Below are positions 1-64,000 of a stretch of DNA of 64,000 nt, in pieces. The stretch is taken from contig NC_079496.1 in NCBI RefSeq assembly GCF_030052815.1, forward strand, positions 66,081,652-66,145,651. Reading direction: 5' to 3'. The stretch comes from Hevea brasiliensis. Taxonomy: Eukaryota; Streptophyta; Magnoliopsida; Malpighiales; Euphorbiaceae. The notes under the pieces are model-generated. The model made no database searches, was not told the origin of the DNA, and was given only the letters and a program-made list of their open reading frames with translations. The position numbers were made by a program, and so were the translations under genes. How positions within the stretch are numbered: the stretch's first letter is position 1; every line of letters starts with the position of its first letter.

Positions 1-3000
1 ACAGTGGTTTTCCATGTGTCTAGGATCGCTTGGATGCACCTAGCTTTTTCAAGGTGTAGGGGAAACTTTTGTTGAAGGGAATTATAGGTTTTAATGCTTA
101 ATTGGAAGGGTGATCAAGGTTTACGACTTGAAAATGGTGGAAGGTTTGCCAAAGAGCGGTTCCGCTAACTTGAATGGAGAGAAGAAGATGAACAAAATTT
201 ATTTTATTTGTTTTCTTTTTATTTCTTTATAAGTGGTTGTCTCATTTTATTTGGGTGGAGATTTTTAATTACATAATCCTTACATATTGCTTGTGTCATA
301 ACTAGCTTTTTAATTTCATTTTATTTTTTTTTCTTTCTTCTCTCTCTTACTCATTTTTAAATAAATTTTCATTAATATTTGTTCATATTTTATGTCGTAA
401 TCCTCACTTACTTAAATGGAAAAGTTGGTCAAAAATCATCTCTCAAGGTGAAATGGGCAAAATACCCTTCGTTTTATTTAATGAGCTAAAATTGTTTGTA
501 TCGATTTACATAATTTTTCTTGTATTTTCTTGGCATTCTATTATCATCTAAACCTCAATAATCCTTCACTTGAGTCCCAGTAATTATTTCACAGGGTTTC
601 CCACAGGTCTAGGATCGCTTGGCTGCTACTAGCTTCTTCAAGGTGTAGGGGAAATTTTTGGTGAAGGGAATTATAGGTTTTAATGATTAATTGGAAGGGT
701 GATCAATGTTTACAACTTGAAAATGGTGGAAGGATTGCCAAAGAGTGGTTCTGCTAACTTGTATGGAGAGAAGAAGTTGAACAAAATTTATTTTATTTGT
801 TTTCTTTTATTTGTTTATAAATGGTTGTCTCATTTTAATTGGGTGGAGATTTTTAAATACATCATCCTTACATATTGCTTGTGTCATAATTAGCTTTTTA
901 ATTTCACTTTGTTTTTTTTTTCTTTCTTCTCTCTGTTACTCATTTTTAAATAAATTTTCATTAATATTTATTCATATTTTATGCCATAAACCTCACTTAC
1001 TTAAATGGACAAGTTGGTCAAAAATCATCTCTGAAAGTGAAATGGCCAAAATGCCCTTCGGTTTTTTAATGAGCTAAAATTGTTTGTATCGATTTACATA
1101 ATTTTTCTTGTATTTTCTTGGCATTCTATTATCATCTAAACCTCAATAATCCTTCACTTGAGTCCTAGTAATTATTTCACAGGGTTTCCCACAGGTCTAG
1201 GGTCGCTTGGCTGCTACTAGCTTCTTCAAGGTGTAGGGGAAACTTTTGTTGAATGGAATTATAGGTTTTAATGCTTAATTGGAAGGGTGATCAAGGTTTA
1301 CAACTTGAAAATGGTGGAAGGTTTGCCAAAGAGTGGTTCTGCTAACTTGAATGGAGAGAAGAAGATGAACAAAATTTATTTTATTTGTTTTCTTTTTATT
1401 TCTTTATAAGTGGTTGTCTCATTTTATTTGGGTGGAGATTTTTAATTACATCATCCTTACATATTACTTGTGTCATAACTAGCTTTTTAATTTCATTTTA
1501 TTTTTTTTTCTTTCTTCTCTCTCTTACTCATTTTTAAATAAATTTTCAACAATATTTATTCATATTTTATGTCATAATCCTCCCTTACTTAAATGGACAA
1601 GTTGGTCAAAAATCATCTCTAAAGGTGAAATGGCCAAAATGCCCTTCGTTTTTTTTTTTATGAGCTAAAATTCTTTGTATTGATTTACATAATTTTTCTT
1701 GTATTTTCTTGCGATTCTATTATCATCTAAACCTCAATAATACTTCACTTGAGTCCCAGTAATTATTTCACTGTGGTTTCCCATGTGTCTAGGATCGCTT
1801 GGTTGCTACTATCTTCTTCAAGGTGTAGGGAAATTTTTGGTGAAGGGAATTATAGTTTTTAATGCTTAATTGGAAGGGTGATCAATGTTCACACTTGAAA
1901 ATGGTGGAGAGTTTGCCAAAATGTGGTTCCACTAACTTGAATGGAGAGAAGAAGATGAACAAAATTTATTTTATTTGTTATCTTTTTATTTCTTTCTAAG
2001 TGGTCGTCTCATTTTAATTGGGTGGAGATTTTTAATTACATCATCCTTACATATTGCTTGTGTCATAACTAGCTTTTTAATTTCATTTTATTTTTTTTTC
2101 TTTCTTCTCTCTCTTACTCATTTTTAAATAAATTTTCATTAATATTTGTTCATATTTTATGTCATAATCCTCACTTACTTAAATGGACAAGTTGGTCAAA
2201 AATCATCTCTGAAGGTGAAATGGCCAAAATGGCCTTCATTTTTTTTAATGAGCTAAAATTGTTTGTATCGATTTACATAATTTTTCTTGTATTTTCTTGG
2301 CATTCAATTATCATCTAAACCTCAATAGTCCTTCACTTGAGTCCCAGTAATTATTTCACAGGTTTTCCATGTGTCTAGGATCGCTTGGATGCACCTAGCT
2401 TTTTCAAGGTGTAGGGGAAACTTTTGTTGAAGGGAATTATAGGTTTTAATGCTTAATTGGAAGGGTGATCAAGGTTTACGACTTGAAAATGGTGGAAGGT
2501 TTGCCAAAGAGCTTCCGCTTAACTTGAATGGAGAGAAGAAGATGAACAAAATTTATTTTATTTGTTTTCTTTTTATTTCTTTATAAGTGGTTGTCTCATT
2601 TTATTTGGGTGGAGATTTTTAATTACATAATCCTTACATATTGCTTGTGTCATAACTAGCTTTTTAATTTCATTTTATTTTTTTTTCTTTCTTCTCTCTC
2701 TTACTCATTTTTAAATAAATTTTCATTAATATTTGTTCATATTTTATGTCGTAATCCTCACTTACTTAAATGGAAAAGTTGGTCAAAAATCATCTCTCAA
2801 GGTGAAATGGGCAAAATACCCTTCGTTTTATTTAATGAGCTAAAATTGTTTGTATCGATTTACATAATTTTTCTTGTATTTTCTTGGCATTCTATTATCA
2901 TCTAAACCTCAATAATCCTTCACTTGAGTCCCAGTAATTATTTCACAAGGTTTCCCATAGGTCTAGGATCGCTTGGCTGCTACTAGCTTCTTCAAGGTGT

Positions 3001-4415
3001 AGGGGAAATTTTTGGTGAAGGGAATTATAGGTTTTAATGATTAATTGGAAGGGTGATCAATGTTTACAACTTGAAAATGGTGGAAGGATTGCCAAAGAGT
3101 GGTTCTGCTAACTTGTATGGAGAGAAGAAGATGAACAAAATTTATTTTATTTGTTTTCTTTTTATTTGTTTATAAATGGTTGTCTCATTTTAATTGGGTG
3201 GAGATTTTTAAATACATCATCCTTACATATTGCTTGTGTCATAATTAGCTTTTTAATTTCACTTTGTTTTTTTTTTCTTTCTTCTCTCTGTTACTCATTT
3301 TTAAATAAATTTTCATTAATATTTATTCATATTTTATGCCATAAACCTCACTTACTTAAATGGACAAGTTGGTCAAAAATCATCTCTGAAAGTGAAATGG
3401 CCAAAATGCCCTTCGGTTTTTTAATGAGCTAAAATTGTTTGTATCGATTTACATAATTTTTCTTGTATTTTCTTGGCATTCTATTATCATCTAAACCTCA
3501 ATAATCCTTCACTTGAGTCCTAGTAATTATTTCACAGGGTTTCCCACAGGTCTAGGGTCGCTTGGCTGCTACTAGCTTCTTCAAGGTGTAGGGGAAACTT
3601 TTGTTGAATGGAATTATAGGTTTTAATGCTTAATTGGAAGGGTGATCAAGGTTTACAACTTGAAAATGGTGGAAGGTTTGCCAAAGAGTGGTTCTGCTAA
3701 CTTGAATGGAGAGAAGAAGATGAACAAAATTTATTTTATTTGTTTTCTTTTTATTTCTTTATAAGTGGTTGTCTCATTTTATTTGGGTGGAGATTTTTAA
3801 TTACATCATCCTTACATATTACTTGTGTCATAACTAGCTTTTTAATTTCATTTTTTTTTTCTTTCTTCTCTCTCTTACTCATTTTTAAATAAATTTTCAA
3901 CAATATTTATTCATATTTTATGTCATAATCCTCCCTTACTTAAATGGACAAGTTGGTCAAAAATCATCTCTAAAGGTGAAATGGCCAAAATGCCCTTCGT
4001 TTTTTTTTTTTTATGAGCTAAAATTCTTTGTATTGATTTACATAATTTTTCTTGTATTTTCTTGCGATTCTATTATCATCTAAACCTCAATAATACTTCA
4101 CTTGAGTCCCAGTAATTATTTCACAGGGTTTCCCACAGGTCTAGGATCGCTTGGTTGCTACTATCTTCTTCAAGGTGTAGGGGAAATTTTTGGTGAAGGG
4201 AATTATAGTTTTTAATGCTTAATTGGAAGGGTGATCAATGTTCACAGCTTGAAAATGGTGGAGAGTTTGCCAAAATGTGGTTCCACTAACTTGAATGGAG
4301 AGAAGAAGATGAACAAAATTTATTTTATTTGTTATCTTTTTATTTCTTTATAAGTGGTCGTCTCATTTTAATTGGGTGGAGATTTTTAATTACATCATCC
4401 TTACATATTGCTTGT
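1..4415. repeat. Higher-order repeat A: 4-unit block (~2.35 kb) in two copies
   Basis: Units starting at 19, 608, 1196 and 1788 recur nearly base for base at 2374, 2962, 3551 and 4140 (offsets 2355, 2354, 2355, 2352). Shared rare variants include 'ggatgcacctagc', 'atgattaattgg', 'aggattgcc', 'gaatggaattata' and 'gagagtttgcc'. Identity drops inside the fourth pair, after roughly 2050 and 4400. Beyond that the unit at 1788 resembles the 3' half of the unit at 19 rather than its partner at 4140. That places the exchange point inside a unit. Confidence 0.85.
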
Positions 4416-7400
4416 GTCATAATTAGCTTTTTAATTTCATTTTATTTTGTTTTTCTTTCTTCTCTCTTTTACTCATTTTTAAAAAAAATTTCATTAATAT
4501 TTATTCATATTTTATGTCACAAGCCTCACTTACTTAAGTGGACAAGTTTGTCAAAAATCATCTCTAAAGTTGAAATGGCGAAAATGCCCTTCGTTTTATT
4601 TAATGAGCTAAAATTGTTTGTATCGATTTACATAATTTTTTTTGTATTTTCATGGCCTTCTATTATCATCTAAACCTCACTAATCCTTTACTTGAGTCCC
4701 AGTAATTATTTCACAGGGTTTGCCACAGGTCTATGATCGCTTGGGTACTACTAGCTTCTTCAAGGTGTAGGGAAAATTTTTGGTGAAGGGAATTATAGGT
4801 TTTAAAGCTTAATTGGGAGGGTGATCAAGGTTTACAACTTGAAAATGGTGGAAGGTTTGCCAAAGAGTAGTTCCGCTAACTTGAATGGAGAGAAGAAGAT
4901 GAACAAAATTTATTTTATTTGTTTTCTTTTTATTTCTTTATAAGTAGTTGTCTCATTTTAATTGGGTGGAGATTTTTAATTACGTCATCCTTGCATATTG
5001 CTTTTGTCATAATTAGCTTTTTAAATTCATTTTATTTTGTTTTTCTTTCTTCTCTCTATTACTCATTTTTAAATAAATTTTCATTAATATTTATTCATAT
5101 GTTATGTCATAAACATCACTTACTTAAATGGACAAGTTGGCCAAAAATCATCTCTGAAGGTGAAATGGCCAAAATGCCCTCCATTTTATTTCATGACCTA
5201 AAATTATTTGTATCGATTTACTTAATTTTTCTTGTATTTTCTTGGCATTCTATTATCATCTAAACCTCAATATTCCTTCACTTGAGTCCCAGTAATTTTT
5301 TCACAGGGTTTCCCACAGGTGTAGGATCGCTTGGCTGCTACTAGCTTCTTCAAGGTGTAGGGGAAATTTTTGGTGAAGGGAATTATAGGTTTTAATGCTT
5401 AATTGGAAGGGTGATAAAGGTTTACAACTTGAAAATGGTGGAAGGTTTGCCAAAGAGTGGTTCCGCTAACTTGAATGGAGAGAAGAAGATGAATAAAATT
5501 TATTTTATTTGTTTTCTTTTTATTTCTTTATAAGTGGTTGCTTCATTTTAATTTGGTGGAGATTTTTAATTACATCATCCTTACATTTTGCTTGTGTCAT
5601 AATTAGCTTTTTAATTTCATTTTTTTTATTTTCTTTCTTCTCTCTTTTACTCATTTTTAAATATATTTTCACTAATATTTATTCATATTTTATGTCATAA
5701 ACCTCACTTACTTAAATGGATAAGTTGGTCAAAAATCATCTCTGAAGGTGAAATGGCCAAAATGGCCTTCGTTTTATTTAATGAGCTAAAATTGTTTGCA
5801 TCGATTTACATTATTTTTCTTGTATTTTCTTGGCATTCTATTATCATCTAAACCTCAATAATCCTTCACTTGAGTCCCAGTAATTATTTCACAGGGTTTC
5901 CCACAGGTCTAGGATCGCTTGGTTGCTACTAGCTTCTTCAAGGTATAGGGGAAATTTTTGTTGAAGGGAATTATAGGTTTTAATGCTTAATTGGAAGGGT
6001 GATCAAGGTTTACAACTTGAAAATGGTGGAAGGTTTGCCAAAGAGTGGTTCCGCTAACTTGTATGGAGAGAAGAAGATGAACAAAATTTATTTTATTTGT
6101 TTTCTTTTTATTTCTTTATAAGTGGTTGTCTCATTTTAATTGGGTGGAGATTTTTAGTTACATCATACTTATATATTGCTTGTGTCATAATTAGCTTTTT
6201 AGTTTCATTTTGTTTTATTTTTCTTTCTTCTCTCTTTTACTCATTTTTAAGTAAATTTTCATTAATATTTATTCATATTTTATGTCATAAACCTTACTTA
6301 TTTAAATGGACCAGTTGGTCAAAAATCATCTCTGAAGGTGAAATGGCCAAAATGCCCTTCATTTTTTTAAATGAGCTAAAATTGTTTGTATCGATTTGCA
6401 TAATTTTTCTTGTATTTTCATGGCATTCTATTATCATCTAAACCTCAATAATACTTCACTTGAGCCACAGTAATTATTTCACAGGGTTTCCCATAGGTCT
6501 AGGATCGCTTGGCTGCTGCTAGCTTCTTCAAGGTGTAGGGGAAATTTTTGATGAAAGGAATTATATGTTTTAATGCTTAATTGGAAGGGTGATAAAGGTT
6601 TACAACTTGAAAATGGTGGAAGGTTTGCCAAAGATTGGTTCCGCTAACTTGAATGGAGAGAAGAAGATGAACAAAATTTCTTTTATTTGTTTTCTTTTTA
6701 TTTCTTTATAAGTGGTTGTCTCATTTTAATTGGGTGGAGATTTTTAATTACATCATCCTTACATATTGCTTGTGTCATAATTAGCTTTTTAATTTCATTT
6801 TATTTTGTTTTTCTTTCTTCTCTCTTTTACTCATTTTTAAAAAATTTTTCATTAATATTTATTCATATTTCATGTCACAAGCCTCAGTTACTTAAATGGA
6901 CAAGTTGGTCAAAAATCATATCTGAAGGTGAAATGGCCAAAATGCCCTTCGTTTTATTTAATGAGCTAAAATTGTTTGTATCGATTTACATAATTTTTTT
7001 TGTATTTTCTTGGCCTTCTATTATCATCTAAGCCTCACTAATCCTTCACTTGAGTCCCAGTAATTATTTCACAGGGTTTCCCACAGGTCTAGGATCGCTT
7101 GGCTGCTACTAGCTTCTTCAAGGTGTAGGGGAAATTTTTGTTGAAGGGAATTATAGGTTTTAATGCTTAATTAGAAGGGTGATCAAGGTTTACAACTTGA
7201 AAATGGTGGAAGGTTTGCCAAAGAGTAGTTCCGCTAACTTGAATGGAGAGAAGAAGATGAACAAAATTTATTTTATTTGTTTTCTTTTTATTTCTTTCTA
7301 AGTAGTTGTCTCATTTTAATTGGGTGGAGATTTTTAATTACGTCATCCTTGCATTTTGCTTGTGTCACAATTACCTTTTTAATTTCATTTTGTTTTTTTT

Positions 7401-8850
7401 TTTCTTCTCTCTTTTACTCATTTTTAAGTAAATTTTCATTAATATTTATTCATATTTTATGTCATAAACCTCTCTTACTTAAATGGACAAGTTGGTCAAA
7501 AATCATCTCTGAAGGTGAAATGGCCAAAATGCCCTTCGTTTTTTTTAATGAGCTAAAATTATTTGTATCGATTTACATAATTTTTCTTGTATTTTCTTGG
7601 CATTCTATTATCATCTAAGCCTCACTAATCCTTCACTTGAGTCCCAGTAATTATTTCACAGGGTTTCCCACAGGTCTAGGATCGCTTGGCTACTACTAGC
7701 TTCTTCAAGGTGTAGGAGAAATTTTTGTTGAAGGGAATTATATGTTTTAATGCTTAATTGGAAGGGTGATCAAGGTTTACAACTTGAAAATGGTGGAAGG
7801 TTTGCCAAAGAGTAGTTTCGCTAACTTGAATGGAGAGAAGAAGATGAACAAAATTTATTTTATTTGTTTTCTTTTTATTTCTTTCTAAGTAGTTGTCTCA
7901 TTTTAATTGGGTGGAGATTTTTAATTACGTCATCCTTGCATTTTGCTTGTGTCACAATTACCTTTTTAATTTCATTTTATTTTGTTTTTCTTTCTTCTCT
8001 CTTTTACTCATTTTTAAAAAAATTTTCATTAATATTTATTCATATTTCATGTCACAAGCCTCAGTTACTTAAATGGACAAGTTGGTCAAAAATCATCTCT
8101 GAAGGTGAAATGGCCAAAATGCCCTTCGTTTTATTTAATGAGCTAAAATTGTTTGTATCGATTTACATAATTTTTCTTGTATTTTCTTGGCCTTCTATTA
8201 TCATCTAAGCCTCACTAATCCTTCACTTGAGTCCCAGTAATTATTTCACAGGGTTTCCCACAGGTCTAGGATCGCTTGGCTACTACTAGCTTCTTCAAGG
8301 TGTAGGGGAAATTTTTGTTGAAGGGAATTATAGGTTTTAATGCTTAATTAGAAGGGTGATCAAGGTTTACAACTTGAAAATGGTGGAAGGTTTGCCAAAG
8401 AGTAGTTCCGCTAACTTGAATGGAGAGAAGAAGATGAACAAAATTTATTTTATTTGTTTTCTTTTTATTTCTTTCTAAGTAGTTGTCTCATTTTAATTGG
8501 GTGGAGATTTTTAATTACGTCATCCTTGCATTTTGCTTGTGTCACAATTACCTTTTTAATTTCATTTTGTTTTTTTTTTCTTCTCTCTTTTACTCATTTT
8601 TAAGTAAATTTTCATTAATATTTATTCATATTTTATGTCATAAACCTCACTTACTTAAATGGACAAGTTGGTCAAAAATCATCTCTGAAGGTGAAATGGC
8701 CAAAATGCCCTTCGTTTTTTTAAATGAGCTAAAATTGTTTGTATCGATTTACATAATTTTTCTTGTATTTTCTTGGCATTCTATTATCATCTAGACCTCA
8801 ATAATACTTCACTTGAGTCTCAGTAATTATTTCACAGGGATTCCCATAGG

Positions 8851-11800
8851 TCTAGGATCGCTTGGCTGCTGCTAGCTTCTTCAAGGTGCAGGGGAAATTT
8901 TTGGTGAAAGGAATTATAGGTTTCAATGCTTATTTGGAAGGGTGATAAAGGTTTACAACTTGAAAATAGTGGAAGGTTTGCCAAAGATTGGTTCCGCTAA
9001 CTTGAATCGAGAGAAGAAGAAGAACAAATTTTTTTTTATTTGTTTTCTTTTTATTTCTTTATAAGTGGTTGTCTTATTTTAATTGGGTGGAGATTTTTAA
9101 TTACATCATCCTTACATATTGCTTGTGTCATAATTAGCTTTTTAATTTCATTTTGTTTTTTTTTTCTTTCTTCTCTCTTTTACTCATTTTTAAATAAGTT
9201 TTCATTAATATTTATTCATATTTTATGTCATAAACCTCAGTTACTTAAATGGACAAGTTGGTCAAAAATCTTCTCTGAAGATGAAATGGCCAAAATGCCC
9301 TTCGTTTTTTTTTAATGAGCTAAAATTGTTTGTATCGATTTACATAATTTTTCTTGTATTTTCTTGGAATTCTATTATCATCTAAACCTCAATAATCCTT
9401 CACTTGAGTCCCAGTGATTATTTCACAGGGTTTCCCATAGGTCTAGGATCGGTTGGCTGCTCCTAGCTTATTCAAGGTGTAGGGGAAATTTTTGGTGAAG
9501 GGAATTATAGGTTTTAATGCTTAATTGGGAGGGTGATCAAGGTTTACAACTTGAAAATGGTGGAAGGTTTACCAAAGAGTGGTTCCTCTAACTTGAATGG
9601 AGAGAAGAAGATGAACAATATTTATTTTATTTGTTTTCTTTTTATTTCTTTATAAGTAGTTGTCTCATTTTAATTGGGTGGAGATTTTTAATTACGTCAT
9701 CCTTGCATTTTGCTTGTGTCACAATTAGCTTTTTAATTTCATTTTTTTTTTATTTTCTTTGTTCTCTCTTTTACTCATTTTTAAATATATTTTCACTAAT
9801 ATTTATTCATATTTTATGTCGTAAACCTCACTTACTTACATGGATAAGTTGGTCAAAAATTATCTCTGAAGGTGAAATGGCCAAAATGGCTTTCATTTTA
9901 TTTAATGAGCTAAAATTGTTTGTATCGATTTACATTATTTTTCTTGTATTTTCTTGGCATTCTATTATCATCTAAACCTCAATAATCCTTCACTTGAGTC
10001 CCAGTAATTATTTCACAGGGTTTCCCACAGGTCTAGGATCGCTTGGCTTCTACTAGCTTCTTCAAGGTGTAGGGGAAATTTTTGGTGAAGGGAATTATAG
10101 GTTTTAATGCTTAATTGGAAGGGTGATCAAGGTTTACAACTTGAAAATGGTGGAAGGTTTGCCAAAGAGTGGTTCTGCTAATTTGTATGGAGATAAGAAG
10201 ATGAACAAAATTTATTTTATTAGTTTTCCTTTTATTTCTTTATAAGTGCTTGTCTCATTTTAATTGGGTGCAGATTTTTAATTACATCACCCTTACATAT
10301 TGCTTGTGTCATAATTAGCTTTTTAATTTCATTTTCTTTTGGTTTTCTTTCTGCTCTCTTTTACTCATTTTTAAATAATTTTTCCTTAATATTTATTCAT
10401 ATTTTATGTCATAAACCTCTCTTACTTAAATGGACAAGTTGGTCAAAAATCATCTCTGAAGGTGAAATGGCCAAAACGCCCTTCGTTTTTTTTTTTTTAT
10501 GAGCTAAAATTCTTTGTATTGATTTACATAATTTTTCTTGTATTTTATTGGGATTCTATTATCATCTAAACCTCAATAATACTTCACTTGAGTCCCAGTA
10601 ATTATTTCACAGGGTTTCCCACAGGTCTAGGATCGCTTGGCTAATACTAGCTTCTTCAAGGTGTAGGGGAAAATTTTGGAGAAAGGAATTATAGGTTTTA
10701 ATGCTTAATTGGATGGGTGATAAAGGTTTACAACTTGAAAATGGTGGAAGGTTTGCCAAAGAGTGGTTCCGTTAACTTGAATGGAGAGAAGAAGATGAAT
10801 AAAATTTATTTTATTTGTTTTCTTTTTATTTCTTTATAAGTGGTTGTCTCATTTTAATTGGGTGGAGATTTTTAATTACATCATCCTTATATATTGCTTG
10901 TGTCATAATTAGCTTTTTAATTTTATTTTGTTTTTTTTTTCTTTGTTCTCTCTTTTACTCATTTTTAAGTAAATTTTCATTAATATTTATTTATATTTTA
11001 TGTCATAAACCTCACTTACTTAAATGGACAAGTTGGTCAAAAATCATCTCTGAAGGTGAAATGGCCAAAATGCCCTTCGTTTTTTTAAATGAGCTAAAAT
11101 TGTTTGTATCGATGTACATAATTTTTCTTGTATTTTCTTGGCATTCTATTATCATCTAAACCTCAATAATACTTCACTTGAGTCCCAGTAATTATTTCAC
11201 AAGGTTTCCCACAGGTCTAGGATCGCTTGGCTGCTGCTAGCTACTTCAAGGTGTAGGGGAAATTATTGGTGAAAGGAATTATAGGTTTTAATGCTTAATT
11301 GGAAGGGTGATAAAGGTTTACAACTTGAAAATAGTGGAAGGTTTGCCAAAGATTGGTTCCGCTAACTTGAATGGAGAGAAGAAGATGAACAAAATTTTTT
11401 TATTTGTTTTCTTTTTATTTCTTTATAAGTGGTTGTCTCATTTTAATTGGGTGGAGATTTTTAATTACATCATCCTTACATATTGCTTGTGTCATAATTA
11501 GCTTTTTAATTTCATTTTTTTTTGTTTTCTTTCTTCTCTCTTTTACTCATTTTTAAATAAATTTTCATTAATATTTATTCATATTTTATGTCATAAACCT
11601 CAGTAACTTAAATGGACAAGTTGGTCAAAAATCTTCTCTGAAGATGAAATGGCCAAAATGCCCTTCGTTTTTTTTTTAATGAGCTAAAATTGTTTGTATC
11701 GATTTACATAAATTTTCTTGTATTTTCTTGGCATTCTATTATCATCTAAAACTCAATAATCCTTCACTTGAGTCCCAGTGATTAATTCACAGGGTTTCCC

Positions 11801-13570
11801 ATAGGTCTAGGATCGGTTGGCTGCTACTAGCTTCTTCAAGGTGTAGGGGAAATTTTTGGTGAAGGGAATTATAGGTTTTAATGCTTAATTGGAAGGGTGA
11901 TCAAGGTTTACAACATGAAAATGGTGGAAGGTTTACCAAAGAGTGGTTCCGCTAACTTGAATGGAGAGAAGAAGATGAACAATATTTATTTTATTTGTTT
12001 TCTTTTTATTTCTTTATAAGTAGTTGTCTCATTTTAATTGTGTGGAGATTTTTAATTACGTCATCCTTGCATTTTGCTTGTGTCACAATTAGCTTTTTAA
12101 TTTCATTTTTTTTATTTTCTTTCTTCTCTCTTTTACTCATTTTTAAATATATTTTCACTAATATTTATTCATATTTTATGTCGTAAACCTCACTTACTTA
12201 AATGGATAAGTTGGTCAAAAATCATCTCTGAAGGTGAAATGGCCAAAATGGCTTTCATTTTATTTAATGAGCTAAAATTGTTTGTATCAATTTGCATTAT
12301 TTTTCTTGTATTTTCTTGGCATTCTATTATCATCTAAACCTCAATAATCCTTCACTTGAGTCCCAGTAATTATTTCACTGGGTTTCCCACAGGTCTAGGA
12401 TCGCTTGGCTTCTACTAGCTTCTTCAAGGTGTAGGGGAAATTTTTGGTGAAGGGAATTATAGGTTTTAATGCTTAATTGGAAGGGTGATCAAGGTTTACC
12501 ACTTGAAAATGGTGGAAGGTTTGCCAAAGAGTGGTTCCGCTAATTTGTATGGAGAGAAGAAGATGAACAAAATTTATTTTATTAGTTTTCCTTCTATTTC
12601 TTTATAAGTGCTTGTCTCATTTTAATTGGGTGCAGATTTTTAATTACATCATCCTTACATATTGCTTGTGTCATAATTAGCTTTTTAATTTCATTTTCTT
12701 TTGTTTTTCTTTCTGCTCTCTTTTACTCATTTTTAAATAAATTTTCATTAATATTTATTCATATTTTATGTCATAAACCTCACTTACTTAAATGGACAAG
12801 TTGGTAAAAAATCATCTCTGACGGTGAAATGGCCAAAATGCCCTTCGTTTTTTTTTTATGAGCTAAAATTCTTTGTATTGATTTACATAATTTTTCTTGT
12901 ATTTTCTTGGGATTCTATTATCATCTAAACCTCAATAATACTTCACTTGAGTCCCAGTAATTATTTCACACGGTTTCCCACAGGTCTAGGATCGCTTGGC
13001 TACTAGCTTCTTCAAGGTGTAGGGGAAAATTTTGGAGAAAGGAATTATAGGTTTTAATGCTTAATTGGAAGGGTGATAAAGGTTTACAACTTGAAAATAG
13101 TGGAAGGTTTGCCAAAGATTGGTTCCGCTAACTTGAATGGAGAGAAGAAGATGAACAAAATTTTTTTATTTGTTTTCTTTTTATTTCTTTATAAGTGGTT
13201 GTCTCATTTTAATTGGGTGGAGATTTTTAATTACATCATCCTTACATATTGCTTGTGTCATAATTAGCTTTTTAATTTCATTTTGTTTTTGTTTTCTTTC
13301 TTCTCTCTTTTACTCATTTTTAAATAAATTTTCATTAATATTTATTCATATTTTATGTCATAAACCACAGTTACTTAAATGGACAAGTTGGTTAAAAATC
13401 ATCTCTGAAGGTGAAATGGCCAAAATGCCCTTCATTTTTTTTAATGAGCTAAAATTGTTTGTATCGATTTGCATAATTTTTCTTATATTTTCTTGGCATT
13501 CTATTATCATCTAAACCTCAATAATCCTTCACTTGAGTCCCAGTAATTATTTCACAGGGTTTCCCATAGG
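8851..13570. repeat. Higher-order repeat B: 4-unit block in two copies
   Basis: Units at 8851, 9442, 10032 and 10626 pair with those at 11216, 11806, 12394 and 12985 (offsets 2359-2365). Shared markers are 'gaaaatagtgg...agattgg' (first pair), 'gatcggttgg' (second), 'cttggcttctactagc' (third) and 'aaaattttggagaaagg' (fourth). The unit at 12985 matches 10626 only for about its first 80 bp, then matches 11216. It is therefore a recombinant unit made at the block boundary. Confidence 0.75.
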
Positions 13571-14874
13571 TCTAGGATCGCTTGGCTGCTACTAGCTTCT
13601 TCAAGGTGTAGAGGAAATTTTTGGTGAAGTGAATTATAGGTTTTAATGCTTAATTGGAAGGGTGATCAAGGTTTACAACTTGAAATTGGTGGAAGGTTTA
13701 CCAAAGAGTGGTTCCGCTAACTTGAATGGAGAGAAGAAGATGAACAATATTTATTTTATTTGTTTTCTTTTATTTCTTTATAAGTGGTTGTCTCATTTTA
13801 ATTGGGTGGAGATTTTTAATTACATCATCCTTACATTTTGCTTGTGTCATAATTAGCTTTTTAATTTCATTTTTTTTTGTATTTCTTTCATCTCTCTTTT
13901 ACTCATTTTTAAATATGTTTTCACTAATATTTATTCATATTTTATGTCACAAACCTCACTTACTTAAATGGACAAGTTGGTCAAAAATCATCTCTGAAGG
14001 TGAAATGGCCAAAATGCCCTTCGTTTTTTTTAATGAGCTAAAAATGTTTGTATCGATGTACATAATGTTTCTTATATTTTCTTAGCATTCTATTATCATC
14101 TAAACCTCAATAATCCTTCGCTTGAGTCTCAGTAATTATTTCACAGGGTTTCCCACAGGTCTAGGATCGCTTGGCTGCTACTAGCATCTTCAAGGTTTAG
14201 GGGGAATTTTTGGTGAAGGGAATTATAGGTTTTAATGCTTAATTGGAAGGGTGATCAAGGTTTACAACTTGAAAATGGTGGAAGGTTTACCAAAGAGTGG
14301 TTTCGCTAACTTGAATGGAGAGAAGAAGATGAACAAAATTTTTTTAATTTGTTTTCTTTTTATTTCTTTATAGGTGGTTGTCTCATTTTAATTGGGTGGA
14401 GAATTTTAATTACATCATCCTTACATATTGCTTGTGTCATAATTAGCTTTTTAATTTCATTTTGTTTTTTTTTCCTTCTTCTCTCTTTTACTCATTTTTA
14501 AATATGTTTTCATTAATATTTATTCATATTTTATGTCATAAACCTCACTTACTTAAATGGAGAAATTGGTCAAAAATCATCTCTGAAGGTGAAATGGCCA
14601 AAATGACCTTCGTTTTTTTTAATGAGCTAAAATTGTTTGTATCGATGTACATAATTTTTCTTGTATTTTCTTGGCATTCTATTATCATCTAAACCTCAAT
14701 AATCCTTCGCTTGAGTCCCAGTAATTATTTCACAGGGTTTCCCACAGGTCTAGGATCGCTCGGCTGCTACTAGCTTCTTCAAGGTGTAGGGGAAATTTTT
14801 GGTGAAGGGAATTATAGGTTTTAATGCTTAATTGGAAGGGTGATCAAGGTTTACAACTTGAAAATGGTGGAAGA

Positions 14875-15548
14875 TGTGACGCCCCTTACCCGTCTACCAT
14901 ATAGCCGAGCAAGAAGTGCCACATTCGGTGCCGGAGCACCCTATCTTGTTTTATCATATCTATTGTAAACTTTTGATGTCATTTAAAACATGTATTCTTT
15001 GTGTAATTTTTTTTTTTATATCTTATTTCTGTGGAGATTCGGACAGAGCCTCCCTTATTTTATTAGCATCTGGCGGATTCCACTAATCACCTGTTGACAT
15101 GTCCATATTCATTTCACACATTTCCGTATCATATTCTCATGTATCATATCATTTACAATTATTTATGAGATCTCAAAATGAAGTATTATCTATTGCATTC
15201 ATATAGAAATTCATAGATAATAAATTACAAGTTTTCATTTCAATCTCAAAGTTTAATTATAAGTCCAAAATGAAATACATCATAAACTAGTAATTACATC
15301 ATGACTAAACATAATGAACCAAAATACTAGTCTATACATGGGCCCTACCAAAATATAACAGACCGGTGAGGTGACTCTGGACAATGGCAGACACAAATGT
15401 AATGGCCCGGCCCACTAGTGATATTGTCCGCTCTGGGCCGAAACCCTCACGGTTTTAAAACGCATTAATAGGGGTTACGAACTGTCAACTTATGAACCCA
15501 GCAACTCTCCCGTGTTTTGCCGATGTGGGGTTTGCCTAGGGTGTTATA
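14875..15548 (-). mobile_element. Chimeric insertion, copy 1: gypsy LTR-end fragment joined to an inverted TRIM LTR
   Basis: Interrupts a satellite unit between 'gtggaaga' and 'gaaggtttgcc'. The first 523 bp (14875-15397) start TGTGACGCCCCTTACCCG and resemble the start of the LTR at 45285, including 'tcggtgccggagcaccctat'. The last 151 bp (15398-15548) are a full TRIM LTR in reverse orientation, ending GGGTGTTATA. Flanks are gaaga and gaagg, compatible with a 4-5 bp target duplication carrying one change. The ends are TG and, in sister copies, CA. No coding sequence is visible. The TRIM part is on the minus strand relative to the TRIM at 18977. Confidence 0.75.
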
Positions 15549-18500
15549 GAAGGTTTGCCAAAGAGTGGTTCTGCTAACTTGTATGGAGAGAAGAAGATGA
15601 ACAAAATTTATTTTATTAGTTTTCCTTTTATTTCTTTATAAGTGCTTGTCTCATTTTAATTGGGTGCAGATTTTTAATTACATCATCCTTACATATTGCT
15701 TGTGTCATAATTAGCTTTTTAATTTCATTTTATTTTGTTTTTCTTTTTGCTCTCTTTTACTCATTTTTAAATAAATTTTCATTAATATTTATTCATATTT
15801 TATGTCATAAACCTCACTTACTTAAATGGACAAGTTGGTCAAAAATCATCTCTGAAGGTGAAATGGCCAAAATGCCCTTCGTTTTTTTTAATGAGCTAAA
15901 ATTATTTGTATCGATTTACATAATTTTTCTTGTATTTTCTTGGCATTCTATTATCATCTAAACCTCAATAATACTTCACTTGAGTCCCAGTAATTATTTC
16001 ACAGGGTTTCCCACAGGTCTAGGATCGCTTGGCTGCTGCTAGCTTCTTCAAGGTGTAGGGGAAATTTTTGGTGAAAGGAATTATAGGTTTTAATGCATAA
16101 TTGGAAGGGTGATCAAGGTTTACAACTTGAAAATGGTGGAAGGTTTGCCAAAGAGTGGTTCCGCTAACTTGAATGGAGAGATGAAGATGAATAAAATTTT
16201 TTTTATTTGTTTTCTTTTTATTTCTTTATAAGTGGTTGTCTCGTTTTAATTGGGTGGAGATTTTTAATTACATCATCCTTACATATTGCTTGTGTCATAA
16301 TTAGCTTTTTAATTTCACTTTGCTTTTTTTTCTCTTTCTTCTCTCTTTTACTCATTTTTAAATAAATTTTCATTAATATTTATTCATATTTTATGTCATA
16401 AACCTCACTTACTTAAATGGACAAGTTGGTCAAAAATCATCTCTGAAGGTGAAATGGCCAAAATGGCCTTCGTTTTTTTTAATGAGCTAAAATTGTTTGC
16501 ATCGATTTACATAATTTTTCTTGTATTTTCTTGGCATTCTATTATCATCTAAACCTCAATAATCCTTCACTTGAGTCCCAGTAATTATTTCACAGGGTTT
16601 CCCACAGGTCTAGGATCACTTGGCTGCTACTAGCTTCTTCAAGGTGTAGGGGAAATTTTTGGTGAAAGGAATTATAGGTTTTAATGCTTAATTGGAAGGT
16701 GATCAAGGTTTACAACTTGAAAATGGTGGAAGGTTTGCGAAAGAGTGGTTCCGCTAAGTTGAATGGAGAGAAGAAGATGACCAAAATTTTTTTTATTTGT
16801 TTTCTTTTTATTTCTTTATAAGTGGTTGTCTCATTTTAATTTGGTAGAGATTTTTAATTACATCATCCTTGCATATTGCTTGTGTCATAATTAGGTTTTT
16901 AATTTCACTTTGTTTTTTTTTTTTTCTTTCTTCTCTCTTTTACTCATTTTTAAATAAATTTTCATTAATATTTATTCATATTTTATGTCATAAACCTCAG
17001 TTACTTAAATGGACAAGTTGGTCAAAAATCATCTCTGAAGGTGAAATGGCCAAAATGCCCTTCGTTTTTTTTAATGAGCTAAAATTATTTGTATCGATTT
17101 ACATAATTTTTCTTGTATTTTCTTCTCATTCTATTATCATCTAAACCTCAATAATACTTCACTTGAGTCCCAGTAATTTTTTCACAGGGTTTTCCACAGG
17201 TCAAGGATCGCTTGGCTACTGCTAGCTTCTTCAAGGTGTAGGGGAAATTTTTGGTGAAGGGAATTATAGGTTTTAATGCTTAATTGGAAGGGTGATCAAG
17301 GTTTACAACTTGAAAATGGTGGGAGGTTTGCCAAAGAGTGGTTCCGCTAACTTGAATGGAGAGAAGAAGATGAACAAAATTTTTTTTATTTGTTTTCTTA
17401 TTATTTCTTTATAAGTCGTTGTCTCATTTTAATTGGATGGAGGTTTTTAATTACATCATCCTTACATTTTGCTCGTGTCATAATTAGCTTTTTAATTTCA
17501 TTTTTTTTGTTTTTCTTTCTTCTCTCTTTTACTCATTTTTAAATATGTTTTCATTAATATTTATTCATATTTTATGTCATAAACCTCACTTACTTAAATG
17601 GACAAGTTGGTCAAAAATCATCTCTGAAGGTGAAATGGCCAAAATGCCCTTCGTTTTTTTTAATGAGCTAAAATTGTTTGTATCGATGTACATAATTTTT
17701 CTTGTATTTTCTTGGCATTCTATTATCATCTAAACCTCAATAATCCTTCGCTTGAGTCCCAGTAATTATTTCACAGGGTTTCCCACAGGTCTAGGATCGC
17801 TTGGCTGCTACTAGCTTCTTCAAGGTGTAGGGGAAATTTTTGGTGAAGGGAATTATAGGTTTTAATGCTTAATTGGAAGGGTGATCAAGGTTTACAACTT
17901 GAAAATGGTGGAAGGTTTGCCAAAGAGTGGTTCCGCTAACTTGTATGGAGAGAAGAAGATGAACAAAATTTATTTTATTAGTTTTCCTTTTATTTCTTTA
18001 TAAGTGCTTGTCTAATTTTAATTGGGAACAGATTTTTAATTATATCATCCTTACTTATTGCTTGTGTCATAATTAGCTTTTTAATTTCATTTTGTTTTTG
18101 TTTTCTTTCTTCTCTCTTTTACTCATTTTTAAATAAATTTTCATTAATATTTATTCATATTTTATGTCATAAACCTCAGTTACTTAAATGGACAAGCTGG
18201 TTAAAAATAATCTCTGAAGGTGAAATGGCCAAAATGCCCTTCGTTTTTTTTTAATGAGCTATAATTCTTTGTATTGATTTACATAATTTTTCTTGTATTT
18301 TCTTGGGATTCTATTATCATCTAAACCTTAATAATACTTCACTTGAGTCCCAGAAATTATTTTACAGGGTTTCCCACAGGTCTAGGTTCGCTTGGCTGCT
18401 ACTATCTTCTTCAAGGTGTAGGGGAAATTTTTGGTGAAGGGAATTATAGGTTTTAATGCTTAATTGGAAGGGTGATCAAGGTTTACAACTTGAAAATGGT

Positions 18501-18976
18501 GGAAGGTTTGCCAAAGAGTGGTTCCGCTAACTTGTATGGAGAGAAGAAGATGAACAAATTTTATTTTATTAGCTTTCCTTTTATTTCTTTATAAGTGCTT
18601 GTCTCATTTTAATTGGGTGCAGATTTTTAATTATATCATCCTTACTTATTGCTTGTGTCATAATTAGCTTTTTAATTTCATTTTATTTTGTTTTTCTTTC
18701 TTCTCTCTTTTACTCATTTTTAAATAAATTTTCATTAATATTTATTCATATTTTATGTTATAAACCTCACTTACTTAAATGGACAAGTTGGTCAAAAATC
18801 ATCTCTGAAGGTGTAATGGCCAAAATGCCCTTCGTTTTTTTTTTATGAGCTAAAATTCTTTGTATTGATTTAGATAATTTTTCTTGCATTTTCTTGGGAT
18901 TCTATTATCATCTAAACCTCAATAATACTTCACTTGAGTCCCAGAAATTATTTTACAGGGTTTCCCACTGGTCTAG
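15549..18976 (-). repeat. Satellite array segment 2
   Basis: Resumes the unit broken at 14875, with further unit starts at 16018, 16609, 17201, 17790, 18381 and 18972. The remainder of the interrupted unit carries the diagnostic variants 'ttattagttttcc' and 'gggtgcagattttt', also seen after the other two chimeric insertions. The segment ends at 18972-18976 in the target site of the TRIM. Confidence 0.95.
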
Positions 18977-19368
18977 TGTAACACCCTAGGCAAATCCCAC
19001 ATCGACAAAACACGGGAGAGATGCTGGGTTCATATGTTGACAGTTCGTAACCCCTATTGACGCGTTTTGAAATCGTGAGGGCTTCAGCCCAGAGCGGACA
19101 ATATCACTAGTGGGCCGGGCCATTACATTTGTGGTATCAGAGCCGCTCCGCGTGCAACCTTGAACGATGGTGGGGCAAACCTCAGCGAGGACGCTGAGTC
19201 CCATAAGGGGGGTGGATTGTAACACCCTAGGCAAATCCTACATCGACAAAACACGGGAGAGATGCTGGGTTCATAAGTTGACAGTTCGTAACCCCTATTA
19301 ACGCGTTTTAAAATCGTGAGGGCTTCAGCCCAGAGCGGACAATATCACTAGTGGGCCGGGCCATTACA
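18977..19368 (+). mobile_element. Complete TRIM (392 bp) with perfect 5-bp target duplication
   Basis: Two 151-bp LTRs (18977-19127 and 19218-19368), both TGTAACACCC...CCATTACA, flank a 90-bp core. The core holds a PBS at 19132-19144 (TGGTATCAGAGCC, complementary to the 3' end of initiator-Met tRNA) and a purine tract at about 19205-19217 (aaggggggtgga). The 5-bp direct repeat 'tctag' (18972-18976 and 19369-19373) lies within the satellite landmark. The LTRs differ at 4 of 151 positions by eye. There is no protein-coding capacity, so replication would have needed proteins from another element. The antisense open frame across it (18986-19234) is a by-product. No 5S-like sequence is seen, so it is not Cassandra-like. 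Confidence 0.92.
19132..19144 (+). promoter_or_regulatory. Primer-binding site (initiator-Met tRNA) of the TRIM
   Basis: TGGTATCAGAGCC lies 4 bp after the first LTR end, the position and sequence expected for priming reverse transcription with plant initiator-Met tRNA. Confidence 0.9.
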
Positions 19369-21262
19369 TCTAGGATCGCTTGGCTGCTACTAGCTTCTTC
19401 AAGGTGTAGGGGAAATTTTTGGTGAAAGGAATTATAGGTTTTAATGCTTAATTGGAAGGGTGATAAATGTTTACAACTTGAAAATGGTGGAAGGTTTGCC
19501 AAAGAGTGGTTCCGCTAACTTGAATGGAGAGAAGAAGATGAACAAAATTTTTTTTATTTGTTTTCTTTTTATTTCTTTATAAGTGGTTGTCTCATTTTAA
19601 TTGGGTGGAGATTTTTAATTACATCATCCTTACATATTGCTTGTGTCATAATTAGCTTTTTAATTTCATTTTGTTTTTTTTTTCTTTCTTCTCTCTTTTA
19701 CCCATTTTTAAATAAATTTTCAATAATATTTTTCCATATTTTATGTCATAAACCTCAGTTACATAAATGGACAAGTTGGTCAAAAATCATCTCTGAAGGT
19801 GAAATGGCCAAAATGCCCTTCGTTTTTTTTAATGAGCTAAAATTATTTGTATCGATTTACATAATTTTTCTTGTATTTTCTTGGCATTCTATTATCATCT
19901 AAACCTCAATAATACTTCTCTTGAGTCCCAGTAATTATTTCACAGGGTTTCCCACAGGTCTAGGATCGCTTGGCTGCTGCTAGCTTCTTCAAGGTGTAGG
20001 GGAAATTTTTGGTGAAGGGAATTATAGGTTTTAATGCTTAATTGGAAGGTGATCAAGGTTTACAACTTGAAAATGGTGGAAGGTTTGCCAAAGAGTGGTT
20101 TCGCTAACTTGAATGGAGAGAAGAAGATGAACAAAATTTTTTTTATTTGTTTTCTTTTTATTTCTTTATAAGTGGTTGTCTCATTTTAATTGGGTGGAGA
20201 TTTTTAATTACATCATCCTTACATATTGCTTGTGTCATAATTAGCTTTTTAATTTCACTTTGTTTTTTTTTCTTTCTTCTCTCTTTTACTCATTTTTAAA
20301 TAAATTTTCATTAATATTTATTCATATTTTATGTCATAAACCTCACTTACTTAAATGGACAAGTTGGTCAAAAATCATCTCTGAAGGTGAAATGGCCAAA
20401 ATGCCCTTCGTTTTTTTTAATGAGCTAAAATTGTTTGCATCGATTTACATAATTTTTCTTGTATTTTCTTGGCATTCTATTATCATCTGAACCTCAATAA
20501 TCCTTCACTTGAGTCCCAATAATTTTTTCACAGGGTTTCCCATAGGTTTAGGATCGCTTGGCTGCTACTAGCTTCTTCAAGGTGTAGGGGAAATTTTTGT
20601 TGAAGGGAATTATAGGTTTTAATGCTTAATTGGAAGGTGATCAAGGTTTACAACTTGAAAATGGTGGAAGGTTTGCGAAAGAGTGTTTCCGCTAACTTGA
20701 ATGGAGAGAAGAAGATGAACAAAATTTATTTTATTTGTTTTCTTTTTATTTCTTTATAAGTGGTTATCTCATTTTAATTGGGTGGAGATTTTTAATTACA
20801 TCATCCTTACATATTGCGTGTGTCATAATTAGCTTTTTAATTTCATTTTGTTTTTTTTTTTCTTTCTTCTCTCTTTTACTCATTTTTAAATAAATTTTCA
20901 TTAATATTTATTCATATTTTATGTCATAAACCTCGCTTATTTAAATGGACAAGTTGGTCAAAAATCATCTCTGAAGGTGAAATGGCCAAAATGCCCTTCG
21001 TTTTTTTTAATGAACTAAAATTGTTTGTATCGATTTACATAATTTTTTTTGTATTTTCTTGGCATTCTATTATCATCTAATCCTCAATAATACTTCACTT
21101 AAGTCCTAGTAATTATTTCACAGGGTTTCCCACAGGTCTAGGATCGCTTGGCTGCTACTAGCTTCTTCAAGGTGTAGGCGAAATTTTTGGTGAAGGGAAT
21201 TATAGGTTTTAATGCTTAATTGGAAGGGTGATCAAGGTTTACAACTTGAAAATGGTGGAAGA
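19369..21262 (-). repeat. Satellite array segment 3
   Basis: Unit starts at 19369 (the unit split by the TRIM), 19959, 20547 and 21137. The unit at 21137 has the rare 'gtaggcgaaattt' variant, and just before it lie 'ctaatcctcaataatac' and 'cacttaagtcc'. The same set occurs just before the third chimeric insertion near 41400-41495. The segment ends at the second chimeric insertion. Confidence 0.95.
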
Positions 21263-21938
21263 TGTGACGCCCCTTACTCGTCTGCCATATAGCCGAGCAA
21301 GAAGTGCCACATTCGGTGCCGGAGCACCCTATCTTGTTTTATCATATCTATTGTAAACTTTTGATGTCATTTAAAACATGTATTCTTTGTGTAGATTTTT
21401 TTTTTTTATATCTTATTTCTGTGGAGACCCGGACAGAGCCTCCCTTATTTTATTAGCATCTGGCGGATTCCACTAATCACTTTTTAACATGTCCATATTC
21501 ATTTCACACATTTCCGTATCATATTCTCATGTATCATATCAATTACAATTATTTATGAGATCTCAAAATGAAGTATTATCTATTGCATTCATATAGAAAT
21601 TCATAGATAATAAATTACAAGTTTTCATTTCAATCTCAAAGTTTAATTACAAGTCCAAAATGAAATACATCATAAACTAGTAATTACATCATGACTAAAC
21701 ATAATGAACCAAAATACTAGTCTATACATGGGCCCTACCAAAATACAACAGACCGGTGAGGTGACTCTGGACAATGGCAGACACAATTGTAATGGCCTGG
21801 CCCACTAGTGACATTGTCCGCTCTGGGCCGAAGCCCTCACGGTTTTAAAACGCGGTAATAGGGGTTACGAACTGTCAACTTATGAACCCAGCAACTCTCC
21901 CGTGTTTTGCCGATGTGGGGTTTGCCTAGGGTGTTACA
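21263..21938 (-). mobile_element. Chimeric insertion, copy 2
   Basis: Same structure and same position in the satellite unit as the copy at 14875: a gypsy LTR-end fragment at 21263-21787, then an inverted 151-bp TRIM LTR at 21788-21938 ending GGGTGTTACA. It differs by scattered substitutions and T-tract length. Left flank gaaga, right flank gaagg. Since the flanks and neighbouring unit variants also match, this is best read as an array segment duplicated together with its insertion, not a second transposition. Confidence 0.75.
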
Positions 21939-24754
21939 GAAGGTTTGCCAAAAAGTGGTTCCGCTAACTTGTATATGGAGAGAAGAAGATGAACAAAATT
22001 TATTTTATTAGTTTTCCTTTTATTTCTTTATAAGTGCTTGTCTCATTTTAATTGGGTGCAGATTTTTAATTACATCATCCTTACATATTGCTTGTGTCAT
22101 AATTAGCTTTTTAATTTCATTTTATTTTTTTTCTTTTGCTCTCTTTTACCCATTTTTAAATAAATTTTCATTAATATTTATTCATATTTTATGTCATAAA
22201 CCTCACTTACTTAAATGGAAGAGTTGGTCAAAAATCATCTCTGAAGGTGAAATGGCCAAAATGCCCTTCGTTTTTTTTAATGAGCTAAAATTATTTGTAT
22301 CGATTTACATAATTTTTCTTATATTTTCTTGGCATTCTATTATCATCTAAACCTCAATAATACTTCACTTGAGTCCCAGTAATTATTTGACAGGGTTTCC
22401 CACAGGTCTAGGATCGCTTGGCTGCTGCTAGCTTCTTCAAGGTGTAGGGGAAATTTTTGGTGAAAGGAATTATAGGTTTTAATGCTTAATTGGAAGGGTG
22501 ATCAAGGTTTACAACTTGAAAATGGTGGAAGGTTTGCCAAAGAGTGGTTCTGCTAACTTGAATGGAAAGATGAAGATGAACAAAATTTTTTTCATTTGTT
22601 TTCTTTTTATTTCTTTATAACTAGTTGTCTCGTTTTAATTGGGTGGAGATTTTTAATTACATCATCCTTACATATTGCTTGTGTCATAATTAGCTTTTCA
22701 ATTTCACTTTGTTTTTTTTTTCTTCTCTCTTTTACTCATTTTTAAATAAATTTTCATTAATATTTATTTATATTTTATGTCATAAACCTCACTTACTTAA
22801 ATGGACAAGTTGGTCAAAAATCATCTTTGAAGGTGAAATGGCCAAAATGGCTTTCGTTTTTTTTAATGAGCTAAAATTGTTTGCATCGATTTACATAATT
22901 TTTCTTGTATTTTCTTGGCATTCTATTATCATCTAAACCTCAATAATCCTTCACTTGAGTCCCAGTAATTATTTCACAGGGTTTCCCCCAGGTCTAGGAT
23001 CACTTGGCTGCTGCTAGCTTCTTCAAGGGGTAGGGGAAATTTTTGGTGAAGGGAATTATAGGTTTTAATGCTTAATTGGAAGGTGATCAAGGTTTACAAC
23101 TTGAAAATGGTGGAAGGTTTGCGAAAGAGTGGTTCCGCTAACTTGAATGGAGAGAAGAAGATGAACAAAATTTTTTTTATTTGTTTTCTTTGTATTTCTT
23201 TATAAGTGGTTGTCTCATTTTAATTGGGTAGAGATTTTTAATTACATCATCCTTGCATATTGCTTGTGTCATAATTAGCTTTTTAATTTCACTTTGTTTT
23301 TTTTTCTTTCTTCTCCCTTTTACTCATTTTTAAATAAATTTTCATTAATATTTATTCATATTTTATGTCATAAACCTTAGTTACTTAAATGGACAAGTTG
23401 GTCAAAAATCATCTCTGAAGGTGAAATGGCCAAAATGCCCTTTGTTTTTTTTTAATGAGCTAAAATTATTTGTATCGATTTACATAATTTTTCTTGTATT
23501 TTCTTGGCATTCTATAATCATCTAAACCTCAGTAATACTTCACTTGAGTCCCAGTAATTATTTCACAGGGTTTCCCACAGGTCAAGGATCGCTTGGCTGC
23601 TGCTAGCTTCTTCAAGGTGTAGGGAAAATTTTTGGTGAAAGGAATTATAGGTTTTAATGCTTAATTGGAAGGGTGATCAAGGTTTACAACTTGAAAATGG
23701 TGGAAGGTTTGCCAAAGAATGGTTCCGCTAACTTGAATGGAGAGAAGAAGATGAACAAAATTTTTTTTATTTGTTTTCTTTTTATTTCATTATAAGTGGT
23801 TGTCTCATTTTAATTGGGTGGAGATTTTTAATTACATCATCCTTACATATTGCTTGTGTCATAATTAGCTTTTTAATTTCACTTTGTTTTTTTTTTTCTT
23901 TCTTCTCTCTTTTACTCATTTTTAAATAAATTTTCATTAATATTTATTCATATTTTATGTCATAAACCTCACTTACTTAAATGGACGAGTTGGTCAAAAA
24001 TCATCTCTGAAGGTGAAATGGCCAAAATGCCCTTCGGTTTTTTAATGAGCTAAAATTGTTTGTATCGATTTACATAATTTTTCTTGTATTTTCTTGGCAT
24101 TCTATTATCATCTGAACCTCAATAGTACTTCACTTGAGTGCCGGTAATTATTTCACAGGGTTTCCCACAGGTCTAGGATCGCTTGGCTGCTGCTAGCTTC
24201 TTCAAGGTGTAGGGGAAATTTTTGGTGAAAGGAATTATAGGTTTTAATGCTTAATTGGAAGGGTGATCAAGGTTTACAACTTGAAAATGGTGGAAGGTTT
24301 GCCAAAGATTGGTTCTGCTAACTTGAATGGAGAGAAGAAAATGAACAAAATTTTTTTTATTTGTTTTCTTTTTATTTCTTTATAAGTGATTGTCTCATTT
24401 TAATTGGGTGGAGATTTTTAATTACATCATCCTTACATATTGCTTGTGTCATAATTAGCTTTTTAATTTCATTTTGTTTTTTTTTTCTGTCTTCTCTCTT
24501 TTACTGATTTTTAAATAAATTTTTATTAATATTTATTCATATTTTATGTCATAAACCTCACTTACTTAAATAGACAAGTTGGTCAAAAATCATCTCTGAA
24601 GGTGAAATGGCCAAAATGCCCTTCGTTTTTTTTAATGAGCTAAAATTGTTTGTATCGATTTACATAATTTTTCTTGTATTTTCTTGGCATTCTATCATCA
24701 TCTAAACCTCAATAATCCTTCACTTGAGTCCCAGTAATTATTTCACAGGGTTTC
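21939..24754 (-). repeat. Satellite array segment 4
   Basis: Unit starts at 22407, 22993, 23582 and 24172, plus the end of the unit split at 21263. One local change is 'gtatatggagag' (extra 'at') just after the insertion. The segment ends in 'cacagggtttc', where the solo LTR is inserted. Confidence 0.95.
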
Positions 24755-27700
24755 TGTGACACCCTTACAGTGTACTGATATACAGAGTAAGTAATGCCAC
24801 ACGATTGTCAAGCACACTCTAATATTCCTCAATTAATTTATATCATACTTTTGCATATAATTTAATGAAGTACAATTTATTTAAGCCATTTATCAAAAGT
24901 ATTATTCATTTAAGGTTCTGAAAATTTTAAAGAAAATCCGGCGGAGTACCGGCTAAAAATGGAGAAAACCGTTCTTCGGAACCTGTTAAAAACACTTCCA
25001 ATATTTTTATTCCATCATCTCAAACTCCCTTTATCCAAAATCTCAACAATATTTCTCAAACATCCATTATCAACACCAATCTCAATATCAAAATTTCAAC
25101 ATTTCAATTTCTATTTTCATTCATCATTCACATGTGATGTTCGCATATAGATCACAAGTAAACATTTACTTTTCCATTAACAATATAATTTTCATAATTT
25201 ACATATACATCAATATACATTACACAAGTTTAAATACATATGAAGAAAAATCAACATTTAGTTACAAAATGTCAAAATGACACCTAGTGTCCTACCAATG
25301 CAATGCAAGTTGAGGTGACACGGACATCGAGCGGATCTACGGGATGAACTCACCCGATCGTGGTCTACTGGGCTCACGGTCGGGATCTCCAGTACCTACG
25401 CGTGGCAAAAGCAACGCGCTAAGCAATACTGCTTAGTGGTGCAATAATATAATAGAAGAAAATAGCAAGAAAATAAATGTGTATACAATGTGTATGCTTT
25501 CTTTGTTTGATCTTGGTATATTCATTAATTCATTAACTTTGTTCACTTTTATTCATTTGGTTGCCCCAAGTAACCTACACTAGACGATCGGATGGATAAC
25601 GGGTAAAGCGGCTGGGTACCTAGTACCTCGGCCGTCACACCATCGGTCACATATGCATCTCCGGTGTGCAGCGAGCTAACAATGTCGTAAATAATATCAG
25701 GCACAAGGCCAAGTCTCAATACAAAGTCAGAATGGCTAAAAGCCATGAAATCACAAAATGACATTTTTGCCATATGCAGTACTGCTAACTGAACCCTATT
25801 GGCATGCCAAACTATCCAAACCAATCTTGTTAGGTATACTAGGGCATTTGAAACTTTTAAATTTGTCAATTTGTGAATTTCAACTTTTTGGGTGTTACTA
25901 TTCATCATTGGTCAACAAAAATGTTGACTTTTAGCATAAAAATGTGTACATCAACTTTGGCACTCCCAACATACCACATTTGGTGTTTAAAACTTGTTGG
26001 CATTAAGTGTTTTTGCAATTTCAAAGTGTAACCCACACTAGCAGAAAATTTCAGTTTTGGTGCCCTAAATTCACTGTTCCATTGGACACTGTTACTGTTG
26101 GAATTTGAAGAAATGTAAAACATGAAATTTGTTCCTTATTTTGTCTAGTTGAATTTCCTTTTTTGAATCACTCCATTTGGAGTTTTGTAGCTCCAGATAT
26201 GGCTCAAAAACCCAAGCTGCCCGGATATGCAGTCTGCAGAATTTTACCATATCTACAGTGCATGAACAGTAACTTGAGTCACTTGGTTGAATGGGTTCTG
26301 GCCATAATTTGGGGTAGGTTCCTTCATGAAAGTTGTTTGTCTATGTCTTAACTTGTTGCTGTAAAAATTTCAGACCAATTGACCAAATCTACAGTGACTT
26401 ATGGCCAAATGAACAGTTACACTGTTCATTTGGTCAAATTCTGCAGAGGCAGTTTCAGGGTTCCGGATTGTGGCTGAGTTTTGACCCTTTTGCTTTGGTC
26501 TTTCGGGCATGGTTTCTTCAGCAAAAATGTGCCATTATAAGCCTAGTTTCATGTCCAATTGGCCAAACATCAATTGGACAAGCACAGCCCAAGTTATGGC
26601 AGTGCAAAGGGACTGAAATTTCAGTCCCTATGCTGCTGTCCATAGGCGATTTATACCTTCACCTTTCCATCCCATTTTTCAGTTCTAATTAGGGTCAACC
26701 TACCTAAAATGGTCACTAATTGACCATTAAAAAGTTCCCTAACCATTTCCTAAGCTAAGTCACAATTTCACCTACACAACCCTAATGTCCAAACTCATTA
26801 CTCATACACTTTGATTAACATACTTACTTAAGTCTCCATGCATGTTTATACTTTAACCATGATTTCAAACCATTCTAAGCTTATCAAACAATCAACCTCA
26901 ATCTCTCATAGGGCTGCCTAAATTCTTTAGTAGAGATACACATGGATTTGTTTCATTATTTCACAATTTTTCATTCATCACAAGCATAGATCATGGAACT
27001 AGTGAGTTTTAAACTTCATATATGCACTAACCTTGTTTGGGCAGAATTTCCAAAGCCCTAAACTCCAATTTCTTCCTTCTTCTAGGCTTCCAAGAGACCA
27101 TGCAAGGTTCTAGAACAAACTTTAGTGAAGCTAGGTTATGATTTTAGGGTGAAACAAGGTGGGAATTTGAGCTTGCTTATTTGAACTTCAATGGAGGTTT
27201 CTAGGTGTGTTTCGGCTGGGTATGGAATGAGGAGGGGCTGCTGCAAATTTTGGTAATTTTAGTATTCATTTAGTCTTTTATTTAGTTAGTCAAAGGGTGG
27301 TTAAATTGTGATTGGTCCAAATAACCTTAATGACATCACCATGATGCCATAATTAAGCTTTTTTCCTCATTTTCTTTCCTTTTCTCCACTACTCATTTTC
27401 AATTTGATTTCTAGTAATGTTTATTCACATTTTATGTTATATTAATTATTTACTCAACTGGACAAGTCGGCCAAAAATCACCTCGGAAGGCGAAATGACC
27501 AAAATGCCCTCCGTTTGGCTTAACGGGTCAAAATCGTCTGTACCGATTGAAAAATTTTTCTAGGTATTTTCTTGGCATTCTAATGCCATGGGAACCTCAA
27601 TTACCCTTCTCTGGAGTCCCAAAAATTATTTTATAATTTTTCCCTGTCTAGGGCTCCTCGTTGCGAAGAACAACTTCCCTCCGTGACCCATCGCTTGGGC

Positions 27701-27884
27701 AGGCGCCATTCGTTGACTCGGTTGTATTTTATTTCTAAAATTTTTACTAAATTTTTCTTATTAATATTTGAGTTAATTAGGGTTCTGACTTTAGTTTAAA
27801 TATTTTTCCGGACGTTCTAGCTGTCGGACCGACCAGGTCACGGAGCGATGAGGTGTGCGGAATGGTTCTGGGAGGGTGTTCTGA
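24755..27884 (-). mobile_element. Solo LTR (~3.13 kb) of a related gypsy-type family
   Basis: Begins TGTGACACCCTTACAG and ends near GGGTGTTCTGA. 'tttc' is repeated on both sides (24751-24754 and 27885-27888), giving a 4-bp target duplication, or 5 bp with one mismatch. Removing it restores a normal 590-bp spacing from 24172 to 27896. There is no PBS, polypurine tract or coding domain, so it looks like the product of LTR-LTR recombination. Its right part (about 27050-27660) is a diverged relative of the satellite unit: 'ctggacaagtcgg', 'ccaaaaatcacctcggaagg', 'gaaatgaccaaaatgccctc', 'ttttcttggcattcta' and 'gtctagggct' appear in the same order. A stem-loop, ctaagca-atac-tgcttag, lies at 25419-25436. 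The exact end base is uncertain. Confidence 0.8.
25419..25436. other. Conserved LTR stem-loop motif
   Basis: Perfect 7-bp arms ctaagca / tgcttag with a 4-base loop, followed by 'tggtgcaataat'. The same stem and trailing bases recur in the LTR at 45956-45973. A looser form is seen in the gypsy LTR near 53515 (gctgagcc...ctaagtggtgcac). Its role is unknown. Confidence 0.55.
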
Positions 27885-30245
27885 TTTCCCATAGGTCTAG
27901 GATCGCTTGGCTGCTACTAGCTTCTTCAAGGTGTAGGGGAAATTTTTGGTGAAGGGAATTATAGGTTTTAATGCTTAATTGGAAGGGTGATCAAGGTTTA
28001 CAACTTGAAAATGGTGGAAGGTTTACCAAAGAGTGGTTCCGCTAACTTGAATGGAGAGAAGAAGATGAACAATATTTATTTTATTTGTTTTTTTTATTTC
28101 TTTATAAGTCGTTGTCTCATTTTAATTGGGTGGAGATTTTTAATTACATCATCCTTACATTTTGCTTGTGTCATAATTAGCTTTTTAATTTCATTTTTTT
28201 TTGTTTTTCTTTCTTCTCTCTTTTACACATTTTTAAATATGTTTTCATTAATGTTTATTCATATTTTATGTCATAAACCTCACTTACTTAAATGGAGAAG
28301 TTGGTCAAAAATTATCTTTGAAGGTAAAATGGCCAAAATGCCCTTCGTTTTTTTTAATGAGCTAAAATTGTTTGTATCGATGTACATAATTTTTTTTGTA
28401 TTTTCTTGGCATTCTATTATCATCTAAACCTCAATAATCCTTCGCTTGAGTCCCAGTAATTATTTCACAGGGTTTCCCACAGGTCTAGGATCGCTTGGCT
28501 GCTACTAGCTTCTTCAAGGTGTAGGGGAAATTTTTGGTGAAGGGAATTATAGGTTTTAATGCTTAATTGGAAGGGTGATAAAGGTTTACAACTTGAAAAT
28601 GGTGGAAGGTTTGCCAAAGAGTGGTTCCGCTAACTTGAATGGAGAGAAGAAGATGAACAAAATTTTTTTTATTTGTTTTCTTTTTATTTCTTTATAAGTG
28701 GTTGTCTCATTTTAATTGGGTAGAGATTTTTAATTACATCAACCTTACATATTGCTTGTGTCATAATTAGCTTTTTAATTTCATTTTATTTTTTTTCTGT
28801 CTTCTTTCTTTTACTCATTTTTAAATAAATTTTCATTAATACTTTTCCATATTTTATGTCATAAACCTCAGTTACATAAATGGACAAGTTGGTCAAAAAT
28901 CATCTCTGAAGGTGAAATGGCCAAAATGCCCTTCGTTTTTTTTAATGAGCTAAAATTATTTGTATCGATTTACATAATTTTTCTTGTATTTTCTTGGCAT
29001 TCTATTATCATCTAAACCTCAATAATATTTCACTTGAGTCCCAGTAATTATTTCACAGGGTTTCCCACAGGTCTAGGATCGCTTGGCTGCTGCTAGCTTC
29101 TTCAAGGTGTAGGGGAAATTTTTGGTGAAGGGAATTATAGGTTTTAATGCTTAATTGGAAGGGTGATCAAGGTTTACAACGTGAAAATGGTGGAAGGTTT
29201 GCCAAAGAGTGGTTTCGCTAACTTGAATGGAGAGAAGAAGATGAACAAAATTTTTTTTATTTGTTTTCTTTTTATTTCTTTATAAGTGGTTGTCACATTT
29301 TAATTGGGTGGATATTTTTAATTACATCATCCTTACATATTGCTTGTGTCATAATTAGCTTTTTAATTTCACTTTGTTTTTTTTTGTTTCTTCTCTCTTT
29401 TACTAATTTTTAAATAAATTTTCATTAACATTTATTCATATTTTATGTCATAAACCTCACTTACTTAAATGGACAAGTTGGTCAAAAATCATCTCTGAAG
29501 GTAAAATGGCCAAAATGCCCTTCGTTTTTTTTAATGAGCTAAAATTGTTTGCATCGATTTACATAATTTTTCTTGTATTTTCTTGGCATTTTATTATCAT
29601 CTAAACCTCAATAATCCTTCACTTGAGTCCCAGTAATTTTTTCACAGGGCTTCCCACAGGTCTAGGATCGCTTGGCTGCTACTAGCTTCTTCAAGGTGTA
29701 GGGGAAATTTTTGTTGAAGGGAATTATAGGTTTTAATGCTTAATTGGAAGGTGATCAAGGTTTGCAAGAAAATGGTGGAAGGTTTGCGAAAGAGTGGTTC
29801 CGCTAACTTGAATGGAGAGAAGAAGATGAACAAAATTTATTTTATTTGTTTTCTTTTTATTTCTTTATATGTGGTTATCTCATTTTAATTGGGTGGAGAT
29901 TTTTAATTACATCATCCTTACATATTGCTTGTGTCATAATTAGCTTTTTAATTTCATTTTGTTTTTTTTTCTGTCTTCTCTATTTTACTAATTTTTAAAT
30001 AAATTTTCATTAATATTTATTCATATTTTATGTCATAAACCTCACTTACTTAAATGGAAAAGTTGGTCAAAAATCATCTCTGAAGGTGAAATGGCCAAAA
30101 TGCCCTTCGTTTTTTTTAATGAGCTAAAATTGTTTGTATCGATTTACATAATTTTTCTTGTATTTTCTTGGCATTCTATTATCATCTAAACCTCAATAAT
30201 CCTCCATTTCAGTCCCAGTAATTATTTCACAGCGTTTCCCATAGG

Positions 30246-33200
30246 TCTAGGATTGCTTGGCTGCTACTAGCTTCTTCAAGTTGTAGGGGAAATTTTTGGT
30301 GAAGGGAATTATAGGTTTTAATGCTTAATTGGAAGGGTGATCAAGGTTTACAACTTGAAAATGGTGGAAGGTTTACCAAAGAGTGGTTCCGCTAACTTGA
30401 ATGGAGAGAAGAAGATGAACAATATTTATTTTATTTGTTTTTTTTTATTTCCTTATAAGTCGTTGTCTCATTTTAATTGGGTGGAGATTTTTAATTACAT
30501 CACCCTTACATTTTGCTAATGTCATAATTAGCTTTTTAATTTCATTTTTTTTTGTTTTTCTTTCTTCTCTCTTTTACTCATTTTTAAATATGTTTTCATT
30601 AATATTTATTCATATTTTATGTCATAAACCTCACTTACTTAATTGGACAAGTTGGTCAAAAATCATCTCTGAAGGTGAAATGGCCAAAATGCCCTTCGTT
30701 TTTTTTAATTAGCTAAAATTGTTTGTATCGATGTACATAATTTTTTTTGTATTTTCTTGGCATTCTATTATCATCTAAACCTCAATAATTCTTCGCTTGA
30801 GTCCCAGTAATTATTTCACAGGGTTTCCCACAGGTCTAGGATCGCTTGGCTGCTACTAGCTTCTTCAAGGTGTAGGGGAAATTTTTGGTGAAGGGAATTA
30901 TAGGTTTTAATGCTTAATTGGAAGGGTGATAAAGGTTTACAACTTGAAAATGGTGGAAGGTTTGCCAAAGAGTGGTTCCGCTAACTTGAATGGAGAGAAG
31001 AAGATGAACAAAATTTTTTTTATTTGTTTTCTTTTTATTTCTTTATAAGTGGTTGTCTCATTTTAATTGGGTGGAGATTTTTAATTACATTATCCTTACA
31101 TATTGCTTGTGTCATAATTAGCTTTTTAATTTCATTTTGTTTTTTTTTTCTGTCTTCTTTCTTTTACTCATTTTTAAATAAATTTTCATTAATATTTTTC
31201 CATATTTTATGTCATGAACCTCAGTTACATAAATGGACAAGTTGGTCAAAAATCATCTCTGAAGGTGAAATGGCCAAAATGCCCTTCGTTTTTTTTAATG
31301 AGCTAAAAAATTTTCTATCGATTTACATTATAATACTTAAATTTTCTTCGCATTCTATTATCATCTAAACCTCAATAATACTTCACTTGAGTCCCAGTAA
31401 TTATTTCACAGGGTTTCCCACAGGTCTAGGATCGCTTGGCTGCTGCTAGCTTCTTCAAGGTGTTGGGGAAATTTTTGGTGAAGGGAATTATAGGTTTTAA
31501 TGCTTAATTGGAAGGGTGATCAAGGTTTACAACTTGAAAATGGTGGAAGGTTTACCGAAGAGTGGTTCCGCTAACTTGAATGGAGAGAAGAAGATGAACA
31601 ATATTTATTTTATTTGTTTTTTTTTTATTTCTTTATAAGTCGTTGTCTCATTTTAATTGGGTGGAGATTTTTAATTACATCATCCTTACATTTTGCTTGT
31701 GTCATAATTAGCTTTTTAATTTCATTTTTTTTTGTTTTTCTTTCTTCTCTCTTTTACACATTTTTAAATATGTTTTCATTAATATTTATTCATATTTTAT
31801 GTCATAAACCTCACTTACTTAAATGGACAAGTTGGTCAAAAATCATCTCTGAAGGTGAAATGGCCAAAATGCCCTTCGTTTTTTTAATGAGCTAAAATTG
31901 TTTGTATCGATTTACATAATTTTTCTTGTATTTTCTTGGTATTCTATTATCATCTGAACCTTAATAGTACTTCACTTGAGTCCCAGTAATTATTTCACAG
32001 GGTTTCCCACAGGTCTAGGATCGCTTGACTGCTGCTAGCTTCTTCAAGGTGTAGGGGAAATTTTTGGTGAAAGGAATTATAGGTTTTAATGCTTAATTGA
32101 AAGGGTGATAAAGGTTTACAACTTGAAAATGGTGGAAGGTTTGCCAAAGATTGGTTCCGCTAACTTGAATGGAGAGAAGAAGATGAACAAAATTTTTTTT
32201 ATTTGTTTTCTTTTTATTTTTTTATAAGTGGTTGTGTCATTTTAATTGGGTGGAGATTTTTAATTACATCATCCTTACATATTGCTTGTGTCATAATTAG
32301 CTTTTTAATTTCATTTTGTTTTTTTTTCTGTCTTCTCTATTTTACTAATTTTTATATAAATTTTCATTAATATTGATTCATATTTTATGTCATAAACCTC
32401 ACTTACTTAAATGGAAAAGTTGGTCAAAAATCATCTCTGAAGGTGAAATGGCCAAAATGCCCTTCGTTTTTTTTAATGAGCTAAAATTGTTTGCATCGAT
32501 TTACATAATTTTTCTTGTATTTTCTTCGCATTCTAATATCATCTAAACCTCAATAATCCTCCATTTCAGTCCCAGTAATTATTTCACAGCGTTTCCCATA
32601 GGTCTAGGATCGCTTGGCTGCTACTAGCTTCTTCAAGTTGTAGGGGAAATTTTTGGTGAAGGGAATTATAGGTTTTAATGCTTAATTGGAAGGGTGATCA
32701 AGGTTTACAACTTGAAAATGGTGGAAGGTTTACCAAAGAGTGGTTCCGCTAACTTGAATGGAGAGAAGAAGATGAACAATATTTATTTTATTTGTTTTTT
32801 TTTTATTTCTTTATAAGTCGTTGTCTCATTTTAATTGGGTGGAGATTTTTAATTACATCACCCTTACATTTTGCTAATGTCATAATTAGCTTTTTAATTT
32901 CATTTTTTTTGTTTTCCTTTCTTCTCTCTTTTACTCATTTTTAAATATGTTTTCATTAATATTTATTCATATTTTATGTCATAAACCTCACGTACTTAAA
33001 TGGACAAGTTGGTCAAAAATCATCTCTGAAGGTGAAATGGCCAAAATGCCCTTCGTTTTTTTTAATTAGCTAAAATTGTTTGTATCGATGTACATAATTT
33101 TTTTTGTATTTTCTTGGCATTCTATTATCATCTAAACCTCAATAATTCTTCGGTTGAGTCCCAGTAATTATTTCACAGGGTTTCCCACAGGTCTAGGATC

Positions 33201-36144
33201 GCTTGGCTGCTACTAGCTTCTTCAAGGTGTAGGGGAAATTTTTGGTGAAGGGAATTATAGGTTTTAATGCTTAATTGGAAGGGTGATAAAGGTTTACAAC
33301 TTGAAAATGGTGGAAGGTTTGCCAAAGAGTGGTTCCGCTAACTTGAATGGAGAGAAGAAGATGAACAAAATTTTTTTTATTTGTTTTCTTTTTATTTCTT
33401 TATAAGTGGTTGTCTCATTTTAATTGGGTGGAGATTTTTAATTACATTATCCTTACATATTGCTTGTGTCATAATTAGCTTTTTAATTTCATTTTGTTTT
33501 TTTTTCTGTCTTCTTTCTTTTACTCATTTTTAAATAAATTTTCATTAATATTTTTCCATATTTTATGTCATGAACCTCAGTTACATAAATGGACAAGTTG
33601 GTCAAAAATCATCTCTGAAGGTGAAATGGCCAAAATGCCCTTCGTTTTTTTTAATGAGCTAAAATTTTTTGTATCGATTTACATTATTTTTCTTGTATTT
33701 TCTTCGCATTCTATTATCATCTAAACCTCAATAATACTTCACTTGAGTCCCAGTAATTATTTCACAGGGTTTCCCACAGGTCTAGGATCGCTTGGCTGCT
33801 GCTAGCTTCTTCAAGGTGTAGGGGAAATTTTTGGTGAAGGGAATTATAGGTTTTAATGCTTAATTGGAAGGGTGATCAAGGTTTACAACTTGAAAATGGT
33901 GGAAGGTTTACCGAAGAGTGGTTCCGCTAACTTGAATGGAGAGAAGAAGATGAACAATATTTATTTTATTTGTTTTTTTTTTTATTTCTTTATAAGTCGT
34001 TGTCTCATTTTAATTGGGTGGAGATTTTTAATTACATCATCCTTACATTTTGCTTGTGTCATAATTAGCTTTTTAATTTCATTTTTTTTTTGTTTTTCTT
34101 TCTTCTCTCTTTTACACATTTTTAAATATGTTTTCATTAATATTTATTCATATTTTATGTCATAAACCTCACTTACTTAAATGGACAAGTTGGTCAAAAA
34201 TCATCTCTGAAGGTGAAATGGCCAAAATGCCCTTCGTTTTTTTTAATGAGCTAAAATTGTTTGTATCGATGTACATAATTTTTTTTTGTATTTTATTGGC
34301 ATTCTATTATCATCTAAACCTCAATAATCCTTCGCTTGAGTCCCAGTAATTATTTCATAGGGTTTCCCACAGGTCTAGGATCGCTTGGCTGCTACTAGCT
34401 TCTTCAAGGTGTAGGGGAAATTTTTGGTGAAGGGAATTATAGGTTTTAATGCTTAATTGGAAGGGTGCTAAAGGTTTACAACTTGAAAATGGTGGAAGGT
34501 TTGCCAAAGAGTGGTTCCGCTAACTTGAATGGAGAGAAGAACATGAACAAAATTTTTTTTATTTGTTTTCTTTTTATTTCTTTATAAGTGGTTATCTCAT
34601 TTTAATTGGGTGGAGATTTTTAATTACATCATCCTTACATATTGCTTGTGTCATAATTAGCTTTTTAATTTAATTTTGTTTTTTTTTTTCTTTCTTCTCT
34701 CATTTACTCATTTTTAAATAAATTTTCATTAATATTTATTCATATTTTATGTCATAAACCTTACTTACTTAAATGGACAAGTTGGTCAAAAATCATCTCT
34801 GAAGGTGAAATGGCCAAAATGCCCTTCGTTTTTTTAATGAGCTAAAATTGTTTGTATCGATTTACATAATTTTTCTTGTATTTTCTTGGTATTCTATTAT
34901 CATCTGAACCTTAATAGTACTTCACTTGAGTCCCAGTAATTATTTCACAGGGTTTCCCACAGGTCTAGGATCGCTTGACTGCTGCTAGCTTCTTCAAGGT
35001 GTAGGGGAAATTTTTGGTGAAAGGAATTATAGGTTTTAATGCTTAATTGGAAGGGTGATAAAGGTTTACAACTTGAAAATGGTGGAAGGTTTGCCAAAGA
35101 TTGGTTCCGCTAACTTGAATGGAGAGAAGAAGATGAACAAAATTTTTTTTATTTGTTTTCTTTTTATTTCTTTATAAGTGGTTGTCTCATTTTAATTAGG
35201 TGGAGATTTTTAATTACATCATCCTTACATATTGCTTGTGTCATAATTAGCTTTTTAATTTCATTTTGTTTTTTTTTCTGTCTTCTCTCTTTTACTGATT
35301 TTTAAATAAATTTTCATTAATATTTATTCATATTTTATGTCATAAACCTCACTTACTTAAATGGAAAAGTTGGTCAAAAATCATCTCTGAAGGTGAAATG
35401 GCCAAAATGCCCTTCGTTTTTTTTAATGAGCTAAAATTGTTTGTATCGATTTACATAATTTTTCTTGTATTTTCTTGGCATTCTATTATCATCTAAACCT
35501 CAATAATCCTCCACTTCTGTCCCAGTAATTATTTCACAGCGTTTCCCATAGGTCTAGGATCGCTTGGCTGCTACTAGCTTCTTCAAGGTGTAGGGGAAAT
35601 TTTTGGTGAAGGGAATTATAGGTTTTAATGCTTAATTGGAAGGGTGATCAAGGTTTACAACTTGAAAATGGTGGAAGGTTTACCAAAGAGTGGTTCCGCT
35701 AACTTGAATGGAGAGAAGAAGATGAACAATATTTATTTTATTTGTTTTTTTTTTTTATTTCTTTATAAGTCGTTGTCTCATTTTAATTGGGTGGAGATTT
35801 TTAATTACATCACCCTTACATTTTGCTAATGTCATAATTAGCTTTTTAATTTCATTTTTTTTTGTTTTTCTTTCTTCTCTCTTTTACTCATTTTTAAATA
35901 TGTTTTCATTAATATTTATTCATATTTTATGTCATAAACCTCACTTACTTAAAAAAACAAGTTGGTCAAAAATCATCTCTGAAGGTGAAATGGCCAAAAT
36001 GCCCTTCGTTTTTTTTAATGAGCTAAAATTGTTTGTATCGATGTACATAATTTTTCTTGTATTTTCTTGGCATTCTGTTATCATCTAAACCTCAATAATC
36101 CTTCGCTTGAGTCCTAGTAATTATTTCACAGGGTTTACCACAGG
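30246..36144. repeat. Higher-order repeat C: 4-unit and 5-unit versions of one block
   Basis: Units at 30246, 30835 and 31425 match 32603, 33192 and 33781, and the unit at 32014 matches 34964. The second version has one extra unit (34374). A further copy of the block's first unit type starts at 35553. Markers: 'cacagcgtttcccata' before 30246, 32603 and 35553; 'cattttgctaatg' in the same three; 'accgaagagtgg' at 31425 and 33781; 'gcttgactgctgc' at 32014 and 34964. The unit at 31425 is like 33781 in its first half and like 34374 in its last part ('ttggtattctattatcatctg'). Confidence 0.75.
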
Positions 36145-37918
36145 TCTAGGATCGCTTGGCTGCTACTAGCTTCTTCAAGGTGTAGGGGAAATTTTTGGTA
36201 AAGGGAATTATAGGTTTTAATGCTTAATTGAAAGGGTGATCAAGGTTTACAACTTGAAAATGGTGGAAGGTTTGCCAAAGAGTGGTTCCGCTAACTTGTA
36301 TGGAGAGAACAAGATGAACAAAATTTATTTTATTTGTTTTCCTTTTATTTCTTTATAAGTGCTTGTCTAATTTTAATTGGGTGCAGATTTTTAATTATAT
36401 CATCCTTACTTATTGCTTGTGTCATAATTAGCTTTTTAATTTCATTTTATTTTGTTTCTCTTTCTTCTCTCTTTTACTCATTTTTAAATAAATTTTCATT
36501 AATATTTTTTCATATTTTATGTCATAAACCTCACTTACTTAAATGGACAAGTTGGTCAAAAATCATCTCTGAAGGTGAAATGGCCAAAATGCCCTTCGTT
36601 TTTTTTTTTATGAGCTAAAATTCTTTGTATTGATTTACATAATTTTTCTTGTATTTTCTTGGGATTCTATTATCATCTAAACCTCAATAATACTTCACTT
36701 GAGTCCCAGTAATTATTTCACCGGGTTTCCCACAGGTCTAGGATCGCTTGGCTGATACGAGCTTCTTCAAGGTGCAGGGGAAATTTTTTGTGAAAGGAAT
36801 TGTAGGTTTTAATGCTTAATTGGAAGGGTGATAAAGGTTTACAACTTGAAAATGGTGGAAGGTTTGCCAAAGATTGGTTCCGCTAAGTTGAATGGAGAGA
36901 AGAAGATGAACAAAATTTTTTTTATTTGCTTTCTTTTTTTTTCTTTATAAGTGGTTGTCTCATTTTAATTGGGTGGAGATTTTTAATTACATCATCTTTA
37001 CATATTGCTTGTGTCATAATTAGCTTTTTAATTTCATTTTGTTTTTTTTTTTTATGTCTTCTCTCTTTTACTGATTTTTAAATAAATTTTCATTAATATT
37101 TATTCATATTTTATGTCATAAACCTCACTTACTTACATGGACAAGTGGGTCAAAAGTCATCTCTGAAGGTGAAATGGCCAAAATGCCCTTCGTTTTTTTA
37201 ATTAGCTAAAATTGTTTGTATCAATTTACATAATTTTTCTTGTATTTTCTTGGCATTCTATTATCATCTAAACCTCAATAATCCTTCACTTGAGTCCCAG
37301 TAATTATTTCACAGGGTTTCCCATAGGTCTAGGATCGCTTGGCTGCTACTAGCTTCTTCAAGGTGTAGGGGAAATTTTTGGTGAAGGGAATTATAGGTTT
37401 TAATGCTTAATTGGAAGGGTGATCAAGGTTTACAACTTGAAAATGGTGGAAGGTTTACCAATGAGTGGTTCCGCTAACTTGAATGGAGGGAAGAAGATGA
37501 AGAATATTTATTTTATTTGTTTTTTTTTTTATTTCTTTATAAGGCGTTGTCTCATTTTAATTGGGTGGAGATTTTTAATTACATCATCCTTACATTTTGC
37601 TTATGTCATAATTAGCTTTTTAATTTCATTTTTTTTTTGTTTTTCTTTCTTCTCTATTTTACTCATTTTTAAATATGTTTTCATTAATATTTCTTCATAT
37701 TTTATGTCATAAACCTCACTTACTTACATGGACAAGTTGGTCAAAAGTCATCTCTGAAGGTGAAATGGCCAAAATGCCCTTCGTTTTTTTAATGAGCTAA
37801 AATTTTTTGTATCAATTTACATAATTTTTCTTGTATTTTCTTGGCATTCTATTATCATCTAAACATCAATAATCCTTTACTTGAGTCCCAGTAATTATTT
37901 CACAGGGTTTCCCATAGG

Positions 37919-40900
37919 TCTAGGATCGCTTGGCTGCTACTAGCTTCTTCAAGGTGTAGGGGAAATTTTTGGTGAAGGGAATTATAGGTTTTAATGCTTA
38001 ATTGGAAGGGTGATCAAGGTTTTCAACTTGAAAATGGTGGAAGGTTTACCAAAGAGTGGTTCCGCTAACTTGAATGGAGGGAAGAAGATGAACAATATTT
38101 ATTTTATTTGTTTTTTTTTTATTTCTTTATAAGTCGTTGTCTCATTTTAATTGGGTGGAGATTTTTAATTACATCATCCTTACATTTTGCTTATGTCATA
38201 ATTAGCTTTTTAATTTCATTTTTTTTTATTTTTCTTTCTTCTCTCTTTTACTCATTTTTAAATATGTTTTCATTAATATTTATTCATATTTTATGTCATA
38301 AACCACACTTACTTAAATGGACAAGTTGGTCAAAAATCATCTCTGAAGGTGAAATGGCCAAAATGCCCTTCGTTTTTTTTAATGAGCAAAAATTGTTTGT
38401 ATCGATGTACATAATTTTTCTTGTATTTTCTTGGCATTCTATTATCATCTAAACCTCAATAATCCTTCGCATTAGTCCTAGTAATTATTTCACAGGGTTT
38501 CCCACAGGTCTAGGATCGCGTGGCTGCTACTAGCTTCTTCAAGGTGTAGGGGAAATTTTTGGTGAAGGGAATTATAGGTTTTAATGCTTAATTGGAAGGG
38601 TGATCAAAGTTTACAACTTGAAAATGGTGGAAGGTTTGCCAAAGAGTGGTTCCGCTAACTTGTATGGAGAGAAGAAGATGAACAAAATTTATTTTATTAG
38701 TTTTCCTTTTATTTCTTTATAAGTGCTTGTCTAATTTTAATTGGGTGCAGATTTTTAATTGTATGATCCTTACTTATTGCTTGTGTCATAATTAGCTTTT
38801 TAATTTCATTTTATTTTGTTTCTCTTTCTTCTCTCTTTTACTCATTTTTAAATAAATTTTAATTAATATTTATTCATATTTTATGTCATAAACCTCACTT
38901 ACTTAAATGGACAAGTTAGTCAAAAATCATCTCTGAAGGTGAAATGGCCAAAATGCCCTTCGTTTTTTTTTATGAGCTAAAATTCTTTGTATTGATTTAC
39001 ATAATTTTTCTTGTATTTTCTTGGGATTCTATTATCATCTAAACCTCAATAATATTTCACTTGAGTCCCAGTAATTATTTCACAGGGTTTCCCACAGGTC
39101 TAGGATCGCTTGGCTGCTACTAGCTTCTTCAAGGTGTAGGGGAAATTTTTGGTGAAAGGAATTATAGGTTTTAATGCTTAATTGGAAGGGTGATAAAGGT
39201 TTACAACTTGAAAATGGTGGAAGGTTTGCCAAAGAGTGGTTCCGCTAACTTGAATGGAGAGAAGAAGATGAACAAAATTTATTTTATTTGTTTTCTTTTT
39301 ATTTCTTTATAAGTGGTTGTCTGATTTTAATTGGGTGGAGATTTTTAATTACATCATCCTTACATATTGCTTGTGTCATAATTAGCTTTTTAATTTTATT
39401 TTGTTTTTTTTTTCTGTCTTCTCTCTTTTATTGATTTTTAAATAAATTTTCATTAATATTTATTCATATTTTATGTCATAAACCTCACTTACTTAAATGG
39501 ACAAGTTGGTCAAAAATCATCTCTGAAGGTGAAATGGCCAAAATGCCCTTCGTTTTTTTTAATGAGCTAAAATTGTTTGTATCGATTTACATAATTTTTC
39601 TTGTATTTTTCTTGGCATTCTATTATCATCTAAACCTCAATAATCCTTCACTTGAGTCCCAGTAATTATTTCACAGGTTCCCATAGGTCTAGGATCGCTT
39701 GGCTGCTACTAGCTTCTTCAAGGTGTAGGGGAAATTTTTGGTGTAGGGAATTATAGGTTTTAATGCTTAATTGGAAGGGTGATCAAGGTTTACAACTTGA
39801 AAATGGTGGAAGGTTTACCAAAGAGTGGTTCCGCTAACTTGAATTGAGGGAAGAAGATGAACAATATTTATTTTATTTGTTTTTTTTTATTTCTTTATAA
39901 GTCGTTGTCTCATTTTAATTGGGTGGAGATTTTTAATTACATCATCCTTACATTTTGCTTATGTCATAATTAGCTTTTTAATTTCATTTTTTTTTTGTTT
40001 TTCTTTCTTCTCTCTTTTACTCATTTTTAAATATGTTTTCATTAATATTTATTCATATTTTATGTCATAAACCTCACTTACTTAAATGGACAAGTTGGTC
40101 AAAAATCATCTCTGAAGGTGAAATGGCCAAAATGCCCTTCGTTTTTTTTAATGAGCTAAAATTGTTTGTATCGATGTACATAATTTTTCTTGTATTTTCT
40201 TGGCATTCTATTATCATCTAAACCTCAATAATCCTTCGCTTGAGTCCCAGTAATTATTTCACAGGGTTTCCCACAGGTCTAGGATCGCTTGGCTGCTACT
40301 AGCTTCTTCAAGGTGTAGGGGAAATTTTTGGTGAAGGGAATTATAGGTTTTAATGCTTAATTGGAAGGGTGATCAAGGTTTACAACTTGAAAATGGTGGA
40401 AGGTTTGCCAAAGAGTGGTTCCGCTAACTTGTATGGAGAGAAGAAGATGAACAAAATTTATTTTATTAGTTTTCCTTTTATTTCTTTATAAGTGCTTGTC
40501 TAATTTTAATTGGGTGCAGATTTTTAATTATGTCATCCTTACTTATTGCCTGTGTCATAATTAGCTTTTTAATTTCATTTTATTTTGTTTCTCTTTCTTC
40601 TCTCTTTTACTCATTTTTAAATAAATTTCAATTATTATTTATTCATATTTTATGTCATAAACCTCACTTACTTAAATGGACAAGTTGGTCAAAAATCATC
40701 TCTGAAGGTGAAATGGCCAAAATGCCCTTCATTTTTTTTTATGAGCTAAAATTCTTTGTATTGATTTACATAATTTTTCTTGTATTTTCTTGGGATTCTA
40801 TTATCATCTAAACCTCAATAATACTTCACTTGAGTCCCAGTAATTATTTCACAGGGTTTCCCACGGGTCTAGGATCGCTTGGCTGCTACTAGCTTTTTCA

Positions 40901-41450
40901 AGGTGTAGGGGAAATTTTTGGTGAAAGGAATTATAGGTTTTAATGCTTAATTGGAAGGGTGATAAAGGTTTACAACTTGAAAATGGTGGAAGGTTTGCCA
41001 AAGAGTGGTTCCGCTAACTTGAATGGAGAGAAGAAGATGAACAAAATTTATTTTATTTGTTTTCTTTTTATTTCTTTATAAGTGATTGTCTGATTTTAAT
41101 TGGGTGGAGATTTTTAATTACATCATCCTTGCATATTGCTTGTGTCATAATTAGCTTTTTAATTTTATTTTTTTTTCTGTCTTCTCTCTTTTATTGATTT
41201 TTAAATAAAATTTCATTAATATTTATTCATATTTTATGTCATAAACCTCACTTACTTAAATGACAAGTTGGTCAGAAATCATCTCTGAAGGTGAAATGGC
41301 CAAAATGCCCTTCGTTTTTTTTAATGAGCTAAAATTGTTTGTATCGATTTACATAATTTTTTTTGTATTTTCTTGGCATTCTATTATCATCTAATCCTCA
41401 ATAATACTTCACTTAAGTCCCAGTAATTATTTCACAGGGTTTCCCACAGG
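37919..41450. repeat. Higher-order repeat D: 3-unit block in two copies (offset 1769 bp)
   Basis: Units at 37919, 38509 and 39099 pair with 39688, 40278 and 40868, all at an offset of exactly 1769 bp. Shared rare variants are 'gagggaagaagatgaacaat' in the first pair, 'ttattagttttcc' with 'gcttgtctaattttaattg' in the second, and 'ttgtctgattttaattg' with 'tcttttattgattttt' in the third. Confidence 0.75.
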
Positions 41451-41576
41451 TCTAGGATCGCTTGGCTGCTACTAGCTTCTTCAAGGTGTAGGCGAAATTT
41501 TTGGTGAAGGGAATTATAGGTTTTAATGCTTAATTGGAAGGGTGATCAAGGTTTACAACTTGAAAATGGTGGAAGA

Positions 41577-42250
41577 TGTGACGCCCCTTACCCGTCTACC
41601 ATATAACCGAGCAAGAAGTGCCACATTCGGTGCCGGAGCACCCTATCTTGTTTTATCATATCTATTGTAAACTTTTGATGTCATTTAAAACATGTATTCT
41701 TTGTGTAAATTTTTTTTTTATATCTTATTTCTGTGGAGACCCGGACAGAGCCTCCCTTATTTTATTAGCATCTGGCGGATTCCACTAATCACCTGTTAAC
41801 ATGTCCATATTCATTTCACATATTTCCGTATCATATTCTCATGTATCATATCATTTACAATTATTTATGAGATTTCAAAATGAAGTATTATCTATTGCAT
41901 TCATATAGAAATTCATAGATAATAAATTACAAGTTTTCATTTCAATCTCAAAGTTTAATTACAAGTCCAAAATGAAATACATCATAAACTAGTAATTACA
42001 TCATGACTAAACATAATGAACCAAAATACTAGTCTATACATGGACCCTACCAAAATACAACAGACCGGTGAGGTGACTCTGGACAATGGTAGACACAAAT
42101 GTAATGGCCTGGCCCACTAGTGATATTGTCCGCTCTGGGCCGAAGCCCTCACGGTTTTAAAACGCGTCAATAGGGGTTACGAACTATCAACTTATGAACC
42201 CAGCAACTCTCCCGTGTTTTGCCGATGTGGGATTTGCCTAGGGTGTTACA
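41577..42250 (-). mobile_element. Chimeric insertion, copy 3
   Basis: A gypsy LTR-end fragment (41577-42099) and an inverted TRIM LTR (42100-42250, ending GGGTGTTACA), again between 'gtggaaga' and 'gaaggtttgcc'. The upstream unit has the same 'gtaggcgaaattt' and 'cacttaagtcc' variants as before copy 2. The downstream unit has the same 'ttattagttttcc' and 'gggtgcagattttt' variants as after copies 1 and 2. It is a duplicated array segment rather than an independent hit. Confidence 0.75.
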
Positions 42251-43134
42251 GAAGGTTTGCCAAAGAGTGGTTCCGCTAACTTGTATGGAGAGAAGAAGAT
42301 GAACAAAATTTATTTTATTAGTTTTCCTTTTATTTCTTTATAAGTGCTTGTCTCATTTTAATTGGGTGCAGATTTTTAATTACATCATCCTTACATATTG
42401 CTTGTGTCATAATTAGCTTTTTAATTTCATTTTATTTTGTTTTTCTTTTTGCTCTCTTTTACTCATTTTTAAATAAATTTTCATTAATATTTATTCATAT
42501 TTTATGTTATAAACCTCACTTACTTAAATGGACAAGTTGGTCAAAAATCATCTCTGAAGGTGAAATGGCCAAAATGCCCTTCATTTTTTTTAATGAGCTA
42601 AAATTATTTGTATCGATTTACATAATTTTTCTTGTATTTTCTTGGCATTCTATTATCATCTAAACCTCAATAATACTTCACTTGAGTCCCAGTAATTATT
42701 TCACAGGGTTTCCCACAGGTCTAGGATCGCTTGGCTGCTGCTAGCTTCTTCAAGGTGTAGGGGAAATTTTTGGTGAAAGGAATTATAGGTTTTAATGCTT
42801 AATTGGAAGGGTGATAAAGGTTTACAACTTGAAAATGGTGGAAGGTTTGCCAAAGAGTGGTTCCGCTAACTTGAATGGAGAGAAGAAGATGAACAAAATT
42901 TTTTTTGTTTGTTTTCTTTTTATTTCTTTATAAGTGGTTGTCTCATTTTAATTGGGTGGAGATTTTTAATTACATCATCCTTACATATTGCTTGTGTCAT
43001 AATTAGCTTTTTAATTTCACTTTGTTTTTTTTTTTCTTTCTTCTCTCTTTTACTCATTTTTAAATAAATTTTCATTAATATTTATTCATATTTTATGTCA
43101 TAAACCTCACTTACTTAAATAGACAAGTTGGTCA
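42251..43134 (-). repeat. Satellite array segment 6 and truncated last repeated unit
   Basis: The remainder of the split unit and one more start at 42720. That unit stops after 'aagttggtca' at 43134, about 415 bp in, where the TRIM complex begins. The missing ~165 bp ('aaaatcatctctgaagg' through 'cacaggg') are not found on the far side, where sequence resumes at 'ttcccactggtctagg' (43652). A deletion therefore accompanied the insertion. Confidence 0.9.
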
Positions 43135-43526
43135 TGTAACACCCTAGGCAAATCCCACATCGACAAAACACGGGAGTGATGCTGGGTTTATAAGTTGATG
43201 GTTCGTAACCCCTATTGACGCGTTTTAAAACCGTGAGGGCTTCGACCCAGAGCGGACAATATCACTAGTGGGCCGAGCCATTACATTTATCGTATCAGAG
43301 CTGCTCCGCGTGCAACCTTGAACGATGGTGGGGCAAACCTCAGCGAGGACGCTGAGTCCCATAAGGGGGGTGGATTGTAACACCCTAGGCAATTCCCACA
43401 TCGACAAAACACGGGAGTGATACTGGGTTTATAAGTTGATGGTTCGTAACCCCTATTGACGCATTTTAAAACCGTGAGAGCTTCAACCCAGAGCGGACAA
43501 TATCACTAGTGGGCCGAGCCATTACA
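43135..43526 (+). mobile_element. Second TRIM copy (392 bp)
   Basis: LTRs at 43135-43285 and 43376-43526 are each 151 bp and differ at 5 positions by eye. The core matches the TRIM at 18977, with 'aaggggggtgga' just before the second LTR, but the PBS is altered to tcgtatcagag (about 43290). No matching target duplication was found: the left flank is 'ttggtca', and on the right it abuts an inverted partial LTR. The antisense frame 43225-43407 is not a gene. Confidence 0.88.
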
Positions 43527-43651
43527 TTGTCCGCTCTGGGCCGAAGCCCTCACGGTTTTAAAACGCGTCACTAGGGGTTACGAACCACCAACTTATAAAC
43601 CCAGCATCTCTCCCGTGTTTTGCCGATGTGGGATTTGCCTAGGGTGTTACA
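43527..43651 (-). mobile_element. Inverted partial TRIM LTR forming a fold-back with the neighbouring LTR
   Basis: These 125 bp, from 'ttgtccgctctggg' to 'gggtgttaca', are the reverse complement of positions 1-125 of the TRIM LTR; the other 26 bp are absent. Together with 43376-43500 they form 125-bp inverted arms around a 26-bp spacer (43501-43526). Confidence 0.85.
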
Positions 43652-43906
43652 TTCCCACTGGTCTAGGATCGCTAACTGTCTTCACAGTCGCTTCCCGTTA
43701 GGGTTACCTGTCGCAGTAGCATCGGCTCATTTAACCTATCTCCATTTCCTTTCTTTTATTTTTCCTTCATTTTTCTTGTCATTATTTACGTTATTTATGA
43801 CTCCTCGCTCTAGTTCAGATATAGTTTCATACATTCTGGTTGTCCGGACAGATATTAGTCACTAGAACAGTAGACAGTGTGGACTACCTAAAGTAAGGAT
43901 GTCACA
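43652..43906 (-). repeat. Unrepeated terminal part of the expanded LTR
   Basis: Starts with satellite sequence (ttcccactggtctaggatcgct). Where every array unit continues 'tggctgc', this continues 'aactgtcttcacag', as does the LTR at 49271 onward ('aactatctttacag'). It goes on in parallel to that LTR ('ctcatttaacctatctcc', 'gaacagtag', 'ctacctaaagtaaggatg') and ends TGTCACA at 43906. In minus-strand sense this is the first ~230 bp of the 3' LTR. Confidence 0.85.
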
Positions 43907-43920
43907 ATTCTTCCCCTCTA
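43907..43920 (-). other. Polypurine tract region next to the expanded LTR
   Basis: 'attcttcccctctaac' follows the LTR end; on the minus strand it reads gttagaggggaagaat, a purine-rich stretch directly before the LTR. The gypsy element has its counterpart at 56171-56190. It fixes the element's orientation as minus. Confidence 0.75.
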
Positions 43921-43954
43921 ACAAAAATTTTGTACTAAAAATTTACCTGATTTA

Positions 43955-44096
43955 AGTATCTGAGATAATTTCTTCACTTTTCCCATTGCTCCCTCTGTCT
44001 ACTCCTGTCATAGTGTATATATATATATATATATACACTATGACAGGAGTAGACAGAGGGAGCAATGGGAAAAGTGAAGAAATTATCTCAGATACT
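43955..44096. repeat. Perfect 142-bp palindrome with a (TA)n centre
   Basis: Arms from 'agtatctgagataatttc' to 'gtcatagtgta' mirror exactly around 44025/44026, with alternating TA at the centre. The outer left arm aligns with the corresponding 3' untranslated sequence of the gypsy element (compare 56210-56240), so the arm includes native element sequence and is not a plain MITE. It lies where pol should be. Confidence 0.9.
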
Positions 44097-44280
44097 CTTG
44101 ACAAAATACGTAGCTCTATACAACAGTCTCAAGTTGGTACTGTAATCTGCAGCTTACAGCACAAACATTGAGAATATTACATAGTTACCACGGTATATGC
44201 CAATAATTCAGAATTTTCTATACTTATCCTTTTAAATCTATCATTATATACCTAGACTTATCATAAAGAAAGAATACATT

Positions 44281-45222
44281 ACCTTAAATTATTTCTGGAG
44301 CATCTTGCTCCTCTCTAGATTGGGTGACAGTTTTCTTTGTTTGGGTCCGTGGTAAATTCCTCTTAAGACAATCTTTTAGATAGTGGTCCATGGCCCCACA
44401 TATATAGCAAGCTCCAGTCACCCCCCTACATTCACCTTTATGCCACTTTTTATAATGGCCACACTTTCTTAGGGTAGAACTTCTCACTGTTAGCCCCGAT
44501 GTATTCACTACTAGTGTCTATGGTTGGTCTCTTCTAGATATGGGTCTAGGCCTATGTCTCTTACTTTGATAAGGTGTTTGACTTAATGGTTCTCTAGGTC
44601 TCTTATTACTAGACTGGCCAAAATTTCTTTTCTGTTGATCGCCACTCCTATTCGGTCCCTCTTCATGGACACAGATAATATACTTCTTTCTGAACTCTAT
44701 CAGAAAGAAATCCCAAGTCACCTTGGATGGCGGCACTACTTTACTTATAACATCCCATCACCGATAGGCAGCTTCTTGTAGCTGTGAAATTGCACACTCT
44801 AAACTTTGTTCTGGTGTGTAATGCAGTTGCTGCAGGACTCTTTCATTCCTTTCTAACCAATATGCAACAGCTGTAGAGTCGTCTTCCTTCTTACCCTTGA
44901 AGTCTACAGCACCATACTTTCTGATTTTTCCCAAAGGTGACTTCTGCTAAGGTTGTGGTGGTGGAATTGCCCTAGTCATCTGTTGAAAGAATTCTATCAT
45001 CTGCTCCAATAAAGCTTGTTGGGGTTGTGCAGACCCCTCTAGCACTAGTGGAGTAGGATCTCCCCTGTCTCCAACATCATTCCCAGCTGGGGGATGACTT
45101 TCTACTTCTTCCCCTACTGCTCTCTGTGACTCTAGGTCCACACTACAGCCTAAAATAACTAAAGAAAACATATCTGCATTAGTGTCACCTCGACTCTTAT
45201 GAATGTAATGCATGTTATGCAC
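44281..45222 (-). pseudogene. Decayed gag of a non-autonomous gypsy-type element
   Basis: Gag would form the particle shell and bind RNA. Seen: pieces at 44947-45222, about 44740-44946, 44518-44736 and 44284-44508, separated by stops and frame changes. The middle piece has the gag-like run KIRKYGAVDFKG, then YWLERNERVLQQL and WDFFLIEFRKKYI. The last piece has a zinc knuckle CYICGAMDHYLKDC (CX2CX4HX4C) preceded by a Cys/His pair. Between the capsid-like part and the knuckle the usual sequence is short, which suggests an internal deletion. No protease, reverse transcriptase or integrase follows; the next sequence is a palindrome and the polypurine tract. The element is thus non-autonomous, with large LTRs and a gag remnant. 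The true start is unclear (the 44947-45222 frame opens with GTG; its first ATG is near 45213). Confidence 0.75.
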
Positions 45223-45267
45223 ACCATCATCTTCTACCTATCTATGCCTAGGAATGCCTAAACCTCT

Positions 45268-45279
45268 ACTCTGATACCA
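45268..45279 (-). promoter_or_regulatory. Primer-binding site of the array-bearing element
   Basis: The minus strand reads TGGTATCAGAGT, 11 of 12 to the initiator-Met tRNA complement, 5 bases inside the LTR that starts at 45285. With the polypurine tract at 43907 it shows that 43907-45284 is an LTR element's internal region read on the minus strand. Confidence 0.85.
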
Positions 45280-46101
45280 ATAAATGTGACACCCCTCACC
45301 CGTCTACAGTGTAGCCGAGCAAGGCATGTCACACTCGGTGCCGGAGCACCCTATCTTATCTTACATTATTCCTTTAATAATTTGTTCTCGCTATATTTTA
45401 AAAATAAATTATATTTCTAAAGGAGAAACTAACAGAGTTTCTCCTATTTTAATATCAGTTGGCGTGTTTCACTATTCACTTGTTTAAAAATTTCAACAAT
45501 AATTTCCAATAAAAATCTCAACCATATTTATCACAACCATCTCATCATTTCAAATATCATTATGTGTTTCCATTCCCTATTCATTTTCATACAAATTCAT
45601 TTATGCTCAATTCATATACAAAAATTCTCAATCTTTATTAATTTACATGATTTACAAACTAATTACATAAATTCATAATTTATGAGATATACAAATTAAT
45701 TACATATAAAAGAGCTAATTTATTAATTTACATCACATACGTATTAAATACATTTTCATAACTTATATTACATTACAACATCATAACTATTTATAAAATA
45801 CAAAATATATTAGTATGACCTATATGGGTTCTATCTACATGCATTGTTGAGGAGGTAACAACCTTGGACACTTTGCAGATTCAGACTCTAAAATCTCAAT
45901 CTAATATCCACTAGGTCTTATCTTCAGTACCTACATGAGGAAATAATCCCTCGCGCTAAGCATTTCTGCTTAGTGGTGCAATAATACAACAGGGGAATAA
46001 TATACAAATCAAGATAAAAATAAAGCCTAATTCATGTAATAAAAAATTATTTTGATTTTATAAAGAATTTTAATACTAAATATGTTTTGTCATTCCTGAC
46101 A

Positions 46102-46136
46102 TTTTTTGGTAGCGCTTATCTCTAAATTTCACAGTA

Positions 46137-46168
<32 letters not shown>

Positions 46169-46203
46169 TACTGTGAAATTTAGAGATAAGCGCTACCAAA
46201 AAA
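46102..46203. repeat. Perfect 102-bp palindrome with a (TA)n centre inside the LTR
   Basis: Arms 'ttttttggtagcgcttatc...cacagtagta' mirror exactly around 46152/46153. A second AT dinucleotide run follows at about 46205-46234. It could be a fold-back MITE in a TA tract; no separate target duplication can be recognised because the flank is TA repeats. Confidence 0.88.
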
Positions 46204-46204
46204 A

Positions 46205-46234
46205 ATATATATATATATATATATATATATTATA
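46205..46234. repeat. (AT)n microsatellite
   Basis: Uninterrupted AT alternation directly after the palindrome arm, ending 'tatac'. Confidence 0.9.
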
Positions 46235-48685
46235 CAAAATTAATTCAGATATTAAAACTTATATTCATAGTATTATAAAAGATGCATTTGTAATATTTAT
46301 TTAAGTTAAATTTATTTTACTAATCTTTTTATTGCCTCATTTCGCATTTTCTTATGTTTTAGATAATTTCATAATAAATAAAATTTTATAGCTAATTTAG
46401 TTCATTTCAAGTATCTCTTACTCATTTATTTAATTTTTAATGTTATTAATTGCTAATATTCTTAGCTTATTTCATTTCCCAAGTAACCTACAACAGGCTA
46501 ACTAAACTGGATAAGCGGGTGCTTGGCACTGGACATCGTGGTGTCTCGGGCCGTCATACCTTGGGACGCAAAACGTCAACCACGTATGCAATCAATATAG
46601 CTGACACAGGGTGCCACAATGCCTCAGGTCGTCATACCATGTGATGTAAATATGCAAAACGTCAACCACATATGCAATCAATATGGCTAAGAAGCCATGA
46701 TAACAAATAGTCGGGCATACAAGCCATAAATACAAGCGTAAAGCCTTGCACAGTACTACTCAAACAATCCCCTATTGGCATGCTAATCTATCCAATCTGA
46801 CATACATGTCTAGGCAATACATGGACACATTAGTATCATTAAGTATTAATATGTTTTATTATTTCATTATAAGTTTCAATTATAAGTTATAACATTTTAA
46901 ATTATGTTCTTAGTAGAAGCATAAATTTCTAAATCACAGTTCTACATAGTTTATTCATTCATAATAATTTATACATTCATTTTATATTATACATATTGAT
47001 CACAATTCACATCGATCGATTTTTATGCACCATTTGTACATTGAAATATTTCCCTTTCTCTTATGATGATAACAATTAGCCCATTTATACATCTATGTGA
47101 TTCATTTAATCATTACAATATTTATATAAATTATCATTCACATTATTACCTCTCATGTACCACTTATTATACAAGGTATTATTATCCTATTTGTAATAGA
47201 GACATAAGTCTCAATGATAACTTCATCTCATTTATACCTTTAACAATCCATTCACGTTAATTACTTTTCATATTTCAAGTTGTATTACTTATATATTATG
47301 AGTTCCTTGTGTGATGGGAATACAAATTCTAATTACCTATTCACATAATTTAAGTTTTCATTAAATTATTTAGGTGAATTACCAGTCCTATTCCAAGTAA
47401 TCCATGAACATTTCATGGATTTCAAACTTCATACCTTAATTTCCTCTAGGAATTTAGTTCTTGCATTTTGTGTCATTGTATTCACTATTCACATTACTGT
47501 TCATGTAAATTTTTTACTATTTAATAAATAATAGGATTACAAATTCTAAATTCATAATAATACTACATTTTGGATTATACACTTGTTGACAATAGTTGCC
47601 AATTGCAATTCAAAGTTCCCTAGATGCATTTTTAAAATTTCAATTTTGGTCACTTAAGTTTACTATTCCATTGGACCTATCTACAGTGGGAATTTGACTA
47701 AACTTCCTTCACCAAAGTTGTTTCTTAATGTGTCTACTTTAATTCCCTTTTCAGATCACTCAATTTGGAGTTTTGTAGCTCAAGTTATGGCATTTTTACC
47801 ATAGCTGGCCGGATTGGTCATTGGCCAAAATTTCTTGGTAATTCTGGTTCTGGCAGTTTTCATGAGCTAAATTTGGTTAGCAATATGATTAGGTTATGGT
47901 CAGAATTTTGGTTTCTATTCTTCATAAAAGTTGTTCTACTTTGTCTAAGCTTTCCATGGGTTCAAGAATCAGGTCATTTGGACCTTCCTACACAAAGTTA
48001 TGGCCATTTGAATAAATACTGTTCATATGGTTATTTTTCTAGGTCCAGATTTTGGTTACCCGGATTCAAGTCAATTTTAGGTCACTTTAGGTTGGTTTTC
48101 TGGGCAGGTCTCTTCAATAAAAATGTGGCATTATCACCCTAATTTCACCTCCAATTAGGCTTACACCAATTGAAGTTACACAACTCAACTTATGGCTGAC
48201 CAAAGTCACTGGACTCAAGGTCTAGAATTTCCAGCACATATGGTAGCTCACCCAAATCACATTTGATTGCCACAATCAATTCCATTTTAAGATCATACCA
48301 CATCAAATGGTCACTAATTGACCATTAGAACTTGAATTAAGCATCAAAGCATAATATCCCAATTTATCACAAACCCTAAGCCTCACAATCCATAATTTCA
48401 TCCAACACATACCAAACTCATTCTAATCAACTTATCTATCATTTACTTTCATCAACAACATTAATAAACAAATCAATTTCATCAAAAATTCATCAAACCC
48501 CAATCTTCTCATGGCTGCCAAAAATTTGATTATTCAAACACTTAATATTTTCCTTCAATTTCATAAGATTTCCACTTAATTCACTACTCTAATAAGGATT
48601 AAAGAAAGAAAGAAGCTTGGTTATGGCACTTACCTCGCTTGTGCCCACCTTAGACTTGCCTAAATTTTAAATTCCATCCAATTCT

Positions 48686-49274
48686 TGGCTGCCACTAGCT
48701 TCTTCAAGGTATATGGGAAAGTTTTGGTGATGGGAATTATAGGTTTTAATGCTTAATTGGAAGGGTGATCAAGCTTTACAACTTGAAAATGGTGGAAGGT
48801 TTGCCAAAGAGTGGTTCGGCCAACTTGAATGGAGAGAAGAAGATGGCCAAAATTTTTTTTATTTGTTTTCTTTTTATCTCTTTATAAGTGGTTGTCTCAT
48901 TTTAATTGGGTGGAGAATTTTTAATTACATCATCCTTACATATTGCTTATGTCATAATTAGCTTTTTAATTTCATTTTATTTTGTTTTTCTTTCTTCTTT
49001 CTTTTACTCATTTTTAAATAAATTTTCATTAATATTTATTCATATTTTATGTCATAAACCTCACTTACTTAAATGGACAAGTTGGTCAAAAATCATCTCT
49101 GAAGGTGAAATGACTAAAATGCCTTTGTTTTGTTTAATGAGCTAAAATTGTCTGTATTGATTTATATAATTTTTCTTCTATTTCTTGGCATTCTATTATC
49201 ATCTAAACCTTAATAATCCTTCACTTGAGTTCCAGTAATTATTTCATAGGGTTTCCCAAGGGTCTAGGGTCGCT
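48686..49274 (-). repeat. Single-copy donor form of the satellite unit, in its native LTR context
   Basis: These 589 bp match the array unit end to end: 'tggctgccactagcttcttc', 'attataggttttaatgctta', 'gagagaagaagatgg', 'gtcataattagc', 'aaatggacaagttgg', 'attatttcatagggtttccc', 'ggtctagggtcgct'. Before it comes 'ccaattct' and after it 'aactatc', neither found between array units. The two bases CT occur just before the start and again at the end, so the unit boundary in the array falls on a 2-bp microhomology. Confidence 0.88.
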
Positions 49275-49505
49275 AACTATCTTTACAGCGCCTTCCGTTA
49301 GGACTACCCATCACCGTAGCTTTAGCTCATTTAACCTATCTCCATTTCCTTTCTTTTATTTTTCCTTAATTTTTATTGTCATTATTAAGGTTATTTATAA
49401 CTCCTCACTCTAGTTCAAATATAGTTCCAGATAATCTAGCTATCCGGCTAGACATTGGTCACTGGAACAGTAGAACGTACGAACTACCTAAAGTAAGGAT
49501 GTCAC

Positions 49506-49641
49506 GTTGCCTCTGCCTTTGCTGGCTAACTATGAAACTCTAGTGGCAGAACCTTGAACTGATCCTTTAGTAGTGGTAAGTGGCCCAAATCTACGGGCGC
49601 TAATGCAATCGTTAGCAAAATGCCCCGTACCACCACAGTTA
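49506..49641 (-). pseudogene. Gypsy gag zinc-knuckle fragment
   Basis: The minus strand encodes YYNCGGTGHFANDC (a CCHC knuckle) followed by SARRFGPL and TTTKGS. This corresponds to CYNCGDTEHFAKDY...SARKVRPP...TTTEGS in the gypsy gag at 59750-59860. The fragment is only about 45 codons long. It is fused in frame, at about 49641, to copia reverse transcriptase, giving a spurious continuous frame 49530-50027. Such a fusion is not a natural polyprotein order. Confidence 0.75.
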
Positions 49642-50906
49642 TAATAGACACCTATGGCATATGCGATATCCGGCCTAGTACACAACATTGCATACATCAA
49701 ACTTCCAATAGCCGAAGCATATGGAATCTTGGCCATTTTATCTCTTTCTTCAGGTGTCTTTGGAGACATCTCTTTAGAAAGATGGATACCATGTCTCACT
49801 GGTAACAATCCTCTCTTGGAATCAAACATGTTAAACCTCTTTAACACCTTTTCCAAGTATAGACTTTGGGATAAACCAATTATTCTTTTCGCCCTATCTC
49901 TATAGATGCAAATCCCAAGAATATAGGTTGCCTCCCCTAAGTCTTTCATGGAAAATGTATTTGACAACCATACCTTTACAGTTGTTAACATACCTATGTC
50001 ATTACCCATCAACAGTATGTCATCCACATATAAGACAAGGAAAGTGATAGCACTATCATTAACCTTCTTATATACACATGGATCATCCTCACTTTTGATA
50101 AAACCAAATGACTTAATGGCTTCATCAAAATGGATGTTCCAACTCTTCGAAGCTTATTTTAACCCATAAATAGATCGCTTTAGCTTGTGCACTTTGGAAC
50201 CATCTTGGGATTCAAAACCCCTAGGTTGTTCAATGAAAATGTTTTCTTCAATGTATCCATTGAGAAAAGATATTTTGACATCCATCTGCCAAATCTTATG
50301 ATCATAGTATGTAGCTATTGCTAATAGAATCCTATTTGATTTAAGCATGGCAACAGGCGAGAAAGTCTCCTCATAGTTGATTCCTTGCCTTTGGTGAAAC
50401 CCTTTCGCTACTAGCCTTGCTTTATAGGTCTCTACCTTTCCATCAGAACCAATTTTCTTCTTGAAAACCCATTTGTTCTCTATAGGTACAATACCTTCAG
50501 GTGGGTCAATAAAATCCCAAACTTAATTCTTATACATGGAATCAATCTTGGATTTCACAGCATCAATCCATTTGGAATAGTCTATATCTAATACAGCTTC
50601 TTCATAGGTAAGTGGATCATCTCCATGAACAACTTCTTCATGAGTGGACAACTCTTGTTCTTCTTCATGAAGGAAACCATATCTCACTAGTGGGTGAGAT
50701 ACCCTGGTTATTTTACGAGGAACAGCTGTAGATGTTTCATTAATAGGTGTAGGTTGACTAGATGGATCTATATCCATCTGATCAGTTGGTTGGTCAGAAT
50801 TCTCCAATTCTAACTCTATTTACCTTCCTTTGCCTCCTTCTTGAACAAACTATTGTTCAAGAAATGTGGCATCTCTACTTACCACAACCTTTTGTGATGT
50901 AGGCAA
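49642..50906 (-). pseudogene. Ty1/copia reverse transcriptase and integrase-RT linker, broken
   Basis: Copies element RNA into DNA when intact. From the linker inward on the minus strand: an acidic/polar stretch (50523-50807); the RT entry motif NKWVFKKKIG (about 50460); ARLVAKGFHQRQGINYEETF; WQMDVKISFLNG (about 50285); HKLKRSIYGLK (about 50165); the catalytic LYVDDILLMGND (about 50010-50040); then SLMYAMLCTRPDIAYAIG at about 49645. The RT core motifs are readable, but stops interrupt it, for example TAA after IYGLK and after SMYKN, where copia elements have Gln. RNase H is missing because the frame is cut by the gag fragment at 49641. Confidence 0.85.
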
Positions 50907-51850
50907 CTAAAAATAATATCCAAAACTATCTTTTGGATATCCAACAAATCGTCCCTTTTCTGATCTGGTTTCCAATTTATCAGTGTTCAGCTTTTTGATA
51001 TAAGCTGGACAACCCAAAATCTTAACATGCTTAAGACTTGATTTTCTTCCATGCCATATCTCATAAGGTGTGGAAGATACTGATTTTGATGGAATCCTAT
51101 TAAGAATATGCAAAGCTGATTTTTCCTTTCAAATACACCATTCAGCTGTGGTGTTCCTCGAGGAGTCAGCTAGGAAATAATGCCATGCTCTCTCAAGTAT
51201 TCATCAAATTTAGTACTCAAGTATTCACCTCCACGATCTGATTGAAGAGCTTTAATACTCTTTCCTGTTTGATTTTCTACTTTAGATTTAAATTCTTTGA
51301 ACTTTTCAAAGGATTCATGTTTGTATTTCATCAAATACAAATACCCAAACCTTGATTTATCATGAGTAAAGGTAATAAAGTAATGAAAACCACCTCTAGC
51401 CATTTCTTTAAATGGACCACATACATCGCTATGTATTAGCTCCAAAATATTTTCAGCTCTTAGCCCTTGTCCTACAAAGGGTGATTTAGTCATTTTGCCC
51501 TGAAGGCAAGATTCACAAGTTGGAGTAGGCTCGGAGCCCAATGAAGATAAAATCCCCATTTTCTCCAGTTTTTTAATCCTTTCTTCTGCAACATGACCTA
51601 ACTTTAAGTGCCAAATATATTTTGAACTTGAGTTGATTTTCACCATGGCATTGCATTCATTTAGATCACTTATATTCATTTTGTGTTTGTCATTATTATC
51701 CAAATAAAAAAGACCATCATTCATATAACCCGAACCAATATGTTTATTTTCAAAATAAATATTGCAAACATCATTTATGAACTGAAATTCATAACCATCT
51801 CTAGTCAAACTAGATATAGAAATGATGTTCTTAAAAAGAATGAGGTACAT
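50907..51850 (-). pseudogene. Ty1/copia integrase, broken
   Basis: Would insert the cDNA into the genome. Seen on the minus strand: a pre-integrase zinc region WHLKLGHVAEERIKKL ... CESCLQGK (HHCC) at about 51480-51620; core aspartates in IHSDVCGPF (about 51430) and LQSDRGGEY (about 51235); a Glu in NGVFERKN (about 51135). A stop interrupts after HGIIS (51170). Then a stretch of about 30 residues, usual between NGVxERxN and the LNRIPSK motif, is absent. The protein resumes at 50907-51113 with TPYEIWHGRK and GRFVGYPKDSFGYYF. It lies in copia order, upstream of reverse transcriptase. Confidence 0.87.
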
Positions 51851-52791
51851 GTAAAACCTTATTTAAATACAAAACATGTCCACACATGTATAAAGATTTA
51901 TCCTAAAGCTAAGGCTTCAACAGTTGAGCCATTGTCAATCCGGAGTCTAATATCTCGTTACTGCAAGCCTTTATTATTGGCTATACTCTGGGCAATTGCT
52001 ATTCCAGTGCCTATCATTCTGGTAGTGGAAACACTTTCCTTTGCCTTTGTCAGCTTTGGTCATTACTTTCTGTTTAGCTATTTTCTTGGAAGGACCAAGA
52101 ATTTGAAGTTTCTTTTTCTTATTGCCCTTCTTCTTGTTGGGCTTTCCAACAGAAGAAGATGCAATCAAATCTACCTCTTTTCCTTTATTACCCGGCATAT
52201 TCTTTTGGGCAATAACCAGCATGTTGAGTAAAACAGCCTAGGTGCATTCCTGTTTAGTCATATGAAAATTTGTCACAAAATTATCAAATGACTCAGGATG
52301 GGACTGAAGGATCAAATCCGTCTGCAATTGGAAATCCATGTTAAAAGTCAAGATGTTCCAGCTGCTCAATCAGCCGAATCATCTTGTGGACACGATTCCC
52401 AACATTTTGTCCCTCAGACATTCTCATGCGGAATAGCTGTCTAGATATCTCATACCTAGCATTCCTGTTGTGCTCACCATACAACTCTTATAGGTGATAA
52501 AGGATCTCACACGCACTTTGCATGTTTTCATGCTGCTTTTGTAACTCATTACTCATAACACTTGGCTCTCATATCATGCTCCTTCCAATTGTCCAAAGTT
52601 TCATGTTCCTCTTGAGTGGCCTATTGAGATAATGGACTAGGAACATTTGAGTCTAGAACATATCCTATATGTTCAAAGTTCAGGACAATTTTTAAATTTT
52701 TTAGCCAATAAGATAAATTAGGTCCTGTCAACCTATTGTGATCAAGTATGCTTGCAAGGATATTGGATGGTGGTGGTTTTTTTGTGCTCAT
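51851..52791 (-). pseudogene. Ty1/copia gag and protease region, heavily decayed
   Basis: The minus strand from about 52791 begins MSTKKPPPSNILASIL, a plausible gag start. Pieces WLKNLKI, NRNARYEISRQLFRM and GNRVHKMIRLIEQLEHL recall the copia gag (UBN2) domain, but several frame changes and stops separate them. A Lys-rich stretch with a degenerate knuckle CFHYQNDRHWNSNC follows at about 51985-52025 (Tyr replaces the second Cys). The protease active-site region downstream is only faintly recognisable (LDSG near 51930). The plus-strand frame 51683-52231 here is a shadow. Confidence 0.7.
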
Positions 52792-52852
52792 TATTATCAG
52801 AAAAATAACTGCAGAAAATAACCAGATTAATTAGTGAATGTGTCATGTAATT
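52792..52852 (-). other. Copia 5' leader fragment at the gypsy insertion point
   Basis: 61 bp upstream of the copia gag start with no coding signal, ending '...tgtcatgtaatt' where the gypsy LTR begins. The copia PBS and 5' LTR should lie to the right of the gypsy element, outside the window. A candidate target-duplication half is 'taatt' or 'gtaat'. Confidence 0.5.
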
Positions 52853-55800
52853 TGTCACACCCTACTCCTCCGTAAGGCATAACATGATCCCATAGTGTAC
52901 CTAATGAATTACTAACTTCGTCTATTGATAGCCCATTGAATACACTACAAGAGATTTTAAACCTTTTCTTACTTCTTTTTACAGTGGTGAGCATTATTTA
53001 CAGGTTTAAAATTTATTTTTTTTAACTGAAGTGAAACCAGATAACCCATTTGAAGTATTAACAATTTCTGCAAAAATTTTGACGGAGTGCCATCTGTATT
53101 TTGAATAAAACAGTTCTTCAAAAAACCTGTAAAAAGCACTTCCAATATTTTGTTCAATCCCCAAACTCCAATATTTAATCAACACAATATGTTTCTCAAC
53201 ATTTGCCAACTCAAATCCACAATAATTTTTCTAGTGTTTTCAAAAGCTAAGATAAAAGAAATATATCACAAATTTTACAATTTAAAATAATTCACAATTT
53301 ATTTTACAACTTCAATGTGCAATTTTAATTTACAATTTTAATTTACAACTGCTCAAAATTAAGAACAATATATACATACAATGAACATACATTAGAATAC
53401 AAAAAGCAAAATATGGTATACTCAATATACCCGATGATCTCTCAGTGTAGTACTGGCAACCTAGTCCACTGCCCTGTCAGTTTGTCTACCTGCGACAGCA
53501 ATGAAAAGCTATCGCTGAGCCAATGTCTAAGTGGTGCACAACATTAACACAATGCAACTTTAAATCACAAATCATAAGTCATATAAATAGTGGATACTTA
53601 AAACCATAGTTAAATTCAAAAACAGTGAATGTCATAAAGAATTTAAACTCCATTTCACAATATCACAATAAATATCAATAAATCACACATACAGCTTAAT
53701 CATGTTCCAAAGTCCAATTCGTCCCAAAAGTCGATGGCTAGTGAGGAATAACATAGCTAGCTAGCAATAATATGAGTACTCATCCTATTCATCCTCAACT
53801 GACACACACCTCAACACTTCAGTCAGAGAGGGAATTCAAAGTCAATTCGTCCCACTAGACAAGCTAGCGAGGAATTCAATTAATATACATGATATTTGTG
53901 GTTTCAAACCATTTACAATGTTTTTCAAGCAATAAGTATCCATCAAATATCCATTCAAACAATTTTCCACAATTTAAAACAATAATATACAAATAGTCAT
54001 AATTTATTTCAATTGAAAAATTCAAAAGAAATAAATGTTGTGCACAAACCTCCGATAAATGTCTCTTGGCCCTGACTCAGTGTTTCCTCCACTTTTCCTG
54101 AGTCTTTGCTAACTGAAACACACAATTTAAAGTTTTTCAGTACTCATTCATATTGTCTCTAATAATAAGGTTCAATAATTAATTTATTTAATTCTATTGT
54201 CTTTAGTAGTCAACTTTTAATGTCGACCTTTAATGCACTCTAGGGGAATAAGTTTTAATATTACCAATGTCACATTTTATAGCCTTTTAGTGTTGGTACA
54301 CGTTACCAAATTCATTTTCAAGTATATTGCATTTTATTGAAATTTACCGGATTTCGGTATACTAATTTGACCTAGTCAGATGACCTAGTTTCCTTGGTTT
54401 TCGGGTTTTGGTCAAAACTAAAAACTTATAGGTCTATGTCTTATTGCTCGCAGGGCAAAATTTTAGGTCATTCTGAGTTGTGTAGACCAAGTTATGGTCA
54501 ATTTACCAATGCTGAACAGAATGTACCAAAATGGTAACTTTAGGTCTTTTTTTGGTCACTTTTGGTTCGGCCAGTTTTTGGACCTGAATTTGTGCAAGCT
54601 ATTTGACTTGCCTATGGTTATTTCTGGGTGTTCGTGTCTTCATAAGAATTGTAGATATATGTCTTAACTATTCATGGTAAAAATTTCAAGTCAATTGGGC
54701 CTGTTTTGAGTAAGTTATGGTCAAAACACTAACTACTGCCTAAATGGTCAATTTTCAGGCTTTTAAAGCACTAATCCAAATTTAGTCATTTTGGACAGCT
54801 TGTAACCATTCTCAATATACACATTATAACACAAAATTTTTTCAAGTCCAATTACAATAATTAAACCACATGAACATACCTCATTTACATGTCCAAATCC
54901 AACAATTATATACATACACATGCTACCACCGTAAGCAACATAATTCAACAAACCAAACCATGAAACAACACATTTCAAACTAAACTTTAAAGTTGCCGAA
55001 TCACCTCATGAACACATCTCCTTCAAATTTGCTTTTAAGCTTCCAAAACCAATTGCACCATTACACATACACTTAGTATACATTGTCTAAATCATTCCTA
55101 TACACATAAATATTTACATCAACATCTTAAACTACCATTAACAAGTAAAAACAAACTAAATATGTCGAGTTCTCATGGCTGCTGAATTGGTGTATCACCA
55201 TTAAAACATCAAACTTCAAAAATTCCTCCATAAATCAACTACCCACAACATCCACTCAAAGTTTAATGAAGCAAGATTGAAAAATACACACTTACCACTT
55301 TTGAAGCTTGATCAAAACCTTACCAAACTTCTTAAAATTGCTATCAAACTCTTCCTTGCAAGGTGAGGATTAACTTTAATGAAGGAACCTAGTGAAAATG
55401 GTGGCTTAAGGTTGGTTGCATGGAGCTCTCTCTCAATCGGCCATGGAGGTTTCTCCCATTGAAGTTTTGGCTGGTTGTCCCAAGGTTGAAGAAGATAGAA
55501 TCTTCTGCCCAAAACTGATTAAAGGTCCACTTTGAAGGTGTTAGTGGAGCACCAAGGAAAGTTTATTACTTATTTAATCCAAGTTTTCTAATTTCCCACA
55601 TTTTCCTCATATCTTTTACTATTTAGATTATGTACCACCACTTTAATTTTTCATGAAATTTTCCAAGTGTAATATCATTTATTTTTAATGGACATTTAGG
55701 TCAAAAGACAACTCGGGATGTCAAATGACCACAATGCCCCTATTTGGGTTGCATTCCTGATTTTTCGGTAACACCGAGTTTTGTCGTTTTCTCTATTTCT

Positions 55801-56170
55801 CGTTTTTCTTTGTACTAATTAATGAATTTTTCTTTGACATTTCTAATGTCATTTATACTTCAATAGATGTTTATTTAAGTCTTAAAAATATTTTTCAGGG
55901 TTCCCCACGGTCTAGGGCTAGTTAACGGTTCACGCCGTAACTTCCCAGTGCGGTCACCCATCGCTATGGTTTTCGGCTCGTTTAACTTGGTTACATTTCA
56001 TTGCTATTATTTTTCCTTTTGTTTTTTTTTTGTTGTATTTTCTTTTCTTGTATTTCATTATTCTATGTCTCCTCACTAACTTTTAAATGTAGTTCTAGGC
56101 ATCCTAGCTGTCCGGACAGACACTGGTCACCAGAACAGTAGAACGCACTACCGAACATAAGGGTGTTACA
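52853..56170 (-). mobile_element. 3' LTR (3318 bp) of the Ty3/gypsy chromovirus
   Basis: Starts TGTCACACCCTACTCC and ends GGGTGTTACA, followed by a C-rich polypurine complement. Repeated at 61030 with mostly matching sequence (about 10% differences in the first 60 bp, almost none around 53450-53620). Inside: the motif 'ctaagtggtgcac' near 53530; repeated 'aagttatggtcaa' phrases (about 54490 and 54715); the conserved block 'caaatgaccacaatgccc' near 55725; and 'ggtctagggct' at 55910. A 66-codon frame on the sense strand (55312-55512) has a counterpart at 63488-63688; I do not regard it as a demonstrated gene. Confidence 0.9.
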
Positions 56171-56190
56171 ATTCTCCCCCCCCTTAAAAT
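56171..56190 (-). other. Polypurine tract of the gypsy element
   Basis: 'attctccccccccttaaaat' directly after the LTR end. On the minus strand it is an A/G run before TGTAACACCC, the usual plus-strand primer site. The 52 bp from here to the end of the chromodomain frame hold no feature. Confidence 0.85.
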
Positions 56191-56242
56191 AAATTTCGTC
56201 TCTAAATTTTACCTGGCATCAGTCTCTGAACAGCTGTGGGTG

Positions 56243-57600
56243 CTATCTCCACATATCCTCTTCACGTTCCCAAGTAGCTTCCTGGCTTGAATGATGGTTC
56301 CACAACACTTTAACCAGGTGTATCTGTTTATTCCTCAGCTGCTTCACCTCATATGCCAGAATTTCTACGGGTTCTTCCTCATATGAGAGGTCTGGATTTA
56401 CCTCAATCTCTTCAACTGATAGTACATGAGATGGGTCAGATCTGTACCTCCTTAACATGGACACATGGAAGACACTGTGTATCCTTTCTAGCTCTGGAGG
56501 TAATGCTAACCGATTTGCCTGAGGACCCACTCTTTCCAGAATCTCATATGGTCCGATGAAACAAGGACTCAGTTTCCCCTTTCTGCCAAATCTCATAATC
56601 CTCTTCCAAGGAGAAACTTTAAGGAATACCTTATCAGCCACTGCATATTCAATATCTCTTCTCTTCAGATCAATATAGGACTTCTGAAGGTCTGATGTAG
56701 CCTTGAATCGATCTCTGATCAATCTGATCTTTTCCTCTGTCTGCTGAACAATTTCTGGCCTAATTTCTTTCACCCACTACATCCCAACATAGGGGAGTTC
56801 TGCACTTTCTGCCATACAAAGCTTCATATGGAGGCATCCCAATACTTGATTGGTAGCTGTTGTTATAAGTAAACTCAATTAAAGGCAAGTGTGTTTCCCA
56901 ACTACCTTCAAACTCAATCACACAAGCCCGTAGCATATCCTCCAATATCTGAATTACCCTCTCGGTGGTCATGCATGCGTGGGTGGAATCTTTGTCTTTG
57001 AAGTTCAATCTAGTTCCTACGGCTCTCCGAAGACTACCCCAGAATCTAGAAATGAACCTAGGATCTCTGTTAGATACAATCAATACTGGCACTCCATGCA
57101 GTTTTACAATCTCATTTATGTACAATCTGGCTAATCTCTCCAAACTATAGTCCATTCGGACTGGCAAAAAGTGAGCAGACTTGGTCAGTCTATCAACTAC
57201 AACCCATAATGCATCATGACTATTATGTGTCCTCGGAAGTCTCATCAGAAAATCCATAGTTATCCATTCCCATTTCCACTCTAGTACTGGCAATGGATGT
57301 AACAAACCAGCTGGAACTTGATGTTCTGCCTTTACTTGCTGACAAGTTAGGCATTTGGAAACAAATTCAGCTATATCTCTCTTCATATCCATCCACCAGT
57401 AATGCTCTTTCAGTCCTCTGTACATTTTAGTTCCACCAGGATGCATAGCAAAAGGAGACTCATGTGCTTCCTTCATAATGATCTGTCTCAAGTCAGCATC
57501 ATTAGAAATGCACATTCTGCCCTGATGTAGTAGTAAACCATCATCTCTCACAGAGAATTTAGGTTTCTTGCCCTGCTAGACTTCTTTCAATAGCTTCTGA
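56243..57600 (-). pseudogene. Ty3/gypsy integrase with C-terminal chromodomain, frameshifted
   Basis: Integrase would join cDNA to the genome; chromodomains of chromoviruses are linked to targeting of heterochromatin. On the minus strand: HHCC zinc region (HESPFAMHPGGTKMYRGLKEHY ... CLTCQQVKAEHQ, about 57330-57470); first Asp in WITMDFLMRLP (about 57255); second Asp region reads SNRDPRF (about 57065), changed from the usual SDRDPRF; Glu in TERVIQILEDML (about 56945). The frame shifts at about 56765, then continues with FHVSMLRRYRSDPSHVL and the chromodomain core YEEEPVEILAYEVKQLRNKQ ... VKVLWNHHSSQEATWEREEDM (56243-56400). A TAG stop replaces Gln near 57578. Large LTRs plus this chromodomain point to the Tekay/Del group, by memory of the family. 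Confidence 0.9.
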
Positions 57601-58180
57601 TATTTTTCATCACTCTGAGTAGCCATTCTGATCTGATCAATCAACGCTGGCTGTACATGCTATGCAACTACTGTCTGTCCCTCATCATCAATCTCCAAAC
57701 TGGCATGTTGTGCTTTCAACTCATGTACCATGGACAAAGGAGAAACTCTGAGACTTGCTATAGTCTTGTGACTTAAGGCGTCAGCCACCATATTTTCTTT
57801 CCCTGGCTGATATTCTATTAATCAATCATAGTCTTTAATTAGTTCTAACCATCTCCTCTGCCTCAAATTCAATTCCTTTTGGGTACCTAAGTACTTCAAG
57901 CTCGTGTCATCTGTGTAAATGTAGCATTTCTCTCCATACAAATAGTGTCTCCAGATCTTCAGAGCAAAAACAATAGCTGCAAGCTCCAAGTCATGTGTTG
58001 GTAGTCACTCTCATGCTGTTTTAGCAGGCGTGATGCATAAGCAATGACATTCTAATCTTGCATCAGTACACAGCCTAACCCATTGTGAGAAACATCACTA
58101 TAAACTGTGTATTCTTTACCCGAGGTAGGTAAAGTAAGGACTGGAGCTTCAGTCAAACACCTTTTCAACTCATCAAAACT
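57601..58180 (-). pseudogene. Ty3/gypsy RNase H, broken
   Basis: Would remove the RNA strand during cDNA synthesis. Reading on from the reverse transcriptase stop at 58181: SFDELKRCLTEAPVLTLP; EYTVYSDVSHNGLGCVLMQD (the usual YCDAS-type motif is changed); a TAG stop; VIAYASRLLKQHE. Then comes a frame change near 57990 and, in the new frame, [20 protein letters not shown] and [20 protein letters not shown], with ENMVADALS at about 57790. The order between reverse transcriptase and integrase is normal. Confidence 0.8.
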
Positions 58181-59200
58181 CTACTGGCATTTATCTGTCC
58201 ACTGAAATTTTACATCTTTCCAAAGTAGCTTGGTCAGTGGAGAAGCTAACATAGAAAACCCTTTCACAAATCGATAGTAATATCCAGCTAAACCCAAAAA
58301 ACTGTGAATTTCTGTGATATTCCTGGGTGGTTTCCAATTAAGGATAGCTTCTACCTTGCTGGAATTTACCTTGATCCCTTCAGCTGACACAACATGTCCC
58401 AAGAAGGAGATTTCTTTTAGCCAAAATTCACATTTTGATAATTTGGCGTATAGCTGTTTCTCCCTTAAAGTCTACAGTACAATCCACAGATGTCTATCAT
58501 GTTCCTCTGCATTCCTCGAATATATCAAAATATCATCAATAAACACCACCACAAACTGGTCTAGATATGATCTGAAGATAGTGTTCATCAGATCCATAAA
58601 AGCAACTGGAGCATTAGTTAACCCGAATGGCATTACCAGAAACTCATAGCGGCCATATTGAGTTCTGAAAGTAGTTTTTGGAATACTCTGCTCTTGCACT
58701 TTTAACTAATAATAACCAGATCGCAAATCAATTTTGGAGAATATAGTTGCACCCTTCAACTGATCAAACAGATCATCAATGCGAGGCAATGGATATCTGT
58801 TCTTTATTGTCACCTTATTCAACTGTCGATAGTCAATACATAAGTGAAGAGTGCCATCCTTCTTCTTAACAAACAATACTGGTGCTCCCCAAGGTGACAC
58901 ACTAGGGCGGATGAAGCCCTTTTCAAGTAGTTCTTGCAACTGTACCTTCAACTCCTTCAACTCTACTGGTGCCATTCTGTATGGTGTTATGGAGATTGGA
59001 TCCACACCAGGCATAACATTAATTTCAAACTGCACTTCTCTTTTCGGAGGTAATCCTGGCAATTCATTAGGAAACACATCTGGAGAGTCATTTACTGTAG
59101 GGATGTCCCTTAATGCTGAACTCCCCACTTGGGTGTCTACCACATGTGCCAAGTATGCTTCACACCCCTTTCTGATCATTTTTCTGACTAGTGCAGCCGA
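58181..59200 (-). pseudogene. Ty3/gypsy reverse transcriptase, broken by stops
   Basis: Copies element RNA to DNA. Minus-strand motifs in order: [20 protein letters not shown] (about 58950-59005); [47 protein letters not shown], then TAG at 58703; [20 protein letters not shown]; the catalytic [11 protein letters not shown] at about 58510-58545; a stop at 58470; GHVVSAEGI; and [16 protein letters not shown] before a TAG at 58179. The stops at DLRSGYY* and DKCQ* stand where related elements have Gln. The catalytic motif is intact. Open pieces are 58706-59359, 58472-58699 and 58181-58402. Confidence 0.92.
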
Positions 59201-59655
59201 AATGACGTTTGATGGCAATAGCTGCCTCTCCCCATGTATTACCACATCATTGTACTGAGGGAGACCAAAAGTGATTGCCTTCAGTCTACAGTCAATCATA
59301 GCGTGATGCCTGGCTAACCAATCCATGCCCAAGATGATATCATAATCTCTAAAGGGCATTTCAATGAGATCAGATAAAAAAGTGTGTCCTTAGATCACCA
59401 AAGGACAATCTCTATACATTCTATTAACCTTGACCTCTTGTCCTAGCAGACTTGTTACTAGCACCTCAAAGTCCATTTTTGTACATGGAACAACAATGCA
59501 ATTAATGATGCTAGCACTCACATAAGAATGGGTAGAACCTGGATCAAATAACACAAATACATCTTGATTAAAAGTTGAGAAGGTACCAGCCACAACATTA
59601 GATGTCTCGGCCTTTTCTCTCTGTATCATTGCGTAGACTCTGACTGGAGCACTGC
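59201..59655 (-). pseudogene. Ty3/gypsy aspartic protease, broken
   Basis: Would cut the polyprotein. The minus strand has VFVLFDPGSTHSYVSASI, with the active-site Asp in DPGSTHS (about 59540; family form DSGATHS), and the closing motif [18 protein letters not shown] at about 59285-59340. A TAA stop at about 59390 falls between them (Gln position, LVI*GHTF) and another TAA lies upstream after NQSE near 59658. Follows gag and precedes reverse transcriptase, as usual. Confidence 0.87.
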
Positions 59656-60839
59656 CTTACTCTGATTGATTCACAATACCTTGGCTGCCTACTGGACTAC
59701 CTCTACCCCTGCCTGTACCTCTGCTAGGTGGTTGTGAACCTCTAGTGACAGGACTCTGAAATGACCCTTCTGTAGTAGTAGGAGGTGGCCTAACTTTACG
59801 AGCACTGGTGTAGTCCTTGGCAAAGTGTTCTGTGTCTCCACAGTTATAGCAGGCTCCCATGGCCTTGTAGCATACCCCACCATGAGTTCTTCCATAAGTT
59901 TCACATTGGCGGGGAGGGTAGGAACTTATGGTACTCTGCTGACCAGATAAAAGAGGTTTATGTCCTGAATATCTTCCTCTATCGAACTTTTTACCACCTC
60001 TGCTGTGTCCCCCATGGTTCTTCATCTTTCCAGTAGGACCACTAGAACTCTATTCTACTGACTTTCCCTCTTTTTCTGTCTTCTCTGATTTCTTTTTCTC
60101 AGGGGCCTCTTTAGATTCAATTCTTTCTAACTCTAGTGCTTGAGAAATAAGCTTAGAGAAATTGTTATGTTTGAATCCGACCACTTGTAATATGATACTG
60201 GGCTTCAAGCCGGTTTCAAACCTTTTACACCTTTCCCTGTTGGTAACAAGGAGACTTACTGCATAATGGCTCAGGCGGGAAAATTCCCTTTCATATTTAG
60301 CCACCGATCTACTCCCCTGTTTCAAACTTAGGAACTCTTGCAGCTTCTGGTCCACATAAGCATCAGGGACATATTTTTGTCTGAACTCCCATAGAAAATC
60401 ATTCCATGTTAGCACTGAAGGTTCTACCAGACTATGTGGAATGGTTTTCCACCAGTCATATGCATCACCCTGTAGCAGAGACACTGAATATTCAAATCTG
60501 AGCTCCTATGTACAATGTAGCTTCTTGAACACCCTATCCATTCTCTCTAACCACTGTTCTACCTCTAGAGGATCTACTATCCCCATGATATTTCATCAAT
60601 TTGTCATACTTGCCTAGAGAAGACTGTGGTTGTACTACTGGTGTCTATAGTGGGACTTGAGTAGGCATATTACCAGCCATCTGTTGGAACATTGCAGCCA
60701 TCTACTGAGCTAACTGAGCAGGAAACTGCGGTACTGAGGGGGTTGGTGCTGCTGATCCACTGACATTGTGTAAGGCTAGGGCATCCCCTTGTACCTCAGC
60801 CTCTATTGATTGATCGACTGAACAATCACCCTCTTCCAT
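59656..60839 (-). pseudogene. Ty3/gypsy gag, broken
   Basis: Capsid and RNA-binding protein of the element. A plausible ATG is at 60839 (MEEGDCSVDQSIEAEVQGDA). Two early TAG stops replace Gln (AQ*MAAM and VPL*TPVV), and a frame change lies near 60585. The capsid core is well preserved at 60050-60484: AYDWWKTIPHSL, TWNDFLWEFRQKYVP, KLQEFLSLKQGSRSVAKYER, CKRFETGLKPSI. After a further TAG, a Gly/Arg-rich part leads to the knuckle CYNCGDTEHFAKDY (about 59800-59850), whose last Cys is Tyr. The open pieces are 60050-60484 and 59657-60025. Confidence 0.88.
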
Positions 60840-61009
60840 AGTCAATTCGAGGATCTTAGACCTCCTAAACAAATAACACAATGAGATTTCCTCCCGTTAG
60901 TGCATATTTATAATGTAATGTACTGTATGTATCAAACAATGACATTAAGCAGTTATACTATGAAGAAAGAATATTCAAATTATAGGTGAAAACATAATTA
61001 AAAAAACTA
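60840..61009 (-). other. Leader between PBS and gag of the gypsy element
   Basis: AT-rich, with no open frame of note and no other signal recognised. It separates the primer-binding site from the gag start, as in other gypsy elements. Confidence 0.6.
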
Positions 61010-61021
61010 GCTCTGATACCA
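61010..61021 (-). promoter_or_regulatory. Primer-binding site of the gypsy element
   Basis: The minus strand reads TGGTATCAGAGC, an exact 12-base match to the initiator-Met tRNA complement, 8 bases inside the LTR starting at 61030. Confidence 0.92.
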
Positions 61022-61029
61022 CTAAAACA

Positions 61030-64000
61030 TGTCACACCCTACCCCTCTGTAAGGCATAACATGATCCTGTAGTATACCTAATGAATTACCAACTTCGTCT
61101 ACTGATAACCCATTAAATACACTATAAGGGATTTTAAACCTTTTCTTACTTCTTTTTACAGCGGTGAGCACTATTTATAGGTGTTAAATTTTTTTTTTTT
61201 TAACTGAAGTGAAACCAGATAAGCCATTTGAAGTATTAACAATTTCTGCAAAAATTTTGGCAGAGTGCCATTTGTATTTTGAATAAAACAGTTCTTCAAA
61301 AACCTGTAAAAAGCACTTTCAATATTTTGTTATTTCCCCAAACTCCAATATTTAATCAACACAATATGTTTCTCAACATTGCCAACTCAAATCCACAATA
61401 ATTTTTCCAGTGTTTTTAAAAGCTAAAATAAAAGAAATATATCACAAATTTTGCAAACCAAAATAATTCACAATTTATTTTACAACTTCAATGTATAATT
61501 TTAATTTACAATTTTAATTTACAACTACTCAAAATCAAGAACAATATATACATACAGTAAACATCCATTAGAATACAAAAAGCAAAATATGGTATACTCA
61601 ATATATCCGATGATCTCTCAGTGTAGTACTGGCAACCTAGTCCACTGCCCTGTCAGTTTGTCTACCTGCGATAGCAATGAAAAGCTATCGCTGAGCCAAT
61701 GTCTAAGTGGTGCACAACATTAACACAATGCAACTTTAAATCACAAATCATAAGTCATATAAATAGTGGATACTTAAAACCATAGTTAAATTCAAAGATA
61801 GTGAATGTCATAAAGAATTTAAACTCCATTTCACAATATCACAATAAATATCAATAAATCACACATACAGCTTAATCATGTTCCAAAGTCCAATTCGTCC
61901 CAAAAGCCGATGGCTAGTGAGGAATAACATAGCTAGCTAGCAATAATATGAGTACTCATCCTATTCATCCTCAACTGACACACACCTCAACACTTCAGTC
62001 AGAGAGGGAATTCAAAGTCAATTCGTCCCACTAGACAAGCTAGCGAGGAATTCAATCAATATACATGTTAGCTGTGGTTTCAAACCATTTACAATATTTT
62101 TTAAGCAATAAGTATCCATGAAATATCCATTCAAACAATTTTCCTCAATTTAAAACAATAACATACAAATAGTCATAATTTATTTCAATTAAAAAATTCA
62201 AAAGAAATAAATGTTGTGCACAAACCTCTGATAAATGTCTCTTGGCCCTGACTCAGTATTTCCTTACCTTTTCTTAAGTCTTTGCTAACTGAAACACACA
62301 ATTTAAAGTGTTTCAGTACTCATTTATACTATCTCTAATAATAAGGTTCAATAATTAATTTGTTTAATTCTATTGTCTTTAGTAGTCAACTTTTAATGGC
62401 GACCTTTAATGCACTCTAGAGGAATAAGTTTTAATGTTACCATTGTCACATTTTATAGCCTTTTAGTGTTGGCACTTGTTACCAAATTCATTTTCAAGTA
62501 TATTGCATTTTATTGCAATTTTCTGAATTTTGGTGTACTAATTTGACCTAGCTGGATGACCTAGTTTCGTTGCTTTTTGGGTTTCAATCAAAACTAAAAA
62601 CTTGTAGGTCTATGTCTTATTGCTCGCGAAGCAAAATTTCAGGTCATTCTGAGTTGTGTAGACCAAGTTATGGTCAATTTACCAATACTGGACAGAATGT
62701 ACCAAAATGATAACTTTAGGTCATTTTTAGGTCACTTTTGGTTCGGCCAGTTTTTGGACTTGAACTTGTGCAAGCTATTTGACTTTCCTATGGTCATTTC
62801 TGGGTGCTGGTGTCTTCATAAGAATTGTAGATATATGTCTCAACTATTCATGGTAAATATTTCAGGTCAATTGGACCTGTTTTGAGTAAGTTATGGTCAA
62901 AAAACTAACTACTGCCAAAATGGTCAATTTTCAGTCTTTCAAAGCACTAATCCGGATTTGGTCATTTTGGACAGCTTGTAGCCATTCTCAATATACACAT
63001 TATAACACAGAAATTTTCCAAGTCCAATTACAATAATTTAACTACATGAACATACCTCATTTACATGTCCAAATCCAACAATTATATACATACACATGCT
63101 GCCACCATAAGTAACATAATTCAACAAACCAAACCATGAAACAACACATTTCTATCTAAACTTTAAAGTTGCCAAATCACCTCATGAACACATCTCCTTC
63201 AAATTTGCTTTCAAGCTTCCAAAACCAATTGCACCATTACATATACACTTAGTATACATTGTCTAAATCATTCCTATACACATAAATATTTACATCAACA
63301 TCTTAAACTGCCATTAACAAGTAAAAACAAACTAAATATGTTGAGTTCTTATGGCTGCCGAAATGGTTTACTACCATTAAAACATCAAACTTAAAAAATT
63401 CCTCCATAAATCAACTACCCACAATATCCAGTCAAAGTTTAATGAAGCAAGATTGAAAAATACACACTTACCACTTTTGAAGCTTGATCAAAACCTCACC
63501 AAACTTCTTAAAATTTCTATCAAACTCTTCCTTGCAAGGTGAGGATTAACTTTAATGAAGGAATCTAGTGGAAATGGTGGCTTAAGGTTGGTTGCATGGA
63601 GCTCTCTCTCAATCGACCATAGAGGTTTCTCCCATGGAAGTTTCGGCTGGTTGTCCCAAGGTTGAGGAAGATAGAATGTTCTGCCCAAAACTGATTAAAG
63701 GTCCACTTTGAAGGTGTTAGTGGAGCACTAAGGTAAGTTTATTAGTTATTTAATCTAAGTTTTCCAATTTCTCACATTTTCCTCGTATCTTTTACTATTT
63801 AGATTATGTACCACCACTTTAATTTTCATGACTTTTCCTAAGTGTAATATCATTTATTTTTAATGGACATTTAGGTCAAAAGGCAACTCGGGATGTCAAA
63901 TGACCACAATGCCCCTATTTGGGTTGCATTCCCGATTTTTCGGTAACACTGAATTTTGTCATTTTCTCGATTTCTCGTTTTTCTTTGTACTAATTAATTA
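61030..64000 (-). mobile_element. 5' LTR of the gypsy chromovirus, cut by the window end
   Basis: Begins TGTCACACCCTACCCC next to the PBS and parallels 52853-55830 throughout. The last bases 'tttgtactaattaatta' correspond to about 55830, so some 340 bp are missing. It carries the same motif near 61705 ('ctaagtggtgcac'), the same 'caaatgaccacaatgccc' block near 63900 and the same 66-codon sense frame at 63488-63688. No host sequence is seen. Confidence 0.92.

What the first reader, a model, noticed from the sequence alone, without database searches (positions are those of the whole stretch)
1..43906. A satellite array growing inside one LTR of an identifiable retrotransposon
Seen: about 64 units of ~590 bp end in register in a normal LTR tail (43652-43906), followed by polypurine tract, gag remnant, initiator-Met PBS and a second LTR with just one unit. 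This captures a satellite's birth in place: donor, parent element and amplified product lie side by side. LTR-derived satellites are known in plants (for example Sobo in Solanum), but an array still framed by its own element is rarely so clear.
Basis: partly seen in the sequence, partly recalled or inferred. Interest (0 to 1): 0.9.

Follow-up and report, generated by a model that had tools for sequence, protein, structure and literature searches.

The report
Satellite array grown inside one retrotransposon
In a plant chromosome a 590-base piece of one dead retrotransposon has multiplied in place into a block of roughly 460 to 480 copies, about 306,000 bases long and still framed on both sides by the element it came from, so the start and ageing of a satellite DNA can be read directly.

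Summary
The window shows only the right end of the array: 64 units (59 whole, 5 interrupted). In the host genome the array runs left to C4:65819081, about 306 kb and an estimated 460-483 units. There it joins, in register, single-copy sequence of the same LTR; that LTR begins TGTGACACCCC beside a target duplication TTGCC, repeated after the other LTR at window 49507. Joined without one TTGCC, the two flanks, 330 kb apart, align unbroken to another Gypsy copy: one insertion, one target. An array-specific joint has 136 exact matches in 1.88 Gb, all at this locus. So an LTR segment that is single-copy in the sister LTR and in a relative became tandem and grew in place, from breakpoints sharing only 2 bp, then by block copying. 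It is not newborn: units differ by about 7%. Units carry 2.1-2.8 times more changes than the same sequence in two single-copy LTRs, while single-copy parts of the same LTR show no excess. LTR-derived satellites are known; the preserved frame and built-in rate control are unusual.

The parts
1..43134 (-). Right-hand part of the satellite array inside the 3' LTR: 59 whole and 5 interrupted units of about 590 bp (element on the minus strand); the whole array is G000:C4:65819081-66124785
14874..15548 (.). 675-bp composite insert (LTR-end-like piece plus a TRIM LTR); copies at 21262-21938 and 41576-42250 at the same unit position, 97.3% identical: copied together with units
18977..19368 (+). TRIM element with two LTRs, PBS-like TGGTATCAGAGC and target duplication TCTAG
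24755..27883 (-). Insert of about 3.1 kb inside one unit, looking like a solo LTR of a related family (67-78% to parts of the LTR)
43135..43651 (.). TRIM plus inverted partial TRIM LTR; about 164 bp of LTR missing at this place, between last unit and tail
43652..43906 (-). Tail of the 3' LTR (its 5' end on the minus strand), in register with the array
43907..43922 (-). Polypurine tract (GTTAGAGGGGAAGAAT on the minus strand)
43923..45268 (-). Interior of the element: broken gag remnant with a zinc knuckle at 44284-44517; no pol found
45269..45279 (-). Primer binding site TGGTATCAGAG
45285..49506 (-). Complete 5' LTR with a single copy of the unit at 48684-49274
49507..49511 (.). Target duplication TTGCC; partner at G000:C4:65800823-65800827
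49512..49658 (-). Right half of the target, a Gypsy gag/zinc-knuckle fragment; the left half lies 330 kb away at C4:65800000-65800827

Best explanation
A non-autonomous LTR retrotransposon (only a gag remnant left) inserted once into another Gypsy element and made a TTGCC target duplication (shown). A 590-bp, CpG-poor stretch of its 3' LTR, single-copy in its sister LTR, was joined head to tail at breakpoints that share only the 2 bp CT (joint shown); most likely this was illegitimate, microhomology-type recombination or replication slippage (inferred). From then on homologous misalignment, probably between sister chromatids, copied blocks of about 3-12 units over distances of a few to about 56 units (blocks shown, route inferred) and carried passenger transposons along (shown), until the 3' LTR held about 306 kb of array. 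The array stayed at one locus, and its units changed faster than their single-copy counterparts (shown on two single-copy copies; cause unknown).
For: Both array ends are in register with the same LTR; LTR start, target duplication and empty-site continuity over 330 kb; 136 exact joints, all at this locus; unit single in the 5' LTR and in L002; breakpoints with 2-bp overlap; 68 runs of copied blocks against a mean of 0.05 in 20 shuffles; three copies of one insert at one unit position; all 362 units used form one clade apart from both single-copy LTRs, support 0.774.
Against: In single-copy parts the element's two LTRs are not nearer to each other than to the relative L002: differences LTR5-LTR3, LTR5-L002, LTR3-L002 are 35/36/35 of 405, 24/18/19 of 276 and 37/33/27 of 231. 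I read this as a burst of insertions at about one time; it does not by itself show that the LTRs are a pair. Array units are about as far from L002 as from the sister LTR. The array holds a 13,354-base N run, about 14 kb left of the array start and about 48 kb of the array's left part were not read, and long reads were not available.
Confidence: 0.86

Rival explanations
1. The array was made elsewhere or as extrachromosomal circles (unit ends joined, rolling-circle copied) and entered this LTR by homologous recombination through the unit, which would also give in-register ends.
For: In-register ends are expected here too; array units are about equally far from L002 and from the sister LTR; 15-17 stem changes are shared by most units, as if the founder were already a variant.
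Against: No exact joint is found anywhere else in the genome, so no surviving outside source array is seen. The search was for exact joints only; about a third of joints with at most four mismatches in the held array (110 of 343) are exact.
Confidence: 0.09
2. Misassembly: unrelated array sequence was joined to the LTR pieces.
For: A 13,354-base N run lies inside the array; no reads could be checked.
Against: Two far-apart ends agree in register, in target duplication and in empty-site continuity; the 5-bp match alone has a chance of about 1 in 1000.
Confidence: 0.03
3. The two LTR halves belong to different elements brought together by recombination between copies, and the array grew at that junction.
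For: The two LTRs are no nearer to each other than to L002; the tail is 16% diverged.
Against: Recombinants of two insertions should not share a target duplication or restore one target; both are met. The tail is also fast in the pair LTR5-L002 and is CpG-rich.
Confidence: 0.02

Closest known systems
CRM4TR and CRM1TR of maize (PMC3648361; passages plus sections 9 and 15 read)
   Same: Satellite made from LTR(-UTR) sequence; CRM4TR lies at a single locus of about 170 kb, interrupted by inserted retrotransposons; the authors propose an illegitimate-recombination start and growth by non-allelic gene conversion.
   Different: There the unit spans LTR and UTR and the starting structure is a model; here the unit is LTR only, and the parent element, its target duplication and both breakpoints are still in place.
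Ogre-derived satellites of Lathyrus sativus (PMC7004042; abstract and sections 7 and 10 read)
   Same: Tandem arrays inside LTR retrotransposons expand in place into satellites.
   Different: There short tandem repeats already exist in the 3' UTR of many element copies; here the seed is a segment that is single-copy in the sister LTR and in L002, and one locus only was found.
Sobo of Solanum bulbocastanum (only its table row in the review PMC9659126 seen; details recalled)
   Same: Satellite derived from LTR sequence; as recalled, one pericentromeric block of a few hundred kb.
   Different: As recalled, a monomer of about 4.7 kb; I do not recall a described in-place frame and could not read the paper.

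Membership tests
LTR retrotransposon (parent) | Two LTRs in the same orientation with PBS and PPT next to them | tested here: met
   one LTR is split by the array
LTR retrotransposon (parent) | Target-site duplication and an empty site | tested here: met
   TTGCC on both sides; joined flanks align over 975 bp in one piece
LTR retrotransposon (parent) | Coding region gag-pol | tested here: not met
   Interior of 1.38 kb with a zinc knuckle only: a non-autonomous or deleted copy
Tekay/Del-type chromovirus (lineage of the parent) | Chromodomain and reverse transcriptase of that lineage | tested here: inconclusive
   Parent lacks pol. Its LTR tail is 72% like the LTR of a neighbouring Gypsy element whose chromodomain match is below the cut-off (E 0.005). 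The lineage name is recalled.
LTR-derived satellite DNA | Long head-to-tail array of an LTR segment | tested here: met
LTR-derived satellite DNA | Seed segment not tandem in the parent LTR | tested here: met
   Single in the 5' LTR and in L002; other close copies not examined
LTR-derived satellite DNA | Cytological block | not testable with these tools
   Needs FISH
TRIM (passenger inserts) | Short LTR pair, PBS and PPT, no coding sequence | tested here: met
   18977-19368 with target duplication TCTAG and TGGTATCAGAGC, read by eye

The most novel reading that the evidence does not exclude
Being in a tandem array raises the substitution rate by itself. The same 590 bp carries on average 35.4 private changes per array unit (24-57, n = 356) against 12.8 in the sister LTR and 16.7 in L002, while single-copy parts of the array-bearing LTR have as many as the sister LTR (28 and 28 of 681). 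This would be a satellite with its own built-in clock control, pointing to recombination-linked mutation or heavier methylation of the array.
Probability: 0.4. Interest if true: 0.78.

Novelty: new member of a known kind. Interest (0 to 1): 0.64.

Why it matters
How a satellite starts is usually inferred after the parent has been lost. Here the donor sequence, the founding breakpoints, the insertion's target duplication and the grown array all survive at one address. The start of the array can be set against the LTR clock, the founding joint can be read to the base (2-bp overlap), and the rate of change in an array can be compared with the same sequence in single copy in the same element. It also shows that a large array can grow from one LTR and, as far as exact joints tell, stay at one locus without seeding others.

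Tried and rejected
The tail's 16% divergence against about 5% for the unit first looked like proof that array and tail had different origins. It is not: in the independent pair 5' LTR-L002 the same tail is also fast (11-13% per 150 bp against 2-6% inside the unit), and it is CpG-rich (2.8 against 0.3 per 100 bp).

Tandem Repeats Finder does not show the array because its longest period is 500. No Rfam family at gathering score and no tRNA gene were found in the window. A paper search for one guessed species, Hevea brasiliensis, listed no paper that held that name.

A search for variant joints (two mismatches) and searches with the unit and with LTR stretches did not complete, so 'one locus' rests on exact joints.

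Full report
What is in the window. The window is G000:C4:66081652-66145651 of a 1.877-Gb, 755-contig genome with no name attached; its retrotransposons are plant-like. Comparison of the complete LTR at its right with the window gives 59 whole units of about 590 bp and 5 interrupted ones at 29-43134, all on one strand, the whole ones 90-93% like the single unit of that LTR. Dropped from the count of 64: a 28-base stub at the left edge and a 75% match at 27370-27653 that belongs to an inserted related LTR. After the last unit come a TRIM and an inverted partial TRIM, where about 164 bp of LTR are missing, and then the LTR tail in register (43652-43906). Next are a PPT, a 1.38-kb interior with a gag zinc knuckle, the PBS and the complete 5' LTR (45285-49506). 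The element is read on the minus strand. In calls the LTR is numbered from base 45288, three bases inside its end.

The left end. I fetched neighbouring sequence. The array continues for 262.6 kb. In the 249.9 kb held in one piece (65875652-66125557, a 13,354-base N run included) there are 356 near-whole units and 20 part-matches, none reversed. At 65818800-65819672 the LTR is read from position 3116 to 3987 without a break, and the next unit begins again at position 3397. So the array starts at 65819081, in register with its own LTR. Further left, LTR positions up to 2894 lie at 65800828-65803620, beginning TGTGACACCCC; there a related sequence in inverted orientation interrupts the LTR. Positions about 2895-3115 fall in the 14 kb that I did not read. 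Array span: 305,705 bp; less 20,773 bp of known inserts and the N run this is 460 units, or 483 if the N run is array too. Between 65820201 and 65875651 I read only one 3-kb sample, all units (L030); the rest is counted as array on that and on 26 exact joints found there. Inserts in that part are unknown, so the unit number is an estimate.

One insertion. After the right LTR end come the bases TTGCC; the five bases before the left LTR end are TTGCC. The left flank alone aligns to a Gypsy copy in the window up to the site, the right flank alone from the site on, and the two joined without one TTGCC align to it over 975 bp at 76% in one piece (window 58886-59863). The two flanks, 330 kb apart, are therefore the two sides of one target. 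This is the strongest evidence and does not depend on the satellite.

One locus. A 21-base pattern across the head-to-tail joint has 136 exact matches in the genome, all forward. The 100 listed lie at C4:65820248-66073437, and the held sequence to the right of these contains exactly the other 36. In the held array 343 places match the pattern with at most four mismatches and 110 of them are exact; in 100.9 kb of held DNA outside the array no place matches even with four mismatches. A second array of some tens of units with similar joints should thus have shown. Strongly changed, differently joined or very short arrays are not excluded.

How it started and grew. The unit is single in the 5' LTR and in L002 on C2. 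The two breakpoints in the single-copy LTR share only CT at the joint, which fits illegitimate recombination or slippage and speaks against a long repeat as the seed. Later growth copied blocks: 68 runs of at least three neighbouring units recur at 98% or more elsewhere in the array (offsets 4 to 56 units in the 40 listed), 210 of 356 units taking part, against a mean of 0.05 runs in 20 shuffles of the order. The first units of the window repeat at a period of four. Passenger inserts were copied too: a 675-bp composite occurs three times at one unit position at 97.3% identity, and TRIM clusters of differing make-up sit at one unit position (about 424-432) in three places. Unequal exchange or sister-chromatid repair is the natural route; that step is inferred.

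Age and rate. The two LTRs differ at 48 of 859 and 159 of 1944 positions in the left part and at 41 of 254 in the CpG-rich tail. At a recalled grass rate of 1.3e-8 per site and year the left part gives about 3 million years; the rate for this plant is unknown. Units differ from each other by 6.9% on average (5.7% within the window). This is an aged satellite. With L002 as third sequence, single-copy LTR parts have 28 private changes in the array-bearing LTR, 28 in the sister LTR and 23 in L002, of 681; in the tail, 15, 21 and 11 of 231. The unit has 35.4 private changes per array unit (24-57) against 12.8 and 16.7, of about 587, and 356 of 356 units exceed the sister LTR. The units are not independent, 15-17 of the changes are shared by most of them, and only two single-copy units were at hand, so the 2.1-2.8-fold excess is a lead. 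Copying from other family members could mimic it. The first unit next to the LTR, aligned on its own, has 26 private changes against 13 and 17.

Origin of the founder. The 362 array units put in a tree form one clade without the 5' LTR and L002 (support 0.774). Against a simple reading, the two LTRs of this element are not nearer to each other than to L002 (35/36/35 of 405, 24/18/19 of 276 and 37/33/27 of 231 for LTR5-LTR3, LTR5-L002, LTR3-L002), and array units are about equally far from both. A burst of insertions at about one time explains that, and the target duplication holds the two halves together. The frame shows where the array sits and grew; it does not by itself prove that the founder unit was never converted by another copy.

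Literature. I searched the open library. CRM1TR/CRM4TR (PMC3648361, passages and two sections) and the Ogre satellites (PMC7004042, abstract and two sections) are the closest that I read; PMC9659126 and PMC12628747 (reviews) and PMC7215508 (tandem TRIMs) were seen in passages. In what I read I saw no array still enclosed by both halves of its own LTR with a matching target duplication, though the Ogre arrays are also embedded in their elements; most subscription papers, Sobo's included, were not at hand. The kind is known; the completeness of the record is what is unusual.

Noticed in passing
43955-44096 and 46102-46203: Two perfect palindromes (arms 71 and 51 bp, no spacer) centred on TA runs. 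The 3' LTR has only one arm of the second, so it is a local inverted duplication in the 5' LTR, or an assembly or sequencing artefact.
   Followed up: partly
G000:C4:65882298-65895651: A run of 13,354 N inside the array; whether an assembly gap or a withheld stretch is unknown.
   Followed up: no
52853-64340 (last 340 bases beyond the window): A Gypsy element with an LTR pair 94.3% identical over 3.3 kb and gag, protease, reverse transcriptase and integrase pieces; its LTR end is 72% like the tail of the array's element.
   Followed up: partly
49530-50153: An open frame in which a Copia reverse transcriptase fragment runs into a Gypsy zinc knuckle: a chimeric junction of two broken elements beside the insertion.
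   Followed up: no
G000:C4:65989809-65991366, 66012604-66014742, 66068829-66069726: Clusters of TRIM units in differing numbers and orientations at one unit position in three places of the array, as if a tandem or inverted TRIM cluster was copied with the satellite and then diverged.
   Followed up: partly
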